A stretch of DNA of 52,568 bases, taken from positions 1 to 52,568 of the forward strand of contig NZ_JAHFUW010000032.1 in the NCBI RefSeq assembly GCF_023264855.1, read 5' to 3'. A program made the position numbers and the translations under genes. Each line of letters starts with the position of its first letter. Within the stretch, counting starts at the first letter, position 1. The notes beneath the pieces were generated by a model that saw nothing but the letters and a program-made list of their open reading frames with translations, was not told the DNA's origin and did not search any database. This DNA comes from Herbiconiux sp. GTDB lineage: Bacteria > Actinomycetota > Actinomycetes > Actinomycetales > Microbacteriaceae. Of this stretch, positions 1 through 52,568 are shown in pieces.

Positions 1-399
1 GGCGGGCGCGAGCGAGGCGGCGGCCGCCGTGGCCGCGGGCACCAGGGCCGCGCCGCCGAGGCCGGCGAGAACGCGGCCGAGTGTGAACGCCGTGACGTCA
101 GGCGCGAGGGCGGCCAGGATCGTGCCGCCGGCGACGAAGGCGAGACCGATCGCCATCAGGACGGTGCGGGACAGCCGGGGGAGCAGGATGGAGATGGCGG
201 GCGCCCCGACGGCCACCACGATCGAGTAGTCGGTGATCGAGTAGCCGACCTGGCTGGGTGTGACGCCGAGGGTCGCGGCGATGTCGGGCAGCAGCCCGGC
301 GATGACGAAGGCGTTCGTGGCGACGACGAACAGGCCGCCCGCCAGAACGGCCAAGCGCGGATACAGCGGCTTGGCGTACGATTGTTCGATGAACGTCAT
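1..399 (-). CDS. MFS transporter, DHA1-like (N-terminal part, runs off window)
   Basis: The reverse strand is open from an ATG at 399 to the window edge, giving 133 residues. The start reads MTFIEQSYAKPLYPRLAVLA and is followed by hydrophobic segments and the loop FVIAGLLPDIAATLGVTPSQ, typical of the first helices of 12-helix drug or metabolite exporters of the major facilitator superfamily. The gene is divergent from an ArsR-type regulator and the two share 89 bp of intergenic DNA with a perfect palindrome, so repression of this exporter by that regulator is likely. A TAGTCT -10 box lies 7 nt before the ATG, which suggests a leaderless transcript. The family is well supported; the substrate is unknown, and the C-terminal two thirds lie outside the window. 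Confidence 0.8.
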   Translation of the reverse strand, partial: MTFIEQSYAKPLYPRLAVLAGGLFVVATNAFVIAGLLPDIAATLGVTPSQVGYSITDYSIVVAVGAPAISILLPRLSRTVLMAIGLAFVAGGTILAALAPDVTAFTLGRVLAGLGGAALVPAATAAAASLAPA

Positions 400-412
400 A
401 CCGTGAAGACTA
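400..412 (-). promoter_or_regulatory. Leaderless-type -10 box for the MFS gene
   Basis: On the minus strand TAGTCT (407-412) is separated from the ATG by 7 nt, the layout expected if transcription begins at or next to the start codon. No Shine-Dalgarno sequence is visible in the gap. Confidence 0.4.
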
Positions 413-417
413 TCACT

Positions 418-435
418 GTTCGATGTTCATCGAAC
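418..435. promoter_or_regulatory. Perfect palindrome, candidate ArsR-family operator
   Basis: GTTCGATG-TT-CATCGAAC is a perfect inverted repeat (8-bp arms, 2-bp spacer) between the divergent MFS and ArsR-type genes. The half site GTTCGATG recurs at 384-391 inside the first codons of the MFS gene, followed by AAC so that it forms GTTC-GAT-GAAC. Position and symmetry fit an operator for the adjacent winged-helix regulator; binding is inferred. Confidence 0.55.
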
Positions 436-488
436 TGTTTTCGCGGCATCCGTTCCTCCGGCAGCCGTCTGACGCGCAGGAGGGTTGT

Positions 489-803
489 ATGAGCAGCGAC
501 TACCCGGTTCCCGACATGGCCGACGTCGACCTGGTCGAACTCCTCCGTGCGCTGGCCGACCCGATCCGTCTGCAGATCGTCGTCGTGCTCGCCGACGGAG
601 AGCCTCACCCCAAGAGTGCGCAGGAGTGGGGCTTCGACGTGCAGAAGTCGACCATGGCCCACCACTTCAAGTCTCTGCGGGAAGCGGGGCTCACCCGCAC
701 GATCATCGACGGCCGCACCCATGCCATCCAGCTGCGCCGCAGCGAGCTGGATGCGCGCTTCCCGGGCCTGATCGCGTCGCTCATCGGCGGCGCCGCATCC
801 TGA
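489..803 (+). CDS. ArsR-type winged-helix transcriptional regulator
   Basis: A 104-residue protein starting MSSDYPVPDM. The ATG at 489 is chosen because AGGAGG (478-483) sits 5 nt upstream; an upstream in-frame ATG at 423 falls in the operator region and has no ribosome site. Residues about 15-75 hold the ArsR winged-helix pattern: ALADPIRLQIVVVLADGE, then a recognition-helix stretch STMAHHFKSLREAGL and a wing with a basic DGRTHAIQLRR. No cysteine metal-binding motif is visible, so the signal is probably not a thiophilic metal. It is transcribed divergently from the MFS exporter and most likely represses it and itself. Confidence 0.8.
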   Translation: MSSDYPVPDMADVDLVELLRALADPIRLQIVVVLADGEPHPKSAQEWGFDVQKSTMAHHFKSLREAGLTRTIIDGRTHAIQLRRSELDARFPGLIASLIGGAAS

Positions 804-827
804 GCCGGCTGCGACTGCGACTGCGGC

Positions 828-2600
828 TCAGACGTCGCTGAGCTCGGCGGTGGCGCTGGCGGTCGCGGTGGCCGGCGCGGGTGCCGCGGCGGTGGGGGTC
901 TCGGCGTGCACGTACTTCCCGCCCGCCAGGAACGAGGCGACCGCGCCGATCAGCGACATCACGGCCGCGGCGGTGAACACGATCACGAGACCGGCGTGGA
1001 AGGGCTCCGCGATGAGTTCGGGGAAGAAGGTCTGCCCGGTCAGGGCGGCCGAGTCGGCGGCGGGAAGAGCATCCAGCACCCCCACCGGGCCGAGGATCGA
1101 CTCGATCGGGTTGTAGCCGAGGAAGGCGGCGAACAGGCTGCCCACCGGCGGGGTCGCGGCCACCTGGCCGGCCACCTCCGCCGTGACGCCGTGGGCCGTG
1201 AGGCCCGAGAACAGCTGCTGGGGGAGGGTGTTCGCCAGGCCCGCGATCATCAGCGAGAAGAAGATGCCGATCGAGAGCGAGTTGCCCGCGTTCTGGAAGG
1301 TGCCGGTCATGCCGGAGGCCGCCCCGCGTTGCGTCGCGGGCACCGAGTTCATGATGGCCGTGCGGTTCGGGGCCGCGAACATGCCCGATCCGATGCCGTT
1401 CAGCAGCGTGATGAGAGCGAAGACCCAATACGCGAAGTTCACCGGGATCAGCAGCAGCGCCACGAAGGTGGCCGCCACCAGCACGAGCCCGGTGGTGGAC
1501 AGCGCGCGGGCGCCGAAGCGGTCGCTGAGCGTGCCCGAGATGGGGCCGGAGACGAGGAATCCGACGGTCAGCGGCAGCAGGTAGATGCCCGCCCAGAACG
1601 GCGTGCTCTCATAGGAGTAGCCGTGCAGCGGCAGCCAGATGCCCTGCAGCCAGATGATCAGCATGAACTGCAGCCCGCCGCGGCCGATCGAGGCCAGCAG
1701 GCCCGCGACATTTCCCCAGGCGAAGGTGCGGATGGCGAACAGGCGCACGTTGAACAGCGGATCCCGCACCCGCAGCTCCAGCAGCACGAAGGCGACCAGC
1801 ACCACCACACCCCCGATGATCGCGCCCAGCACCCACGGATTCAGCCAGCCGGTCGAACTGTCGCCGTAGGGCTGGATGCCGTAGGTGATGCCCGCGAGCA
1901 CGGCCACCAACCCCACGGCGAAGAGGATGTTGCCCCACCAGTCGATCCGCCCGGCGCTCTTCGTGCCCACCTCGTGCAGTGACTTGTACGACCAGATCGA
2001 GCCCAGCACGCCGAACGGCACGCTCACCAGGAAGATCGCCCGCCAGTCCAGCGCGGCCAGGAGGCCGCCGATCACGAGGCCGAGGAAGGTTCCCGCGATG
2101 GCCGCGATCTGGTTGATGCCGATGGCCATCCCGCGCCGATTCGCGGGGAAGGCGTCGGTGAGGATGGCCGTGGAGTTCGCCATGATCATCGATCCGCCGA
2201 CGGCCTGCACGACTCGCCAGCCGATCAGCCAGAGCGCACCGGCGCCCGAGGTGAAGGGGTCGAACACCAGGGCGATGGCTGCGACGGTGAACACGACGAA
2301 ACCGAGGTTGTAGATCTTGACCCGGCCCACCATGTCGCCGAGGCGGCCGAAGGTCATCACGAGCACGGCCGTGACGAGGATGTAGCCCATCAGCATCCAG
2401 AGCAGGTAGCTCACGTTGCCGGGCTCCAGCGGATTCAGCTGGATGCCGGTGAAGATCGCGGGCAGCGAGATCAGCACGATCGACCCGTTGATCGTGGCCA
2501 TCAGCATGCCGAGCGTGGTGTTGCTGAGTGCCACCCACTTGTAGCGCGGGTGATCCCGGTTGAACATGCCCGTGCGCTCGCGCACCGCTTTCTCCGCCAT
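828..2600 (-). CDS. DHA2-family MFS drug exporter (14 TM)
   Basis: A 590-residue membrane protein. The N-terminus ([20 protein letters not shown]) is cytoplasmic and about 14 hydrophobic helices follow, the hallmark of the DHA2 (EmrB/QacA-like) drug:proton antiporters. The conserved loop between helices 2 and 3 is visible as [16 protein letters not shown], and [19 protein letters not shown] matches the helix-4 region. The last about 25 residues are a low-complexity Ala/Thr/Pro tail. The start at 2600 is preceded by GGAGGA a few bases upstream. No regulator lies beside it, but a nested palindrome sits at 2638-2677 in its promoter region. Exported substrate unknown. Confidence 0.85.
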
Positions 2601-2637
2601 CGTTCCTCCGGCCGTCGGCGCCGGGGTCGACGCCCTG

Positions 2638-2677
2638 CTCAGGCAATTAGTTGTTGTGAACTAACTATATGCCTGAG
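2638..2677. promoter_or_regulatory. Nested inverted repeat upstream of the DHA2 exporter
   Basis: Inner arms TTAGTT (2647-2652) and AACTAA (2659-2664) are enclosed by outer arms CTCAGGCA (2638-2645) and TGCCTGAG (2670-2677), both perfect. It lies between the stop of the small upstream gene and the exporter start. The AT-rich core suits a TetR/MarR-type operator; a terminator for the upstream gene is an alternative reading. Confidence 0.45.
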
Positions 2678-2697
2678 GTGGGTCGAAGTCTGGCGGA

Positions 2698-3045
2698 TCA
2701 GTGTTCGGCGACCGAGTCCAGAAAGGCGCGCAGTTCGCTGATCTCGGCCTCGATCGACGTGCCGGTGGTGACCGCGAGCTTGTTGGCCAGCCAGCTGATG
2801 CACACCATGGCGGCGGCGGTGATGTCGCCCGCATCCGGCAGCTGCTCCTGTGGATACAGCTCGCCGGGAGTGAGGATCGACAAGGCCTGGCCCAGCGCCT
2901 GCAGATTGGCCTCGTTCGAGGCCCCGGCGCGCTGAGAGATGACGGCGTCGAGCAGGGCGGTGGCCGCCAGCTGGCCCTCGGGCGGGATCCGCAGGGTTCG
3001 GGCGTCGGCCGCGCCGAAGCGGGATTCGAAATTCTCGTCGTGCAT
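2698..3045 (-). CDS. Hypothetical protein, 115 aa
   Basis: Reads from ATG 3045 (MHDENFESRFGAADARTLRI) to a TGA at 2698. Longer open sequence upstream begins with a TTG and continues in Ala/Gly-rich codons, so the ATG is preferred. The protein is soluble and mostly helical by composition (ALLDAVISQRAGASNEANLQ, EAEISELRAFLDSVAEH), with no signal peptide, membrane segment or recognisable motif. It sits between the DUF262 gene and the DHA2 exporter on the same strand with 99 bp to the former. I do not recognise a family. Codon use looks like that of its neighbours, supporting a real gene. Confidence 0.55.
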   Translation of the reverse strand: MHDENFESRFGAADARTLRIPPEGQLAATALLDAVISQRAGASNEANLQALGQALSILTPGELYPQEQLPDAGDITAAAMVCISWLANKLAVTTGTSIEAEISELRAFLDSVAEH

Positions 3046-3144
3046 GGCGTGCCCCGATCCGCTCTGGTGCGCCACCCGGGTCGCACCGGCGCCGCCACCC
3101 AAAGCGTCGCCTGGGTCAACCGTAGCCCCAGGCGGCCGGGTGCC

Positions 3145-5154
3145 TCACATGATGGCGCCGAAGTAGGAGTACTTGACGAAGACCTCGGACGCGAATCCGG
3201 CCTCGTCGAGCACGCCCTGCACGGCCGTGAGCATGTACTTCGAATCCCAGCCCATGTAGAGGTGGTGGGTGTCGTCGAGCGCGTCCCAGTGGCCGTTCCA
3301 GGATCGGGCCTCGTAGACCGGCCCGCCCCGGCGTGCGCTGAACGCGACGACGCTCTCGCGGGAGTCGGCCCAGAGGCGCTTGAAGATGCGGTTGAAGAGG
3401 TACTTGACGTCGTACACCTCCCAGTGCTCGCCGCGGTACTCCACGTAGTCCCACTCGCGCTCCCAGCCGCGCGGCCAGCCGCTGCGGCGGATCGCGTCGA
3501 GGATGGGGGTGAGGTCGTCGTCGTCGATGCCGCGGAGGGCCGGGCGCGCCCACACTCGCAGGAAGAGCTCGCTCAGGTGCACCGTGCGGGCCGCGATGGC
3601 CGCCGTGCCCCAAGCCGGCACCTCGGCCAGCTGCTCGGTGAGGTTCACCCCGCTCTCGGCATAGATCTCGCGCTTGGCCGGGAAGGAGCGGTCGAAGGCG
3701 CGCTCCGCGAGCGGCTGCTCGAGCAACGTCAGGTTGCCGAGGGTCTGCGCCAGGGCGCGGTGGCTGTTCTGCTCGTCGTCGCTGTACTCCGACCAGCGGC
3801 GCGTGCCGTCGCCGGTCCAGTCGTCGGCGGGTGCGAGCGGCACGACGTGCTCGAGGTCGAGCCCGTCGAGCGAGGCGAGGTCGGCCAGGCGGCCGAGCAC
3901 GTACGGGGCGTGCGGCAGCTCGGTGAACTTCAGGCCCACCCGCACGCGCTCATCCGAGGGGGTGATGCGCGCGATCGCCCGCACCAGGCTGTCGTCGCCG
4001 TCTTCGCGGGCTCGGCACAGGCGCGCCACCAGGCGGTCGTTCGTGAGGCCCACCACCGTGCGGCGCAGCAGCAGCGACTGCACCGACTCCAGGGTGCGGA
4101 TCAGCGTGATGGCGCTCGAACCGCTGTGCGCGTAGTCGTCGTAGGCGCGCATCACAAGGGGGTACATCCCGCGGCCGAAGGAGGTGAGGTAGCCGAGGTG
4201 GCGGGCGATCTGCGGATCGGCTTCGCGCTCCGGCTCGAGCAGCGTGCGATACGTCTCGGCGTACTCGCGCCAGCGGCTCGCGTGGGCGCGCAGGGTGCCG
4301 ATGTCCAGCCGCGGGAACTCCTGCCGGAAGGCGTCGTAGACACCGCGGCCGCCGGTGACGACGACCTCGCGGCCGGTGGTCATCACCAGGTAGTCGCGCC
4401 AGAACTGCGCGATCGACTCGCCCGTGTGCTGCTCGATCGGCAGCCAGTACTCCTGTTCGATCTCGGTCTGCTCGGCGTGCGAGAGACCCATCAAGACGTA
4501 GTTGTGGATCAGCTCGTGGTCGCGCAGCGGCTCGCCGGTGGAGTTCAGGCTCTCGAAGATCTGCTGGGCGTTCGCATCCGCCCCCAGGGTGATGGCCACG
4601 TGCTCGAGCTTCTGCAGGCCGCGCCAGACCCGGCGCACCTCGTCGGGCCGCACCTGCGAACGGAAGAAGGCGTAGTTGTCGTCGAAGCGGGAGTCACGCA
4701 GCTCGTCGCCGTCGTCGCGGCGGTCGAGCACGACGCTCTCGAACACCTCGGCCCAGGCGCGGTGCGGGCGCAGTTTCGTGCGGCCGGGATCGCCGGCGCG
4801 CACGAGCACGCGGGAGAGCTCGGCAGCGAGTTCCGGATCGTCGCCGCGGACGGTGTGCTGCAGGGCGGCGACCAGCAGCATCAGCGTGGTGATGCGCTGC
4901 TGGCCGTCGATCAGCACGAGCTCGGCGTCATCCGTCGCCGTGTCGGCCGCCGTGGAGAGGATCGACCCGATGAAGTGCGTCTGGCGGTCGTCGGTGTCGG
5001 AGACGGTGCGGATGTCGGCGAGCAGCTTCTCGCAGCCGCCGATGTCCCAGCGGTACTGGCGCTGGTAGACCGGGACGACGATGGTCGTGCGTTCGGCGGA
5101 GAGCCAGGCGACGGTGTTGACGGCGGTGGCTTCGACGTTCGTGGCAGTGACCAT
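3145..5154 (-). CDS. DUF262/DUF1524 (GmrSD-like) protein
   Basis: A 669-residue protein. Residues about 25-100 carry the DUF262 ParB/Srx-like signature (VPVYQRQYRW, then FIGSIL and LVLIDGQQRITTLMLL), associated with NTP binding or hydrolysis. Residues about 430-520 carry a DUF1524 HNH-like nuclease region: LDLEHVVPLA, then LGNLTLLEQPLAERAFDRSF and a lysine before IYAESG. This is the arrangement of type IV modification-dependent restriction enzymes such as GmrSD in single-chain form. About 135 C-terminal residues (from roughly ARPALRGIDDDDLTP) match nothing I can name. No methylase or partner gene is adjacent, so it would act alone. Nuclease function is inferred from the family. Confidence 0.75.
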   Translation of the reverse strand: MVTATNVEATAVNTVAWLSAERTTIVVPVYQRQYRWDIGGCEKLLADIRTVSDTDDRQTHFIGSILSTAADTATDDAELVLIDGQQRITTLMLLVAALQHTVRGDDPELAAELSRVLVRAGDPGRTKLRPHRAWAEVFESVVLDRRDDGDELRDSRFDDNYAFFRSQVRPDEVRRVWRGLQKLEHVAITLGADANAQQIFESLNSTGEPLRDHELIHNYVLMGLSHAEQTEIEQEYWLPIEQHTGESIAQFWRDYLVMTTGREVVVTGGRGVYDAFRQEFPRLDIGTLRAHASRWREYAETYRTLLEPEREADPQIARHLGYLTSFGRGMYPLVMRAYDDYAHSGSSAITLIRTLESVQSLLLRRTVVGLTNDRLVARLCRAREDGDDSLVRAIARITPSDERVRVGLKFTELPHAPYVLGRLADLASLDGLDLEHVVPLAPADDWTGDGTRRWSEYSDDEQNSHRALAQTLGNLTLLEQPLAERAFDRSFPAKREIYAESGVNLTEQLAEVPAWGTAAIAARTVHLSELFLRVWARPALRGIDDDDLTPILDAIRRSGWPRGWEREWDYVEYRGEHWEVYDVKYLFNRIFKRLWADSRESVVAFSARRGGPVYEARSWNGHWDALDDTHHLYMGWDSKYMLTAVQGVLDEAGFASEVFVKYSYFGAIM

Positions 5155-5214
5155 ATCGGCCGAGTTTACTGGACGAGAACGCGCCGTGACCGGGTGAGGC
5201 GCCTCCCAGGGTGC

Positions 5215-5233
5215 CGCTGTTAGGCTGACCTAA
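5215..5233. promoter_or_regulatory. Iron-box-like site (DtxR/IdeR type)
   Basis: CGCTGTTAGGCTGACCTAA matches the DtxR/IdeR consensus TWAGGTWAGSCTWACCTWA at 14 of 19 positions, with a near-complete right half (TAGGCTGACCTAA). It contains the short palindrome TTAGG-CTGA-CCTAA. It lies between the DUF262 gene start (5154, minus) and the oxygenase start (5275, plus), about 40 bp before the latter. It is weaker than the boxes at 26137 and 30132. Confidence 0.5.
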
Positions 5234-5274
5234 GTTGGACCTGTTAAAACGTGCTGGTCCTCCGACGAAAGGAC

Positions 5275-6060
5275 ATGACGACCGTCATGGCATACATCAA
5301 ATCAGCAGCGCTGGAAGAGACCGGCTACGTCGTTCTCGACAAATACGACCGCGAGATGGATCCCCGGGAGTGGCTCGACATCGAGTACAACGACTGGAAG
5401 TCCTCGGGAGACACCCGCTTCGCCCCGCTGGCCTCGGCCAAGGGCGAGATCGAGTGCAACGGCTTCTGGAACCACAAGCCGCCGCGCACCGACAAAGACG
5501 GCGTGTGGATCGACTCGCAGACCGAGAAGGCCCCCGACCTCACCCGTCGCGCCCAGGAGCCGGGCGCCAACGTCGGCCGATGCCGCGTGATCGAGCTGCA
5601 GCCGAACACCTACTCCGACTGCCTCTACAACCTCCACCAGGACGACAACAACCGCCTGAACCCGGATGGCACCGGTTGGGTCGTGCGCGGCTTCTTCAAC
5701 CTGACCGACGACAAGGACAGCTACTTCGTGCTGCGCCACAACCGCACCGACCCCGAGGGTGAGGTGCGCATCGCGCTCCCGGCCGGCGCGCAGCTGATCG
5801 TCGACACCCAGCGCCTCTGGCACGCCGCCACCCACCCCGGTGACTCGGCGCGCTACTGCCTGATCACGTCGTGGGAGTCGGGCCCCGAGCTCGACGCCTA
5901 CATCGAGAAGTACAACGGCGTCTCGCACGTCGAGAGCGTCGCGGTTCCGCAGGACGAGCTCGACGCCGGCCAGGCCGAGCAGACCCGCCGCCTCGCCGCC
6001 CGTGCCGCCGCGCTCGCCGCGCGCGGCCAGCAGGAGAAGCTGGTGATGAGCGAGGCCTGA
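5275..6060 (+). CDS. Putative Fe(II)/2-oxoglutarate-type oxygenase (phytanoyl-CoA dioxygenase-like fold)
   Basis: About 261 residues. The metal-ligand pattern of double-stranded beta-helix oxygenases can be read: H121-x-D123 in NLHQDDNN, a distal H183 in QRLWHAATH, and R193 ten residues later in ARYCLITSW, where 2-oxoglutarate would be bound. The C-terminus is an Ala/Arg-rich helix. The start is uncertain between ATG 5275 and ATG 5287, because AAAGGA (5268-5273) is too close to the first and rather far from the second. An iron-box-like site lies upstream and a strong hairpin follows the stop. The family is inferred from the ligand spacing; the substrate is unknown. Confidence 0.6.
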   Translation: MTTVMAYIKSAALEETGYVVLDKYDREMDPREWLDIEYNDWKSSGDTRFAPLASAKGEIECNGFWNHKPPRTDKDGVWIDSQTEKAPDLTRRAQEPGANVGRCRVIELQPNTYSDCLYNLHQDDNNRLNPDGTGWVVRGFFNLTDDKDSYFVLRHNRTDPEGEVRIALPAGAQLIVDTQRLWHAATHPGDSARYCLITSWESGPELDAYIEKYNGVSHVESVAVPQDELDAGQAEQTRRLAARAAALAARGQQEKLVMSEA

Positions 6061-6082
6061 TCCTCCGCTCGCACCTCTCGAG

Positions 6083-6112
6083 GGCCCCGGTCGCGTTCGC
6101 GCGGCCGGGGCC
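6083..6112 (+). terminator. Stem-loop terminator after the oxygenase gene
   Basis: GGCCCCGGTCGCG-TTCG-CGCGGCCGGGGCC forms a 13-bp stem with one T-G wobble and a 4-nt loop, 22 nt after the stop codon. There is no clear U tract, as is common in high-GC actinomycetes. Confidence 0.7.
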
Positions 6113-6166
6113 TTCGTGTCCCCGCCACTTGACGACGCGCCATCCGTTACTGAGAGCTGCCGTTAT

Positions 6167-6190
6167 TTACACTTAGGGTCATAGGTGTAA
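6167..6190. promoter_or_regulatory. Inverted repeat upstream of the Fic gene
   Basis: TTACAC (6167-6172) and GTGTAA (6185-6190) form a perfect 6-bp inverted repeat with 12-nt spacing just before the Fic start. A possible -10 (TACACT, 6168-6173) lies inside the left arm. The Fic protein has a C-terminal winged-helix-like region, so autoregulation is plausible but unproven. Confidence 0.4.
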
Positions 6191-6192
6191 GT

Positions 6193-7386
6193 ATGGAGGG
6201 TATGGATATTCGCTGGCCCGCCGTTGCATCCGAAAGCGTGCAGTGGCGATCCCGCCTGTCTCCGGATGTCGTCACGAGACGAGCCTGGGAGGAAATGCAG
6301 CTCCCGTACCAGGCGAGCATTGTGCCGGAGATTGGTGGCGCGTCGCTGCGCCTTCCGGATGCGGTCGCCGCGGAGGCGGGCGATGCAGCCCAGGCGCTGG
6401 TGCGCTTCGACGAGCAGGTCGGACACGTCAACGCCCCGTTCGCCTCGCTGCTCCTGCGGAGTGAGTCGGCCTCGAGCTCGCAGATCGAGAACCTCACCAG
6501 CGGCGCTCGAGCGATCGCCGAGGCCGAGATCGGTGAGCGGTCTACCGGCAATGCGGCTCTCATCCTGAGCAACGTGACGGCGATGCAGGCGGCCTTGGAT
6601 CTCGCCGACCACCTGGACGACGACTCGGTGATCGCCATGCAGCGTGCGCTTCTCGGTCAGTCGCGGCCTGACATCACCGGGGCCTACCGGGACGAGCAGG
6701 TCTGGATCGGTGGTAGCGACCACAGCCCGCACCGCGCATCCTTCGTGCCGCCCGTCGCGGAACGAGTGCCCGCCGCGATGCGGGATCTGCTTCGGTTCAC
6801 GGCCCGGACGGATCTCGCTGTGCTGCCCTTCATCGCTGTCGCCCACGCGCAGTTCGAAACCATCCATCCTTTCGTCGACGGCAACGGCCGCACCGGGCGT
6901 GCGTTGGTGCAATCACTCCTGAGGCACACCGGAGTCACGCGCCACGTGAGCGTTCCTCTCTCGGCAGGGCTCTTGCAGCAACGAGACCGCTATTTCGAAG
7001 CGCTGAGCCGGTATCGGGAGGGGGACATCGTTCCGGTCGTCGAGGTGTTCTGCTCTGCGGCCTTTGCGGCCGTGGGGAACGGGCGGCAGCTCGCCGATGA
7101 CATCGCCGACGTGCGAGATCGCTGGCTCGAACAGCTCAGCACGGTGCGCCGTGGATCGACCGCGCATCGACTGGTCGATCTGGCCCTGGAGCATCCGGTG
7201 CTGAATTCGCGCGTGGTGGAACAGCGATTGGGTGTGCCTGCGAAGACAGCGCTCGCCGCGCTCACCAGGCTTCAGGACGCCGGCGTACTTGCCCCGGGGA
7301 ACTCCCGTGCGCGAAACCGCATCTGGGTGGCGCCGTTGGTCATCGCGGCATTGGATGCGTTCGCGGCCCGCAGCGTTCGACGCTGA
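6193..7386 (+). CDS. Fic family protein, likely AMP transferase with built-in inhibitory helix
   Basis: 397 residues. The Fic core is clear at residues 225-233 (HPFVDGNGR, followed by TGR), the catalytic loop that transfers AMP (or a related group) from a nucleotide to a target hydroxyl. About 125 residues earlier, SSSQIEN (E99) fits the inhibitory (S/T)xxxE(G/N) motif, placing it with class II Fic proteins that carry the inhibitory helix N-terminal to the core. The last 80 residues (HPVLNSRVVEQRLGVPAKTA) resemble a winged helix. ATG 6193 is used; ATG 6202, preceded by GGAGGG, is an alternative. No antitoxin gene is adjacent. Target unknown. Confidence 0.85.
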   Translation: MEGMDIRWPAVASESVQWRSRLSPDVVTRRAWEEMQLPYQASIVPEIGGASLRLPDAVAAEAGDAAQALVRFDEQVGHVNAPFASLLLRSESASSSQIENLTSGARAIAEAEIGERSTGNAALILSNVTAMQAALDLADHLDDDSVIAMQRALLGQSRPDITGAYRDEQVWIGGSDHSPHRASFVPPVAERVPAAMRDLLRFTARTDLAVLPFIAVAHAQFETIHPFVDGNGRTGRALVQSLLRHTGVTRHVSVPLSAGLLQQRDRYFEALSRYREGDIVPVVEVFCSAAFAAVGNGRQLADDIADVRDRWLEQLSTVRRGSTAHRLVDLALEHPVLNSRVVEQRLGVPAKTALAALTRLQDAGVLAPGNSRARNRIWVAPLVIAALDAFAARSVRR

Positions 7387-7427
7387 CGGCCCGTGCATGC
7401 CATCCTGATGGCGGGGGGATGTTCGGG

Positions 7428-8984
7428 ATGAAGACGCTTGTGATGCGGCGCGGGATCGGCGGCGTGGTCGGGGTGCTGGCCGCGGCCTTGGTGGTTTCGG
7501 GGTGCACGGGCGGTGGGGGCGGGGAGCCAGGGCCGACTGCAACCGCGGGGGCGTCATCCGGGACCGGCGTCGCGGCACTGGCTCCCGGGGTCGCGGGGTT
7601 CGACGATGTGTACGGGCAGAGCGTGGCGTGGGGGGAATGCGCTCCGCTCGACGCCAAGGTGCAGGCGGCGTTCGATGCGGCGGGGCGCTCACGGGACGAC
7701 CGCGAGTGCGCGCGGGTGAGCGTGCCGCTGGACTGGGACGACCCCGCGGACAGCGCGCGGATCGAGCTCGCCGTGGTGCGGTATCCGGCCACCGGCCCGG
7801 CGTCGGAGCGGCTCGGGTCGCTGCTGGTGAACCCCGGCGGGCCGGGCGGTGACGGGCAGTCGCTCGCGGCACGGCTCGCCGCCGAGCCCCGGGCCGACCA
7901 CCTCTCGGCCGCCTACGACCTGGTGGGGATGGATCCGCGCGGCATCGGGCAGTCGTCACCGATCGACTGCGTCGCCGACGATGACGTGAAGCCCGACACC
8001 GTGCTCTTCGCCGAGTGCCTGCGCGACAACCCGCTGACGCATCACATGGGCACGTCATCCGTGGCGAAAGACCTGGATGCCGTGCGCGTGCTGGTGGGCG
8101 ACGCGCAGCTGAACTACCTCGGCTATTCGTACGGCACGGCTCTCGGCGCCACCTACGCCTCGCTGTTTCCGCAACTGGTGGGGCGGATGGTGCTCGACAG
8201 CGCCATCGACGCCACCTGGAGCGGCCCGATCAACGCTTTCGACCAGACACAGGCCATCGAGCGCGCCTCGGCGGAGCTCGGCGCCAGCTGCGGCGTCACC
8301 AACACCACCGCGTTCCCGTGTGCGTGGGCCGACGAGGAACAGCTGCAGGCACTGCGCGACCGGCTGACCGAGACACCCTGGGTCGCGAGCGACGGCACCG
8401 AGGTGGGCGACTCCTTCTTCGACGGCTACCTCACCACCACGAACTACAAGGTCAACGCCGAGCGGGCGCACCGGCTGGAGCTGATCGCCGGGGCCGCCTC
8501 GGGCGATCAGGCCTCGATCGATGCCATCGCCGCGGATCATGCTTCCTCGTCGGTGGGGCTGGCCGGCTCGATCGTGGGCTGCTTCTCGCGACCGGTGCAT
8601 CCGGATCTGCTCGCCCTCTATGACCATGTGCTCGAGGTGACCGGGGATCAGGATCGGGCGGCCGACGAGGTGTCCGATCTGGGAACCGATTGCTCGCTGC
8701 TGGAGGAGGAGGGCACCGATTTCACCGAGTCGTTCGATGCCACCGGATCCGCGCCGATCCTCGTGATCGGAGTCACGGGCGACCACGCGACCCCCTACGA
8801 CAAGGCCGTGAGCCTCGTCGCCCAGCTCGGTACGGCCGAGCTGCTCTCGCTCGAGGCCAACCAGCACGGCGCCTCGTACCTCAAGCAGAACGCTTCCTGC
8901 ATCGATGCGTACACCGACGCCTACCTCCTGCGCGGCGAGCTCCCGCCCGCCGACACCCTCTGCCAGCTCGACGGCGCCCCGTGA
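7428..8984 (+). CDS. Secreted alpha/beta-hydrolase lipoprotein (tripeptidyl aminopeptidase-like)
   Basis: About 518 residues. The N-terminus is a lipoprotein signal: MKTLVMRRGIGGVVGVLAAA followed by a lipobox ending SGC and a Gly/Thr/Ala-rich spacer. The mature part has PLDWDDP, the oxyanion-hole stretch LLVNPGGPGG, a nucleophile elbow GYSYGT (Ser about residue 234) and a late His in NQHGASYL (about 478), as in SlpD/SlpE-like and tripeptidyl-aminopeptidase-like secreted hydrolases. ATG 7428 is chosen because a G-run at 7413-7418 gives good spacing; ATG 7419 overlaps it. It should be membrane-anchored outside the cell, trimming peptides or related amides. It is convergent with the GldA-like gene, with a hairpin between. 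Confidence 0.8.
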   Translation: MKTLVMRRGIGGVVGVLAAALVVSGCTGGGGGEPGPTATAGASSGTGVAALAPGVAGFDDVYGQSVAWGECAPLDAKVQAAFDAAGRSRDDRECARVSVPLDWDDPADSARIELAVVRYPATGPASERLGSLLVNPGGPGGDGQSLAARLAAEPRADHLSAAYDLVGMDPRGIGQSSPIDCVADDDVKPDTVLFAECLRDNPLTHHMGTSSVAKDLDAVRVLVGDAQLNYLGYSYGTALGATYASLFPQLVGRMVLDSAIDATWSGPINAFDQTQAIERASAELGASCGVTNTTAFPCAWADEEQLQALRDRLTETPWVASDGTEVGDSFFDGYLTTTNYKVNAERAHRLELIAGAASGDQASIDAIAADHASSSVGLAGSIVGCFSRPVHPDLLALYDHVLEVTGDQDRAADEVSDLGTDCSLLEEEGTDFTESFDATGSAPILVIGVTGDHATPYDKAVSLVAQLGTAELLSLEANQHGASYLKQNASCIDAYTDAYLLRGELPPADTLCQLDGAP

Positions 8985-9002
8985 CACGTGATCCGTGGCG
9001 CG

Positions 9003-9058
9003 TTTGGTCGCAAAATCGTGTCTTTACGTGGTGCGGAAGACACAATAATGCGACCGAA
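9003..9058. terminator. Large intergenic hairpin between convergent genes
   Basis: Outer arms GGTCGCA (9006-9012) and TGCGACC (9049-9055), extended by TT/AA through a wobble pair, and inner arms TGTCTT (9019-9024) and AAGACA (9037-9042) are separated on both sides by 6 nt. Read as one 19-nt arm, 16 of 19 positions pair. It may be a bidirectional terminator; it has no T tract. Confidence 0.5.
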
Positions 9059-9079
9059 GGGAACTGCGACGAGCGGAGG

Positions 9080-10411
9080 TCAGGATGCGTCGAGTGACTC
9101 GACGCGGAGCAGGGCTGACGTGAGGGTTTCCGCGGTGACGGGGGTGGACGGGGGGACGTTCACGACGTGAGGGGCCGTGAGCGTGCGCTCGACGATGGCG
9201 GCGAAGGCCGCCTCGGCGGGCGACGGGGTAGGTGCAGTGGCCGCGTCGGCGGGCTCCACGCCGAGCTCTGCGAGGGAGCGGGGGAGGCCGACCTCGGCGA
9301 GGAAGGCGGCCAGGTCGAGGAGGTCGGCATCCGTGGCGCCCGTCAGTGCCAGCTGCACGAGCAGGCCGTAGGCCACGTGTTCGCCGTGCAGGCGGGCGGA
9401 TGCGCCGGGCACGGCCATCAGGCCGCGGGTGAGGGCGTGCGCGATCGAGAGTCCGCCGTTCTCGAATGCGAGGCCGGAGAGCAGCACGACCGCCTCGACC
9501 GTGTCTTCGAACTCCTGCCCGAGAGGATGGCCGGAGCTGCCCGAGCCGCCGGAGCTGTCCGAGCCGCGGGAGCCACCCGAGTCGCCGGGGCCGCCGGGGT
9601 CGCCGGGGTCGCCGGGGTCGCCGGGGCCGCCGGGGCTGCTCGAGCCGCCGGAGCCGCCCGAGTCGCGGGAGCCACCCGAGCCGCCGGACTGGAGGGCGTG
9701 ATGCGACTTCAGGGCGGCGAGAGCTGCAACCGCATTTGCGCGGAGCGTGCGGTAGCAGCCCTCGCCCACGATCGAGGCGATGAGCAGGCCGGGCGTGCCC
9801 TGCATGGTCGACCCGCCCGCAGCGCGTGTGGCCTCCACCTCGAAGTGCTTCGAGAGGGCGTCGCCGATGCCGGCCGACAGGAAGCGCGCGGGCGCCCCGG
9901 CCATCACGAGGGTGTCGACCAGGACGAGGGCGGGATTGTGGTCCATCAGCGGCACGGCGGTCAGCTGGTGGTGCTCGTCGTACATCGCGATGGCGCGGCT
10001 CGCGGGGCTGTCGTTGCTCGCGATGGTGGGAACCGTCACGACCCGCAGGCCCAAGCGCCGGGAGACGCCTTTGGCGATGTCGATCGTCTTGCCGCCGCCG
10101 ACCCCGACCACGAAGTCGCTGCCCGCGGGCGCCGCATCCGCGATCGAATCGATGGAAGGCTGCGTCACCTCCGCCGAGACCGGCACGCAGTGCACGCGGG
10201 TGCCCGCCGCCGCCTCGCCCGCGAACGACGCCGCGATCTGCGGCTCCAGCGCGTCGAACAGGAACGCGTCGATCAGCACGAGCCCCTGCGATCCCAGCGA
10301 CAGCGACGCGACCTGCGGGCCGAGCTCGTCGAGCGCTCCCGGCCCCTGCACGTATCGACCGGCTGCCCCGAAGACGCGCAGGCCGCGGGCGGGAGACTCG
10401 GCCTCAGGCAT
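9080..10411 (-). CDS. gldA: GldA-like iron-containing polyol dehydrogenase with a Gly/Ser-rich insert
   Basis: 443 residues starting MPEAESPARG (ATG 10411), overlapping the SDR stop by 8 nt. It matches glycerol dehydrogenase: NAD-binding GSDFVVGVGGGKTIDIAKG, the TIASNDSPAS stretch, and metal ligands in GIGDALSKHFEVE (Asp), GGLSIAHALTRGL (His) and RLHGEHVAYG (His). Family members are about 360-370 residues. The excess is mostly a roughly 54-residue low-complexity insert (about residues 240-293; units GGS, SGG, GDP) between two C-terminal helices, encoded by 9-bp tandem repeats. It is the last gene of the BVMO/transketolase/SDR operon. Substrate (glycerol, dihydroxyacetone or another hydroxyketone) is unproven. 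Confidence 0.8.
   Translation of the reverse strand: MPEAESPARGLRVFGAAGRYVQGPGALDELGPQVASLSLGSQGLVLIDAFLFDALEPQIAASFAGEAAAGTRVHCVPVSAEVTQPSIDSIADAAPAGSDFVVGVGGGKTIDIAKGVSRRLGLRVVTVPTIASNDSPASRAIAMYDEHHQLTAVPLMDHNPALVLVDTLVMAGAPARFLSAGIGDALSKHFEVEATRAAGGSTMQGTPGLLIASIVGEGCYRTLRANAVAALAALKSHHALQSGGSGGSRDSGGSGGSSSPGGPGDPGDPGDPGGPGDSGGSRGSDSSGGSGSSGHPLGQEFEDTVEAVVLLSGLAFENGGLSIAHALTRGLMAVPGASARLHGEHVAYGLLVQLALTGATDADLLDLAAFLAEVGLPRSLAELGVEPADAATAPTPSPAEAAFAAIVERTLTAPHVVNVPPSTPVTAETLTSALLRVESLDAS
9531..9692. repeat. In-frame 9-bp tandem repeat tract inside the GldA-like gene
   Basis: Degenerate 9-bp units (variants of GCCGCCGGG, TCGCCGGGG, GCCACCCGA) are repeated about 17 times, including three consecutive TCGCCGGGG units near the middle. 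They encode Gly/Ser/Pro/Asp triplets. All length steps are multiples of 3, keeping the dehydrogenase frame open. Confidence 0.8.
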
Positions 10412-11294
10412 CCGGAGCCCCCAGCAGCTCGGCCGGGTAGGCGTCTTCGGGAGCGCCGTACGCGGTGTACGCGCCATCCACCGGCAGGATCGCACCCGTG
10501 ATGAACGTGGCCTGGTCGCTGGCGAGGAAGGCCAGGGCGTCGGCCACATCCTGGGCCGTTCCCATCGCTCCGGTGGGGGAGCGACGCAGGATGGCGGCCA
10601 CGTCGAGCCGGCCCTCGGCCGCCAGCTTCTCGGTGAGCGGGGTGCGGATGTACCCCGGCGCTACCGCATTAACCCGGATGCCGTACCGCGCCCACTCGGC
10701 CGCGAGCACCCGGGTCATCATGCTGACCGCGCCCTTCGACGCGCTGTAGGCGGTACGCCTGGGCAGGCCGATCACGCCCGCGATCGAGCTGAGGTTCAGG
10801 ATGACGCCGCCCCGGCCCGAATCGCGCATCGCGCGGGCGACCGCCTGGCACATCAGGTAGCTGCCGGTGAGGTTCACGTCGATGATCTTCTGCCAGTGCT
10901 CGAGCGAGTGCTCGAAGGTGTCGCCCGCGCCCTCGGCGATGCCGGCGCTGTTCACCAGGATGTCGATGCCGGAGGTGCCGGCGTCGGCGAGCGCTGCAGC
11001 CACGACCGCGTCGACCTCGTTCTGCCGCGCGATGTCGCCCGTGACGGGGAGGTGGCCGCTGCCGGGGAGCAGCGCGAGAGTGGCCTCGAGCCCCGCGGCC
11101 GAGAGGTCGCACGCCACGATCCGAGCCCCCCGGGACGCCATCGTGATCGCGGTCGCCCGCCCCAGTCCGCTGCCGGCGCCCGTGATCAGCGCCACGCGGC
11201 CGGCCAGCGACCCTACCGGTGCGGACTCGCCGGGTTCCGTGGGGGCTCCGGATCCCGGCGAGCCGCCGTGTGGGGCCCCTGACGTGCCCGCCAT
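10404..11294 (-). CDS. SDR family oxidoreductase
   Basis: 296 residues starting MAGTSGAPHG at ATG 11294, whose A is shared with the TGA of the upstream transketolase gene. After a roughly 28-residue Gly/Pro-rich leader, the classical short-chain dehydrogenase follows: cofactor loop ALITGAGSGLGRA, acidic residue after strand 2 in ACDLSAAG (NAD preference), NSAG in place of NNAG, the catalytic Ser in LNLSSIAG, YSASK, and the C-terminal PVDGAYTAYG. It likely interconverts an alcohol and a ketone in the same pathway as the BVMO. Genes on both sides overlap it, so expression as one polycistronic mRNA is expected. Confidence 0.85.
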   Translation of the reverse strand: MAGTSGAPHGGSPGSGAPTEPGESAPVGSLAGRVALITGAGSGLGRATAITMASRGARIVACDLSAAGLEATLALLPGSGHLPVTGDIARQNEVDAVVAAALADAGTSGIDILVNSAGIAEGAGDTFEHSLEHWQKIIDVNLTGSYLMCQAVARAMRDSGRGGVILNLSSIAGVIGLPRRTAYSASKGAVSMMTRVLAAEWARYGIRVNAVAPGYIRTPLTEKLAAEGRLDVAAILRRSPTGAMGTAQDVADALAFLASDQATFITGAILPVDGAYTAYGAPEDAYPAELLGAPDA

Positions 11295-12271
11295 CAGAGG
11301 CCGTCGACCACGGCGCGCGTGATGCGCCCCTGGTCCATGCCGTACTTCTCCTCCATGTACGCCTGCGAGCCGCACTCGTGGAAGCGGTGCTGGATGCCGA
11401 TCTTGATGATCGGCACGTGGATGCCCGCCTCGTAGAGCGCCTCCACCACCATCGTGGCGAGCCCGCCCGTCATCTGGTGGTTCTCGGCGATCACCAGCCG
11501 GTCGACCCCGGCCGCGAAGCGCACCACGGCCTCGGTGTCGAAGGGCTTCAGCGTGGGAACGTGCAGCACACCGGCCGAGACACCGGCTGCGGATGCGGCA
11601 TCCGCGGCCACCAAGGCTCGCTGGGTCATGAACCCGGTCGAGATCACGCCCACATCGCTACCCGTGCGCAGCCGCTTCGCCTTGCCGAATTCGAACTGGT
11701 ACTCCGAGGGATCGAACACGACCGGCACCTTGCCGCGCAGGCTCCGCACGTAGACGGTGCCCGGGACATCCGCCACCGCCTTCACGACCTGTGCGAGCTC
11801 GGTGGCGTCGCAGGGATCGATGATGCTGAGCTCGGGGATCATCCGCAGCACCGCGATGTCGTCGGTGGCCTGGTGCGTGGCGCCGTAAGGGTTCATCAGC
11901 CCGGGCATCCCGGCCAGGATCTTCACGTTCGCGTTGCTGTGCGCACACGCGATGATCAAGAAGTCGAGCGCCCGCCGCGTGATGAACACCGAGTAGCTGG
12001 TGCAGTAGGCGATCTTGCCGGTCTTGGCGAGGCCGGCGGCGATCATCAGCAGGTCGGCCTCGGCCATCCCCACCTGGAAGAAGCGCTCCGGATGCGCGTC
12101 GCGGAACGGCCGGATGTCGCTGAAACGCCCCATGTCGGCGGTGAGCCCGACGATCTCGGGCCGGTTCTCCGACAGTTCGACCAGCGCCCGCCCGAGCGGT
12201 GCCACCTCGTACGGACCCTCGACGTCGAGGATCTCGCCCATGCCGCCGGCGCGGCCCTTCAGGTCAACCAC
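11294..12271 (-). CDS. Transketolase-like, C-terminal subunit
   Basis: 325 residues. It covers the pyrimidine-binding and C-terminal domains of transketolase: GLTADMGRFSDIRPFRDAHP, then ERFFQVGMAEADLLMIAAGL with the catalytic glutamate, and a C-terminal IGIQHRFHECGSQAYMEEKYG. The GTG at 12271 overlaps the N-terminal subunit gene by 8 nt (translational coupling); ATG 12241 (MGEILDV) is an alternative start. With the upstream gene it makes a two-subunit thiamine diphosphate enzyme that moves two-carbon ketol units. Split transketolases of this kind are often pathway-specific rather than the housekeeping enzyme. Confidence 0.85.
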   Translation of the reverse strand: MVDLKGRAGGMGEILDVEGPYEVAPLGRALVELSENRPEIVGLTADMGRFSDIRPFRDAHPERFFQVGMAEADLLMIAAGLAKTGKIAYCTSYSVFITRRALDFLIIACAHSNANVKILAGMPGLMNPYGATHQATDDIAVLRMIPELSIIDPCDATELAQVVKAVADVPGTVYVRSLRGKVPVVFDPSEYQFEFGKAKRLRTGSDVGVISTGFMTQRALVAADAASAAGVSAGVLHVPTLKPFDTEAVVRFAAGVDRLVIAENHQMTGGLATMVVEALYEAGIHVPIIKIGIQHRFHECGSQAYMEEKYGMDQGRITRAVVDGL

Positions 12272-13160
12272 GGCTGTTCCTCTCGTCCGACGAGGGCCCG
12301 TCGTAGTTCTCGTCCAGTTCGGCGCGCAGCTTCGCCCACTCGTCCGGATCTACCCGCACGAAGTGCGCGCGCTCGCGGGCGACCAGCGTGGGAATGCCCT
12401 TGCCGGGAGTGGTGCGCAGGATGATCGCCTTCGGTTTCCCGTCGAGCGCGCGGGCGTTGTCGAACGCCGTCATGAGCGCCTCGATGTCGTTGCCGTCGAT
12501 CTCCTGGGTGTCCCAGCCGAACGCCCGCCACTTGTCGGCGATCGGCTCCATGCCGAGCACGGTCGGCCCGTCGGCCTGGATGCCGTTGCAGTCGATCACG
12601 AGCACCAGGTTGTCGACGGCGTGCGCCGAGGCGGCCATCGCCGACTCCCAGATCGAGCCCTCCTGCAGTTCGCCGTCGCCGATCGCGCAGACGATGCGCC
12701 CCGGATGCCCGTCGATGCGGTAGCCGAGGGCCATCCCGACCGCCTGCCCGAGGCCGTGACCGAGCGATCCACCGGTGATCTCGACGCCCGGCTGGTCGTC
12801 GAAGGTGCTGAGGGCCAGCCGCGCGCCGTTCAGCCCGAAGGTGTCCAGCTCGGCCTCGTCGATGTAGCCGATGCGGTGCAGCACCGCGTACAGCGCGATC
12901 GAGTAGTGGCCGATCGAGAGCACGAAGCGGTCGCGGCCGCTCCATTCGGGGTCGTGCGGATCGAAGGCCAGTTCGCGGAAGTAGAGCACCGTGAGCAGGT
13001 CGGCGATGTCCATGCCCTGCGCGATGTAGCCCTCGCCCTTGTCGCTGGCCATCCGGAGCATGGTGCGGCGCAGCTTTTGCGCCTCGGCGCGCAGCTCGCC
13101 GGCCGTGCGCTCGGTGGCGGGATTGCGCCGCACGGTCGTTCCCAGGGGGTCGGATGCCAC
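12264..13160 (-). CDS. Transketolase-like, N-terminal subunit
   Basis: 298 residues. It carries the thiamine-diphosphate/Mg motif GDGELQEGSIWESAMAASAH ending in DCNG, preceded by GSLGHGLGQAVGMALGYRI, and the N-terminal AQKLRRTMLRMASDKGEGYI typical of the ThDP-binding half of transketolase. It starts at ATG 13160, only 4 nt after the BVMO stop, and overlaps the C-terminal subunit gene by 8 nt. Its placement directly behind a monooxygenase is unusual and suggests a role in assimilating a product of that pathway, for example a short aldehyde or hydroxyketone. This is inference; the donor and acceptor cannot be read from the sequence. Confidence 0.85.
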   Translation of the reverse strand: MASDPLGTTVRRNPATERTAGELRAEAQKLRRTMLRMASDKGEGYIAQGMDIADLLTVLYFRELAFDPHDPEWSGRDRFVLSIGHYSIALYAVLHRIGYIDEAELDTFGLNGARLALSTFDDQPGVEITGGSLGHGLGQAVGMALGYRIDGHPGRIVCAIGDGELQEGSIWESAMAASAHAVDNLVLVIDCNGIQADGPTVLGMEPIADKWRAFGWDTQEIDGNDIEALMTAFDNARALDGKPKAIILRTTPGKGIPTLVARERAHFVRVDPDEWAKLRAELDENYDGPSSDERNSRG

Positions 13161-13164
13161 GGGC

Positions 13165-14820
13165 TCAGGCCTTCACGGAGGCGGGAGCCGCCTCTGCCGG
13201 CTGCCCGTCGGTGAGGAAGTGCTCGCCGAACTCCGAGGAGCGGTCGGCATCCATGAAGTCCATGTACGCCGCCATCCCACCCATGAAGAAGTAATTCACC
13301 ACCGGCTTGCCGGGGATGTTCGCACCGTTGATCCAGGAGTTCACCCGCGGGAACAGCGTGAGGGCCGCGCCTTCGTCGCAGAGCTCCATCCAGTCGTCCT
13401 CCGCCTTCTGGGTGGGCTCGAGGGTCTTGGCGCCCGAGTCGATCGTGTGCTTGATGGCATCCGCGATCCAGTTCACCTGCGCCTCGTGCACCGGCGGCTG
13501 GTTCGTGAACGGCCCCATCGGCCCGTAGACCATGTACATGTTGGGGAAGCTCGCCGTCATCGTGCCGAGGTAGGTGTACGCGCGGTCGCGCCACTTGTCC
13601 TGCAGCGTGAGGCCGTGCCGGCCCTGCTGGAAGATGCGCAGCTGGTTGCCGGAGACCGCGTCGAAGCCGGTGGCGAGCACGATCACGTCGAGCTCGTATT
13701 CGGTGTCGCCGGCCTTGATGCCCTTCTCGGTGAACTCCACGATCGGGTTCGTCTTCACGTCGACGAGCGTGGTGGTGGCCCGGTTGTAGGCCTCGTAGTA
13801 GTTGTCGCAGCACAGCGGCCGCTTGGCGTACAGCTCGGTGGGCACCAGGAGCTCGGCCACGATGGGGTCGTTGACCGTCTCGCGGATGCGCTTCTCGATC
13901 ACGTCCGTCGCCGCCTTGTTCGAGATCTCGCTCGTGCCGACGTCGTTGAAGGCCTTGAACATGTACTGGAAGCCGCCGCCGTCGTCGTAGACCTCCTCGA
14001 AGCGGGCATGCCGCTCGGTCTCGTCGACGCTCTCCGCCGAGACCTGGCTCTCGGGGAAGCCGAAGGCGGTCGTGGAGTACAGCACGTCGTGGTGGTAGCC
14101 CTCGAAGTCGTCGCGGATGCGGGCGATCAGGTCGGGGTCGATCGGCCGGTGCCGGGAGGGCACGACCCACTGCGGGGTGCGCTGGAAGACGGTGAGGTGC
14201 TCCACGATGGGGGCGAGCTCGGAGATCACCTGGATGCCGCTGGACCCGGTGCCGATCACGCCGACGCGCTTGCCCTTCAGTTCGACGGGCTCGTGCGGCC
14301 AGCGGGCGGTGTGGTAGATCTCGCCGCGGAAGTTCTCCTGGCCGGGGAACTCGGGCACGTTCGTGGCCGAGAGCAGGCCCACGGCCTCCACCAGGAACTG
14401 CGCCGAGAAGTGCTGGCCCTTGTCGGTGACGACCTGCCAGCGGTTGCTGTCCTCGTCGAAGATCAGGCTCTCGATCTGGGTGCTGAACTGGTAGTTCTTG
14501 CGCAGTTCGTAGCGGTCGGCCACGTGGTTGAGGTAGGCGAGGATCTCGCTCTGCCGCGGGTAGCGCTCACTCCACTGCCATTCGTTGTAGAGCTCCTTGT
14601 CGAAGAAGTAGCAGTAGGCGTTGACCTCGGTGTCGGAGCGGGCACCGGGGTAGCGGTTCCAGTACCAGGTGCCTCCCACGTCGTCCGCGTTGTCGAACGC
14701 CTGGACGGTGAGCCCGAGGTTGTCGCGCAGCGCGTGCACCGTGTACAGCCCCGCGAACCCACCTCCGATGACAACGGCATCGACTTCGATCACATCCGGC
14801 CGTGTAGCGACATTGCTCAT
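13165..14820 (-). CDS. Class I Baeyer-Villiger monooxygenase (cyclohexanone monooxygenase-like)
   Basis: 551 residues. Two Rossmann motifs are visible: FAD-binding VVIGGGFAGLYTVHALRDN near residues 16-34 and NADPH-binding GVIGTGSSGIQV near 188-199. Between them lies the fingerprint FRGEIYHTARWP (FxGxxxHxxxW[P/D], about residues 160-171), diagnostic of class I BVMOs. DVGGTWYWNRYPGARSD and VLATGFDAVSGN are also typical of cyclohexanone/cyclic-ketone enzymes. It would insert oxygen next to a carbonyl, giving an ester or lactone. First gene of the operon that continues into split transketolase, SDR and the GldA-like gene. A palindromic operator candidate (14895-14913) lies in its promoter region. 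Confidence 0.9.
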   Translation of the reverse strand: MSNVATRPDVIEVDAVVIGGGFAGLYTVHALRDNLGLTVQAFDNADDVGGTWYWNRYPGARSDTEVNAYCYFFDKELYNEWQWSERYPRQSEILAYLNHVADRYELRKNYQFSTQIESLIFDEDSNRWQVVTDKGQHFSAQFLVEAVGLLSATNVPEFPGQENFRGEIYHTARWPHEPVELKGKRVGVIGTGSSGIQVISELAPIVEHLTVFQRTPQWVVPSRHRPIDPDLIARIRDDFEGYHHDVLYSTTAFGFPESQVSAESVDETERHARFEEVYDDGGGFQYMFKAFNDVGTSEISNKAATDVIEKRIRETVNDPIVAELLVPTELYAKRPLCCDNYYEAYNRATTTLVDVKTNPIVEFTEKGIKAGDTEYELDVIVLATGFDAVSGNQLRIFQQGRHGLTLQDKWRDRAYTYLGTMTASFPNMYMVYGPMGPFTNQPPVHEAQVNWIADAIKHTIDSGAKTLEPTQKAEDDWMELCDEGAALTLFPRVNSWINGANIPGKPVVNYFFMGGMAAYMDFMDADRSSEFGEHFLTDGQPAEAAPASVKA

Positions 14821-14894
14821 CGTCGGATTCCCTTTCTCTTCCCAAGACTGACTAGGACACGATCATCACCCGCGCATCGCGGGCTCCGGCCTGT

Positions 14895-14913
14895 CCGTCG
14901 CAATATGGGACAG
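14895..14913. promoter_or_regulatory. Palindrome site 1 of a three-site family (AcoR-like regulon candidate)
   Basis: CCGTCGCA-ATA-TGGGACAG between the divergent BVMO and thiolase-like genes. It shares CAA-T/G-ATGGGACAG with site 2 (24767-24785). An additional CTGTCC at 14891-14896 gives a second, wider pairing with GGGACAG. It matches the model CTGTCCCA-N3-TGGGACAG with 6 of 8 on the left and 8 of 8 on the right. Confidence 0.5.
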
Positions 14914-14947
14914 CCCGGCCGGATGCCCGTCGACGATCGGTGAGACT

Positions 14948-16150
14948 GTGGCCGTGCCCCAGCAACGAACAGGCGACGACGCCGTGATCTCCGGTGTCGG
15001 CCTCACCCCCTTCAGCCGCGATGCGGGGCTCGGCGCCCTCGATCTGCAGGCCACGGCCGCGTACCAGGCGCTCGACGACGCGGGCCTTCTCGCTCGCGAC
15101 GTCGACACGGTGATCGCGGGCTACGCGACGACGGTGAACCACATCATGCCGGCCAACGTTCTGGCCGAATACCTCGGCGCCCGGCCCGCGCGGGCCTTCG
15201 GGATGAGCGTGGGCGGGGCCACCGGACTGGCGATGGTGGCCGAGGCGGCTCGGCTAATGCGCGCCGGGGTCGCCACGCACGTGCTGGTGGTGGGCGGCGA
15301 GAACCGGGCCAGCGGGCAGAGCCGCGACCAGGCGATCGCGACGCTCGCGCAGGTGGGGCACGCCTCGCACGAGGTGGTGCTGGGGGCGAACATCCCCGCG
15401 TACTACGCGCTGCTGGCCTCGGAGTACCTGGCGCGGTTCGGGCTGTCGCGGGCGGATCTGGCGCCGCTGGCCGTGCAGATGCGCGCGCACGCGGTGTCGC
15501 ATCCGGGAGCCCAGTTCCGCACCCCGATCACGGTGCAGGACGTGCTCGACGCCCCGCCGATCGCCGAGCCCCTCGGCCTGCTCGACTGCTGCCCCATGTC
15601 GGACGGAGCGGCGGCAGTCGTGGTGTCGCGCGCCCCTGCCTCGCCTTCGGGCCGAGCGTCGGTGCGGATCGCGGGGCTCGGGCAGGCGAACCTGCACCAA
15701 CACGTGAGCGAGGCCGACTTCGGGGCGTTCGGGGCGGGGGAGAGCTCGGCGGCGGCGCTCGCCGAAGCGGGGACGGGAGTGGGCGAGCTCGACATCCTCG
15801 GTGTCTACGACAGCTTCACCATCACGCTCGCGATCTTGCTCGAGGAGATCGGGATCGTCGCGCCGGGTACCGCGGGGCGGCGGGCTTCCGAGGGCCTGTT
15901 CGCGGCGGACGGCCGCTATCCGCTGAACCTGCACGGCGGGCTGCTCTCGTACGGGCACTCCGGTGTGGCCGGCGGGATGGCGCATCTCGTGGAGATGGTG
16001 ACCCAGCTGCGCGGCGAGGCGGGGGCGCGGCAGCTGGCCGACCTGCCCCGGAAGGGATTGCTGCACGCCGACGGTGGCGTGCTCTCGGCCCACGTGTCGG
16101 TGGTGCTGGAGGGTGCGCCGGCAGAGGCTTCGAGAGGAGACCGGGCATGA
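14948..16150 (+). CDS. Thiolase-like (SCP2/lipid-transfer type) protein without the nucleophilic cysteine
   Basis: 400 residues from GTG 14948. The fold signature is present: AVISGVGLTPFSRDAGLGAL at the N-terminus, LLDCCPMSDGAAAVVVSR in the middle and HGGLLSYGHSGVAGGMAHLV near the end with the conserved GH. Where true thiolases have the acyl-accepting Cys before a glycine-rich helix, this protein reads FGMSVGGATGLAMVAEA, with no Cys. This resembles thiolase-like aldolases or ligases that act with a DUF35 partner. The next gene is DUF35 and overlaps by 4 nt. A carbon-carbon cleaving (retro-aldol) or joining role on a CoA ester is likely; the exact reaction is inferred. Confidence 0.75.
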   Translation: MAVPQQRTGDDAVISGVGLTPFSRDAGLGALDLQATAAYQALDDAGLLARDVDTVIAGYATTVNHIMPANVLAEYLGARPARAFGMSVGGATGLAMVAEAARLMRAGVATHVLVVGGENRASGQSRDQAIATLAQVGHASHEVVLGANIPAYYALLASEYLARFGLSRADLAPLAVQMRAHAVSHPGAQFRTPITVQDVLDAPPIAEPLGLLDCCPMSDGAAAVVVSRAPASPSGRASVRIAGLGQANLHQHVSEADFGAFGAGESSAAALAEAGTGVGELDILGVYDSFTITLAILLEEIGIVAPGTAGRRASEGLFAADGRYPLNLHGGLLSYGHSGVAGGMAHLVEMVTQLRGEAGARQLADLPRKGLLHADGGVLSAHVSVVLEGAPAEASRGDRA

Positions 16151-16521
16151 CTGTGGACGCCGACTGGACCACGGGGGAGCCGCGGCTGTTCGCCCAGCGC
16201 TGCCCCGAAGGGCACGCCTGGTACCTGCCCCGCCTGCGCTGCCCCCGGTGCGCCGCCGTCGTGAGCACGTTCGAGCCGAGCGGATGCGGCATCGTGTTCG
16301 CGCAAACCAGCCTGCATCGCCGGGTCGCGGCATCCGGAGACCCGGCCGGCCCGAAAGCCAAGGAGGCGATCGGCATCGCGCTGGTCGATCTCGACGAAGG
16401 AGTACGGATGATGGTGCGGTGCGTTCCCGGAACCCCGGTCGGGGCACGGGTTCAGGTGTCGATCGAGTTCGACGAGGGCTCTCAGCGGCTGCTGCCGTTC
16501 TGCGCGGAGGTGACGGCATGA
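16147..16521 (+). CDS. DUF35 zinc-ribbon/OB-fold protein, partner of the thiolase-like protein
   Basis: 124 residues. The N-terminus has a rubredoxin-like zinc ribbon (RCPEGHAWYLPRLRCPRC); the first knuckle is C-x3-H instead of the usual C-x2-C. The rest forms the short beta-rich OB fold (GIALVDLDEGVRMMVRCVPG, GARVQVSIEFDEG). Such proteins bind CoA intermediates and form complexes with thiolase-superfamily subunits, as in archaeal HMG-CoA synthase/thiolase and steroid side-chain aldolases. It overlaps the genes on both sides by 4 nt (ATGA), so stoichiometric co-translation is expected. Confidence 0.85.
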   Translation: MTVDADWTTGEPRLFAQRCPEGHAWYLPRLRCPRCAAVVSTFEPSGCGIVFAQTSLHRRVAASGDPAGPKAKEAIGIALVDLDEGVRMMVRCVPGTPVGARVQVSIEFDEGSQRLLPFCAEVTA

Positions 16522-18680
16522 GCGGCGGCACCGGCAGCGGCCTGCGCTTCTTCCACGATCCCGCCTCGGTGGCGGTGATCGGCGCCTCCAGCGATCCGGA
16601 GAAGATCGGCGGGCGGCCCATCCGGTATATGCGCGAAAGCGGATATACCGGTGCGATCTATCCGATCAACCCGACGCGCCCCGAGATCCAGGGGCTGCCG
16701 GCCTACGCTTCGCTCGACGACCTGCCTCAGGTGCCCGAGGTCGCCATCATCGCCGTCTCCGGTGCGACGGCCGTGGCGCAGATCGTGCGCTGCGCCGAGC
16801 TGGGTGTGAAGGGCTGCGTGATCATGGCGTCCGGCTTCGGCGAGACCGGCGACGAGCAGGGGCTCGCCTGGCAGCGCGAGATGCTCGACGCCGCGGCCCG
16901 ATCCGGGATGCGTCTGATCGGTCCCAACTCGCAGGGCCTCGCGAACTTCGCCACCGGTGCCGTGCTGAGCTTCTCGACGCTGTTCACCGAGCAGCCGCCC
17001 GCCGACGGCGCGGTGGCCGTGGTGAGCCAGAGCGGGGCGATGTGCTCGATTCCTTACGGGCTGCTGCGCGAGGCCGGCATCGGTGTGCGCTACGCCCATG
17101 CGACGGGCAACGACATCGACGTGACGGCCGCCGAGCTCGCGGCCGAGGTGGTGGCCGACCCCGAGGTGAAGCTGCTGCTGCTCTACCTGGAGGACATCGC
17201 CGACCTCGACTCGCTCGGCGCCGTCGCACGCACGGCGCTTTCCCGGGGCGTACCCGTGGTGGCTCTCAAAGGCGGCCGCAGCGAGGCCGGACAGCGGGCC
17301 GCGGCCTCGCACACCGGAGCTCTCGCGACCGAAGACGCCGTGGTCGACGCCTTCCTCAGCAAGCACGGCATCTGGCGGGCACGCAGCACGCGCGACCTCG
17401 TGGCGGCGGCCGCGTTCTACCTGCGGCCGGGCGTTCCGCGGGGCGAGCGGCTGGCGATCGTGAGCAACTCCGGCGCCGTCTGCGTGCTGGCCGCCGACGC
17501 GGCCGCCGAGGAAGGTCTGCCGCTGGCGCCGCTCTCGGCCGGGACCCGCGCCGCCCTGACGGATGCTCTGCCCTCGTTCGCCTCGGTCGAGAACCCGGTC
17601 GACGTGACCGCCGCCCTGCTCACCGACAGCTCGCTGTTCGGCAAGGTGCTGCCGGTACTCGGCCGGGATGCCGCGGTCGACGCCTGCCTGGTGGGCATCC
17701 CGGTCGCCGGCCGTGGTTATGACGTCGAGCGTTTCGCCTCCGACGTGGCTGAGTTCGAGGTGTCGACCGCGGTGCCGGTCGTGATGGCCGTGCCGCAGAC
17801 ATCCGTGGCCCGCGTGTTCCGCGAGCGCGGGATCGTGGTGTTCGCCGATGAGGCCGAGGCCGTGCACGCGCTCGCCCAGTACCTGCGGCACCACACGCTC
17901 ATCGCCGAGGCCCGTGCCCGCCTGGACTCCGGATGCCTCGACCCGCGCCCGCGCGACCGCCGGTCCGAGGCCGGCCCCGGCCTTGCCCGCACCGCGCTCA
18001 ACGAGTCGCAGAGCCTGCGGCTGCTGGAGACCGTGGGCGTGCCGGCCGTCGAGCACGTGCTGGTGTCGCATCCGTCGGAGGTGACGGCCGCGCTGGCGGC
18101 GCTCGGGGTCGACCGCGTCGTGATCAAAGGATGCTCGTCCGAGGTCACCCACAAGTCGGAGCTGGGCCTCGTGCGCGTAGGCGTCCCGGCGGACGACGCC
18201 GCGGCTGTCGTGACCGAGATGATCGCCACGATGGCCCGCGAGGGCGTGGCCTCCGAGGGCGTGATCCTGGCCCGGATGGTGAAGGGCGAGCACGAGGGCA
18301 TGCTCGGGGCGCGCTTCGACCCGGTGTTCGGCCCGGTCGTGGTGATCGGCGCCGGCGGCATCCACGTGGAGGCGATGCCCGACGTGCAGCTGCTGCTGCC
18401 CCCGTTCTCGCGGGAGGACGCGCTCGGCGCCATCCGGCGCCTGCGTCTGGCAGCGGTTCTCGGCGGCGTGCGCGGCGCGCCCCCCGTCGACCTCGACGCC
18501 TGGGCCGACGCCGCGGTCGCCCTCGGCGCCGCGATGCTCGACCCCGCCCTGGGCCTCCTGGAGGTCGACCTCAATCCAATCATGCTGCTGCCCCTGAACG
18601 GCCCCGAGCACCCCGCACTCCGAGCGGTCGACGCCGTGGTGGTCCGCGCAGCTCCCGCCCCTGACCTCCCCTACCGCTGA
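16518..18680 (+). CDS. NDP-forming acyl-CoA synthetase (acetate-CoA ligase family), fused subunits
   Basis: 720 residues from ATG 16518, overlapping the DUF35 stop. Domain order: CoA-binding Rossmann domain (residues about 10-135; SVAVIGASSDPEKIGGRPIR), succinyl-CoA-ligase-like domains (about 150-450; VVSQSGAMCS, and the phospho-histidine motif ASHTGALATEDAVVDAF), and a C-terminal ATP-grasp domain (about 490-705; VVIKGCSSEVTHKSELGLV and FGPVVVIGAGG). It converts a carboxylate plus CoA and NTP to acyl-CoA, NDP and phosphate, or the reverse. Placed with a thiolase-like/DUF35 pair, it probably activates a pathway acid before carbon-carbon cleavage. Its stop codon lies in a large hairpin shared with the LysR gene. 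Confidence 0.9.
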   Translation: MSGGTGSGLRFFHDPASVAVIGASSDPEKIGGRPIRYMRESGYTGAIYPINPTRPEIQGLPAYASLDDLPQVPEVAIIAVSGATAVAQIVRCAELGVKGCVIMASGFGETGDEQGLAWQREMLDAAARSGMRLIGPNSQGLANFATGAVLSFSTLFTEQPPADGAVAVVSQSGAMCSIPYGLLREAGIGVRYAHATGNDIDVTAAELAAEVVADPEVKLLLLYLEDIADLDSLGAVARTALSRGVPVVALKGGRSEAGQRAAASHTGALATEDAVVDAFLSKHGIWRARSTRDLVAAAAFYLRPGVPRGERLAIVSNSGAVCVLAADAAAEEGLPLAPLSAGTRAALTDALPSFASVENPVDVTAALLTDSSLFGKVLPVLGRDAAVDACLVGIPVAGRGYDVERFASDVAEFEVSTAVPVVMAVPQTSVARVFRERGIVVFADEAEAVHALAQYLRHHTLIAEARARLDSGCLDPRPRDRRSEAGPGLARTALNESQSLRLLETVGVPAVEHVLVSHPSEVTAALAALGVDRVVIKGCSSEVTHKSELGLVRVGVPADDAAAVVTEMIATMAREGVASEGVILARMVKGEHEGMLGARFDPVFGPVVVIGAGGIHVEAMPDVQLLLPPFSREDALGAIRRLRLAAVLGGVRGAPPVDLDAWADAAVALGAAMLDPALGLLEVDLNPIMLLPLNGPEHPALRAVDAVVVRAAPAPDLPYR

Positions 18681-18733
18681 CTTGCGAGTTCTGGCTCCAC
18701 ATCAGGCAGATCAGAGCCAGAACTCGCAACTCA
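18678..18733. terminator. 16-bp perfect palindrome spanning both stop codons of convergent genes
   Basis: Arms TTGCGAGTTCTGGCTC (18682-18697) and GAGCCAGAACTCGCAA (18714-18729) are perfectly complementary with a 16-nt loop. After one mismatch (18681/18730) the two stop codons, TGA 18678-18680 and TCA 18731-18733 (TGA of LysR), also pair. Bidirectional terminator is the simplest reading. Confidence 0.7.
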
Positions 18734-19645
18734 ACGGGAGGGGTGCGAGTGCAGGGTGTCGTGGATCGCGGCGGTGACCGTGCGGCGCAGCCAGGCGTGG
18801 GCGAGGTCGGCGCCGAGACGGCGGTGCCAGGCGAGCACGACGGGAACCGGCGGGAGGTCGACGGGCAGGGCGAAGGCACGCAGCTCGGCCGCGCCGGCGC
18901 GGCCTCGGGAGACCGACGAGGGTACGACCACGACCGCATCCGCCGCCCGCACGATCTGCAGAGCCGCCCCGGTGGAGGCGACGGAGGCGATGACCCGTCG
19001 ACTCAGGCCGAGCGGTTCCAGCGCGTCGTCGACCCTGTCGCGCAGCCGCCCGCGGCGCGAGACCACGACGTGCAGAGCTGACGCGAAGGCCGCCAGGTCG
19101 ACGTGCTGCGGCACAGCGCTGCCGGATGCTCTGGCCAGCCCGAGGAGGTGGTCGTCGGCCACGTGCTCGTGAGCCACATCGGCGGGCCCGGCGGTGCTCG
19201 AACCGACCTCGAGGTCGATCGTGCCCCGGGCCAGATCGACGGTGTCGCCCGCCGATTCACCCAGGAAGCGGAACGATACCCCTGGTGCCACGCGGGCGGA
19301 CTCCGCCACCAGGGCGGGAGCGAGGGCCGCGGCGAGCGCATCGTGGCAGCGCACGGTGAAGGTGCGCTGCAGCGTTCCGAGGTCGAGGTCGCTCTCCGGC
19401 GTCAGCACGGCTTCACTGCGGAGCACCAGGGCGCGCACCTCCTCGCGCATCGACAGCGCTCGCGGAGTGGGGATCATCCGCCGGCCGGATCGCACCAGGA
19501 TCGCGTCGCCGGTGGCCCGCCGGATGCGGCCGAGGCTGCGGCTCATGGCCGGCTCCGAGAGGTGCAACCGCTCCGCCGCACCGCTGACGCTCTCCTCTTC
19601 GAGCAGGGCGTTGAGCGCGGTGAGGAGATTCAGATCCAGTTGCAT
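18731..19645 (-). CDS. LysR-family transcriptional regulator
   Basis: 304 residues from ATG 19645 (MQLDLNLLTALNALLEEESV). Residues 1-60 are the LysR winged helix: GAAERLHLSEPAMSRSLGRI is the recognition region. Residues about 90-295 form the effector domain (RTFTVRCHDALAAALAPALV; AADAVVVVPSSVSRGRAG). The gene is divergent from the IMPase-like/reductase-like operon and very likely controls it. Its own -10 (TAGAAT) is 7 nt from the ATG, indicating a leaderless mRNA, and an ATTC-N12-GAAT inverted repeat overlaps that -10. Effector unknown. Confidence 0.85.
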   Translation of the reverse strand: MQLDLNLLTALNALLEEESVSGAAERLHLSEPAMSRSLGRIRRATGDAILVRSGRRMIPTPRALSMREEVRALVLRSEAVLTPESDLDLGTLQRTFTVRCHDALAAALAPALVAESARVAPGVSFRFLGESAGDTVDLARGTIDLEVGSSTAGPADVAHEHVADDHLLGLARASGSAVPQHVDLAAFASALHVVVSRRGRLRDRVDDALEPLGLSRRVIASVASTGAALQIVRAADAVVVVPSSVSRGRAGAAELRAFALPVDLPPVPVVLAWHRRLGADLAHAWLRRTVTAAIHDTLHSHPSR

Positions 19646-19652
19646 GAGGGTA

Positions 19653-19672
19653 ATTCTACTGATGCGCGGAAT
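19653..19672. promoter_or_regulatory. Candidate LysR-binding inverted repeat and LysR -10 box
   Basis: ATTC (19653-19656) and GAAT (19669-19672) form an inverted repeat with 12-nt spacing in the divergent LysR/IMPase-like intergenic DNA. On the minus strand TAGAAT (19653-19658) is the LysR -10, 7 nt before its ATG. Site assignment rests on position and symmetry only. Confidence 0.35.
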
Positions 19673-19676
19673 GTCT

Positions 19677-19705
19677 TTGACGTTATTCGGGGGTGCTCTT
19701 AGCGT
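19677..19705 (+). promoter_or_regulatory. Sigma-A-type promoter of the IMPase-like operon
   Basis: TTGACG (19677-19682) and TAGCGT (19700-19705) are separated by 17 nt, a good housekeeping-type promoter reading toward the IMPase-like gene, with an untranslated leader of about 45 nt. Confidence 0.6.
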
Positions 19706-19755
19706 GGAATCACCGCCCGGAACGACCGGCGGCAGAACAGCGGGACAGGATGACC

Positions 19756-20568
19756 ATGAACGACAGGGTGCTCGCACCGGACACCGGCCGGATGCTCGAG
19801 GAGACGACGGCCGCCGTGCAGGCAGCGGGCCGGGTGCTGCTCGATCGATTCTCGCCGGCCCTGCGCGTGACTGACGCCCGATCGCTGCTCGCCGCGATCG
19901 AGGCCAACGACACCACCTCCCTGGCCGTGCTGCGACCGGCCCTCGAGCGCGTGCGGCCGGAGGCGCGCTGGGACGACGACGAGGAGGGTCGCGGCAGTCT
20001 CGGCCCGGGCGAGTGGTGGGTGGCGGATGCCGCCGAGGGCAACGTGAACCACATCCACGGGGCGAACGGCTGGGGGGTCACCGCCACCCTCGTGCGCGAC
20101 GCCCTGCCCGTGCTGACCGTGGTGCACCTGCCCGTCTCGGGGGAGACGTACACGGCTGTCGCAGGAGAAGGCGCCTTCCGGAACGGCGAGCGGCTGGCGG
20201 TGTCCGCCAAGACGGAGCTGCGGGCGGCGCTGGTCGGCACGGGGCAGGGGATGCCCGGGGAGGAGCCCGCGATCCGTCGGCGGATGAGCGCCTCCCTCGA
20301 CGCGATGCTCGACCGGGCCCTGCTGGTCTCCGCCGGGGTTCCGGCGACCCTGCAGATCCTGCCGGTCGCGGCCGGCCACGCCGACGCGTTCTGGCAGTAC
20401 GGGCAGATCCGCTCGGGGCTCGTCGCCGGCGCCCTGCTCGTGCGGGAGGCCGGCGGCGCCGTGCTCGACCTCGACGGCTCCCCCTGGACCCTGGCCGGTG
20501 AGGGGTTCGTCGCCTCCGCGCCGGGCCTGGCCGCGGAGGTCGTCGACGTGCTGTCGGCCATCCGCTGA
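19756..20568 (+). CDS. Inositol monophosphatase-like protein with altered metal-site motifs
   Basis: 270 residues from ATG 19756 (GGGACAGG upstream; ATG 19750 is an alternative). The overall pattern is of the Mg-dependent IMPase/FBPase-like superfamily, but the hallmark WVIDPLDGTTNFxHG reads WVADAAEGNVNHIHG, losing the DPxDGT metal/catalytic triad. The second motif, usually W-D-x-A(A/G)-G, reads QIRSGLVAGALLVREAGG without the Asp. The upstream acidic stretch WDDDEEGRG survives. Catalysis by the usual mechanism is doubtful, so it may bind rather than hydrolyse a phosphorylated ligand, or use other residues. It is followed 64 nt later by a reductase-like gene and is divergent from LysR. Confidence 0.7.
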   Translation: MNDRVLAPDTGRMLEETTAAVQAAGRVLLDRFSPALRVTDARSLLAAIEANDTTSLAVLRPALERVRPEARWDDDEEGRGSLGPGEWWVADAAEGNVNHIHGANGWGVTATLVRDALPVLTVVHLPVSGETYTAVAGEGAFRNGERLAVSAKTELRAALVGTGQGMPGEEPAIRRRMSASLDAMLDRALLVSAGVPATLQILPVAAGHADAFWQYGQIRSGLVAGALLVREAGGAVLDLDGSPWTLAGEGFVASAPGLAAEVVDVLSAIR

Positions 20569-20632
20569 CCGTCGGCGGCTCCCTACTGTTCCACCCGATC
20601 GACCTGAACACCCGACAACGAAAGACGACACC

Positions 20633-21271
20633 ATGACCAGCACCACCATCCTCGGCAATGGCCGCGTGGGATCCGCCCTCGCTGCTGCTCTGATCCGCAG
20701 CGGCCGCGAGGTCGTCGTCGGCGTGCGCGACCCCGAAGCCGCGCGCGCCGCGTCAGCGCATCCGGAGCTCACCTACCTCGACGTGGCGTCCGCCATCGAG
20801 CGCTCGCCCCTGATCGTGAACGCCACCCCGGGCGACACCAGCCTCGAGCGGCTCAGCGCCCTCGGCGACGCGCTCGCCGGCCGCGTGCTGCTCGACGTCT
20901 CCAACGCCACGACCCGGGGTGGCGACGGACTCCCGGGCGGCCTCGTGTACTTCGGCGCCGGCCTCGGCGAGCGCCTTCAGGCGGCGCTGCCGCAGACGCG
21001 GGTGGTGAAGTCGCTCAACACGATGCTCTTCTCGGCGATGACGGCGCCCGGAGCCCTCGGCTCGACGCCGACGGTCTTCCTGTCGGGCGACGACGAGGCC
21101 GCCAAGGCCGAGGTGCGCGGCGTGCTGCGCGACCTGGGCTGGCACGACGACTGGATGCTCGACCTGGGCGGCATCGAGACCTCCCGCGGCACCGAGGCGC
21201 TGGCTCTCCTCGTGCCCAGCCTGCTGGCCACCCTGGGTTTCGCCCCCTTCGCCTTCGCGATCGCCCGCTGA
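20633..21271 (+). CDS. NADPH-dependent F420 reductase-like / NAD(P)-binding oxidoreductase
   Basis: 212 residues from ATG 20633 (MTSTTILGNGRVGSALAAAL). The N-terminal Rossmann motif GNGRVGSALA and the stretch GREVVVGVRDPEAARA (Arg residues suiting an NADP phosphate) place it with the F420-dependent NADP reductase/KARI-like group. The middle has LIVNATPGD and RVLLDVSNATT, and the end GGIETSRGTEAL is also typical. The in-frame sequence before 20633 is an unlikely Arg/Pro-rich extension, so the ATG is preferred. It probably reduces or oxidises a small metabolite; cofactor F420 use is possible because a LLM oxidoreductase occurs in the same window, but this is not shown. Confidence 0.7.
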   Translation: MTSTTILGNGRVGSALAAALIRSGREVVVGVRDPEAARAASAHPELTYLDVASAIERSPLIVNATPGDTSLERLSALGDALAGRVLLDVSNATTRGGDGLPGGLVYFGAGLGERLQAALPQTRVVKSLNTMLFSAMTAPGALGSTPTVFLSGDDEAAKAEVRGVLRDLGWHDDWMLDLGGIETSRGTEALALLVPSLLATLGFAPFAFAIAR

Positions 21272-21283
21272 GGCGCGGGCGGG

Positions 21284-22045
21284 CTACACGATCGTCCAGC
21301 CTCCGTCGATGACGTAGGCGGCGCCGTGCACGAAGTCGGACTCGGGGCCCGCGAGGAACAGCGCGAGATTCGCGATCTCCTCGGGCTGCGCGTGACGGCC
21401 GGCGGGGACGGCGTTGATCGACTCGATCACCGCGGCCTCACCATCTTCGAGGATCTTCTTGGTCATCGCCGTCTCCACCGCGCCGGGGCAGATCGCGTTC
21501 ACGCGCACGCCCTGCAGGCCGTAGTCGGCGGCGAGCTGCTTGGTGAGCCCCACCACGCCGTGCTTGGCCGAGGTGTAGGCGGTTCCGCCGCCGCGCGCCA
21601 CGAAGCCGGCGATCGACGCCATGTTCACGATCGTGCCGCCGCCTCCTTCGAGCATCGTCGGCAGCGCCGCCTTCGTCACCAGGAAGACGCCCTTGAGGTC
21701 GACGCCGATGATCCGGTCCCAGAGCTCTTCGCTGGTGTCGAGGATGGGCGCGTAGCCGTCGAGGATGCCCGCGATGTTCGCCAGCACGTCCACCCCGCCG
21801 AGCGCCGCCACGCTCTGCTCGATCGCCGCGGTCACCGAGGCGCTGTTCGAGACGTCGACCTGCACGGCGTGCGCCGATCCGCCCGCCTCGCGGATCGACG
21901 CGGCCGTGGCCTCCGCCGCCGCCGGATCGAGGTCGAGCGCGGCCACCGCCGCCCCCTCGGCTGCGAACCGCTGCGCGATTGCGCGGCCCATGCCCGAGCC
22001 GGCTCCGGTGACGACGGCTTTGCGTGCGTCGAGTTTTCCTGTCAT
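21284..22045 (-). CDS. SDR family oxidoreductase
   Basis: 253 residues, the standard length for a classical SDR. Motifs: VVTGAGSGMGRAIAQRFA, Asp after strand 2 in AALDLDPAAA (NAD preference), NIAG in place of NNAG, IVNMASIAG with the catalytic Ser, YTSAKHG, and the C-terminal YVIDGGWTIV. It is the last gene of the ADH-ALDH-SDR operon on this strand, 45 nt after the ALDH stop. In a ring-opening pathway it could oxidise the starting alcohol to the ketone used by the BVMO. That is inferred from neighbours, not visible in the protein. Only 12 nt separate its stop from the convergent reductase gene. Confidence 0.85.
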   Translation of the reverse strand: MTGKLDARKAVVTGAGSGMGRAIAQRFAAEGAAVAALDLDPAAAEATAASIREAGGSAHAVQVDVSNSASVTAAIEQSVAALGGVDVLANIAGILDGYAPILDTSEELWDRIIGVDLKGVFLVTKAALPTMLEGGGGTIVNMASIAGFVARGGGTAYTSAKHGVVGLTKQLAADYGLQGVRVNAICPGAVETAMTKKILEDGEAAVIESINAVPAGRHAQPEEIANLALFLAGPESDFVHGAAYVIDGGWTIV

Positions 22046-22090
22046 CTGTCGTGCTCTCCTTGCGTCGTTGCGAATGAATGGGGACGACGG

Positions 22091-23551
22091 CTACGGCCGG
22101 GTCAGCCCCGCCAGCGAGATGTACTTCGTGTCCATGTACTCCTCCATGCCCCAGTGGCCGCCCTCGCGGCCGATGCCGCTCTCCTTCACGCCGCCGAACG
22201 GCGCCTGCACGGCCGAGATGGTGCCGTCGTTCGCGCCGACGGTGCCGTACTGCAGCGCCTCGGAGACGCGCACCACGCGGTTCACGTCGCGGGTGAAGAA
22301 GTAGGCGGCGAGCCCGTACGGGGAGTTGTTCGCGCGGCGCACGACCTCCTCCTCGGTGTCGAACTCGAAGATCGGGGCCACCGGGCCGAAGGTCTCGTCG
22401 CGGGCGACGAGCATGTCGTCGGTCACCCCGGTGAGCACGGTCGGCTCGTAGAAGTGCCCGTTCGCCAGCGACTCGTGGGTGGGCCGCTTGCCGCCGGTGG
22501 CGACCGAGGCCCCGGATGCCACGGCATCCGCCACGTGCGCCTCCACCTTCTGCACGGCCGCGTCTTCGATCAGCGGGCCCACCTCGACGCCCTCCTCGGA
22601 GCCCAGCCCGATCGGCATCGCCGACAGGCGCTCCACCAGGCGGCGGGTGAACTCGGGCGCGATGCCGCGCTGAACGAAGATGCGGTTGGCCGACACACAC
22701 GTCTGCCCCATGTTGCGCATCTTCACGGCCACCAGCTGCTCGAGCGCGTGGTCGACGTCGGCGTCGTCGAACACGATGAACGGCGCGTGGCCGCCGAGCT
22801 CGAGCGAGAGCCGCTTCATGGTGGCGGCGCCCTCGCGCATCAGGATCTTGCCCACCTCGGTCGATCCGGTGAACGAGAGCACCCGCACCCGGCTGTCGGC
22901 CATGATCGTGGGGCTCACCCGCGAGGCCTTCGACGAGGTGACGACCTGCAGCACACCGGCCGGCAGTCCCGCCTCGGCGAAGAATCGGCCGATCTCCAGC
23001 GCCGAGATCGGCGTGAGGGCAGCGGGCTTCACCACCATCGAGCAGCCGGCGGCCAGGGCGGCACCGAGCTTGCGCAGGATCTGCAGCGAGGGGAAGTTCC
23101 ACGGCGTGATCGCCACACTCACCCCGGCGGCCTGGCGGATGGCGGTGATCCGCTTGTCCGGACCGGTCGAGGGCACGGTCGTGCCGTAGGTGCGGCGGCC
23201 CTCCTCGGCGAACCACTCGAGGAAGTCGAGGCCGTAGTTCAGCTCGCCGATCGACTGCGCGACGGGCTTGCCGTGTTCGGCGGTCATCACCTCGGCCAGC
23301 CGCTGGATGTCGGCTCGGGCGATCTCGGCGGCCCGGCGGATGATCTTCGAACGCTCCAGCGCAGGCAGCGCGGCCCAGGCCGGCTGCGCGGCCTCGGCGC
23401 CGTCGATCGCGCGGGTCATGTCGTCGGCGTTCGCGTCGGCGACCCGGGCGATCTCGAGGCCGGTGGCCGGGTCGAGCACCGGGAAGGTCTCGCCCGCGGC
23501 CGCATCCTGCCAGGTGCCGTCGATGAACAGTTTGGTGAGGTAGTCGGTCAT
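22091..23551 (-). CDS. NAD(P)-dependent aldehyde dehydrogenase (succinate-semialdehyde dehydrogenase-like)
   Basis: 486 residues, the usual length. The active site is complete: VAITPWNFPSLQILRK (Asn holding the oxyanion), LELGGHAPFIVF (general-base Glu), and GQTCVSANR (nucleophilic Cys). EVGPLIEDAAVQKVEAHV and FGGVKESGIGREGG are typical of the GabD/semialdehyde dehydrogenase branch. It oxidises an aldehyde (semialdehyde) to an acid. It lies between the zinc alcohol dehydrogenase and an SDR, all on one strand, consistent with sequential alcohol to aldehyde to acid oxidation. Confidence 0.9.
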   Translation of the reverse strand: MTDYLTKLFIDGTWQDAAAGETFPVLDPATGLEIARVADANADDMTRAIDGAEAAQPAWAALPALERSKIIRRAAEIARADIQRLAEVMTAEHGKPVAQSIGELNYGLDFLEWFAEEGRRTYGTTVPSTGPDKRITAIRQAAGVSVAITPWNFPSLQILRKLGAALAAGCSMVVKPAALTPISALEIGRFFAEAGLPAGVLQVVTSSKASRVSPTIMADSRVRVLSFTGSTEVGKILMREGAATMKRLSLELGGHAPFIVFDDADVDHALEQLVAVKMRNMGQTCVSANRIFVQRGIAPEFTRRLVERLSAMPIGLGSEEGVEVGPLIEDAAVQKVEAHVADAVASGASVATGGKRPTHESLANGHFYEPTVLTGVTDDMLVARDETFGPVAPIFEFDTEEEVVRRANNSPYGLAAYFFTRDVNRVVRVSEALQYGTVGANDGTISAVQAPFGGVKESGIGREGGHWGMEEYMDTKYISLAGLTRP

Positions 23552-23611
23552 CCGGAGCTCTGCTCTCTGTCTAAGGGGAACGTAGGAAGGGGGAACGGAT
23601 CGCCTGGCGGC

Positions 23612-24700
23612 TCAGAACACGATCGAGGCGCGCGCCACGCTGCGCGACTCGCCGGCCGCGATCGCCGCGCCGATGTCGTCGAACGGATGAGCGTCGGCCG
23701 TGAGCGCCTCGAACGGGTACCGGTGCTGCGTGCGCACCAAGAAGTCCAGCGCCCGGTTCAGGTACCAGGGGTCGTACCGCAGCACGCCGTGGATGTTCAG
23801 GCTCTTGCGGGTGATCACGCCGGGAGAGAGCGACACCTCGAAGGCCTCGCCCACGTTGAGGTTGCCCACCGAAAGGATCTCGCCGCCGGTGCGCGCGAGG
23901 CCCACGGCCTCGGTGAAGGCGGGGGCGAATCCGGTGACCTCGAGCACGACGTCGGCGCCCTGCCCGCCGGTGAGCTCTTGAACGCGCGCGATCCGCTCGT
24001 CGCTGGTGGTGTACTCGCCGAGGTCGACCACCTCGTCGGCACCGAACCGGGTGGCGAGGGCGATGCGCTCGGGCACGCCGTCGACCACGATCACGCGGGC
24101 GCCGCGCTCCTTGGCCACGGCGACGGCGTAGAGGCCGAGTCCGCCGGCGCCCTGCACCACGAGGGTGCCGCCCGCGCCCAGGCGGGTGCGGTCCAGCGCG
24201 AAGATCATCTGGGCCAGACCGCAGTTGGCGCCGGCGACGATCTGGTCGTCGAGCTCGTCGGGCACGGTGAAGAAGTACTGGTCTTCGTTCACGTAGTAGT
24301 GGGTGCTGAAGCCGCCGGTGAAGTGCGGGGCGCGATCGGGGTTCTTCGACCACTCCCGCAGCGAGTTCTGGCACATGCCGAAGTCGCCGCGCAGGCACGC
24401 GGGGCAGCGCCGGCAGGTGACGTAGTAGACCGGAACGACCCGGTCGCCGATCGCCACGGGGCGGCCGGCGTTGTCGTGCGTGACGCCGTCACCGAGGGCC
24501 GTCACCTCGCCCACGAACTCGTGGCCGAGCACGGCTTCCCGCAGGGCGGGGGAGTCGCCGTGGTACTGGTGCAGGTCGCTGCCGCACACGTTCGCCCGGC
24601 GCACCTTCAGCACCAGCGCGCCGGCGGCCGGATCCGGAACCTCGTACTCCTTGACCTCGAACTGCCTGGGCCCGACGACGGCGGTCACTCTGCCTTGCAC
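23612..24700 (-). CDS. Zinc-dependent alcohol dehydrogenase (MDR family)
   Basis: 362 residues. GTG 24700 is chosen because GGAG lies 6 nt upstream; open sequence further upstream overlaps the divergent MBL gene and is not coding. Catalytic zinc ligands are in ANVCGSDLH and GHEFVG, and the structural zinc loop is CRRCPACLRGDFGMC. The cofactor fold GAGGLGLYAVAVAKERGA is followed by VIVVDG (Asp, NAD preference). It oxidises an alcohol to an aldehyde or ketone. It is the first gene of an operon with ALDH and SDR, and a palindromic site (24767-24785) lies in its promoter region, shared with the MBL-fold hydrolase. Confidence 0.88.
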   Translation of the reverse strand: MQGRVTAVVGPRQFEVKEYEVPDPAAGALVLKVRRANVCGSDLHQYHGDSPALREAVLGHEFVGEVTALGDGVTHDNAGRPVAIGDRVVPVYYVTCRRCPACLRGDFGMCQNSLREWSKNPDRAPHFTGGFSTHYYVNEDQYFFTVPDELDDQIVAGANCGLAQMIFALDRTRLGAGGTLVVQGAGGLGLYAVAVAKERGARVIVVDGVPERIALATRFGADEVVDLGEYTTSDERIARVQELTGGQGADVVLEVTGFAPAFTEAVGLARTGGEILSVGNLNVGEAFEVSLSPGVITRKSLNIHGVLRYDPWYLNRALDFLVRTQHRYPFEALTADAHPFDDIGAAIAAGESRSVARASIVF

Positions 24701-24766
24701 CCGATGCTCCTTTGCCTGGGACGATGACCCGATAGTAGGCAGTGCGGGAGGGGGCATCCGGGGCCC

Positions 24767-24785
24767 CTGACCCAAGATGGGACAG
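24767..24785. promoter_or_regulatory. Palindrome site 2 of the three-site family
   Basis: CTGACCCA-AGA-TGGGACAG is a near-perfect 19-bp palindrome (7 of 8 arm positions pair) between the divergent ADH operon and MBL-fold hydrolase gene. It is the best representative of the CTGTCCCA-N3-TGGGACAG model shared with 14895-14913 and 34951-34969. Confidence 0.6.
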
Positions 24786-24862
24786 GCCCCGGGGCGCGCA
24801 GATCCCCGGCGGCAGACTGGCTCCCAGTACGACGACGTACCCCGCGAAAGGAGCGATCTCGA

Positions 24863-25648
24863 ATGACTCACGGACACGCGCGCCGCCTCTGGGCCCTGGA
24901 TGCCCCCACCCTCACGGTGCAGTCGGAGACCCTGCTGTACGGCACGAGCGGGGAGGTCACCATCCCGTGCCCCTCGTTCCTGATCGAACACGATCGAGGC
25001 CTCGTGCTCTTCGACACGGGACTGCACCCGGATGCCATCACCGACCCCGAGAAGATCTACGGCTCCGAGCTGGCTCCGCTGCTGGGCATCGGCGGAACGC
25101 GTGAGCAGCGGCTCGACGTGCAGATCCAGAACCTCGGCTACAAGCTCTCCGACATCACGCACGTCATCTCCTCGCACGGGCACTTCGACCACACCGGTGG
25201 GCTCTTCCTCTTCCCCGAGGCCAAGCACTACTTCGGTGAGGGGGAGCTGCGCTATGCGAACTGGCCCGACCCCATCCAGGCCTTCGTGTACCGGCAGGAG
25301 GTGCTCGACGTCATCAAGCGGCTCGACACGCGCGAGCTCGTGGGCGATCACGACCTCTTCGGCGACGGGGCCATCGAGGTGCTCGCCACGCCGGGGCACA
25401 GCCCGGGCGAGGTCAGCCTGGTCGTGCGCCTGGCCAACCGCACCTTCATCCTCACCGGCGACGCCCTGCACCTGCGGGCCCAGCTCGAGCAGGAGTACCA
25501 CTTCCCGATCGACGCCGACACGAAGACGGCGCTGCGCTCGCTCCGGCGCCTGAAGTACCTCAAGGAGAGCCTCGAGGCCACGGTGTGGATCAGCCACGAT
25601 CCGGATGACTGGGCCGAGTTCGCGCACGCGCCCGGCTTCTACGAGTAG
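24863..25648 (+). CDS. Metallo-beta-lactamase-fold hydrolase (AHL-lactonase-like family)
   Basis: 261 residues starting MTHGHARRLWALD, with AAAGGAG about 10 nt upstream. The dinuclear zinc site is complete: HxHxDH in SSHGHFDHTGG, His in TPGHSPGEVS, Asp in LTGDALH and a terminal His in WISHDPDDW. Overall length and layout match the N-acyl-homoserine-lactonase branch (AttM/AiiA-like) of the superfamily, which opens lactone rings. Placed divergent from an alcohol dehydrogenase and sharing its operator candidate, it could hydrolyse the lactone or ester made by the BVMO. Quorum quenching is the alternative. Family call is firm; substrate is inferred. Confidence 0.8.
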   Translation: MTHGHARRLWALDAPTLTVQSETLLYGTSGEVTIPCPSFLIEHDRGLVLFDTGLHPDAITDPEKIYGSELAPLLGIGGTREQRLDVQIQNLGYKLSDITHVISSHGHFDHTGGLFLFPEAKHYFGEGELRYANWPDPIQAFVYRQEVLDVIKRLDTRELVGDHDLFGDGAIEVLATPGHSPGEVSLVVRLANRTFILTGDALHLRAQLEQEYHFPIDADTKTALRSLRRLKYLKESLEATVWISHDPDDWAEFAHAPGFYE

Positions 25649-25662
25649 GGGCGGGGCATCTC

Positions 25663-26136
25663 GTGGCGATTCTGGTGGACTACCGCTGCACCGCGTGCGG
25701 CAGCCGGCACGAGGCGTTCGTCGCCTCGCCGGCCCCCGCCCTGCGCACGTGCGCGTGCGGGGGAGAGGCACGACGCCTGTTCTCGCCCGTGGGCATGATC
25801 TCGGGTCGTGGCTCGGGTGGTGCGGATGCCACGACGGCGCCCGCACCGGGAACCGCCGCCGCAGCATCCGAAGCTCGTCGCGCGCGCAAGGAGAAGGCGG
25901 AATTCGCCTCGCTCTGCGCGCAGAATCCCGACGTGCCCGGCCTCTGCCACATGTCGCCCTCGGCCGGCCGTGCCTGGGTGGCGCGGGCCCGCGGTGACGG
26001 CCGGGCGCTCGACGCCGAGCTCACCCGTCAGCAGGCGGCCGCCGCGATCTCGCCTCCCACGATGGCCGACGCCATCTCGCACGAGCACACGCACACGCCC
26101 GCCCTCACGTCGCCGGCCGGAGAGCATCATGCATAA
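25663..26136 (+). CDS. FmdB-type zinc-ribbon protein
   Basis: 157 residues from GTG 25663, 14 nt after the MBL-fold gene, so probably co-transcribed. Residues 5-45 form the FmdB zinc ribbon: YRCTACGSRHEAFV followed by RTCACGGEARRLFSPVGM, with two Cys pairs. The middle is Ala/Pro-rich linker (about residues 50-75), and the C-terminal half (SLCAQNPDVPGLCHMSPSAG and an amphipathic helix) has no family I can name. The His-rich end (HEHTHT, EHH) could bind metal. FmdB proteins are often linked to amidase and hydrolase operons. Its stop codon overlaps the -10 of the siderophore locus. Confidence 0.7.
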   Translation: MAILVDYRCTACGSRHEAFVASPAPALRTCACGGEARRLFSPVGMISGRGSGGADATTAPAPGTAAAASEARRARKEKAEFASLCAQNPDVPGLCHMSPSAGRAWVARARGDGRALDAELTRQQAAAAISPPTMADAISHEHTHTPALTSPAGEHHA

Positions 26137-26143
26137 TTAGGTA
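26132..26143 (+). promoter_or_regulatory. Leaderless-type -10 box of the siderophore-interacting protein gene
   Basis: CATAAT (26132-26137) is followed by 6 nt and then ATG 26144, so transcription would start on the A of the start codon. The box overlaps the stop codon of the FmdB-type gene. Confidence 0.45.
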
Positions 26144-26155
26144 ATGCTTACCTAT
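26137..26155. promoter_or_regulatory. Iron box (DtxR/IdeR operator) of the siderophore uptake operon
   Basis: TTAGGTAATGCTTACCTAT matches the DtxR/IdeR consensus TWAGGTWAGSCTWACCTWA at 17 of 19 positions. It overlaps the predicted transcription start and the first codons of the siderophore-interacting protein gene, an arrangement that would block transcription when iron is plentiful. Confidence 0.85.
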
Positions 26156-27187
26156 GTTGCTCGAACGGACGCCGACCGCAGCTCGTGCCCCGCGTACCGG
26201 CCGTTCCTGGCCGAGGTGCGACGGATCGTGCAACTGAGCCCGAGCTTTCGCCGGGTGACCTTCTCCGGCCCGGACTTCGACCGCTTCGGCACCGCCGGGC
26301 TCGACCAGCGGGTGAAGATCGTGCTGCCGTTCGCCGGTGCTGCCGGCACCGGCGCATCCGGGGCCTCGGCCTCCGGTGCCCCCGGCATCGAGGGCCGCTA
26401 CGGCGACTGCGGCTGGTTCGACGACGACACCCTCGAGGCCGGCACCTGGTACCAGGCCTGGCGCGAGCTGCCCGAAGAGCAGCGCAACCCGTTCCGCACC
26501 TACACGGTGCGCGCCATCCGCGCCGCCACCGCCGAGGCGCCCGCCGAGCTCGACGTCGACTTCGTGGTGCACGCCGGCGCCGACGGACACACGGCGGAGG
26601 GGCCCGCATCCGTGTGGCTGGAGACCGCCGCCGTGGGCGAGGAGATCGTGATCGTCGGCCCCGACGACCTCAGCCTCGACTACCGCGTCGGCCTCGACTG
26701 GCACCCCGGCGAGGCGATCGACTACCTGCTCGCCGGGGACGAGACGGCTGCGCCCGCCATCGCGAGCATCCTCGAGTCGCTGCCCGCCGGCACGCGCGCC
26801 CAGGCCTTCCTCGAGGTGCCGCACGCCGGCGACCGCCTGCCGATCGCGGTGCCGGAGGGTGCCGACGTGACGATCACCTGGCTCGCCCGCGACGACGACG
26901 GAGACCCCACCCTGCTCGAGGCCGTGCGCACCTGGACCGAGACCAACCGCGACCGCCTCACTCCCGCCCTCGCCGCCCAGGCCCAGGAGCTCGCCGACAT
27001 CGACGTCGACGTCGAGATGCTCTGGGATTCGCCCGACGACGCCACCGGCCGTTTCTACGCCTGGCTGGCCGGGGAGTCCGCCGTGATCAAGCTGCTGCGC
27101 CGCCTGCTGGTGAGCGAGATCGGCGTCGACCGCCACCGCGTGGCGTTCATGGGCTACTGGCGGCTCGGCAAGGCCGAAGGGCAGTGA
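26144..27187 (+). CDS. Siderophore-interacting protein (ferric-siderophore reductase, SIP/ViuB family)
   Basis: 347 residues. The FAD-binding part is recognisable: PAYRPFLAEVRRIVQLSPSF, RVTFSGPDFDRFGT, and RTYTVRAIRAATAEAPAELD with the RxYTxR FAD signature. The C-terminal NAD(P)H-binding and SIP domain includes LLAGDETAAPAIASILESLP and ends YWRLGKAEGQ. It releases iron by reducing Fe(III) in imported siderophores. ATG 26144 lies inside the iron box; homologous sequence (PAYRPF) begins about 15 residues later, so the N-terminus needs this start. An Ala/Gly/Ser insert (about residues 63-85) interrupts the FAD domain. It overlaps the first permease gene by 4 nt. Confidence 0.9.
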   Translation: MLTYVARTDADRSSCPAYRPFLAEVRRIVQLSPSFRRVTFSGPDFDRFGTAGLDQRVKIVLPFAGAAGTGASGASASGAPGIEGRYGDCGWFDDDTLEAGTWYQAWRELPEEQRNPFRTYTVRAIRAATAEAPAELDVDFVVHAGADGHTAEGPASVWLETAAVGEEIVIVGPDDLSLDYRVGLDWHPGEAIDYLLAGDETAAPAIASILESLPAGTRAQAFLEVPHAGDRLPIAVPEGADVTITWLARDDDGDPTLLEAVRTWTETNRDRLTPALAAQAQELADIDVDVEMLWDSPDDATGRFYAWLAGESAVIKLLRRLLVSEIGVDRHRVAFMGYWRLGKAEGQ

Positions 27188-28218
27188 CCACGGCCGCTCC
27201 GGCGGCGCCCGTTCTCGCGCGGCGACGGCTCACCCGCATCCTGGGCCTGCTCGGGATGCTCGTCGCCGTTCTCGTGGCCGTGGGGCTCAGCCTCTTCCTC
27301 GGCTCGCGCAGCATCGACCTGGCCGCGGTTCTGGAGGCGCTCGGCGGGCGCACCGGCGACGCCGTCGAGCAGATGGTCGTGCTCGACCTGCGGGTGCCGC
27401 GCACCATCATCGGCCTGGTGGCCGGTGCCGCGCTCGGGCTCGCGGGAGCCCTGATGCAGGGCCTGACCCGCAACCCGCTGGCCGACCCGGGCCTGCTCGG
27501 CGTGAACGCGGGCGCCTCGCTCGCCGTGGTGACCGCCATCGCGGCGTTCGGGGTCACCGCCCCCTCCGGCTACATCTGGTTCGCCTTCCTCGGCGCCGCC
27601 GTGGCCGCCGTGCTGGTGTACGCCGTCGCCTCGGGCCGCAACGGCCCCACCCCGCTCAGCCTCACCCTGGCGGGCGCGGCCGTGACCGCGGTACTCACCT
27701 CCCTCATCACACTCGTGCTGCTGCGCGATCTCGACACCCTCGGCCAGTACCGCTTCTGGTCGGTCGGTTCGCTGGTGGGGAGGGATGCCGGCACGGCGCT
27801 CGGCCTCGCGCCCTTACTGATCGTGGGTGCCGTGGTCGCCCTGCTGCTCGGCCGCAGCCTGAACGGGCTGGCGCTCGGCGACGACGTGGCGCGCGGGCTC
27901 GGCCAGCGGGTCGGCCTCACGCGGGCGATCGCGGGCGCGGCCATCATCCTGCTCTGCGGATCGGCGACCTCGCTCGCCGGGCCTCTGGTGTTCGTCGGCC
28001 TCGTGGTGCCGCACGTCGCGCGGCGGATGATCGGGCCCGACTTCCGCTGGATCCTCGCGTACTCGATCCCGCTCGGCGCCATCCTGCTGGTGCTCGCCGA
28101 CACCCTCGGGCGGCTGATCGCGCAGCCCGCCGAGCTCGAGGCCGGGATCGTGGTGGCCATCATCGGCGCACCCGTGCTGATCGTGCTGGTGCGCCGCGAC
28201 CGGGCGGTGATCCGGTGA
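27184..28218 (+). CDS. Iron-siderophore ABC permease (FecCD family), subunit 1
   Basis: 344 residues from GTG 27184, overlapping the upstream stop (GTGA). It has about nine to ten hydrophobic helices and the FecCD signatures LRVPRTIIGLVAGAALGLAG, ALMQGLTRNPLADPGLLGVN and GPLVFVGLVVPHVARRMIG. It forms one half of the membrane channel for ferric siderophores, pairing with the next gene product and the ATPase two genes downstream. The frame continues upstream through the SIP gene but in Arg-rich nonsense, so GTG 27184 is preferred. Confidence 0.9.
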   Translation: MTTAAPAAPVLARRRLTRILGLLGMLVAVLVAVGLSLFLGSRSIDLAAVLEALGGRTGDAVEQMVVLDLRVPRTIIGLVAGAALGLAGALMQGLTRNPLADPGLLGVNAGASLAVVTAIAAFGVTAPSGYIWFAFLGAAVAAVLVYAVASGRNGPTPLSLTLAGAAVTAVLTSLITLVLLRDLDTLGQYRFWSVGSLVGRDAGTALGLAPLLIVGAVVALLLGRSLNGLALGDDVARGLGQRVGLTRAIAGAAIILLCGSATSLAGPLVFVGLVVPHVARRMIGPDFRWILAYSIPLGAILLVLADTLGRLIAQPAELEAGIVVAIIGAPVLIVLVRRDRAVIR

Positions 28219-29317
28219 CGGCCGCCGAGATACACCCGCCCGGCGGCGACGCCGCATCCGGTCACGGGCCCGACACGGGCGCCGCCGCATCCGACGACCG
28301 ACGGATGCTCCGGACCGTGCGCCGAATCGGCCTCGCCCGCTATCTGGTCGTGACGGCCGTTCTCGTCACCCTGCTCGTGGTCTTCGCCGTCCTGGCCCTG
28401 ATGCTGGGCGACCGGGTGATCGCGCCCGGCGACGTGCTGGCCGCGCTGTTCGGGCAGGGCTCGGGCGGTGACCGCTTCGTGGTGCTCGGGCTGCGCCTGC
28501 CGCGGCTCGCGATGGGCCTGATGGTGGGCGTGGCGTTCGGGCTCGCGGGGGCGGTGTTCCAGAGTCTGCTGGGCAATCCGCTGGCCAGCCCCGACATCAT
28601 CGGCATCTCGCAGGGGGCCAGCGCCGCGGCGGTCGGCGCCATCCTCGTGTTCGGCCTGAGCGGGCTCGCGGTGTCGGTCGCGGCCTTCGCCGGGGCCATT
28701 CTCGTGGCCGCCCTGATCACGATCCTCGCCTCGCGCAACGGCGTGGCCGGCTCGCGATTCGTGCTGATCGGCATCGCGCTCGCCTTCCTCGCCCAGGCGC
28801 TGATCCAGTATCTCCTCACCCGATCCGACGTGCGCGACGCGCAGTCGGCCCTGGTGTGGCTGGTCGGCAGCATCGGAACCGTGCCGCCCGAGGAGCTCGT
28901 CTTCACCGCCATCGGCGTCGCCGTTCTCGCCCTGGGTCTCGCCCTGCTCGCCCCGCGGCTCCGGATGCTGCAGCTCGGTGACGAGACCGCCTCGGGCCTG
29001 GGGGTGCGCATCACCCGCACCCGGTTGCTGCTGACCCTGGTGGCCGTGGGGCTCGCGGCCGTCGCCACGGCGGCGGTGGGGCCGATCGCCTTCGTGGCCT
29101 TCGTGTCGGCGCCGATCGCCCGGCGACTGCTCGGCGGTACGGCGACCGCTCTCGTCACGAGCGCCCTGGTCGGTGCGGTCGTGGTGACGGGCGCCGACAT
29201 CATCGCCCAGCACGCCCTGCCGAGCCTGCAGGTGCCGGTCGGCATCGTGACGGGCATCGTGGGCGCCCCGATCCTGCTCGGGCTGCTGGCCCGCGGCAAC
29301 CGAACGAGAGGAACCGC

Positions 29318-29321
<4 letters not shown>
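28215..29321 (+). CDS. Iron-siderophore ABC permease (FecCD family), subunit 2
   Basis: 368 residues from GTG 28215, overlapping the previous gene by 4 nt. After a hydrophilic 40-residue N-terminus rich in Ala, Gly and Asp, it shows the FecCD patterns LRLPRLAMGLMVGVAFGLAG, FQSLLGNPLASPDIIGIS and GPIAFVAFVSAPIARRLLG. It is the second half of the heterodimeric channel (FepD/FepG-like arrangement). The ATPase gene follows with a 4-nt overlap. Confidence 0.9.
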
Positions 29322-30121
<800 letters not shown>

Positions 30122-30131
30122 CCTACGATGA

Positions 30132-30150
30132 TTAGGTTAGGCTTTCCTAA
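30132..30150. promoter_or_regulatory. Iron box (DtxR/IdeR operator) of the siderophore-binding lipoprotein gene
   Basis: TTAGGTTAGGCTTTCCTAA matches the DtxR/IdeR consensus at 18 of 19 positions, the best of the three in the window. A possible -10 (TAGGCT, 30138-30143) is inside it. It lies 10 nt after the ATPase stop and 34 nt before the GTG start of the lipoprotein gene. Confidence 0.88.
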
Positions 30151-30184
30151 TCACAGCTCCCCTTCCCGACACTGGAGGACAACA

Positions 30185-31204
30185 GTGCCCAGAATCCGTC
30201 TCCGACTCGCCGCGGTCGCCGCGACGACGCTCGCCGCCGCCCTCGTGCTCTCCGGATGCGCGTCCGGCTCGACCGGCGCTCCCGCCACCGACGGCGCCTC
30301 CGGCTCCAGCGAGGCCGTCACGATCGAGCACGCCTTCGGTGAGACCACCGTTCCGGCCGACCCGCAGAACGTCGTGACCCTCGGCTGGGGTTCCACCGAG
30401 GCCTCCATCGCGGTCGGCGTCATCCCCGTCGCCATCCCGTTCGACTCCTACGCCGGTGACGAGAACGGCGTGCTGCCGTGGGTCGCCGAGGCGGTCGACG
30501 CCGCGGGCGCGGAGCTGCCCGAGGTGCTGCCCGAGTCGGCCGACGAGCCGCCCTACGAGGCGATCGCCGCCGCCGACCCCGACGTCATCCTCGCCGTCTA
30601 CTCCGGCATCACGCAGGAGCAGTACGACACCCTCAGCCAGATCGCGCCGACCGTGGCGTACCCGGATGTGGCCTGGAGCACCCCTTGGCGCGACGTCGTC
30701 ACCACCGTCGGCAAGGCGCTCGGCAAGACCGCCGAGGCCGGGCAGGTGCTGGCCGGCATCGACGAGGAGGTCGCCGCGGCGGCCGCCGCGCATCCGGAGT
30801 TCGAGGGCAAGACCATCGCCGCGGTCTGGGACCTCGCCGGAACCTTCTACGTCTACAAGCAGGCCGACCCGCGGGTGGAGTTCCTGTTCGACCTGGGCTT
30901 CGAGAACGCCCCGGCCGTGGATGCGCTCGCCAACGGCGACTCGACCTTCTTCTACACGCTGAGCTACGAGCAGCTCGACCAGCTCGACGCCGACGTGGTG
31001 CTGAGCTACACCGACACGCAGGCCGAGGCCGACGCGTTCCTCACGGCACCGCAGACCTCGGTCATCCCGGCCGTCAAGTCGGGCCACGTCGCCTCGCTCG
31101 TCGGCACGCAGTACATCGCCGCGGTCTCGCCGCCGAACGCCCTCTCGCTGCCCTGGGGGCTCGACCAGATGGTCGACGCGCTGGCGGCCGCCACGAAGGA
31201 GTAG
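30185..31204 (+). CDS. Iron-siderophore-binding lipoprotein (FepB/FecB-like)
   Basis: 339 residues from GTG 30185, with GGAGGA 4 nt upstream; an upstream ATG (30128) lies in the iron box and has no ribosome site. The N-terminus is a lipoprotein signal (basic RIRLRL, hydrophobic AAVAATTLAAALVL, lipobox LSGC). The mature part is a helical-backbone metal/siderophore receptor: VTIEHAFGETTVPADPQNVV, PYEAIAAADPDVILAVYSGI and the linker helix. It captures ferric siderophore at the membrane and delivers it to the FecCD channel. A 17-bp hairpin that begins a 142-bp repeat follows the stop. Confidence 0.9.
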   Translation: MPRIRLRLAAVAATTLAAALVLSGCASGSTGAPATDGASGSSEAVTIEHAFGETTVPADPQNVVTLGWGSTEASIAVGVIPVAIPFDSYAGDENGVLPWVAEAVDAAGAELPEVLPESADEPPYEAIAAADPDVILAVYSGITQEQYDTLSQIAPTVAYPDVAWSTPWRDVVTTVGKALGKTAEAGQVLAGIDEEVAAAAAAHPEFEGKTIAAVWDLAGTFYVYKQADPRVEFLFDLGFENAPAVDALANGDSTFFYTLSYEQLDQLDADVVLSYTDTQAEADAFLTAPQTSVIPAVKSGHVASLVGTQYIAAVSPPNALSLPWGLDQMVDALAAATKE

Positions 31205-31220
31205 TGCCGGCTGCTCTGTG

Positions 31221-31362
31221 CTAGCTGCGAAAGAGCCCTCTCGCCTTCGGCGAGGGGGCTCTTTCGGTCGCGCCGGTCCCTGCCCGGCGCGAGGCGACAT
31301 GTTCGCGTGCGGTCGCTTCGCGGCCACGCGCTCACCCTGGGTCGTCGGGTACGGCCTGAGAC
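31221..31362 (+). repeat. 142-bp repeat, copy A (hairpin plus conserved tail)
   Basis: This segment is repeated in inverted orientation at 32856-32997 with 132 of 142 identical positions and no gaps. It begins CTAGCTGCG, contains a 17-bp stem-loop (31229-31265), a second 9-bp stem-loop (TCGCGCCGG 31268-31276 with CCGGCGCGA 31284-31292), and ends GGCCTGAGAC. It lies immediately downstream of the siderophore-binding lipoprotein gene. Confidence 0.9.
31229..31265 (+). terminator. 17-bp stem-loop terminator after the lipoprotein gene (part of repeat copy A)
   Basis: GAAAGAGCCCTCTCGCC (31229-31245), loop TTC, and the complementary 31249-31265, with one T-G wobble. It starts 25 nt after the stop codon and ends in TTTC. 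It is the most terminator-like hairpin in the window. Confidence 0.8.
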
Positions 31363-31384
31363 CGGGATGCCGGCGGGGGTTGTG

Positions 31385-31461
31385 CGTCGAAAAAGCTGCA
31401 AATTACGGGGAGCGGGGCCGTATACGGGGTCGGTGTGGGTGAAATGCAGCTTTTTTCGACG
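31385..31461. repeat. Inverted repeat with long loop next to the ArsR stop
   Basis: CGTCGAAAAAGCTGCA (31385-31400) pairs with TGCAGCTTTTTTCGACG (31445-31461), with a single extra T, across a 44-nt loop. It begins 2 nt beyond the ArsR-gene stop. It could terminate the ArsR transcript on the minus strand; the long loop is unusual for an intrinsic terminator. Confidence 0.5.
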
Positions 31462-31463
31462 AG

Positions 31464-31832
31464 CTACGCCGTCGTCGGCGCGGTCGCGCTGGAGACGTCT
31501 GTCGCGTTCTCCGTCGGGCCGGACTTGGGGGTGCGCTTGCGCACCTCGCGGAGGACGATCTGCTCGGGGCAGACGGTGGAGAGGAAGTCGCCGACCGAGA
31601 GCGCGAGACGCTCGCCGACGAGGGAGTAGAGGATGCGGTTGGCGTCGCGGCGCTCGGTGACCAGGCCGGCCTGGCGGAGCACGCCGAGGTGACGGGAGAT
31701 GGTGGGGCCGGAAGCGTTGAAACGCGAGGCGATCTCTCCGGCGGCGAGCTCGCCATCCTTCAGATCCTGCAGGATCTGCCGTCGGGTCGGGTGGGCCAGG
31801 GCGGTGAAGATGTCGGAGGCTGCATCTGTCAT
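31464..31832 (-). CDS. ArsR-family transcriptional regulator
   Basis: 122 residues starting MTDAASDIFTALAHPTRRQI. The winged helix is classical: LAAGEIASRFNASGPTISRH with recognition helix, then LGVLRQAGLVTERRDANRIL. The C-terminal 35 residues are polar and Ser/Thr/Ala-rich with one Cys (STVCPEQ); no paired Cys metal site is seen. It is divergent from the NAD(P)-binding epimerase-like gene over 67 bp that hold two copies of TAGC-N6-GCTA. The -10 (TAGATT) lies 6 nt before the ATG, suggesting a leaderless mRNA. It likely represses itself and the neighbour. Confidence 0.87.
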   Translation of the reverse strand: MTDAASDIFTALAHPTRRQILQDLKDGELAAGEIASRFNASGPTISRHLGVLRQAGLVTERRDANRILYSLVGERLALSVGDFLSTVCPEQIVLREVRKRTPKSGPTENATDVSSATAPTTA

Positions 31833-31844
31833 GTTTGCAATCTA
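31833..31844 (-). promoter_or_regulatory. Leaderless-type -10 box of the ArsR gene
   Basis: On the minus strand TAGATT (31839-31844) stands 6 nt before ATG 31832, overlapping the first operator copy. Confidence 0.45.
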
Positions 31845-31879
31845 GCACAAGAGCTAATTACAGTGTAGCTTCGTTGCTA
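31843..31879. promoter_or_regulatory. Two direct copies of a TAGC-N6-GCTA palindrome, ArsR operator candidate
   Basis: TAGCACAAGAGCTA (31843-31856) and TAGCTTCGTTGCTA (31866-31879) share the same 4-6-4 palindrome with 23-bp spacing, about two helical turns apart. They fill the divergent ArsR/epimerase-like promoter region and overlap the ArsR -10. Confidence 0.6.
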
Positions 31880-31899
31880 ATAAGCGAAGGAGAGACATC

Positions 31900-32829
31900 A
31901 TGCGGGTAGCGATCACCGGGGGAACCGGATTCGTGGGGCGGCACCTCGCCGAGCGGCTCGGCGCGGAGCAGACGGTGATCGTCTCGCGCCGCACCGGCGT
32001 CGAGATCGACGACGTGGACGCGCTCGCCGCAGCGTTCGCCGGCTGCGACGCCGTGGCGCACTGCGCGGGCATCAATCGCGAGATCGGCGGCCAGACCTTC
32101 GAGCGCGTGCACGTCGCCGGCACCCGTGCCGTGATCGAGGCCGCACGGCGCGCCGGGGTGAAGCGCATCGTGATGCTCAGCTTCCTGCGCGCCCGGCCGG
32201 ACTGCGGATCGGCCTACCACGAGACGAAGTGGGCCGCCGAAGAGCTGCTGCGGCACTCGGGCCTGGAGTACACCGTGCTCAAGGCCGGCATGATCTACGG
32301 CCCGGGCGACCACATGGTCGATCACGTCACCAAAGCGGTGCGCACCCTTCCGGTCTTCGCCACCGTCGGTTACCGCGAACGCCTGGTGCGGCCGGTCCCC
32401 ATCGAGGATGCGGTCGACGTGCTCGTCGCCGCTCTCGAGGGCCGGATCGCCGAGCCCACCGTCGCGGTGATGGGCGCGGAAACGCTCACTCTCGGCGAGG
32501 CCGTGCGCCGCATCGCCCGCGTGGCCGACCGACGGCCGGTCTTCTTCCCGGTGCCGGTGTGGAGCATCCGTGCCCTCGCCCAGCTCACCGAGTGGACCAT
32601 GCGCACACCGCTCGTGGCGAAGGCCCAGGCGACGATGCTGGCCGAGGGCGTCAACGAACCCCTCCCGTACGCCCCCGAACTCCCGGAAGCGCAGCGCCCC
32701 GCCCGCCCCTTCACCGAGGCCCGCATCCGCGCAGCCCTCCCCGCAGGCCCCTTCACCCGAGCCGACCTCCGCCTCCCGATAGCCTGCCGAGTCCCCAGGG
32801 CAGCACCCGTCTCAGCGCCCCCGGTCTGA
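31900..32829 (+). CDS. NAD(P)-binding epimerase/atypical SDR protein
   Basis: 309 residues from ATG 31900 with GAAGGAGAG just upstream. The N-terminal cofactor motif is VAITGGTGFVGRHLAERL, then DDVDALAAAFAGCDAVAHCA and SAYHETKWAAEELLRHSG with the Tyr-x3-Lys pair, as in extended/atypical SDRs of the NmrA or complex-I-39-kDa-like group. The C-terminal 40 residues are Pro/Arg/Ala-rich. It is divergent from and probably repressed by the ArsR-type regulator. The pair sits between inverted copies of the 142-bp repeat. Substrate unknown. Confidence 0.8.
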   Translation: MRVAITGGTGFVGRHLAERLGAEQTVIVSRRTGVEIDDVDALAAAFAGCDAVAHCAGINREIGGQTFERVHVAGTRAVIEAARRAGVKRIVMLSFLRARPDCGSAYHETKWAAEELLRHSGLEYTVLKAGMIYGPGDHMVDHVTKAVRTLPVFATVGYRERLVRPVPIEDAVDVLVAALEGRIAEPTVAVMGAETLTLGEAVRRIARVADRRPVFFPVPVWSIRALAQLTEWTMRTPLVAKAQATMLAEGVNEPLPYAPELPEAQRPARPFTEARIRAALPAGPFTRADLRLPIACRVPRAAPVSAPPV

Positions 32830-32855
32830 GCCCCCCCCGGGTCTGAGCGCACGAA

Positions 32856-32997
32856 GTCTCAGGCCGTACCCGACGACCCAGGGTGAGGGCGTGGCCGCGA
32901 AGCGACCGCACCCGAACATGTCGCCTCGCGCCGGGCGGGGACCGGCGCGACCGCGAGAGGCCCCTCGCCGCAGGCGAGAGGTCTCTCGCGCAGCTAG
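32856..32997 (-). repeat. 142-bp repeat, copy B (inverted relative to copy A)
   Basis: The reverse complement of 32856-32997 matches 31221-31362 at 132 of 142 positions without gaps. Two of the differences in the first stem arm (A-A to C-G) are matched by compensating changes in the opposite arm (T-T to C-G), so the stem is kept. Its CTAG start overlaps the TAG stop of the AcoR-like regulator gene, so like copy A it lies directly behind a gene and in the same relative orientation. Confidence 0.9.
32953..32989 (-). terminator. Stem-loop terminator after the AcoR-like gene (part of repeat copy B)
   Basis: A 17-nt arm at 32953-32969 (GCGAGAGGCCCCTCGCC) and its partner at 32973-32989 pair at 15 of 17 positions plus one wobble, loop GCA. 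It begins 4 nt after the regulator stop codon. Confidence 0.75.
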
Positions 32998-34805
32998 ATA
33001 AACAAGCGTTCCTCGTCGAGCTTGTAGCCGCTGATCTTGCGGTACAGCGTGCTGCGGGAGATGCCGAGCATCTCGGCGGCCAGCACCTTGTTGCCGAAGC
33101 AGCGGATGAGCGCGTTGATGATGCCGTCGACCTCGAGCTGCTCGAGCATGGTGAGGTCGCGGCGGCGCGAGTAGGCGGCGATCGCGGGCGGAAGCTGGTC
33201 GATCGTCACCTCGGTGCGCCGGCCGAGCGCGAACACGCCGCGCATCACGGAGTCGAGCTGGCGCAGGTTGCCCGGCCAGGGCGCCCGCGAGAGCGCCGTG
33301 TAGGCGCCCTGGGTGTAGCTGATGCTCACCGCCGAGGCGTACTTGCGCTCGAACACGTGCAGCAGGCTGCGCATGTCCTGCTTGCGCTCGCGCAGGTTGG
33401 GCATGTCGATGCGGCCGACCGCGATCAGATCCAGCAGCGCCTGATGCCCCGAGCCGAGCGCTTTCGATCCCTGTGCCCCGGCCGTGCCGAGCACGAGCCC
33501 GCGGGCCAGCAGCGCGGGGGAGGCGGCGAGCAGGTCGGCGACGCGCTGGGCATCTGCATCCTCCAGGCCGTCCAGGTGCCGGAAAACGATCGGGGTGCGC
33601 CCCTCGAGCGCGGCCGTCAGCCCGGCGAACCAGGTCTCGGGATCGCGGTGCGAGTCCTGCCCCTCGAACACGAGGGGTGTCTGCCGCGGGGCCACCCGGT
33701 CGAGCATGTGGCGCAGCAGCGTGAACTTGCCGGTGCCGGGTGCCCCGAACACCACGACGGGCAAGGATGCGCGCATCGCCGACTCCGCCTGCTCGCGGGC
33801 GTACACCCAGGCCTGGCTGGTACCGGGCAGCGAGTCGGCCAGCGGCGGCCAGTTCGCCGAGGCCGGCGCCGGTGTGATGGGGATCAGTGGCTCGGTATGG
33901 ATCTGCTGCACCACCTCCACGATCGCGCCGATCATCTCGTCGTCGAACATCACGGCCGAACAGGCGAGCTCGGTGATGGCCGACTCGGTCTCCAGTCGAA
34001 CGGTGCTCTTCGGGCGCGCGGCCGAGATCGACTCGGACACGATCATCCACAGCGTCGACTTGTCGATGTGGTGCAGGTACTCGCTCGCCGAGGGGTTCTC
34101 CATCAGCAGGTCGCCGCCCACCACGGCCACCGCCCGGCCGAGCCGTGAGGCGCTGAGGAAGGCGTCGAACAGCACCCGCTCGCGCATGCTCGAGAGGTTC
34201 ACGAGCTGGCGCCCCACCTCGCGGGCGGCCTGGTTGATCAGGCTGGGCAGGATGGGACTGGCATCCTGCACCAAGGCGGTCAACGTCACCACGCCCTCTG
34301 ACCGCCCCGTGATCGGGTTGTGGATGGGCGCTCCCACGCAGGCGAAGTCGGTGAGCACGTCGGCGATGTGCTCGGCTCCCACGATCATGCCGGCCTTCTT
34401 GTCGGCCGCGGGGGTGCCGATGCCGTTGGTTCCCACGAGCTCCTCGGCGCCGGAGTGTCCGGGCACCGATCCGACCCGTTCCAGGCGCCGGGCCAGGTTC
34501 TGGTTCGAGATCCAGGTCTCCAGGATGCGGGCGTGCCGGTCGGCCACGAGCAGGCTGGCGTTGCTCATGCCGAGCTCGTCGGCGAGGTTCGTGAGGATCG
34601 GCCGGGCAGCGCGCAGCAGCACCGAGTCGCTCACGATCGGGGATTCGAACGGCAGTCGGCCGGAGCGGCTGGGCGAGCCGAAGCCGCGGGATCGCTTCCA
34701 CGATTCCAGCACGATCGGCCGAACGAGCTGCTCCATCCGGAGGTCGAGTTTGCCGTCGTTCAGAAAGGTGTCGCGCAGATCATCGAGTCTCGGGTTGGAG
34801 GGCAT
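32994..34805 (-). CDS. AcoR/DhaR-like activator: GAF - AAA+ - Fis HTH
   Basis: 603 residues. Order: a GAF-type sensory region (about 70-240; GMSNASLLVADRHARILETW and GAEELVGTNGIGTPAADKKA), an AAA+ sigma54-interaction-like domain (about 340-530; Walker A FGAPGTGKFTLLR, late APWPGNLRQLDSVMRG), and a Fis-type helix-turn-helix at the C-terminus (ALIRCFGNKVLAAEMLGISR, then STLYRKISGYKL). The GAFTGA loop that contacts sigma54 is absent, as expected in actinomycetes, which lack sigma54; relatives there act with other sigma factors. ATG 34805 has AAGGAGT upstream. It is divergent from an ABC importer, with a palindromic site between. Confidence 0.85.
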   Translation of the reverse strand: MPSNPRLDDLRDTFLNDGKLDLRMEQLVRPIVLESWKRSRGFGSPSRSGRLPFESPIVSDSVLLRAARPILTNLADELGMSNASLLVADRHARILETWISNQNLARRLERVGSVPGHSGAEELVGTNGIGTPAADKKAGMIVGAEHIADVLTDFACVGAPIHNPITGRSEGVVTLTALVQDASPILPSLINQAAREVGRQLVNLSSMRERVLFDAFLSASRLGRAVAVVGGDLLMENPSASEYLHHIDKSTLWMIVSESISAARPKSTVRLETESAITELACSAVMFDDEMIGAIVEVVQQIHTEPLIPITPAPASANWPPLADSLPGTSQAWVYAREQAESAMRASLPVVVFGAPGTGKFTLLRHMLDRVAPRQTPLVFEGQDSHRDPETWFAGLTAALEGRTPIVFRHLDGLEDADAQRVADLLAASPALLARGLVLGTAGAQGSKALGSGHQALLDLIAVGRIDMPNLRERKQDMRSLLHVFERKYASAVSISYTQGAYTALSRAPWPGNLRQLDSVMRGVFALGRRTEVTIDQLPPAIAAYSRRRDLTMLEQLEVDGIINALIRCFGNKVLAAEMLGISRSTLYRKISGYKLDEERLFI

Positions 34806-34950
34806 GACGGGATACTCCTTGCATTGAACACATCGTTGGGATCAATAGCGTCGCGAGGGCACGCGGGTGACTCATTACAGCACGCGCGCGGGGCTGTGTC
34901 GCTGGTCCGCTTCTTGCATTTTCGTCTCGATCCGAAGGCGCCGGGGCGCA

Positions 34951-34969
34951 GTGTCCCGTTATGACACAG
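34951..34969. promoter_or_regulatory. Palindrome site 3 of the three-site family
   Basis: GTGTCCCG-TTA-TGACACAG on the plus strand (minus: CTGTGTCA-TAA-CGGGACAC) lies between the AcoR-like gene and the ABC importer. It keeps GGGACA and the outer CTGT of the model CTGTCCCA-N3-TGGGACAG, with the same 8-3-8 geometry as sites 1 and 2, and contains a perfect GTGTC-N7-GACAC. Confidence 0.45.
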
Positions 34970-35036
34970 GATCCCGAAGCGGCTTCCGGCGGTGGGAGAG
35001 GATGCTCGCACCGACAAGCCCAAAGGAGGGTTGCGA

Positions 35037-36098
35037 GTGTCAGAGCCGAACGCGCACCAGGTGGCCTCGCCCCGTCAGCGCATCTCGTTCCGGTGGTCAC
35101 CGCTCACGGTGATCCTGATCGCCAATGTGCTGCTGGTGCTCTATCTGCAGCTGATCGCCGGGCAGAACCTGTTCGAGCCGCGCACGATGTCGACCCTCAC
35201 CCCGCTGCTGGGCGTGATGGTGCTGGTGGGCCTCGCGCAGGCCTTCGTGATCGGCACCGGCGGCATCGACCTCAGCATCCCGTCGGTGATCACGCTGATG
35301 GGCATCATGATGCTGCGCGAGTCCGGCGGCCAGAACGACCAGCTGCCGAAGGCGCTGCTCGTGGCGGCGATCGTGTGCATCGTGATCGGTCTGGTCAACG
35401 GCCTGCTGGTGGAGGTGCTCGGGCTGAACGCCCTGGTCACCACCCTCGCGACCGGCCAGCTCATCCTCGGCGCCACCGTCATCTACCGCGAGGGAGCGCT
35501 CAAGATCACCAAGGTGCCCTCCGACCTCTCGTCGTGGGCGCAGGCCAACGTGTTCGGCGTCAGCTTCATCCTGATCGTCGCCGTGGTGCTCTCGGCGCTC
35601 ATCCTGCTGTTCGTGCGCCGCATCACCACCGGCCGCCGGCTCGTGCTGGCCAGCGCCTCGTTGCGCGCCAGCCAGCTGACCGGCGTGCGGTTCCTGTCAC
35701 TGCGCGTTCTGGCCTGGGTGATCGCCTCGCTGATCGCCGGCGTCGGCGGCGTGCTGCTGGCGGGCCAGCTCTCGTCTCCCGACATGTCCTCCGGCGGCCC
35801 CTACCTGCTGCTCAGCATCGTGGTGGTGGTGCTCGGCGGCGCCGTGCTGACCGGCGGCCGGGTGGGCCCGTTCGCCACCCTGCTGGGTGCGACCTTCATC
35901 ATCCTGCTCGACCACGGCCTCGCCGTGCAGGGCTTCTCCACCGGGGCCCGCACGCTCGTGCAGGGTCTCGTGCTCGCCCTCGGCCTGGCGGGCGTCGGAC
36001 TGCTGATGCGGCCGCGCACCTCCAAGGCCAAGACGACGGATGCGGCACCGCCGGCGCCACCCGCCGCACCGGCCGACCCGGCTCTGCAGAACGCCTGA
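35037..36098 (+). CDS. Sugar-type ABC transporter permease (RbsC-like)
   Basis: 353 residues. GTG 35037 is used because AAAGGAGG (35022-35029) is 7 nt upstream; in-frame open sequence before it overlaps this ribosome site. It has about nine to ten hydrophobic helices and the RbsC-family signatures GTGGIDLSIPSVITLMGIMM, LVNGLLVEVLGLNALVTTLA and YLLLSIVVVVLGGAVLTGGR. The C-terminal tail is Ala/Pro-rich. With the fused ATPase-permease three genes on, it would make a heterodimeric channel. First gene of the importer operon, downstream of palindrome site 3. Confidence 0.88.
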   Translation: MSEPNAHQVASPRQRISFRWSPLTVILIANVLLVLYLQLIAGQNLFEPRTMSTLTPLLGVMVLVGLAQAFVIGTGGIDLSIPSVITLMGIMMLRESGGQNDQLPKALLVAAIVCIVIGLVNGLLVEVLGLNALVTTLATGQLILGATVIYREGALKITKVPSDLSSWAQANVFGVSFILIVAVVLSALILLFVRRITTGRRLVLASASLRASQLTGVRFLSLRVLAWVIASLIAGVGGVLLAGQLSSPDMSSGGPYLLLSIVVVVLGGAVLTGGRVGPFATLLGATFIILLDHGLAVQGFSTGARTLVQGLVLALGLAGVGLLMRPRTSKAKTTDAAPPAPPAAPADPALQNA

Positions 36099-36175
36099 GC
36101 GCCCCCCGCCTCCCCACGACCTGCACCACCCCCTACCCGCACCGACCCAGAACCAAGAGAAGGAAGAGGAATCCG

Positions 36176-37435
36176 ATGGCCACATCAATCCGCGCCCGCC
36201 GAGCACTGTCGCTCGGCGCCGCCGCAGTCGCGATGGCGCTGCTCGTCGCCGGCTGTTCGTCCGGCGGCGACGCCGGCAGCACCGAGTCGGCCGGCATCTC
36301 GATCGACACCTCGTTCGACGCCGACCCCACCGCCACGCAAGACCTCGTCAACCTGGCGTTCGGGGTCGACACCCCGGTCGACAGCCTGCCTGCCGAGGCC
36401 GTCACCGGCTTCGAGCGCGCCACCGCGACGCTCACCGACGAGCAGGTTCAGACCGCGCTGGACTGCTGGAAGCAGCCCGAGTGCACGATCGGCGACGGCC
36501 CGGTGCACATCGGCATCTTCAACGCCGTCGACAACCTGTGGCAGACCACCGCCGTGATGGACATCATCCTGCAGGCGATGACCTACCCCGAGGTCGGCAA
36601 GATCTCGTACTCGTTCGTGGCCGACCTGCCCTCGGCCCAGGCCGCGGTGCGCAGCCTCGCCGCCGGCGGCGCGAACATCATCATCGGCTACAACGCGTTC
36701 GGAGCCGCCATGGCGCCGGTGTTCCAGGAGGCGCAGGCCGCCGGAGCGGTCGTCGCCACCTACACCGGTGAGACCCCCGACGTGGAGGGCGACGTGATCA
36801 ACAACCAGGTCTACGCCGAGGCCTGCGACGCCGGCACCGGCATGGGCGAGGTGACGTCGAAGGATCTCGGCCTCACCAGCGCCGACCAGATCGCGTTCCT
36901 GTTCGGCACCCCGGGCAACCCCCAGGACACGATCGTGACCGGATGCCTCGACAAGTCGCTCACCGAGCTGAACGGCCCGAAGGTGGGCTTCCAGCAGGAC
37001 ACCGACTGGTCGCGACCCGGTGTGGCCGCAGCCGCCTCGGCACTGATCGCCTCCGGCGTTCCCGCACAGGCAGTGCTGAACACCTACGCCGACCCGATCC
37101 CGCAGCTGATCAGCGCCTACGACCAGGCCGGCGTGCAGGTTCCCGCGATCCTCACCTGGACCGAGCAGAACGAGCTCTTCGGCATCTGGGAGAAGCGCCT
37201 GGGCACCGACACGGAGTTCCCGCTCTACTACACGAACGCGCTGGTGAACCAGGCGCGGCTCGCGACCACGAACGCGATGAGCATCCTGGCCGGCGAGGAC
37301 ATCCCCGCCCGCACGGCGCTCCCGCTGCCGCTGATCAAGGCCGAGAAGGGCATCTACCAGGCCGACCTGCCGGGTGACTTCCCGGGCTTCAGTGCCCTCA
37401 TCCCCGACAACGTGATGGCCGGGATGCTCGAGTAA
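36176..37435 (+). CDS. Sugar-type ABC transporter substrate-binding lipoprotein
   Basis: 419 residues from ATG 36176 with AGGAAGAGGA upstream. Signal: basic SIRARRAL, hydrophobic SLGAAAVAMALLV, lipobox AGCSS. The mature protein resembles periplasmic-binding-protein-4 (ribose/AI-2-type) receptors: VHIGIFNAVDNLWQTTAVMD, ANIIIGYNAFGAAMAPVF, EAQAAGAVVATYTGETPD and QDTDWSRPGVAAAASALI. It has a Cys pair (DCWKQPEC) before the first strand, which is unusual. Ligand cannot be read from the sequence; it may be the starting compound of the neighbouring catabolic genes. A 10-bp hairpin after the stop separates it from the ATPase gene. Confidence 0.85.
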   Translation: MATSIRARRALSLGAAAVAMALLVAGCSSGGDAGSTESAGISIDTSFDADPTATQDLVNLAFGVDTPVDSLPAEAVTGFERATATLTDEQVQTALDCWKQPECTIGDGPVHIGIFNAVDNLWQTTAVMDIILQAMTYPEVGKISYSFVADLPSAQAAVRSLAAGGANIIIGYNAFGAAMAPVFQEAQAAGAVVATYTGETPDVEGDVINNQVYAEACDAGTGMGEVTSKDLGLTSADQIAFLFGTPGNPQDTIVTGCLDKSLTELNGPKVGFQQDTDWSRPGVAAAASALIASGVPAQAVLNTYADPIPQLISAYDQAGVQVPAILTWTEQNELFGIWEKRLGTDTEFPLYYTNALVNQARLATTNAMSILAGEDIPARTALPLPLIKAEKGIYQADLPGDFPGFSALIPDNVMAGMLE

Positions 37436-37447
37436 CACCACCACCGA

Positions 37448-37486
37448 GGATGCGGGGTGTCGCGATAACGGCGCCGCCCCGCATCC
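37448..37486 (+). terminator. Intercistronic hairpin inside the importer operon
   Basis: GGATGCGGGG (37448-37457) and CCCCGCATCC (37477-37486) form a perfect 10-bp stem with a 19-nt loop, 12 nt after the binding-protein stop. It may stabilise the upstream mRNA or partly terminate, giving more binding protein than ATPase. Confidence 0.55.
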
Positions 37487-37558
37487 GCTCTCCCAGAACA
37501 CCCCCCCCACGAACACCCTCCACTCCACCCACCGCTCACGACCACGGGGAAGCGCTCG

Positions 37559-40186
37559 ATGACTAGTTCGACCGACGAGATGTCGAAGACCGACAAGCAG
37601 ACGACCGAGGTCGTGCTCTCGACCGAGGGCGTCAGCAAGCAGTACGGCCCGGTGCTGGCGCTCCGCGAGATGTCGCTCTCGGTGCGCGCCGGTGAGGTGC
37701 GTGCCCTGGTGGGCGAGAACGGATCGGGCAAGTCGACGTTCGTCGGAATCGTCAGCGGCACCGTCGTTCCCAACACGGGGACCGTGACGGTCGCCGAGCA
37801 GTCCCTCTCCAAGCACCTGCCGGTCGAGTCGCAGACCGCCGGCGTGCTCACCGTCTTCCAGGACGGCTCGCTGCTGACCACCCTCACGGTGGCGCAGAAC
37901 CTCTACATCGGCACCCCGGCCGCGCAACGCCCGAAGTACGGCGAGATCGCCGGCTGGGCCGCCGGGCACCTGGCCGAGTACGAGCTCGACCTCGATCCCC
38001 AGCTCAAGGTGGCCGCGCTCGCGCCCGGCGACCGCCAGATCCTCGAGATCGTGCGCGCCGTGATGGCCAAGCCCCGGCTGCTGCTGCTGGACGAATCGAC
38101 CTCGGCGCTGGATGCCAGCGGTGTCGACAAGGTGCTCGACCTGATGCGGCTGGCCGCGCTGCAGGGGTCGGGCGTGCTGTTCGTCACCCACCGCCTCGCC
38201 GAGGTGTTCCGCGTGGCCGACACCGTCTCGATCCTCCGCGACGGCCGCTTCGTCGGCACCCATCAGGCCCACGAGGTGTCGCCGCAGCAGATCGTGGAGC
38301 TGATGGCCGGCACGAAGGTCGAGATGGAGTTCCCGACGCGTGCACCGCTGGACGCCGGTGCGAAGGAGCTGCTGCGCGCCGACGGACTGAGCGGCGAGAA
38401 GTTCGGACCGGTCGACCTCACCCTCCGTGCGGGCCAGATCCTCGGCATCGCCGGCGCCGACGGCAACGGGCAGGGCCAGTTGCTGCGGGGTCTCGCCTCG
38501 CTCGGCGTCTCCGGCGGCAGTGTGACCTCGCTCGGCAAGGCCCTCAAGAGCTACCGCCAGGCTACCCGCGACGGCATCGTGTTCCTGAGCGGCGACCGCA
38601 AGAACGAGTCGCTCTTCCAGGCGCTGTCGATCCGCGAGAACATGACCTCCGGCGTGCTCGGCAAGATCTCGACCGCGGGCCTGGTGAGCGCTCCCGCCGA
38701 GCGCCGCTTCGTGAAGAAGCAGATCGCCGACTACGGCATCCGTCTCGGCACGCCCGCGGACCCGCCCTCTTCGCTGTCGGGCGGAAACCAGCAGAAGATC
38801 GCCATCAGCAAGGCGCTCGCCACCGAGCCCAAGGTCTTTCTGATCGACGAGCCCACCCAGGGCGTCGACGTGCGCTCCCGGATGGACATCTACCGTTTTC
38901 TCCGCACCGCCGCCGACTCCGGCAGCGCGGTCGTGATCGTCTCCTCCGACGCCTCGGAACTGGCCGGCGTCGCCGACCGGATCATCGTGATGTCGCGCGG
39001 CCGGATCATCGAGGACATGCCCGGCCTCGGCTCGAACGAGGAGAGCATCGTCGGCGCCTTCGCCGTGGAGTCCCGCGTGGTGGAGGGCGACGGCGAGCCG
39101 GTGTCGGATCCGGTCACCGGGGTCGACGACGTGGCCGTCGCATCCGTGCCCGAGGCCGAAGTGCAGGCCGCGGTCGCCGCCGGCCGCCCCGTGCCCGTCG
39201 CCGCCGGCGCGAAGAAGACGCGGCTCCCGCGCTGGGCGCGCAACGAGGAGACCACCCGGCTCGTCGTGCTCGCGCTGCTGATGCTCGCCATCGGCGCGGT
39301 GACGGCGGCGCAGAACCCTACCTTCCTCAGCGAGCTCAGCCTGAAGAACGTGCTGCTGATCGCCACCCCGCTGACCGCGGTGGCCATCGCCCAGTACTTC
39401 GTGCTGCTGGTGGGCGGCATCGACGTGTCGGTGGGCGCCACGATGAGTCTCAGCGTGGTGGTGATGTCGTATCTGGTGCAGACCGGGGGCGTGTTCCCGA
39501 ACATCGCGATCGCGATCGGCGCCGCGATCGTGCTGGGTGTGGTCGTGGGCCTGATCAACGCCTGGCTGGTCGAGCGGATGAAGCTCTCGGCGGTCATCGC
39601 CACCATCGCGACCCTCGGTATCGTCACCGGTGTCGCCCTGACGCTGCGGCCCACTCCGGGTGGCGCGATCGACTACCAGATGATGAGCGCGATCACCCGC
39701 AGCATCGGCATCTTCCCGATCGCGCTGCTGGTGCTCGCGGTGCTCGTGATCATCGGCGACATCCTGCTGCGCCGCACCGGATTCGGTCTGCGGGTGCGCG
39801 CGGTCGGCATCAACGGGCTCTACGCGAACCGGCTCGGCATCCGTGCCAGCGCCATCCGCGGGGCCGCCTACGTACTCTGCGCCGTGCTCGCCGCGATCGC
39901 CGGCATCCTGCTCGCCGCCCAGGTGGGCATCGGCGACGCCTCGGTGGGCGAGATCTACACGCTGCTCGCGATCGCGGCCCCCGTGATCGGCGGCGCGAGC
40001 CTCCTGGGTGGGCGTGGCACGCTGATCGGCGCGCTGCTCGGTGCGGTGATGCTGGCGCTGCTGATGACGCTCGCCACGGTGCTGCGCATCTCGCAGGGCG
40101 TGAACCTGCTGTTCATCGGCGGCATCACGCTGATCGCCCTGCTCACATACGTGCTGCCGCTGAAGGGGCGCAACTCGGTGCGCTGA
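37559..40186 (+). CDS. Fused sugar-type ABC ATPase and permease (RbsA-RbsC fusion)
   Basis: 875 residues. ABC domain 1 (about 20-255): Walker A GENGSGKSTF, a degenerate signature LAPGDRQILEI, Walker B RLLLLDESTSALD. ABC domain 2 (about 265-500): degenerate Walker A GADGNGQGQLL, good signature LSGGNQQKIAISKAL, Walker B VFLIDEPTQGVD. A hydrophilic Val/Glu/Pro linker (about 500-565) leads to an RbsC-type permease (about 570-870; LVGGIDVSVGATMSLSVVVM). RbsA and RbsC are normally separate proteins, so this is a fusion in one frame with no stop or frameshift. It should pair with the separate permease encoded upstream. Confidence 0.9.
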   Translation: MTSSTDEMSKTDKQTTEVVLSTEGVSKQYGPVLALREMSLSVRAGEVRALVGENGSGKSTFVGIVSGTVVPNTGTVTVAEQSLSKHLPVESQTAGVLTVFQDGSLLTTLTVAQNLYIGTPAAQRPKYGEIAGWAAGHLAEYELDLDPQLKVAALAPGDRQILEIVRAVMAKPRLLLLDESTSALDASGVDKVLDLMRLAALQGSGVLFVTHRLAEVFRVADTVSILRDGRFVGTHQAHEVSPQQIVELMAGTKVEMEFPTRAPLDAGAKELLRADGLSGEKFGPVDLTLRAGQILGIAGADGNGQGQLLRGLASLGVSGGSVTSLGKALKSYRQATRDGIVFLSGDRKNESLFQALSIRENMTSGVLGKISTAGLVSAPAERRFVKKQIADYGIRLGTPADPPSSLSGGNQQKIAISKALATEPKVFLIDEPTQGVDVRSRMDIYRFLRTAADSGSAVVIVSSDASELAGVADRIIVMSRGRIIEDMPGLGSNEESIVGAFAVESRVVEGDGEPVSDPVTGVDDVAVASVPEAEVQAAVAAGRPVPVAAGAKKTRLPRWARNEETTRLVVLALLMLAIGAVTAAQNPTFLSELSLKNVLLIATPLTAVAIAQYFVLLVGGIDVSVGATMSLSVVVMSYLVQTGGVFPNIAIAIGAAIVLGVVVGLINAWLVERMKLSAVIATIATLGIVTGVALTLRPTPGGAIDYQMMSAITRSIGIFPIALLVLAVLVIIGDILLRRTGFGLRVRAVGINGLYANRLGIRASAIRGAAYVLCAVLAAIAGILLAAQVGIGDASVGEIYTLLAIAAPVIGGASLLGGRGTLIGALLGAVMLALLMTLATVLRISQGVNLLFIGGITLIALLTYVLPLKGRNSVR

Positions 40187-40219
40187 GTCCTGTCACAGCC
40201 GTCACAGAAGGAGTCACCC

Positions 40220-41080
40220 ATGAAGGTCGGCGTCTACGTGTTCGCGACGGACCTGGATCCGGATCCGGGCCCGCTCGCCCTCGAGATCGAGCAGCGCGGA
40301 TTCGACAGCCTGTTCTTCCCCGAGCACTCGCACATCCCGGTCGCGCGGGCGACGGCCTACCCCGAGCAGTACGGCGGGGGAGTGCTGCCCGACTTCTACA
40401 AGCGCACCTACGATCCCTTCATCTCCTGCGCGTTCGCGGCCGCTGCCACCACCACGCTGCAGGTGGGCACCGGGGTCACTCTGCTGGCGTTGCGGGATGC
40501 GGTGCACGTGGCCAAGACGGCGGCCTCGATCGACCGGCTGAGCGGCGGCCGTTTCGCGTTCGGCGTGGGTTTCGGCTGGAACCGCGACGAGTTCGCCACC
40601 CACGGCGTGCACTTCGGCACCCGGCACCGCAAGGTGCGCGAGCAGGTGGCGGCGATCCGCACGCTCTGGACGGAGGACGTGGCCGAGTTCCACGGCGACT
40701 TCGTCGACTTCGAGCCCAGCTGGTGCTGGCCGAAGCCGGTGCAGCAGCTTCCCCCGGTCTACCTCGGCGGCAGCGGTCCGCTCACCATGCGGCACGCGGC
40801 CGAGTGGGCGGATGTCTGGTACCCCACGCCCCCGATGAGCGACCCGCACCTGACCGACGCGCTGCCCCGGTTCCGCGAGCTGGTGGCGGAGGCGGGACGC
40901 GATCCGGATGCCGTCCCCGTGGGCATCGCACCGGGATCCTGCGACGCCACCGACCTCGAGGCGTATCTCCGCAACGGCGTGGCGCACGTGAACATCGCGC
41001 TTGTGGCCGACACCCCGGCCGCGCTGATGACCCGCCTCGACGAGCTCGCCGCCCTTCGAGTCGAAGTGCTCGGCCACTAG
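40220..41080 (+). CDS. LLM-class oxidoreductase (F420-dependent type)
   Basis: 286 residues from ATG 40220, with AGAAGGAG upstream, 33 nt after the ABC fusion gene and so probably in its operon. It is a luciferase-like TIM-barrel protein: MKVGVYVFATDLDPDPGPLA, RGFDSLFFPEHSHIPV, TLQVGTGVTLLALRDAVHVA, KTAASIDRLSGGRFAFGVGF and GWNRDEFATHG, the last being typical of F420-dependent members. It would carry out a flavin- or F420-linked redox step, possibly on the imported compound. Its TAG stop overlaps the stop of a transposase remnant on the other strand. Confidence 0.85.
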   Translation: MKVGVYVFATDLDPDPGPLALEIEQRGFDSLFFPEHSHIPVARATAYPEQYGGGVLPDFYKRTYDPFISCAFAAAATTTLQVGTGVTLLALRDAVHVAKTAASIDRLSGGRFAFGVGFGWNRDEFATHGVHFGTRHRKVREQVAAIRTLWTEDVAEFHGDFVDFEPSWCWPKPVQQLPPVYLGGSGPLTMRHAAEWADVWYPTPPMSDPHLTDALPRFRELVAEAGRDPDAVPVGIAPGSCDATDLEAYLRNGVAHVNIALVADTPAALMTRLDELAALRVEVLGH

Positions 41081-41240
41081 TCCGTGTCTTCTGATGCTTG
41101 GGACCAGTTGGTGATGGCTCGGAGGATGGCGTCTCGTCGATAGGTATGGGCGAGTGTGTCGTAGGGGGCCGCGATGGCCCGACGTTGAGTGACGGCAAAG
41201 TCCAGTTCGACGGCGTTGCGTGCCTTGTTGTCGACCTCAT
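41077..41240 (-). pseudogene. IS5-family transposase remnant (C-terminal about 50 residues)
   Basis: The minus-strand frame reads KARNAVELDFAVTQRRAIAA, then PYDTLAHTYRRDAILRAITN, then WSQASEDTD and a stop. It matches the C-terminal end of IS5-type DDE transposases, with the N-x-VE-x-x-F, R-x-IA, D-x-x-A-x-x-YR and final W spacing. Nothing upstream of about 41240 continues the frame as a transposase, and no start codon or terminal repeat pair is recognisable. The stop overlaps the LLM oxidoreductase stop, so the fragment landed exactly at the gene end. Relic only. Confidence 0.65.
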
Positions 41241-41302
41241 CGAACTCTGGTGAATTTCAGCTGACCCAGGTGCGATCAGGCTCTTGCAGACTCAGCCATG
41301 AC

Positions 41303-41404
41303 CATCGTCGGCAAGCGCGAAGCGCGCGGCAGCCCCGCACGGTTCGGTGTCCGGAGGCTTGGCTTAGCTATGGGCTGCCGCGCGCTTCGCGCTTGCCCTC
41401 GATG
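41303..41404. repeat. Large palindrome with 26-bp perfect arms
   Basis: The arm at 41310-41335 (beginning GGCAAGCGCGAAGCGCGCGG) is perfectly complementary to 41372-41397, with a 36-nt loop. After two mismatches the pairing resumes for 5 bp (CATCG/CGATG). It occupies the gap between the transposase remnant and the HNH gene; the rest of 41241-41438 shows no gene. It may be a terminator for the HNH transcript or the end or core of a mobile element. Confidence 0.8.
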
Positions 41405-41438
41405 ACCGTGCCCGGTTCAGGGAGGTGGGCGCGCGTGA

Positions 41439-42836
41439 TTAGGCGGCTGGGCGTTGGGTGGTGCGTCGGCGGGTGGTCGGGATCGGCGTCTGCTCGATAT
41501 CGATCCACCTCGGCGGGATGAGGTGGGGCACACCCGTGAGCATGGTGAGTTTCCAGGATGACTTGTGCAGGTGCGAGTGATGGAAATGGCAGAGCAGGAC
41601 ACCGTTGTCGATGTCGGTGCGTCCCGGTGGATGATCGGCCGAGACCCATTCGTCTGCGTGGTGGGTTTCGCAGTAGGACGGTGGCCGGTCGCAGTTGGGC
41701 CAGACGCATCCGCCGTCCCTAGCTGCGAGCGCCCGGTTCTGAGCGGGGCTGAAGAGGCGTTCTGTCTTACCGTGGTAGAGCACCGCACCCCGGTCGTTGA
41801 ACAGCGTCACGGCGGTGGGGGAGCTGCAGCGCAGCTGCGCGATGGTGGAGGCGGGAACGGGTTCGTCGATGCCGTCAATCCACCCGACACCACGGCCCGT
41901 TTCGAGGTTGTCGAGGGTGATGTGGACGTTGAGGGTGGTGGTGGCGCCGTTGAGGCGGGGCATGTCGGGGGCGCCGGCGGCGCGGGCGATGAGTTCGGTG
42001 ATCGTGTCGGCGTTCTTCTGCGCCTGCGTGCGAATATCCGCGGTAGCGGTCTGCGCCACGTATTCGTCTTCGGTCAGGAACCGCGGCCCGCCGGAGGGTG
42101 ATCCTGCAATGCGGGGGCTTTGCATGGCCTGGATGCTCGCCAACCACACCGCGCCCTGCTCGGGGGTGAGGGCGAACCGGCCGCGAATCATCCCGTCACT
42201 GGCCTGGCCGATCGTGAGGGAGCGCTGCTGCTGGAGCCGCTCATCCCGAGGCTCCGCACCGTCAGGGTCGATGACCTCACGCAAATGAATGGCAAGCCGG
42301 GAGGTCTGATCGGCAGTGAGATGGTTCGTGAGGGTCTCGTCGACGAGGGTCTGCTCGGCACTGGCCACAACCTCGGGGGAGCATCCGCGCTCCGTCAGTT
42401 CGGAGCACCGGGTCACGATGATCGACGCCGTCTCGACCCCGAGAACGCCGCCGTCGAGGGCCTGGGCTACGGCCGGGAACGGGGCAGGCCCTTCACCGCC
42501 ACCCAGAAGCACCGCACCGCGCAGTTTGCGCCCGATCTCGAGGCGCGTCTTGCTCTCCCGCACCGAGGTGCCGGTGACGGTTGAGACGAGCTTGACCGGG
42601 CTGGTGAAGTTCTGCGACCTGCTCAACCCCTCATCGCCGAGTTCGCTGCGCGACCGCACCCCGACCTCACCGGCCACCCGAACCTGCCCCGCCGAGAGCA
42701 CCCGCCCTGCCGCCTCGAAATCGGCCATGACCTCCAGCACCTCGTCACCGCTGAGCCCCGCCAGCCCCGCGCAGATCTTGCTCACGACACCGCGAAGATC
42801 GGCGGTGATCTCCGGGAGTTCAGTGGCTGTCTGCAT
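41439..42836 (-). CDS. HNH endonuclease domain protein, DUF222 (13E12 repeat) family
   Basis: 465 residues. The long N-terminal DUF222 region (VMADFEAAGRVLSAGQVRVA, TADQTSRLAIHLREVIDPDG) is followed by the C-terminal HNH nuclease: CVWPNCDRPPSYCETHHADE, then TDIDNGVLLCHFHHSHLH, with two Cys-type zinc knuckles and the His-His/Asn/His core. This family is abundant and multi-copy in actinobacteria such as mycobacteria and Microbacteriaceae and is thought to behave as a semi-mobile element. Composition is visibly less GC-rich than its neighbours, supporting recent gain. The -10 (TAGAAT) is 6 nt from the ATG. Biological target unknown. Confidence 0.88.
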   Translation of the reverse strand: MQTATELPEITADLRGVVSKICAGLAGLSGDEVLEVMADFEAAGRVLSAGQVRVAGEVGVRSRSELGDEGLSRSQNFTSPVKLVSTVTGTSVRESKTRLEIGRKLRGAVLLGGGEGPAPFPAVAQALDGGVLGVETASIIVTRCSELTERGCSPEVVASAEQTLVDETLTNHLTADQTSRLAIHLREVIDPDGAEPRDERLQQQRSLTIGQASDGMIRGRFALTPEQGAVWLASIQAMQSPRIAGSPSGGPRFLTEDEYVAQTATADIRTQAQKNADTITELIARAAGAPDMPRLNGATTTLNVHITLDNLETGRGVGWIDGIDEPVPASTIAQLRCSSPTAVTLFNDRGAVLYHGKTERLFSPAQNRALAARDGGCVWPNCDRPPSYCETHHADEWVSADHPPGRTDIDNGVLLCHFHHSHLHKSSWKLTMLTGVPHLIPPRWIDIEQTPIPTTRRRTTQRPAA

Positions 42837-42863
42837 ACTGAGATTCTATCAGAAAGACCTGAT
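42837..42863 (-). promoter_or_regulatory. Promoter and small inverted repeat of the HNH gene
   Basis: Minus strand: TAGAAT (42843-42848) then 6 nt then ATG 42836, a leaderless layout. Just upstream ATCAG-N6-CTGAT (42848-42863) forms a perfect inverted repeat overlapping the edge of the -10 box. The rest of the gap to 43006 shows nothing I can name. Confidence 0.45.
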
Positions 42864-43006
42864 GAAAGCTCGAATAATTTCAGGCGGGTGCGTGCCCCGG
42901 TGTGCGTGAACCGGACGAGCCAGAGCCCCCGCCTCCCATCCCCGCAGCAACGCCGGTAACGCCTCTTCGGACCTGGCTCGGCGCCTCTTCCGAGGGTGCA
43001 GCGCGA

Positions 43007-43735
43007 TCAGAAGATGATGCGGCGGTTCACCAGGTCGTCGGCGACGGCGCCCAGGCTGAGCTGGTGGCTTCGGGCGTACTGGCGCAGCACGCCGAAGGCC
43101 TCGTCGGGGGAGATGCCGTGGGTGTGCGCGAGCACTCCCTTGGCCTGCTCGATGACTACCCGGGAGTTCAGCGCCTTCTGCAGCTGATCGCGCACCGCAT
43201 CCGTCTCGCGGAGCGACCGTTCGTGCAGGATGCCGATGGTGGCCACATCGGCGAGGGCCTGTGCCGCCATCAGATCGCCCGGTGCCAGCACGTCACTGCT
43301 CGCGCGGAAGAGGTTGAGGGTGCCGATCACGCTCTCGCGTAGCCGCATCGGGATGGCCTGGACCGACGCGAACCCTTGCTCGTGCGCGGCCTCGCGGAAC
43401 CGGATCCACTCCGGGGGCGCGTCGGCCACCACGACCGAGACGGCCTCGCCGGTGCGGAAGCACTCGATGCACGGGCCGGCCTCGGCTCCGAGCTGCATGA
43501 CCTCCACCAGGCGGCTCTCCTCGCTGGTGGAGACCATCAGCTCGAGCTCGCCCTCCTCGTCGGCCAGCAGGATGCCGGATGCCTCGACGTCGAGCACGCC
43601 GTCGCAGATCTCGACCAGGGTCTGCAGCAGGTCGACGATGTCGTAGTCGTCGACGAGCGTGTCGGCGAGGGTGGCGAAGGCCTCGATCAGCCGCTTGTCG
43701 CGGAGTTCGCTGCCCGTTCCTGGTTCGCTGCTCAT
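43007..43735 (-). CDS. GAF-ANTAR regulator 1 (RNA-binding antiterminator type)
   Basis: 242 residues from ATG 43735. Residues about 20-165 are a GAF domain (DYDIVDLLQTLVEICDGVLD, EAGPCIECFRTGEAVSVVVA). Residues about 180-240 are the ANTAR domain (QLQKALNSRVVIEQAKGVLA, then HTHGISPDEAFGVLRQYARS), which binds paired RNA hairpins to prevent transcription termination. The gene overlaps GAF-ANTAR regulator 2 by 4 nt, so they are co-translated. The Cys pair in PCIEC could give redox sensing. RNA targets are not apparent in the window. Confidence 0.85.
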   Translation of the reverse strand: MSSEPGTGSELRDKRLIEAFATLADTLVDDYDIVDLLQTLVEICDGVLDVEASGILLADEEGELELMVSTSEESRLVEVMQLGAEAGPCIECFRTGEAVSVVVADAPPEWIRFREAAHEQGFASVQAIPMRLRESVIGTLNLFRASSDVLAPGDLMAAQALADVATIGILHERSLRETDAVRDQLQKALNSRVVIEQAKGVLAHTHGISPDEAFGVLRQYARSHQLSLGAVADDLVNRRIIF

Positions 43736-44445
43736 GCGTGGTCCTCGATGCCTGCGTTGTCGAATCGGAAGCCGAGCCGCCCCGCCAGCACGTCCTCGGC
43801 CACCTCGCGCATGCTGCGGGATTCGGCGAAGGCATGGCCACGCAGCACGAGTTCGGCCTCGCCGGGCGAGACGCCCAGCTGGGCGATCACCATGCCCGTG
43901 GCCTGGTGCACGATGCGGCGGGAGAACCGGTCGGTGCGCGGAGCCTCGCCGGCGTCGGCCACGAGCGCGTCGAGCGAGCGCCGCAGCACCTGCCGGCCCA
44001 CCACGGCGACCAGCGCACCGGCCTGCTCGGACTGGTCGCGGGTGAACTCGCGGGCTCGTGCGGAGTAGAGGTCCACCGCCCCGATCTTCAGCCGGCCGAC
44101 GATCATCGGAAAGGCGAAGATCGCCCCGACGTCTTCGCGCAGGGCGGCCTCGGAGAACGCCGGCCAGCTGTGGCGGGGATTGTGGCGCAGGTCGGGCTCG
44201 AGCACCGGGCGGGCGGTGCGCAGGGCATCCCAGCACGGCCCCTCGCGCAGATCGAACTGCAACTCGTCCAGCCGGGCCACCGTCGGGTCGCTCGCGGCGA
44301 TCGTCTCGGACGCCAGAAGCGGGCCGAGGGTGGCGACCGCGGCACCGTCGATCGGGAGAGCGGCCACGAGCGGATCGGCCAGCCCGGAGCCGTCACCGGA
44401 GAAATCGCGCAAGACGGCGAGCGCTCGTGCAAAGGCGTCGGTCAT
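43732..44445 (-). CDS. GAF-ANTAR regulator 2
   Basis: 237 residues from ATG 44445. The GAF region is recognisable (EGPCWDALRTARPVLEPDLR, FAFPMIVGRLKIGAVDLYSA) and the ANTAR region follows (SRRIVHQATGMVIAQLGVSP, then GEAELVLRGHAFAESRSMRE). The -10 box TACGGT lies 6 nt before the ATG, indicating a leaderless mRNA. It is the first gene of a two-gene unit with regulator 1 (4-nt overlap). Two different GAF-ANTAR proteins from one operon suggest a heterodimer or a pair tuned to different signals. Confidence 0.85.
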   Translation of the reverse strand: MTDAFARALAVLRDFSGDGSGLADPLVAALPIDGAAVATLGPLLASETIAASDPTVARLDELQFDLREGPCWDALRTARPVLEPDLRHNPRHSWPAFSEAALREDVGAIFAFPMIVGRLKIGAVDLYSARAREFTRDQSEQAGALVAVVGRQVLRRSLDALVADAGEAPRTDRFSRRIVHQATGMVIAQLGVSPGEAELVLRGHAFAESRSMREVAEDVLAGRLGFRFDNAGIEDHA

Positions 44446-44457
44446 GCTTGAACCGTA
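44446..44457 (-). promoter_or_regulatory. Leaderless-type -10 box of the GAF-ANTAR operon
   Basis: Minus strand TACGGT (44452-44457) followed by 6 nt and ATG 44445; no ribosome site in the gap. Confidence 0.4.
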
Positions 44458-44510
44458 GTCGCCCGCGAGAACGGATGTGCGCTCTCGAGACCGGTCCAGG
44501 CACGCACGGC

Positions 44511-44798
44511 TCAGAACTCGAACTCGTCGAACACGAGCTGGTGCTCGTCGAAGGAGCCGTAGGGTGTGAACGCCGATCCGTCGTCCGGCCCGCCGCTCAC
44601 CAGCTCCCGGGTTTCCAGACGCACGGCGGCCGACGGGGTGATCAGCAGCGAGACCGAGGTGTGCGCCGACGTCTCGAAGTCCACGAACGCGGCCGGCCCG
44701 CCGGCGGCCTCGAGGATGCGGCGTCTCAATCCGTCGACGTCGGCATCCGGAGGGAGTACGAACTCCTGGGAGCCGAAGTGCAACCTGACGACCTGCAT
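44511..44798 (-). CDS. Hypothetical protein, 95 aa
   Basis: Starts at ATG 44798 (MQVVRLHFGSQEFVLPPDAD) with GAGGAG 6 nt upstream. Small, acidic, beta-rich by eye: DVDGLRRRILEAAGGPAAFV then DFETSAHTSVSLLITPSAAV, ending FDEHQLVFDEFEF. No signal peptide, membrane helix or metal motif. It lies just upstream of the GAF-ANTAR pair on the same strand (65-nt gap), which has its own promoter. I do not recognise a family. The good ribosome site and normal codon use make it a likely real gene. Confidence 0.65.
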   Translation of the reverse strand: MQVVRLHFGSQEFVLPPDADVDGLRRRILEAAGGPAAFVDFETSAHTSVSLLITPSAAVRLETRELVSGGPDDGSAFTPYGSFDEHQLVFDEFEF

Positions 44799-44940
44799 GC
44801 AGAACTCCTCGAACGCGCGTGAGTCCCGAGGTCTGGGGGAGACGGTGCGGCACCGCCCGGTGCCTGTCTTCCACGATACGCCCCGTCTCCGCTCGAACGG
44901 CATTCGAACCTCCCGGGGCTCTCGCGACCTGGTCGCGTCC

Positions 44941-44986
44941 CGCCGAAAACCGCCCCCACTCCGGAGAATGGGGGCGGTTCTCGGCG
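44941..44986. terminator. 18-bp stem-loop terminator after the DEAD-box helicase gene
   Basis: CGCCGAAAACCGCCCCCA (44941-44958) pairs with 44969-44986 with one mismatch and a 10-nt loop, starting 21 nt after the helicase stop (minus strand). Confidence 0.75.
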
Positions 44987-45007
44987 ACTCGCGAGGTGGG
45001 GCGAGGG

Positions 45008-46807
45008 TCAGTCGCGCGGGTTCTTCCAGCGCGGCCGGTCTTCGCGCTTTGCGGAGGAGCCGAAACGGTCGGGCTTCAGCTCGATCAGCTGGCCGCTGAT
45101 GCGGGTGTCGCGCAGGCGCTCGAGGGTTCCGGGCGGCAGATCGGCCGGCAGCTCGACGAGCGAGAAGTCGGGCCGGATCTGGATGGCGCCGAAGTGCTCG
45201 CGGCGCAGGCCCCCCTCATTGGCGAGGGCGCCCACGATCTGGCGCGGGTCGACCTTCTGCCGCTTGCCCACCGAGATGCGATAGGTGGCCATCGCGCCGC
45301 CGGCCGGGCGGCTGCGGCGCTCCGGGCGTTCGCCGCGGTCGCCGCGATCTCCCTGGTAGCCGCCGCTGCGGTCGGAACGGTCGCCGCCGCGGTCGGATCG
45401 GTCCGAGCCGCGGTCGTCGCGGTCGAAGCGCGCGCCTCGCGCCGCATCCGGTTCCAGCAGCAGCGGGGTGTCTCCCTGCGCCACCACGGCCAGCGCCGCG
45501 GCCACGTCGGCCTCGGGCACGTCGTGGTGCGTCACATAGTGCCCCACGATGTCGCGGAAGACCTGCAGCTGCGCCGGATCGGCCAGCGCCGCCGTGATCG
45601 CGTCGTCGAAGCGGGTGAGGCGGGTGGCGTTGACGTCGTCGACGCTCGGCAGCCTCATCTCGGTCAGCGGCTGGCGGGTCGCCTTCTCGATCGAGGTCAG
45701 CATCCGTCGCTCACGGGGCGTCACGAAGCTGATGGCGTCGCCCGAGCGGCCGGCGCGGCCGGTGCGGCCGATGCGGTGCACGTACGACTCGGTGTCGATC
45801 GGCAGGTCGTAGTTCACGACGTGCGTGATGCGCTCCACGTCGAGACCGCGGGCCGCGACATCCGTCGCCACCAGGATGTCGAGCTTGCCCGACTTCAGCT
45901 GGTTGACCGTGCGCTCGCGCTGGGCCTGCACCACGTCGCCGTTGATGGCGGCGGCGGCATAGCCCCGGGCGCGCAGCTTCTCGGCCAGCGTCTCGGTCTC
46001 GTTCTTCGTGCGGGTGAACACGATCATGCCCTCGAAGTTCTCGGTCTCGAGGATGCGGGTGAGCGCGTCGACCTTCTGCGGGTACGACACCACGAGGTAG
46101 CGCTGGGTGGTGTTCACCGAGGTCGTGGTCTTGCTCTTGACCGTGATCTCTTCGGGGTCGTGCAGGTACTTGGCCGAGATGCGGCGGATCTGCGCGGGCA
46201 TGGTGGCCGAGAACAGCGCCACCTGCTTGTACTCGGGGGTGTCGGCGAGGATGGTCTCGACATCCTCGGCGACGCCCATCTTGAGCATCTCGTCAGCCTC
46301 GTCGAGCACCAGGTACTTCAGCTCGGTGAGATCCAGCGTGCCCTTGTCGAGGTGATCCATGATGCGGCCGGGCGTGCCCACCACGATGTGCACGCCGCGT
46401 CGGAGCGCGGAGAGCTGCTGGCCGTACGCCTGGCCGCCGTAGACGGGCAGCACGTGCACACCCTTCAGGTGCGCCGCGTACTTCTCGAACGCCTCGCAGA
46501 CCTGCAGGGCGAGCTCACGCGTGGGCGCGAGCACGAGGGCCTGCGGGGTCTTCTGCGCGAGGTCGAGGCGGGAGAGGATGGGCAGCGCGAACGCGGCGGT
46601 CTTGCCGGTTCCGGTCTGGGCGAGGCCCACGACGTCGCGGCCGGAGAGAAGAGGGGGGATGGTGGCGGCCTGGATGGCCGAGGGGGTCTCGTAGCCGACG
46701 TCCTTCAAAGCCTTGAGGACGGCGGGCTCGAGGCCCAGATCGGAGAAGGTCTGCTCGGTGCGGGGAGATTCTGTCTCGCCCGGATCGGCGGTTGCTGATG
46801 AAGCCAT
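45008..46807 (-). CDS. deaD: DEAD-box ATP-dependent RNA helicase (DeaD/CsdA type)
   Basis: 599 residues. All helicase motifs are present: AQTGTGKT (I), PTREL (Ia), GTPGR, DEAD in VLDEADEMLKMG (II), SAT (III), and HRIGRTGRAG (VI). After the two RecA domains (to about residue 390) comes an Arg/Asp/Gly-rich low-complexity stretch (RSDRGGDRSDRSGGYQGDRG) and a DbpA/CsdA-type RNA-binding domain (MATYRISVGKRQKVDPRQIV). It remodels structured RNA, for example in ribosome assembly or cold response. The -10 TACCGT lies 6 nt before the ATG, a leaderless layout. Divergent from ppc over 118 bp. Confidence 0.92.
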   Translation of the reverse strand: MASSATADPGETESPRTEQTFSDLGLEPAVLKALKDVGYETPSAIQAATIPPLLSGRDVVGLAQTGTGKTAAFALPILSRLDLAQKTPQALVLAPTRELALQVCEAFEKYAAHLKGVHVLPVYGGQAYGQQLSALRRGVHIVVGTPGRIMDHLDKGTLDLTELKYLVLDEADEMLKMGVAEDVETILADTPEYKQVALFSATMPAQIRRISAKYLHDPEEITVKSKTTTSVNTTQRYLVVSYPQKVDALTRILETENFEGMIVFTRTKNETETLAEKLRARGYAAAAINGDVVQAQRERTVNQLKSGKLDILVATDVAARGLDVERITHVVNYDLPIDTESYVHRIGRTGRAGRSGDAISFVTPRERRMLTSIEKATRQPLTEMRLPSVDDVNATRLTRFDDAITAALADPAQLQVFRDIVGHYVTHHDVPEADVAAALAVVAQGDTPLLLEPDAARGARFDRDDRGSDRSDRGGDRSDRSGGYQGDRGDRGERPERRSRPAGGAMATYRISVGKRQKVDPRQIVGALANEGGLRREHFGAIQIRPDFSLVELPADLPPGTLERLRDTRISGQLIELKPDRFGSSAKREDRPRWKNPRD

Positions 46808-46819
46808 CCTCTTACGGTA
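46808..46819 (-). promoter_or_regulatory. Leaderless-type -10 box of the DEAD-box helicase gene
   Basis: Minus strand TACCGT (46814-46819), 6 nt, ATG 46807. Confidence 0.4.
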
Positions 46820-46913
46820 GTCGTCGCGGGTGCGCGCGGGCGCGGAAACACCGGTTCCGGGCCCGGATATGCCCGGATCCGTGCCTGATTTCCCGGCGAA
46901 CGGCCCTCGCCAC

Positions 46914-46925
46914 TAGCGTTGCAGG
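46914..46925 (+). promoter_or_regulatory. Leaderless-type -10 box of ppc
   Basis: TAGCGT (46914-46919), 6 nt, GTG 46926. The same hexamer appears at 51270-51275 and in the promoter at 19700-19705. Confidence 0.45.
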
Positions 46926-49598
46926 GTGACCGACGAGACCGAAGTCCTGCCAGGAACCACCGATCACAGCCGAGCGCGCATCAGCGGCGAGGTCGACCGT
47001 GATCTGCGCGCCGACATCAGCCTGCTCGGCTCGCTGCTCGGCCGCGTGCTCACCGAGGCGGGCGGTGACGACCTGCTGGCGGATGTCGAGAACCTCCGCG
47101 GCCTCGTCATCCGCGCCTACGAGCGCGACCACGACGCCTCGATCGAAGACGCCGAGGCGCTCGTCGAGTCGTTCACCCCCGAGCGCGCCGAGCAGGTCGC
47201 CCGCGCGTTCACCTGCTACTTCCACCTCTCCAACCTCGCCGAGGAGCACCACCGCGTGCGCGTGCTGCGCGCCCGCTCGGCCGCGGGGCCGGCATCCGTC
47301 AGCACCGACACCCTCCCCGCCGCTCTCGAACGGATGCGCGAGGAGGTCGGCGCCGAGGCGACGGCCGAGCGGCTGCAGGGCCTGCGCTTCCACCCGGTGC
47401 TCACCGCCCACCCCACCGAGGCGCGCCGGCGGGCGGTCGCCTCCACCATCCGCCGCATCAGCGAACTGCTCGATGCGCGGGTGCCCGCCGATCCCGCCTC
47501 GGCCACCGGCGCCGAGAACGAGCGCCGCCTGCTCGAGCAGATCGAGGTGCTCTGGCGCACCTCGCCGCTGCGCACCACCCGCCCCACCCCGCTGGACGAG
47601 GTGCGCACGGCGATGTCGATCTTCGACCAGACGCTGTTCCAGATCGTGCCGCAGGTGTACCGCCTGCTCGACGACTGGCTGCTGGGAACGGATGCCGGGG
47701 TCGCCGAGGCGAAGGCTCCCGCCTTCCTGCGCCTGGGCAGCTGGATCGGCGCCGACCGCGACGGCAACCCCTTCGTCACGGCGAACGTCACCAAGGAGGC
47801 GGCCGCGATCGCCGCCGAGCACGTGCTGCTCGGCCTCGAGCACGCCGCCACCCGCATCGGCCGCACCCTCACGCTCGACGAGTCCGAGACCCGGCCCGAC
47901 GACGCCCTCCGCGCGCTCGCCGCTCGCCAGGAGGAGCTCGCGGCATCCGTCACCTCGCAGATCGGCACCCGTGCGCCCAACGAGCCGCACCGCCGGGTAC
48001 TGCTGGTGATCGCCGAGCGGATCGCAGCCACCCGCCGCGGCGACGAGGCCCTGGCCTATGCCGACCCCTCGGCCCTTCTCGACGAGCTGCGGATCGTGCA
48101 GAACTCGCTGCGGGCCGGTGGTGCCCGGCGCAACGCCAACGGCGAGCTGCAGAACCTCATCTGGCAGGTGCAGACCTTCGGCTTCCACCTCGCCGAGCTC
48201 GAGGTGCGCCAGCACTCGAAGGTGCACCGCGAAGCGCTCGCCGATGTGAAGGCAGGGGGCGCGCTCGCCGACATGACGATCGAGGTGCTCGAGGTCTACC
48301 GCACCATCGCGTACCTGCAGAAGCGCTACGGCGTGGATGCCGCCCGCCGCTACATCGTGTCGTTCACGCAGTCCTCCACCGACCTCGCCACCGTGTACGA
48401 CCTGGCCGAGGCGGCACTCGGATCGGCCGAGGCCGCGCCCGTGCTCGACGCCATCCCGCTGTTCGAGACCTTCGACGACCTGCAGAACTCCACGCGCATC
48501 CTGAGTGAGATGATCGAGCTGGCGCCCGTCAAGGCGCGGCTGGCCGCCACAGGCCGCAAGCTCGAGGTGATGCTCGGCTACTCCGACTCCTCGAAAGATG
48601 TGGGGCCGGTGTCGGCCACGCTCGCGCTCTATGACGCCCAGTCGCGGATCGCCTCGTGGGCGAAGGACAACGACATCGTGCTCACGCTGTTCCACGGGCG
48701 CGGGGGAGCGCTCGGGCGCGGGGGCGGTCCGGCGAACGAGGCCGTGATGGCGCAGCCGCCCGGATCGGTCGACGACCGCTTCAAGCTCACCGAGCAGGGC
48801 GAGGTGATCTTCGCGCAGTACGGCGACAAGACCATCGCGGCGCGCCACATCGAACAGATGGCCGCGGCCACGTTGCTGGCCTCCTCTCCCGCGAACGAAG
48901 AGGCGAACCGGGCGGCCGCCGACGAGTTCGCGCCCGTCGCCGCGACGATGGACGAGGCATCCCGCACCCGCTTCTTCGAGCTCGTGAAGGCCGAGGGCTT
49001 CGCGCCCTGGTTCGCGCAGGTCACTCCGATGGAGGAGGTGGGCCTGCTCGCGCTGGGTTCCCGCCCGGCCCGCCGCGGGCTCTCGGTGTCGTCGCTGGAA
49101 GACCTGCGCGCCATCCCGTGGGTGTTCGCCTGGACGCAGGCCCGCATCAACCTCACCGGCTGGTTCGGGCTCGGCACGGCGCTCGCCGCGGTGGGCGACG
49201 AGGCGCTGCTGCGCGACGCGTACCGGCGCTGGCCGCTGTTCACCTCGATGATCGACAACGTCGAGATGTCGCTCGCGAAGACCGACCTGCGGATCGCGGA
49301 GCGGTATCTCGCGCTCGGCGATCGTGCCGACCTCGCCGCGCTCGTGCTCTCGGAGATGCAGCTCACCCGCGAGTGGGTGCAGCGCACCAGCGGGCACGGC
49401 GAGATCCTCGACGACAAGCCGGTGCTGCAGCGGGCCGTGCGCCTGCGCAGCCCCTACGTCGACGCGCTCTCGCTGCTGCAGCTGCGCGCGCTCCGTTCCG
49501 TGCGCGCCTCCGGCAGCACCGACCCGCAGGATGCGCCGCACCGGCTCCTCCTCCTCGCCGTGAACGGCGTCGCCGCGGGCCTGCAGAACACGGGGTGA
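46926..49598 (+). CDS. ppc: Phosphoenolpyruvate carboxylase
   Basis: 890 residues from GTG 46926. Diagnostic motifs: catalytic His in VLTAHPTEARRR (about residue 160), GYSDSSKDVG (about 550), and FHGRGGALGRGGGP (about 590), with SWIGADRDGNPFVT and the C-terminal LAVNGVAAGLQNTG. It carboxylates phosphoenolpyruvate with bicarbonate to oxaloacetate, refilling the TCA cycle. Length and motif set are standard. Housekeeping gene, divergent from the DEAD-box helicase. Confidence 0.95.
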   Translation: MTDETEVLPGTTDHSRARISGEVDRDLRADISLLGSLLGRVLTEAGGDDLLADVENLRGLVIRAYERDHDASIEDAEALVESFTPERAEQVARAFTCYFHLSNLAEEHHRVRVLRARSAAGPASVSTDTLPAALERMREEVGAEATAERLQGLRFHPVLTAHPTEARRRAVASTIRRISELLDARVPADPASATGAENERRLLEQIEVLWRTSPLRTTRPTPLDEVRTAMSIFDQTLFQIVPQVYRLLDDWLLGTDAGVAEAKAPAFLRLGSWIGADRDGNPFVTANVTKEAAAIAAEHVLLGLEHAATRIGRTLTLDESETRPDDALRALAARQEELAASVTSQIGTRAPNEPHRRVLLVIAERIAATRRGDEALAYADPSALLDELRIVQNSLRAGGARRNANGELQNLIWQVQTFGFHLAELEVRQHSKVHREALADVKAGGALADMTIEVLEVYRTIAYLQKRYGVDAARRYIVSFTQSSTDLATVYDLAEAALGSAEAAPVLDAIPLFETFDDLQNSTRILSEMIELAPVKARLAATGRKLEVMLGYSDSSKDVGPVSATLALYDAQSRIASWAKDNDIVLTLFHGRGGALGRGGGPANEAVMAQPPGSVDDRFKLTEQGEVIFAQYGDKTIAARHIEQMAAATLLASSPANEEANRAAADEFAPVAATMDEASRTRFFELVKAEGFAPWFAQVTPMEEVGLLALGSRPARRGLSVSSLEDLRAIPWVFAWTQARINLTGWFGLGTALAAVGDEALLRDAYRRWPLFTSMIDNVEMSLAKTDLRIAERYLALGDRADLAALVLSEMQLTREWVQRTSGHGEILDDKPVLQRAVRLRSPYVDALSLLQLRALRSVRASGSTDPQDAPHRLLLLAVNGVAAGLQNTG

Positions 49599-49644
49599 CC
49601 CCGGGTGCGGCCTCAGGCTGCGCGAGTAATCTGGGGAGTCCATC

Positions 49645-50313
49645 ATGAGTTCACTGTTTCTCCGATCTGCGCAGAAGGGCCCCGGGCGTCGCCCGTGGGG
49701 CCTGCCGCTCGCGCTGTTCGCCGGAGTCTCGGTGTTCGCACTGACGGCGCTCACCGCGCTCGCGCCGCCGCCGCAGAGCACCGCGATCGCCTCGGGCGAT
49801 GTCGCCGGCATCGGCTCGCAGACCCTGTCGGTGACGGCGGATGCCGGCCAGCTGGTGGTCACCCGCGACCGCTACCAGGCCACGGAGGGCGTCGAGTCGT
49901 TCATCGCCGGCAGCACCAACGAAGACTGGGCCAAGCTCGTGCTGATGCTCGCCGGATTCCCGGTGAGCGACTCCAACGTCACCGTGATGCTGCGCTGGAT
50001 GCGCCAGGAGAACGGCCCCGACGACTGGTGGAACCGCAACAATCCGCTGAACAACGGCTGGGGCTCCGGCGGCGGCAGCGGCCTCGGCAGCTACGACACC
50101 CTCGTCACCGCGGCCGAGAACGTGGGGAACGCGCTGCACGGCAACTCGGGCTATTCGGCGATCGTCGCGGGCTTCGCCGCATCCGCCCCCACCGAACAGA
50201 TCGAGGCCGCGATCTGGGCCTCGCCGTGGGCGAGCAGCCACTATGCGAACGGTTCGCACTGGTCGTACACGGCCGTGCCGGTGATCGCCTCGCCGGCCGG
50301 CACCTGGGGCTGA
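49645..50313 (+). CDS. Exported protein with a lysozyme-like (NNPLN) domain
   Basis: 222 residues. A basic start (RSAQKGPGRRPWG) precedes one hydrophobic helix (LPLALFAGVSVFALTALTAL), with a possible signal-peptidase site after ALAPPP; no lipobox. The C-terminal half (about 95-215) contains WMRQENGPDDWW, NRNNPLNNGWGSGGG, SYDTLVTAAENVGNALHG and IWASPWASSHYANGSHW, the pattern of small lysozyme/transglycosylase-like domains in which the Glu of the first motif would be catalytic. It may cut or bind peptidoglycan. TAATCT (49627-49632) is a likely -10, and the GGGGAG at 49633-49638 may be its ribosome site. Confidence 0.6.
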   Translation: MSSLFLRSAQKGPGRRPWGLPLALFAGVSVFALTALTALAPPPQSTAIASGDVAGIGSQTLSVTADAGQLVVTRDRYQATEGVESFIAGSTNEDWAKLVLMLAGFPVSDSNVTVMLRWMRQENGPDDWWNRNNPLNNGWGSGGGSGLGSYDTLVTAAENVGNALHGNSGYSAIVAGFAASAPTEQIEAAIWASPWASSHYANGSHWSYTAVPVIASPAGTWG

Positions 50314-50343
50314 CCCGCCCATCCTTCCTGGGGCCGGCGGTGG

Positions 50344-50355
50344 CATGCTGGTCCC
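50344..50355 (+). promoter_or_regulatory. Leaderless-type -10 box of the SpoIIAA-like gene
   Basis: CATGCT (50344-50349), 6 nt, ATG 50356. It resembles the CATAAT layout before the siderophore-interacting protein gene. Confidence 0.3.
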
Positions 50356-50715
50356 ATGCTCACCGGACGCCAGATCCCCGACACCCACATCTTCGAGATC
50401 GAGTACGCGGGCGGCCTCGAGGCCGCCGAGTTCGAGGCGCTGCGCGGCGACCTCGAGGCATTCCTCGACGCCAACGACCCAGCCGACCTCCTGGCGGTCT
50501 ACGGTGACGTCGAGCTCACCAAGATCGAGCCGAAGGCCCTCTGGGAAGACCTGCGCTCGGCCGGCCTGGAGAAGAAGGTGCGGCGGGCCGCTCTGCTGAC
50601 GGATGCCGGCTGGCTCGCCACGCTGGCCAAGGCCGGCTCCCACTTCATCCAGGCCGACGTGCGCGTCTTCGGCCACGCCGAGCGCGACGCCGCCCTGGAG
50701 TGGCTCAAATCGTGA
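50356..50715 (+). CDS. SpoIIAA-like (STAS/SEC14-fold) protein
   Basis: 119 residues, the usual length for the family. The pattern is HIFEIEYAGGLEAAEFEALR, an acidic helix LRGDLEAFLDAND, the strand LLAVYGDVELTKIEPKALWE, DLRSAGLEKKVRRAALLTDA and a final VRVFGHAERDAALEWLKS. SpoIIAA-like proteins of this type bind lipids or nucleotides and are not classical anti-sigma antagonists; no kinase partner is adjacent. Function in this organism is unknown. Convergent with the deaminase gene over 27 nt. Confidence 0.8.
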   Translation: MLTGRQIPDTHIFEIEYAGGLEAAEFEALRGDLEAFLDANDPADLLAVYGDVELTKIEPKALWEDLRSAGLEKKVRRAALLTDAGWLATLAKAGSHFIQADVRVFGHAERDAALEWLKS

Positions 50716-50742
50716 CGTCCTGCCCGACCGAGCCCGGCCGGG

Positions 50743-51207
50743 TCAGACGCCGATGTCTTCGTTCCAGAGGGCGGGCTCGGCCGCGATGAACTCCGTCATC
50801 ATCGCCACGCACTCCTCGCTGTCGAGCACGACCACCTCGACGCCGCGCTCGCGCAGGTAGTCCTCGTTGCCGTAGAAGGTGCGGTTCTCGCCGATGACCA
50901 CGCGCGGGATCTTGTAGAGCAGGATCGCGCCCGTGCACATGTCGCAGGGCGACAGGGTGGTGACCATCGTCGCCCGCGCGTACGTGCTGGCCGGCAGCCG
51001 GCCCGCGTTCTCGAGGCAGTTCGTCTCACCATGATGGATGGGGCTGCCATCCTGCACCCGGCGGTTGTAGCCGGTGGCCAGCGGCTCGCCGTCGACGATG
51101 AGTGCGGCGCCGATCGGGATGCCGCCCTCGGCACGGCCCCGGCGGGCGGCGGCGATCGCGAGGTCGAGGTGGGCGGAGTCGGTGGGGCCGGAGGCGGCGG
51201 TCGTCAT
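50743..51207 (-). CDS. Cytosine deaminase, yeast FCY1 type (nucleoside/cytidine deaminase superfamily)
   Basis: 154 residues from ATG 51207. The zinc site is H59-G-E61 in HGETNCLENAGRL and C88/C91 in LSPCDMCTGAILL. The match to the eukaryotic (fungal) cytosine deaminase is unusually close from memory: GGIPIGAALI, HGE..LENAGRL, TLSPCDMCTGAI, IPRVVIGENRTF, YLRERGVEVVVLD and the C-terminal WNEDIG. It would convert cytosine to uracil and ammonia for pyrimidine salvage. Most bacteria use the unrelated CodA amidohydrolase instead. Start chosen at ATG because no helix or zinc motif lies upstream. Confidence 0.85.
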   Translation of the reverse strand: MTTAASGPTDSAHLDLAIAAARRGRAEGGIPIGAALIVDGEPLATGYNRRVQDGSPIHHGETNCLENAGRLPASTYARATMVTTLSPCDMCTGAILLYKIPRVVIGENRTFYGNEDYLRERGVEVVVLDSEECVAMMTEFIAAEPALWNEDIGV

Positions 51208-51269
51208 GGTCCGAGTCTCCCACGGAGGGGAGCGATGCCCCGGATTCGGATGCTGTCGGCGGTGTCGCG

Positions 51270-51282
51270 TAGCGTTGAGGGC
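51270..51282 (+). promoter_or_regulatory. Leaderless-type -10 box of the Gfo/Idh/MocA gene
   Basis: TAGCGT (51270-51275), 7 nt, ATG 51283; identical hexamer to the ppc -10. Confidence 0.45.
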
Positions 51283-52323
51283 ATGTCGAATCCTCTCCGC
51301 ACCGGCGTTCTGGGCTACGGCCTGGGCGGCCAGGTCTTCCACGCGCCGCTGATCGCCGCCGATCCCGCCTATGCCCTCACGACGATCGTCACGGGCAACC
51401 CCGAACGGGCGGCGCAGGCGACGGAGCGGTACGGGGCCGATGTGGTGGTTCCGGATGCCGACGCGCTCTTCGCGCGCGCCGGGCAGCTCGATCTGGTGGT
51501 CATCACGAGCCCGAACGACACGCACGTTCCGCTCGCGCACCGCGCTCTCGACGCCGGTCTCGACGTGGTGGTCGACAAGCCGTTCGCGCTCACCGCCGCA
51601 GAGGCGGGCGAGGTCATCGCGCACGCGGATTCCGTGGGCCGCCGGGTGGCCGTGTTCCAGAACCGGCGGTGGGACGGCGACTACCTCACCGTGCGGGCGC
51701 TCATAGCCAGCGGCGAGCTCGGCGAGGTGCGGCAGTTCGAGTCGGCGTTCGAATGGTGGAAGCCCGAACTCGGCGCCAAGCAGTGGAAGAACGAGGCGAC
51801 GCCGGCCGAGGGCGGCGGCATCCTCTACGACCTCGGTCCGCACCTGATCGACCAGGCGCTGCAGCTGTTCGGCGAGGTGGACGTCGAGGGTGGGGGCGTG
51901 TACGCCGAGCTGGATTCGCGCCGCGAGGGCGCGGTCAACGACGACGACTCGTTCGTGAGTCTGACGCACCGGAGCGGCGTGCGCTCCCGCCTCTGGATGA
52001 GCGCCGTCTCGCCGGCGAACCGCCCGCGCTTCCGGGTCGTCGGCTCGCGGGCGGTGTTCGAATCGTGGGGCCTGGATCCGCAGGAGAACCAGCTGCAAGA
52101 CGGCGTCGGCACCGACGACCCGGCGTTCGGCCTGAGCGAGGAGAACCCCGTCGGCGTGCTGCGCGCTCCCGGTGAAGCGCGCGAGGTCGTGCTCGAGCGC
52201 GGTGACTACCCGGGCTTCTACCGCGCCCTCGCCGAGGCGCTCCGTACCGGCGCCCCGCTTCCGGTCGACCCGCGCGACAGCGAGCAGGTGCTCCGCATCA
52301 TCGAGCGGGCCCACCGGGGCTGA
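51283..52323 (+). CDS. Gfo/Idh/MocA-family oxidoreductase
   Basis: 346 residues from ATG 51283. The N-terminal Rossmann fold reads TGVLGYGLGGQVFHAPLIAA, with VVITSPNDTHVPLAHRALDA and the family signature VDKPFA. The C-terminal alpha/beta domain contains FQNRRWDGDYLTVRALIASG, EGGGILYDLGPHLIDQALQL (with the catalytic-region DxxxH) and RVVGSRAVFESWG. Members oxidise or reduce sugars, inositols or pyrroles with NAD(P). Substrate unknown; no sugar operon is adjacent. Confidence 0.88.
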   Translation: MSNPLRTGVLGYGLGGQVFHAPLIAADPAYALTTIVTGNPERAAQATERYGADVVVPDADALFARAGQLDLVVITSPNDTHVPLAHRALDAGLDVVVDKPFALTAAEAGEVIAHADSVGRRVAVFQNRRWDGDYLTVRALIASGELGEVRQFESAFEWWKPELGAKQWKNEATPAEGGGILYDLGPHLIDQALQLFGEVDVEGGGVYAELDSRREGAVNDDDSFVSLTHRSGVRSRLWMSAVSPANRPRFRVVGSRAVFESWGLDPQENQLQDGVGTDDPAFGLSEENPVGVLRAPGEAREVVLERGDYPGFYRALAEALRTGAPLPVDPRDSEQVLRIIERAHRG

Positions 52324-52366
52324 CGCGGGCCGCTTCCGCGACCCGGCGCCCGCCGGAGCGGTCCGA

Positions 52367-52568
52367 TCAGGACCCGGATCCGCCGTCCGCCGGCTGCTCG
52401 CCCGATCCGCCGTCCGGAGTGCCGCTGGGCGGCGTCGGAGCGTCGGTCGGCGGGACAGGAGCGTCGGTCGGCGGCGTCTGGGCGTCCGTCGGCGGAGTAG
52501 GTCCGTCAGCGGGCGGAGTGGGTGCGCTCTCGGCGCCCGGCTGCGGAGCGATCGGGGCCGCACCGGCG
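52367..52568 (-). CDS. C-terminal tail of a proline-rich protein (partial, runs off window)
   Basis: The minus-strand frame, open to the window edge, ends at TGA 52367-52369 and encodes about 66 residues. They are Pro/Thr/Asp/Ala-rich with repeats of PPTDA (TPPTDAQ, TPPTDAP, VPPTDAP) and a Gly/Ser end (DGGSGEQPADGGSGS). Such tails are common on surface or cell-wall proteins of actinomycetes. The folded part lies outside the window, so no function can be given. Between it and the Gfo gene (52324-52366) is a weak GC-rich hairpin with a bulge (CCGCTTCCG/CGGAGCGG). Confidence 0.55.
   Translation of the reverse strand, partial: AGAAPIAPQPGAESAPTPPADGPTPPTDAQTPPTDAPVPPTDAPTPPSGTPDGGSGEQPADGGSGS

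What the first reader, a model, noticed from the sequence alone, without database searches (positions are those of the whole stretch)
14895..34969. One 8-3-8 palindrome in three divergent promoter regions: a candidate AcoR-like regulon
The sequences at 14895-14913, 24767-24785 and 34951-34969 all fit CTGTCCCA-N3-TGGGACAG. Sites 1 and 2 share CAA(T/G)ATGGGACAG at 12 of 13 positions. Each site lies between divergent genes: BVMO operon and thiolase-like operon, ADH operon and MBL-fold hydrolase, AcoR-like activator and ABC importer. This ties import, oxidation, hydrolysis and CoA activation genes spread over 20 kb to one regulator. Established: AcoR/DhaR-type activators bind inverted repeats upstream of catabolic operons. 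The link of this palindrome to the 32994-34805 protein is inference.
Basis: partly seen in the sequence, partly recalled or inferred. Interest (0 to 1): 0.8.

Follow-up and report, generated by a model that had tools for sequence, protein, structure and literature searches.

The report
AcoR-like activator and its DNA operator
Three short mirror-image DNA sites in a plant-associated bacterium mark the promoters of one breakdown pathway and are very probably the docking sites of the pathway's own switch protein, a type of switch that seems to use the same kind of docking site in a good part of its relatives.

Summary
Conservation decides. All three recur at orthologous places in Herbiconiux ginsengi, H. 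oxytropis, Cnuibacter physcomitrellae and Cryobacterium sp. Y50. The five promoters keep near-fixed site-to-"-10" distances (31 or 37-41 bp) and poor -35 boxes. In Cryobacterium's draft genome the BVMO and thiolase operons lie on different contigs, and each has the site. The link to the AcoR-like protein gains independent support: TGTCYCA-N3-TGRGACA lies upstream of 10 of 23 distinct GAFTGA-less AcoR-like regulators, about 0.1 expected; among clusters not used to set the consensus, 7 of 19. The other 13 of 23 lack it. Best reading: the 603-residue protein binds a 17-bp operator beside the -35 region and activates a sigma70-type catabolic regulon (import, BVMO, lactonase-like, dehydrogenases, CoA ligase, thiolase). 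The regulon is a new member of a known kind; ten library searches showed no account of the shared operator.

The parts
14895..14913 (.). operator site 1 (17-bp core 14896-14912), between the BVMO operon and the thiolase operon
   Evidence: 2 of 16 mismatches; 15 of 17 core columns identical in 4 genomes against 45% outside the site; in Cryobacterium at both the thiolase operon (C75) and the BVMO operon (C34)
24767..24785 (.). operator site 2 (17-bp core 24768-24784), between the Zn-ADH operon and the MBL-fold lactonase-like gene
   Evidence: 1 of 16 mismatches; 14 of 17 core columns identical in 4 genomes; present in 5 genomes
34951..34969 (.). operator site 3 (17-bp core 34952-34968), between the AcoR-like gene and the ABC importer
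   Evidence: 4 of 16 mismatches here, 3 in H. oxytropis; 13 of 17 core columns identical in 4 genomes
14942..14947 (+). putative -10 (GAGACT) of the thiolase operon; start GTG at 14954 would make the transcript leaderless
   Evidence: conserved in 5 genomes; site centre to -10 is 31 bp in 4 relatives, 38 here; the -10 role is inferred
14862..14867 (-). putative -10 (GATGAT) of the BVMO operon
   Evidence: 37 bp from the site centre in the window, H. ginsengi, H. oxytropis, Cnuibacter and Cryobacterium contig C34; role inferred
24732..24737 (-). putative -10 (TACTAT) of the Zn-ADH operon
   Evidence: 39 bp from the site centre in 4 of 5 genomes; not found in Cryobacterium
24813..24818 (+). putative -10 (CAGACT) of the MBL-fold gene
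   Evidence: 31 bp from the site centre in 4 relatives, 37 here
35001..35006 (+). putative -10 (GATGCT) of the ABC importer operon
   Evidence: 40-41 bp from the site centre in 5 of 5 genomes
32994..34805 (-). AcoR/DhaR-like regulator: GAF-like N-terminus, degenerate AAA+ with Walker A but no GAFTGA, Fis-type HTH_8
   Evidence: Pfam AAA_lid_14 and HTH_8, no PF00158; best NCBIfam DhaR, far below its cut-off; no GAFTGA
9080..10462 (-). iron-containing ADH, glycerol dehydrogenase-like
   Evidence: below the NCBIfam cut-off
10464..11288 (-). SDR oxidoreductase
11294..12271 (-). transketolase C-terminal subunit
12264..13160 (-). transketolase N-terminal (ThDP) subunit
13165..14820 (-). flavin monooxygenase, Baeyer-Villiger type (inferred from its best NCBIfam hit, below cut-off)
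   Evidence: in the same 3 of 16 genus genomes as the regulator
14954..16150 (+). thiolase-like protein
   Evidence: start inferred from the alignment
16147..16521 (+). small protein; the Cnuibacter gene at the corresponding place is annotated OB-fold
   Evidence: no NCBIfam hit
16620..18680 (+). ADP-forming acyl-CoA ligase (true start may lie upstream)
21284..22045 (-). SDR oxidoreductase
22091..23551 (-). aldehyde dehydrogenase, succinate-semialdehyde dehydrogenase-like
   Evidence: 582.5 bits against a cut-off of 646
23612..24700 (-). zinc alcohol dehydrogenase
24863..25648 (+). MBL-fold hydrolase, AHL-lactonase/4-pyridoxolactonase-like
   Evidence: 140 bits against a cut-off of 390; Cnuibacter orthologue annotated N-acyl homoserine lactonase family
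34992..36098 (+). ABC permease, BPD_transp_2 (likely start GTG 35038)
   Evidence: start read from the alignment
37559..40186 (+). ABC ATPase-permease fusion, ribose/AI-2 type
40220..41080 (+). luciferase-like F420-dependent oxidoreductase

Best explanation
The three palindromes are operators of the AcoR/DhaR-like protein encoded at 32994-34805. The protein senses a pathway compound through its N-terminal GAF-like region. As a dimer it grips a 17-bp dyad, TGTCYCA-N3-TGRGACA and variants, through its Fis-type HTH_8 domains. The dyad lies centred 31 or 37-41 bp upstream of the -10 hexamer, that is near -43 or -52, beside or over a poor -35 box. It lacks the GAFTGA loop and the genome shows no sigma54, so it should recruit or stabilise sigma70-family RNA polymerase rather than remodel a sigma54 complex. 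One protein would thus switch on, as a unit, import (ABC), ketone to lactone or ester (BVMO), lactone opening (MBL lactonase-like), alcohol and aldehyde oxidation (Zn-ADH, SSADH-like ALDH), CoA activation and thiolysis. Shown: the sites, their conservation, the spacing to conserved hexamers, and the association with part of the regulator family. Inferred: the -10 roles, binding, activation, ligand and substrate.
For: Sites conserved at orthologous places in 4 further genomes. Site-to--10 distance kept: 31 bp for thiolase and MBL in 4 relatives each, 40-41 for ABC in 5 of 5, 39 for ADH in 4 of 5, 37 for BVMO in 5 of 5 genomes. No promoter has more than 3 of 6 matches to TTGACA at 16-19 bp from the -10 (23 promoter sequences), as expected of activator-dependent promoters. 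In Cryobacterium the BVMO and thiolase operons are on different contigs and each keeps the site. The LysR gene lies in a segment without a match in the relatives' compared regions. Regulator and BVMO occur in the same 3 of 16 genus genomes. Family test: consensus at 12 or more of 14 positions in the upstream region of 10 of 23 regulator clusters; coding 0 of 23; downstream 1 of 23; 400 permuted half-sites mean 0.13; other spacers 0-1. Resampled upstream regions: mean 0.14, maximum 1 (100 resamples), and mean 0.08, maximum 2 (60 resamples). Clusters not used to set the consensus: 7 of 19 (counted). Plasmid regulators: 6 of 15 against 0.05 expected. No sigma54 found; no GAFTGA.
Against: No binding or expression data. 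13 of 23 clusters and 9 of 15 plasmid regulators lack an upstream site at that threshold. The exact perfect dyad is not enriched phylum-wide: 1 of 396 genomes, with no AcoR-like gene within the 1.5 kb held on each side, against 4 of 396 for the reversed control. In this strain the site-to--10 distances of the thiolase and MBL promoters are 38 and 37, not 31. Site 3 is poor in this strain. At sites 2 and 3 other stretches of the same intergenic regions are as conserved as the operator or more so. Cryobacterium's ADH promoter does not show the -10 at the usual distance.
Confidence: 0.82

Rival explanations
1. The sites are operators of another transcription factor, local or global, and the AcoR-like gene is merely one of its targets.
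For: Site 3 lies upstream of the regulator gene itself, as expected of a target too; binding was not measured. Whether LysR homologues exist elsewhere in the relatives' genomes was not searched.
Against: The LysR gene (18731-19777) lies in a segment without a match in the compared regions of the relatives that keep the sites. The same dyad type is found upstream of other AcoR-like regulators in different gene settings.
Confidence: 0.1
2. The AcoR-like protein binds the sites but acts mainly as a repressor, relieved by the ligand.
For: Sites near -43 reach the -35 region, where repressors also bind; loss of GAFTGA means the classical activation route is unavailable.
Against: The -35 boxes are poor (at most 3 of 6 to TTGACA) and site-to--10 distances are held nearly constant, as expected of an activator that touches polymerase; relatives such as DhaR and MimR activate (recalled).
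Confidence: 0.1
3. The palindromes are chance look-alikes in GC-rich intergenic DNA.
For: Relaxed matches are at background genome-wide, and site 3 has 4 mismatches.
Against: Conservation at all three places in 4 other genomes, persistence when operons are apart, near-constant spacing, enrichment upstream of related regulators.
Confidence: 0.02

Closest known systems
AcoR/DhaR-type activators (E. coli DhaR, Bacillus AcoR)
   Same: AAA+ remnant and C-terminal HTH_8; DhaR is the best NCBIfam hit and a solved DhaR fragment matches residues 29-209
   Different: GAFTGA absent; far below the DhaR cut-off, 125 against 551 bits; no sigma54 found in the genome
MimR / Fis-family regulators of actinobacterial propane monooxygenase (mim/prm)
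   Same: Actinobacterial Fis-family regulator beside a monooxygenase operon; in Rhodococcus BCP1 a conserved palindrome covers the putative -35 box of prmA and such a gene is divergent to it (PMC4428276, passages read)
   Different: Different substrate class; the MimR site did not turn up in the library, so the operators could not be compared
TyrR (E. coli)
   Same: Recalled: lacks GAFTGA, acts at sigma70 promoters, HTH_8-type, binds a TGT...ACA dyad
   Different: Recalled: ACT-PAS sensing domains and TGTAAA-N6-TTTACA boxes; both a repressor and an activator
Rhodococcus acetone carboxylase locus, RHA1 pRHL2
   Same: AcoR-like gene divergent to acetone carboxylase genes, with TGTCCCACTTTCGGACA between them
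   Different: Different enzymes; regulator only 29% identical to this one

Membership tests
AcoR/DhaR-like (Fis-type) transcriptional regulators | C-terminal HTH_8 Fis-type DNA-binding domain | tested here: met
   PF02954 at residues 554-592, 44.8 bits against a cut-off of 22
AcoR/DhaR-like (Fis-type) transcriptional regulators | GAF-type N-terminal sensor region | tested here: inconclusive
   No Pfam GAF hit; residues 29-209 match the DhaR structure 4lrx at E 0.00047
DhaR (NCBIfam NF008485) | score above the curated cut-off | tested here: not met
   125.2 bits against 551
sigma54-dependent enhancer-binding proteins | GAFTGA loop | tested here: not met
   no match to G[ASY][FYL][TS]GA in this protein or in any of the 23 cluster representatives; no PF00158 hit for this protein
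sigma54-dependent enhancer-binding proteins | sigma54 present in the genome | tested here: not met
   PF04552: 0 matches in G000 (95% complete, so absence is not absolute); controls hit in 4 of 14 named genomes
sigma54-dependent enhancer-binding proteins | ATP-binding Walker A | tested here: met
   GAPGTGK present here; a G..G.GK match is missing in 12 of the 23 cluster representatives. A Walker B acidic pair is not seen on reading the sequence
bacterial regulon under one activator | same operator at every operon, including the regulator's own region, conserved across species | tested here: met
bacterial regulon under one activator | direct binding and dependence of expression on the regulator | not testable with these tools
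   needs the bench

The most novel reading that the evidence does not exclude
GAFTGA-less AcoR-like regulators across Actinomycetes share one operator code, a 17-bp dyad TGTCYCA-N3-TGRGACA (looser: TGTCY-N7-RGACA), sometimes doubled 22-23 bp apart, and use it from near-fixed places beside the -35 region to activate sigma70-type promoters. A family descended from sigma54 machinery would thus have been rewired as a whole to ordinary promoters, with a readable operator that would predict targets of many uncharacterised catabolic regulators.
Probability: 0.6. Interest if true: 0.65.

Novelty: new member of a known kind. Interest (0 to 1): 0.55.

Why it matters
It ties import, BVMO, lactonase-like, dehydrogenase, CoA-ligase and thiolase genes into one catabolic pathway under a single switch, which makes the unknown substrate testable. 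It also offers an operator rule for a large, mostly uncharacterised group of actinobacterial regulators (near acetone carboxylase, monooxygenase and other catabolic genes), usable for annotation and for inducible promoters.

Tried and rejected
Rejected: judging the motif by genome-wide counts. Relaxed patterns are at background in the own genome. With another pattern at up to 2 mismatches the forward/reverse counts against the control were: own genome 16/13 against 9/12, H. ginsengi 13/13 against 11/11, H. oxytropis 31/32 against 4/7 (inflated by a dispersed TGACACAAGATGTGCCAA-like repeat), Cnuibacter 7/4 against 11/5, Cryobacterium 39/25 against 22/23. Rejected: LysR (18731-19777) as the regulator, its segment having no match in the relatives' compared regions.

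Led nowhere: the exact perfect dyad in 396 phylum genomes (1 hit, G806, with no AcoR-like gene in the 3 kb held); two own-genome near-matches (C40, C5), with no relative of this regulator found in the 11-15 kb around them; the other three own-genome near-matches outside the window (C33, C36, C60) were not examined. Literature searches for the MimR operator and for an actinobacterial AcoR operator did not show one. PMC8784404, PMC4428276 and PMC8394569 were read as passages only; all other papers were seen in listings only. MimR, AcoR, TyrR and BVMO-pathway facts without a call are recalled.

Selection told: the 23 regulator clusters come from 61 loci tried, of which 50 with a hit reaching the HTH were kept and 11 dropped; the class loci are those of the 30 returned. 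L080 was found through the motif, so the count without it is 9 of 22. The Y/R position was taken from genus paralogues and first used, the first scan of the class loci; the 19 clusters first fetched give 7. Of the plasmid hits I fetched 16 regions, chosen by eye for variety before scanning them; the Cnuibacter orthologue was left out of the 15. L118 and L120 carry the same site, and L131 carries the same site as L094, so the plasmid count is partly redundant. In the count without a consensus the dyad leads only for 6-base arms (3 regions); for 4-base arms it does not, and a coding-region 5-base pair equals its best count of 4.
Full report
Observation. The window belongs to a Herbiconiux genome: the closest named orthologues of the regulator, two of them in genomes of the window's own genus group, lie in H. 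ginsengi (84%) and H. oxytropis (85%), with a further one in Cryobacterium sp. Y50 (75%). Another, at 78%, lies in genome G040, which is identical over 38,985 bp to a Cnuibacter physcomitrellae plasmid. Against CTGTCCCA-N3-TGGGACAG they have 2, 1 and 4 mismatches; site 3 does not fit well. Two matches with up to 3 mismatches were found against 0.25 expected.

Genome-wide counts do not single the motif out. The 17-bp core with up to 2 mismatches is at background in the own genome, 7 against 10 for the control. In four relatives, searched with a slightly different pattern, the listed places with at most one mismatch are eight: six are sites 1 or 2 of this cluster (one of them in Cryobacterium), one lies beside a paralogous regulator (Cryobacterium C64), and one (Cryobacterium C59) is unexplained (the list was cut and own-genome rows were not shown).

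Conservation. All three sites recur at orthologous places in H. ginsengi, H. oxytropis and Cnuibacter and, with variants, in Cryobacterium. In four-genome alignments of the intergenic DNA the 17-bp cores are 15/17, 14/17 and 13/17 identical, against 45, 42 and 37% outside. At site 1 no other window matches the site. At sites 2 and 3 other windows are as conserved or more so: the twelve printed for site 2 lie in the leader before the MBL gene, and those for site 3 take in the putative -10.

Synteny. In H. ginsengi and H. oxytropis the conserved blocks (9.2-18.6, 21.3-26.1 and 33-41 kb of the window) adjoin; the LysR gene with its neighbours and the siderophore genes, present in the window, have no match there. 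The AcoR-like gene is the regulator common to the compact cluster, though the Cnuibacter plasmid also has an IclR gene beyond the luciferase-like gene. BVMO and regulator occur in the same 3 of 16 genus genomes. In Cryobacterium's draft genome the BVMO operon is on contig C34 and the thiolase and other operons are on C75. No BVMO was found on the 19.5 kb of C75 held and no thiolase on C34, and each operon has its own copy of the site inside its contig, C34:7539 and C75:24512. How far apart the contigs lie is unknown.

Promoter geometry. Taking a conserved hexamer downstream of each site as -10 (inference), the distance from the dyad centre to the -10 is 31 bp for thiolase and MBL in all four relatives, 40-41 bp for the ABC operon in all five genomes, 39 bp for ADH in four of five and 37 bp for BVMO in all five. 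If the -10 begins at -12, the sites centre near -43 or between -49 and -53, overlapping or adjoining -35. The -35 boxes are poor: at most 3 of 6 matches to TTGACA in 23 promoter sequences. In this strain alone the thiolase and MBL distances are 38 and 37. The thiolase start codon sits 6 bp after the hexamer, which suggests a leaderless transcript. In Cryobacterium, where the ADH -10 is not found, a second dyad-like sequence lies closer to the ADH gene.

Regulator. It has HTH_8 and the AAA+ lid domain but no PF00158, a Walker A and no GAFTGA. The own genome, 95% complete, shows no sigma54, while the search hit 4 of 14 control genomes. So it is unlikely to work as a classical enhancer-binding protein; direct contact with sigma70-type polymerase is the natural alternative. 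This is inferred.

Linking protein to operator. Paralogues in the genus have a dyad of the same geometry nearby, for example GGTCTCAATGTGAGACG 76 bp before the start. From these I took TGTCYCA-N3-TGRGACA and then scanned regulators fetched from 148 class genomes. In one representative per 60%-identity cluster, 10 of 23 upstream regions match at 12 or more of 14 positions; coding regions 0 of 23; downstream regions 1 of 23; 400 permuted half-sites give 0.13 on average, the best (8) being the overlapping YGTCTCA; spacers 0-2 and 4-8 give 0 or 1. Resampled upstream regions give 0.14, maximum 1, in 100 resamples and 0.08, maximum 2, in 60. At 11 of 14 the figures are 11 of 23 against 1.1 expected. 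A count without any consensus ranks GTCTCA-N3-TGAGAC first among exact 6-base inverted pairs, with only 3 regions. Without L080, found through the motif, it is 9 of 22; for the clusters first fetched it is 7 of 19. Named plasmid-borne regulators give 6 of 15 against 0.05 expected, including the Rhodococcus jostii RHA1 acetone carboxylase locus. 13 of 23 clusters show no such site, so the rule is not universal or the sites vary. Some loci have two sites 22-23 bp apart.

Pathway (inference from families; most NCBIfam hits are below their cut-offs). BVMO makes a lactone or ester from a ketone; the MBL protein resembles AHL lactonase and pyridoxolactonase; Zn-ADH and an SSADH-like ALDH would oxidise the hydroxy acid; an ADP-forming CoA ligase and a thiolase finish. 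The ribose-type ABC importer and the split transketolase suggest a polyol, sugar-linked or glycosylated substrate. The substrate is unknown.

Literature. Ten searches of the open library showed no description of this operator; most subscription papers are not held and the MimR paper did not turn up. PMC4428276 reports a conserved palindrome over the putative -35 box of prmA beside a Fis-family regulator gene in Rhodococcus BCP1 (passages read), which fits.

Verdict. As a regulon it is a new member of a known kind; the operator shared within the regulator group is the more interesting outcome.

Noticed in passing
window 34806-34850, upstream of the regulator start: A block of about 35 bp (TACTCCTTGCACTTGAACACATCGTTGGGATCAATTGC on the + strand in relatives) is almost unchanged in three Herbiconiux species and Cryobacterium but absent from Cnuibacter (G040); its TTGA...TCAA ends form a dyad. 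It could be a leader element or a second operator for the regulator gene.
   Followed up: no
window 14914-14941 and 24786-24812: In this strain alone, of five genomes, both + side promoters (thiolase, MBL) have 7 and 6 more bp between operator and -10, 38 and 37 instead of 31 bp. Two parallel changes, unexplained.
   Followed up: partly
window 26137-26155: TTAGGTAATGCTTACCTAT, a 7/8 dyad at the start of a siderophore uptake cluster (FecCD, binding protein, SIP), resembles a DtxR/IdeR iron box (resemblance recalled; dyad).
   Followed up: no
H. oxytropis genome G007, many contigs: A dispersed palindromic repeat, TGACACAAGATGTGCCAA or TGACACAAGATGTGTCAA, with many copies among the listed matches; not part of this regulon.
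   Followed up: no
L116 (Cnuibacter physcomitrellae plasmid, 214,750 bp): The whole catabolic cluster is on a plasmid typed as mobilizable in this moss-associated species, with CoA-transferase, thiolase and biotin carboxylase genes beside it; the three sites are there too.
   Followed up: partly
L095, L100, L101, L113: Some AcoR-like regulators have two copies of the dyad 22-23 bp apart upstream, which would place two dimers on the same DNA face.
   Followed up: partly
L011-L017, L024: A second regulator group (about 575 aa, 30-33% identical) has a related dyad (TGYRTCRAATTGAGAYA-like) about 810-940 bp upstream, presumably at a neighbouring operon.
   Followed up: no
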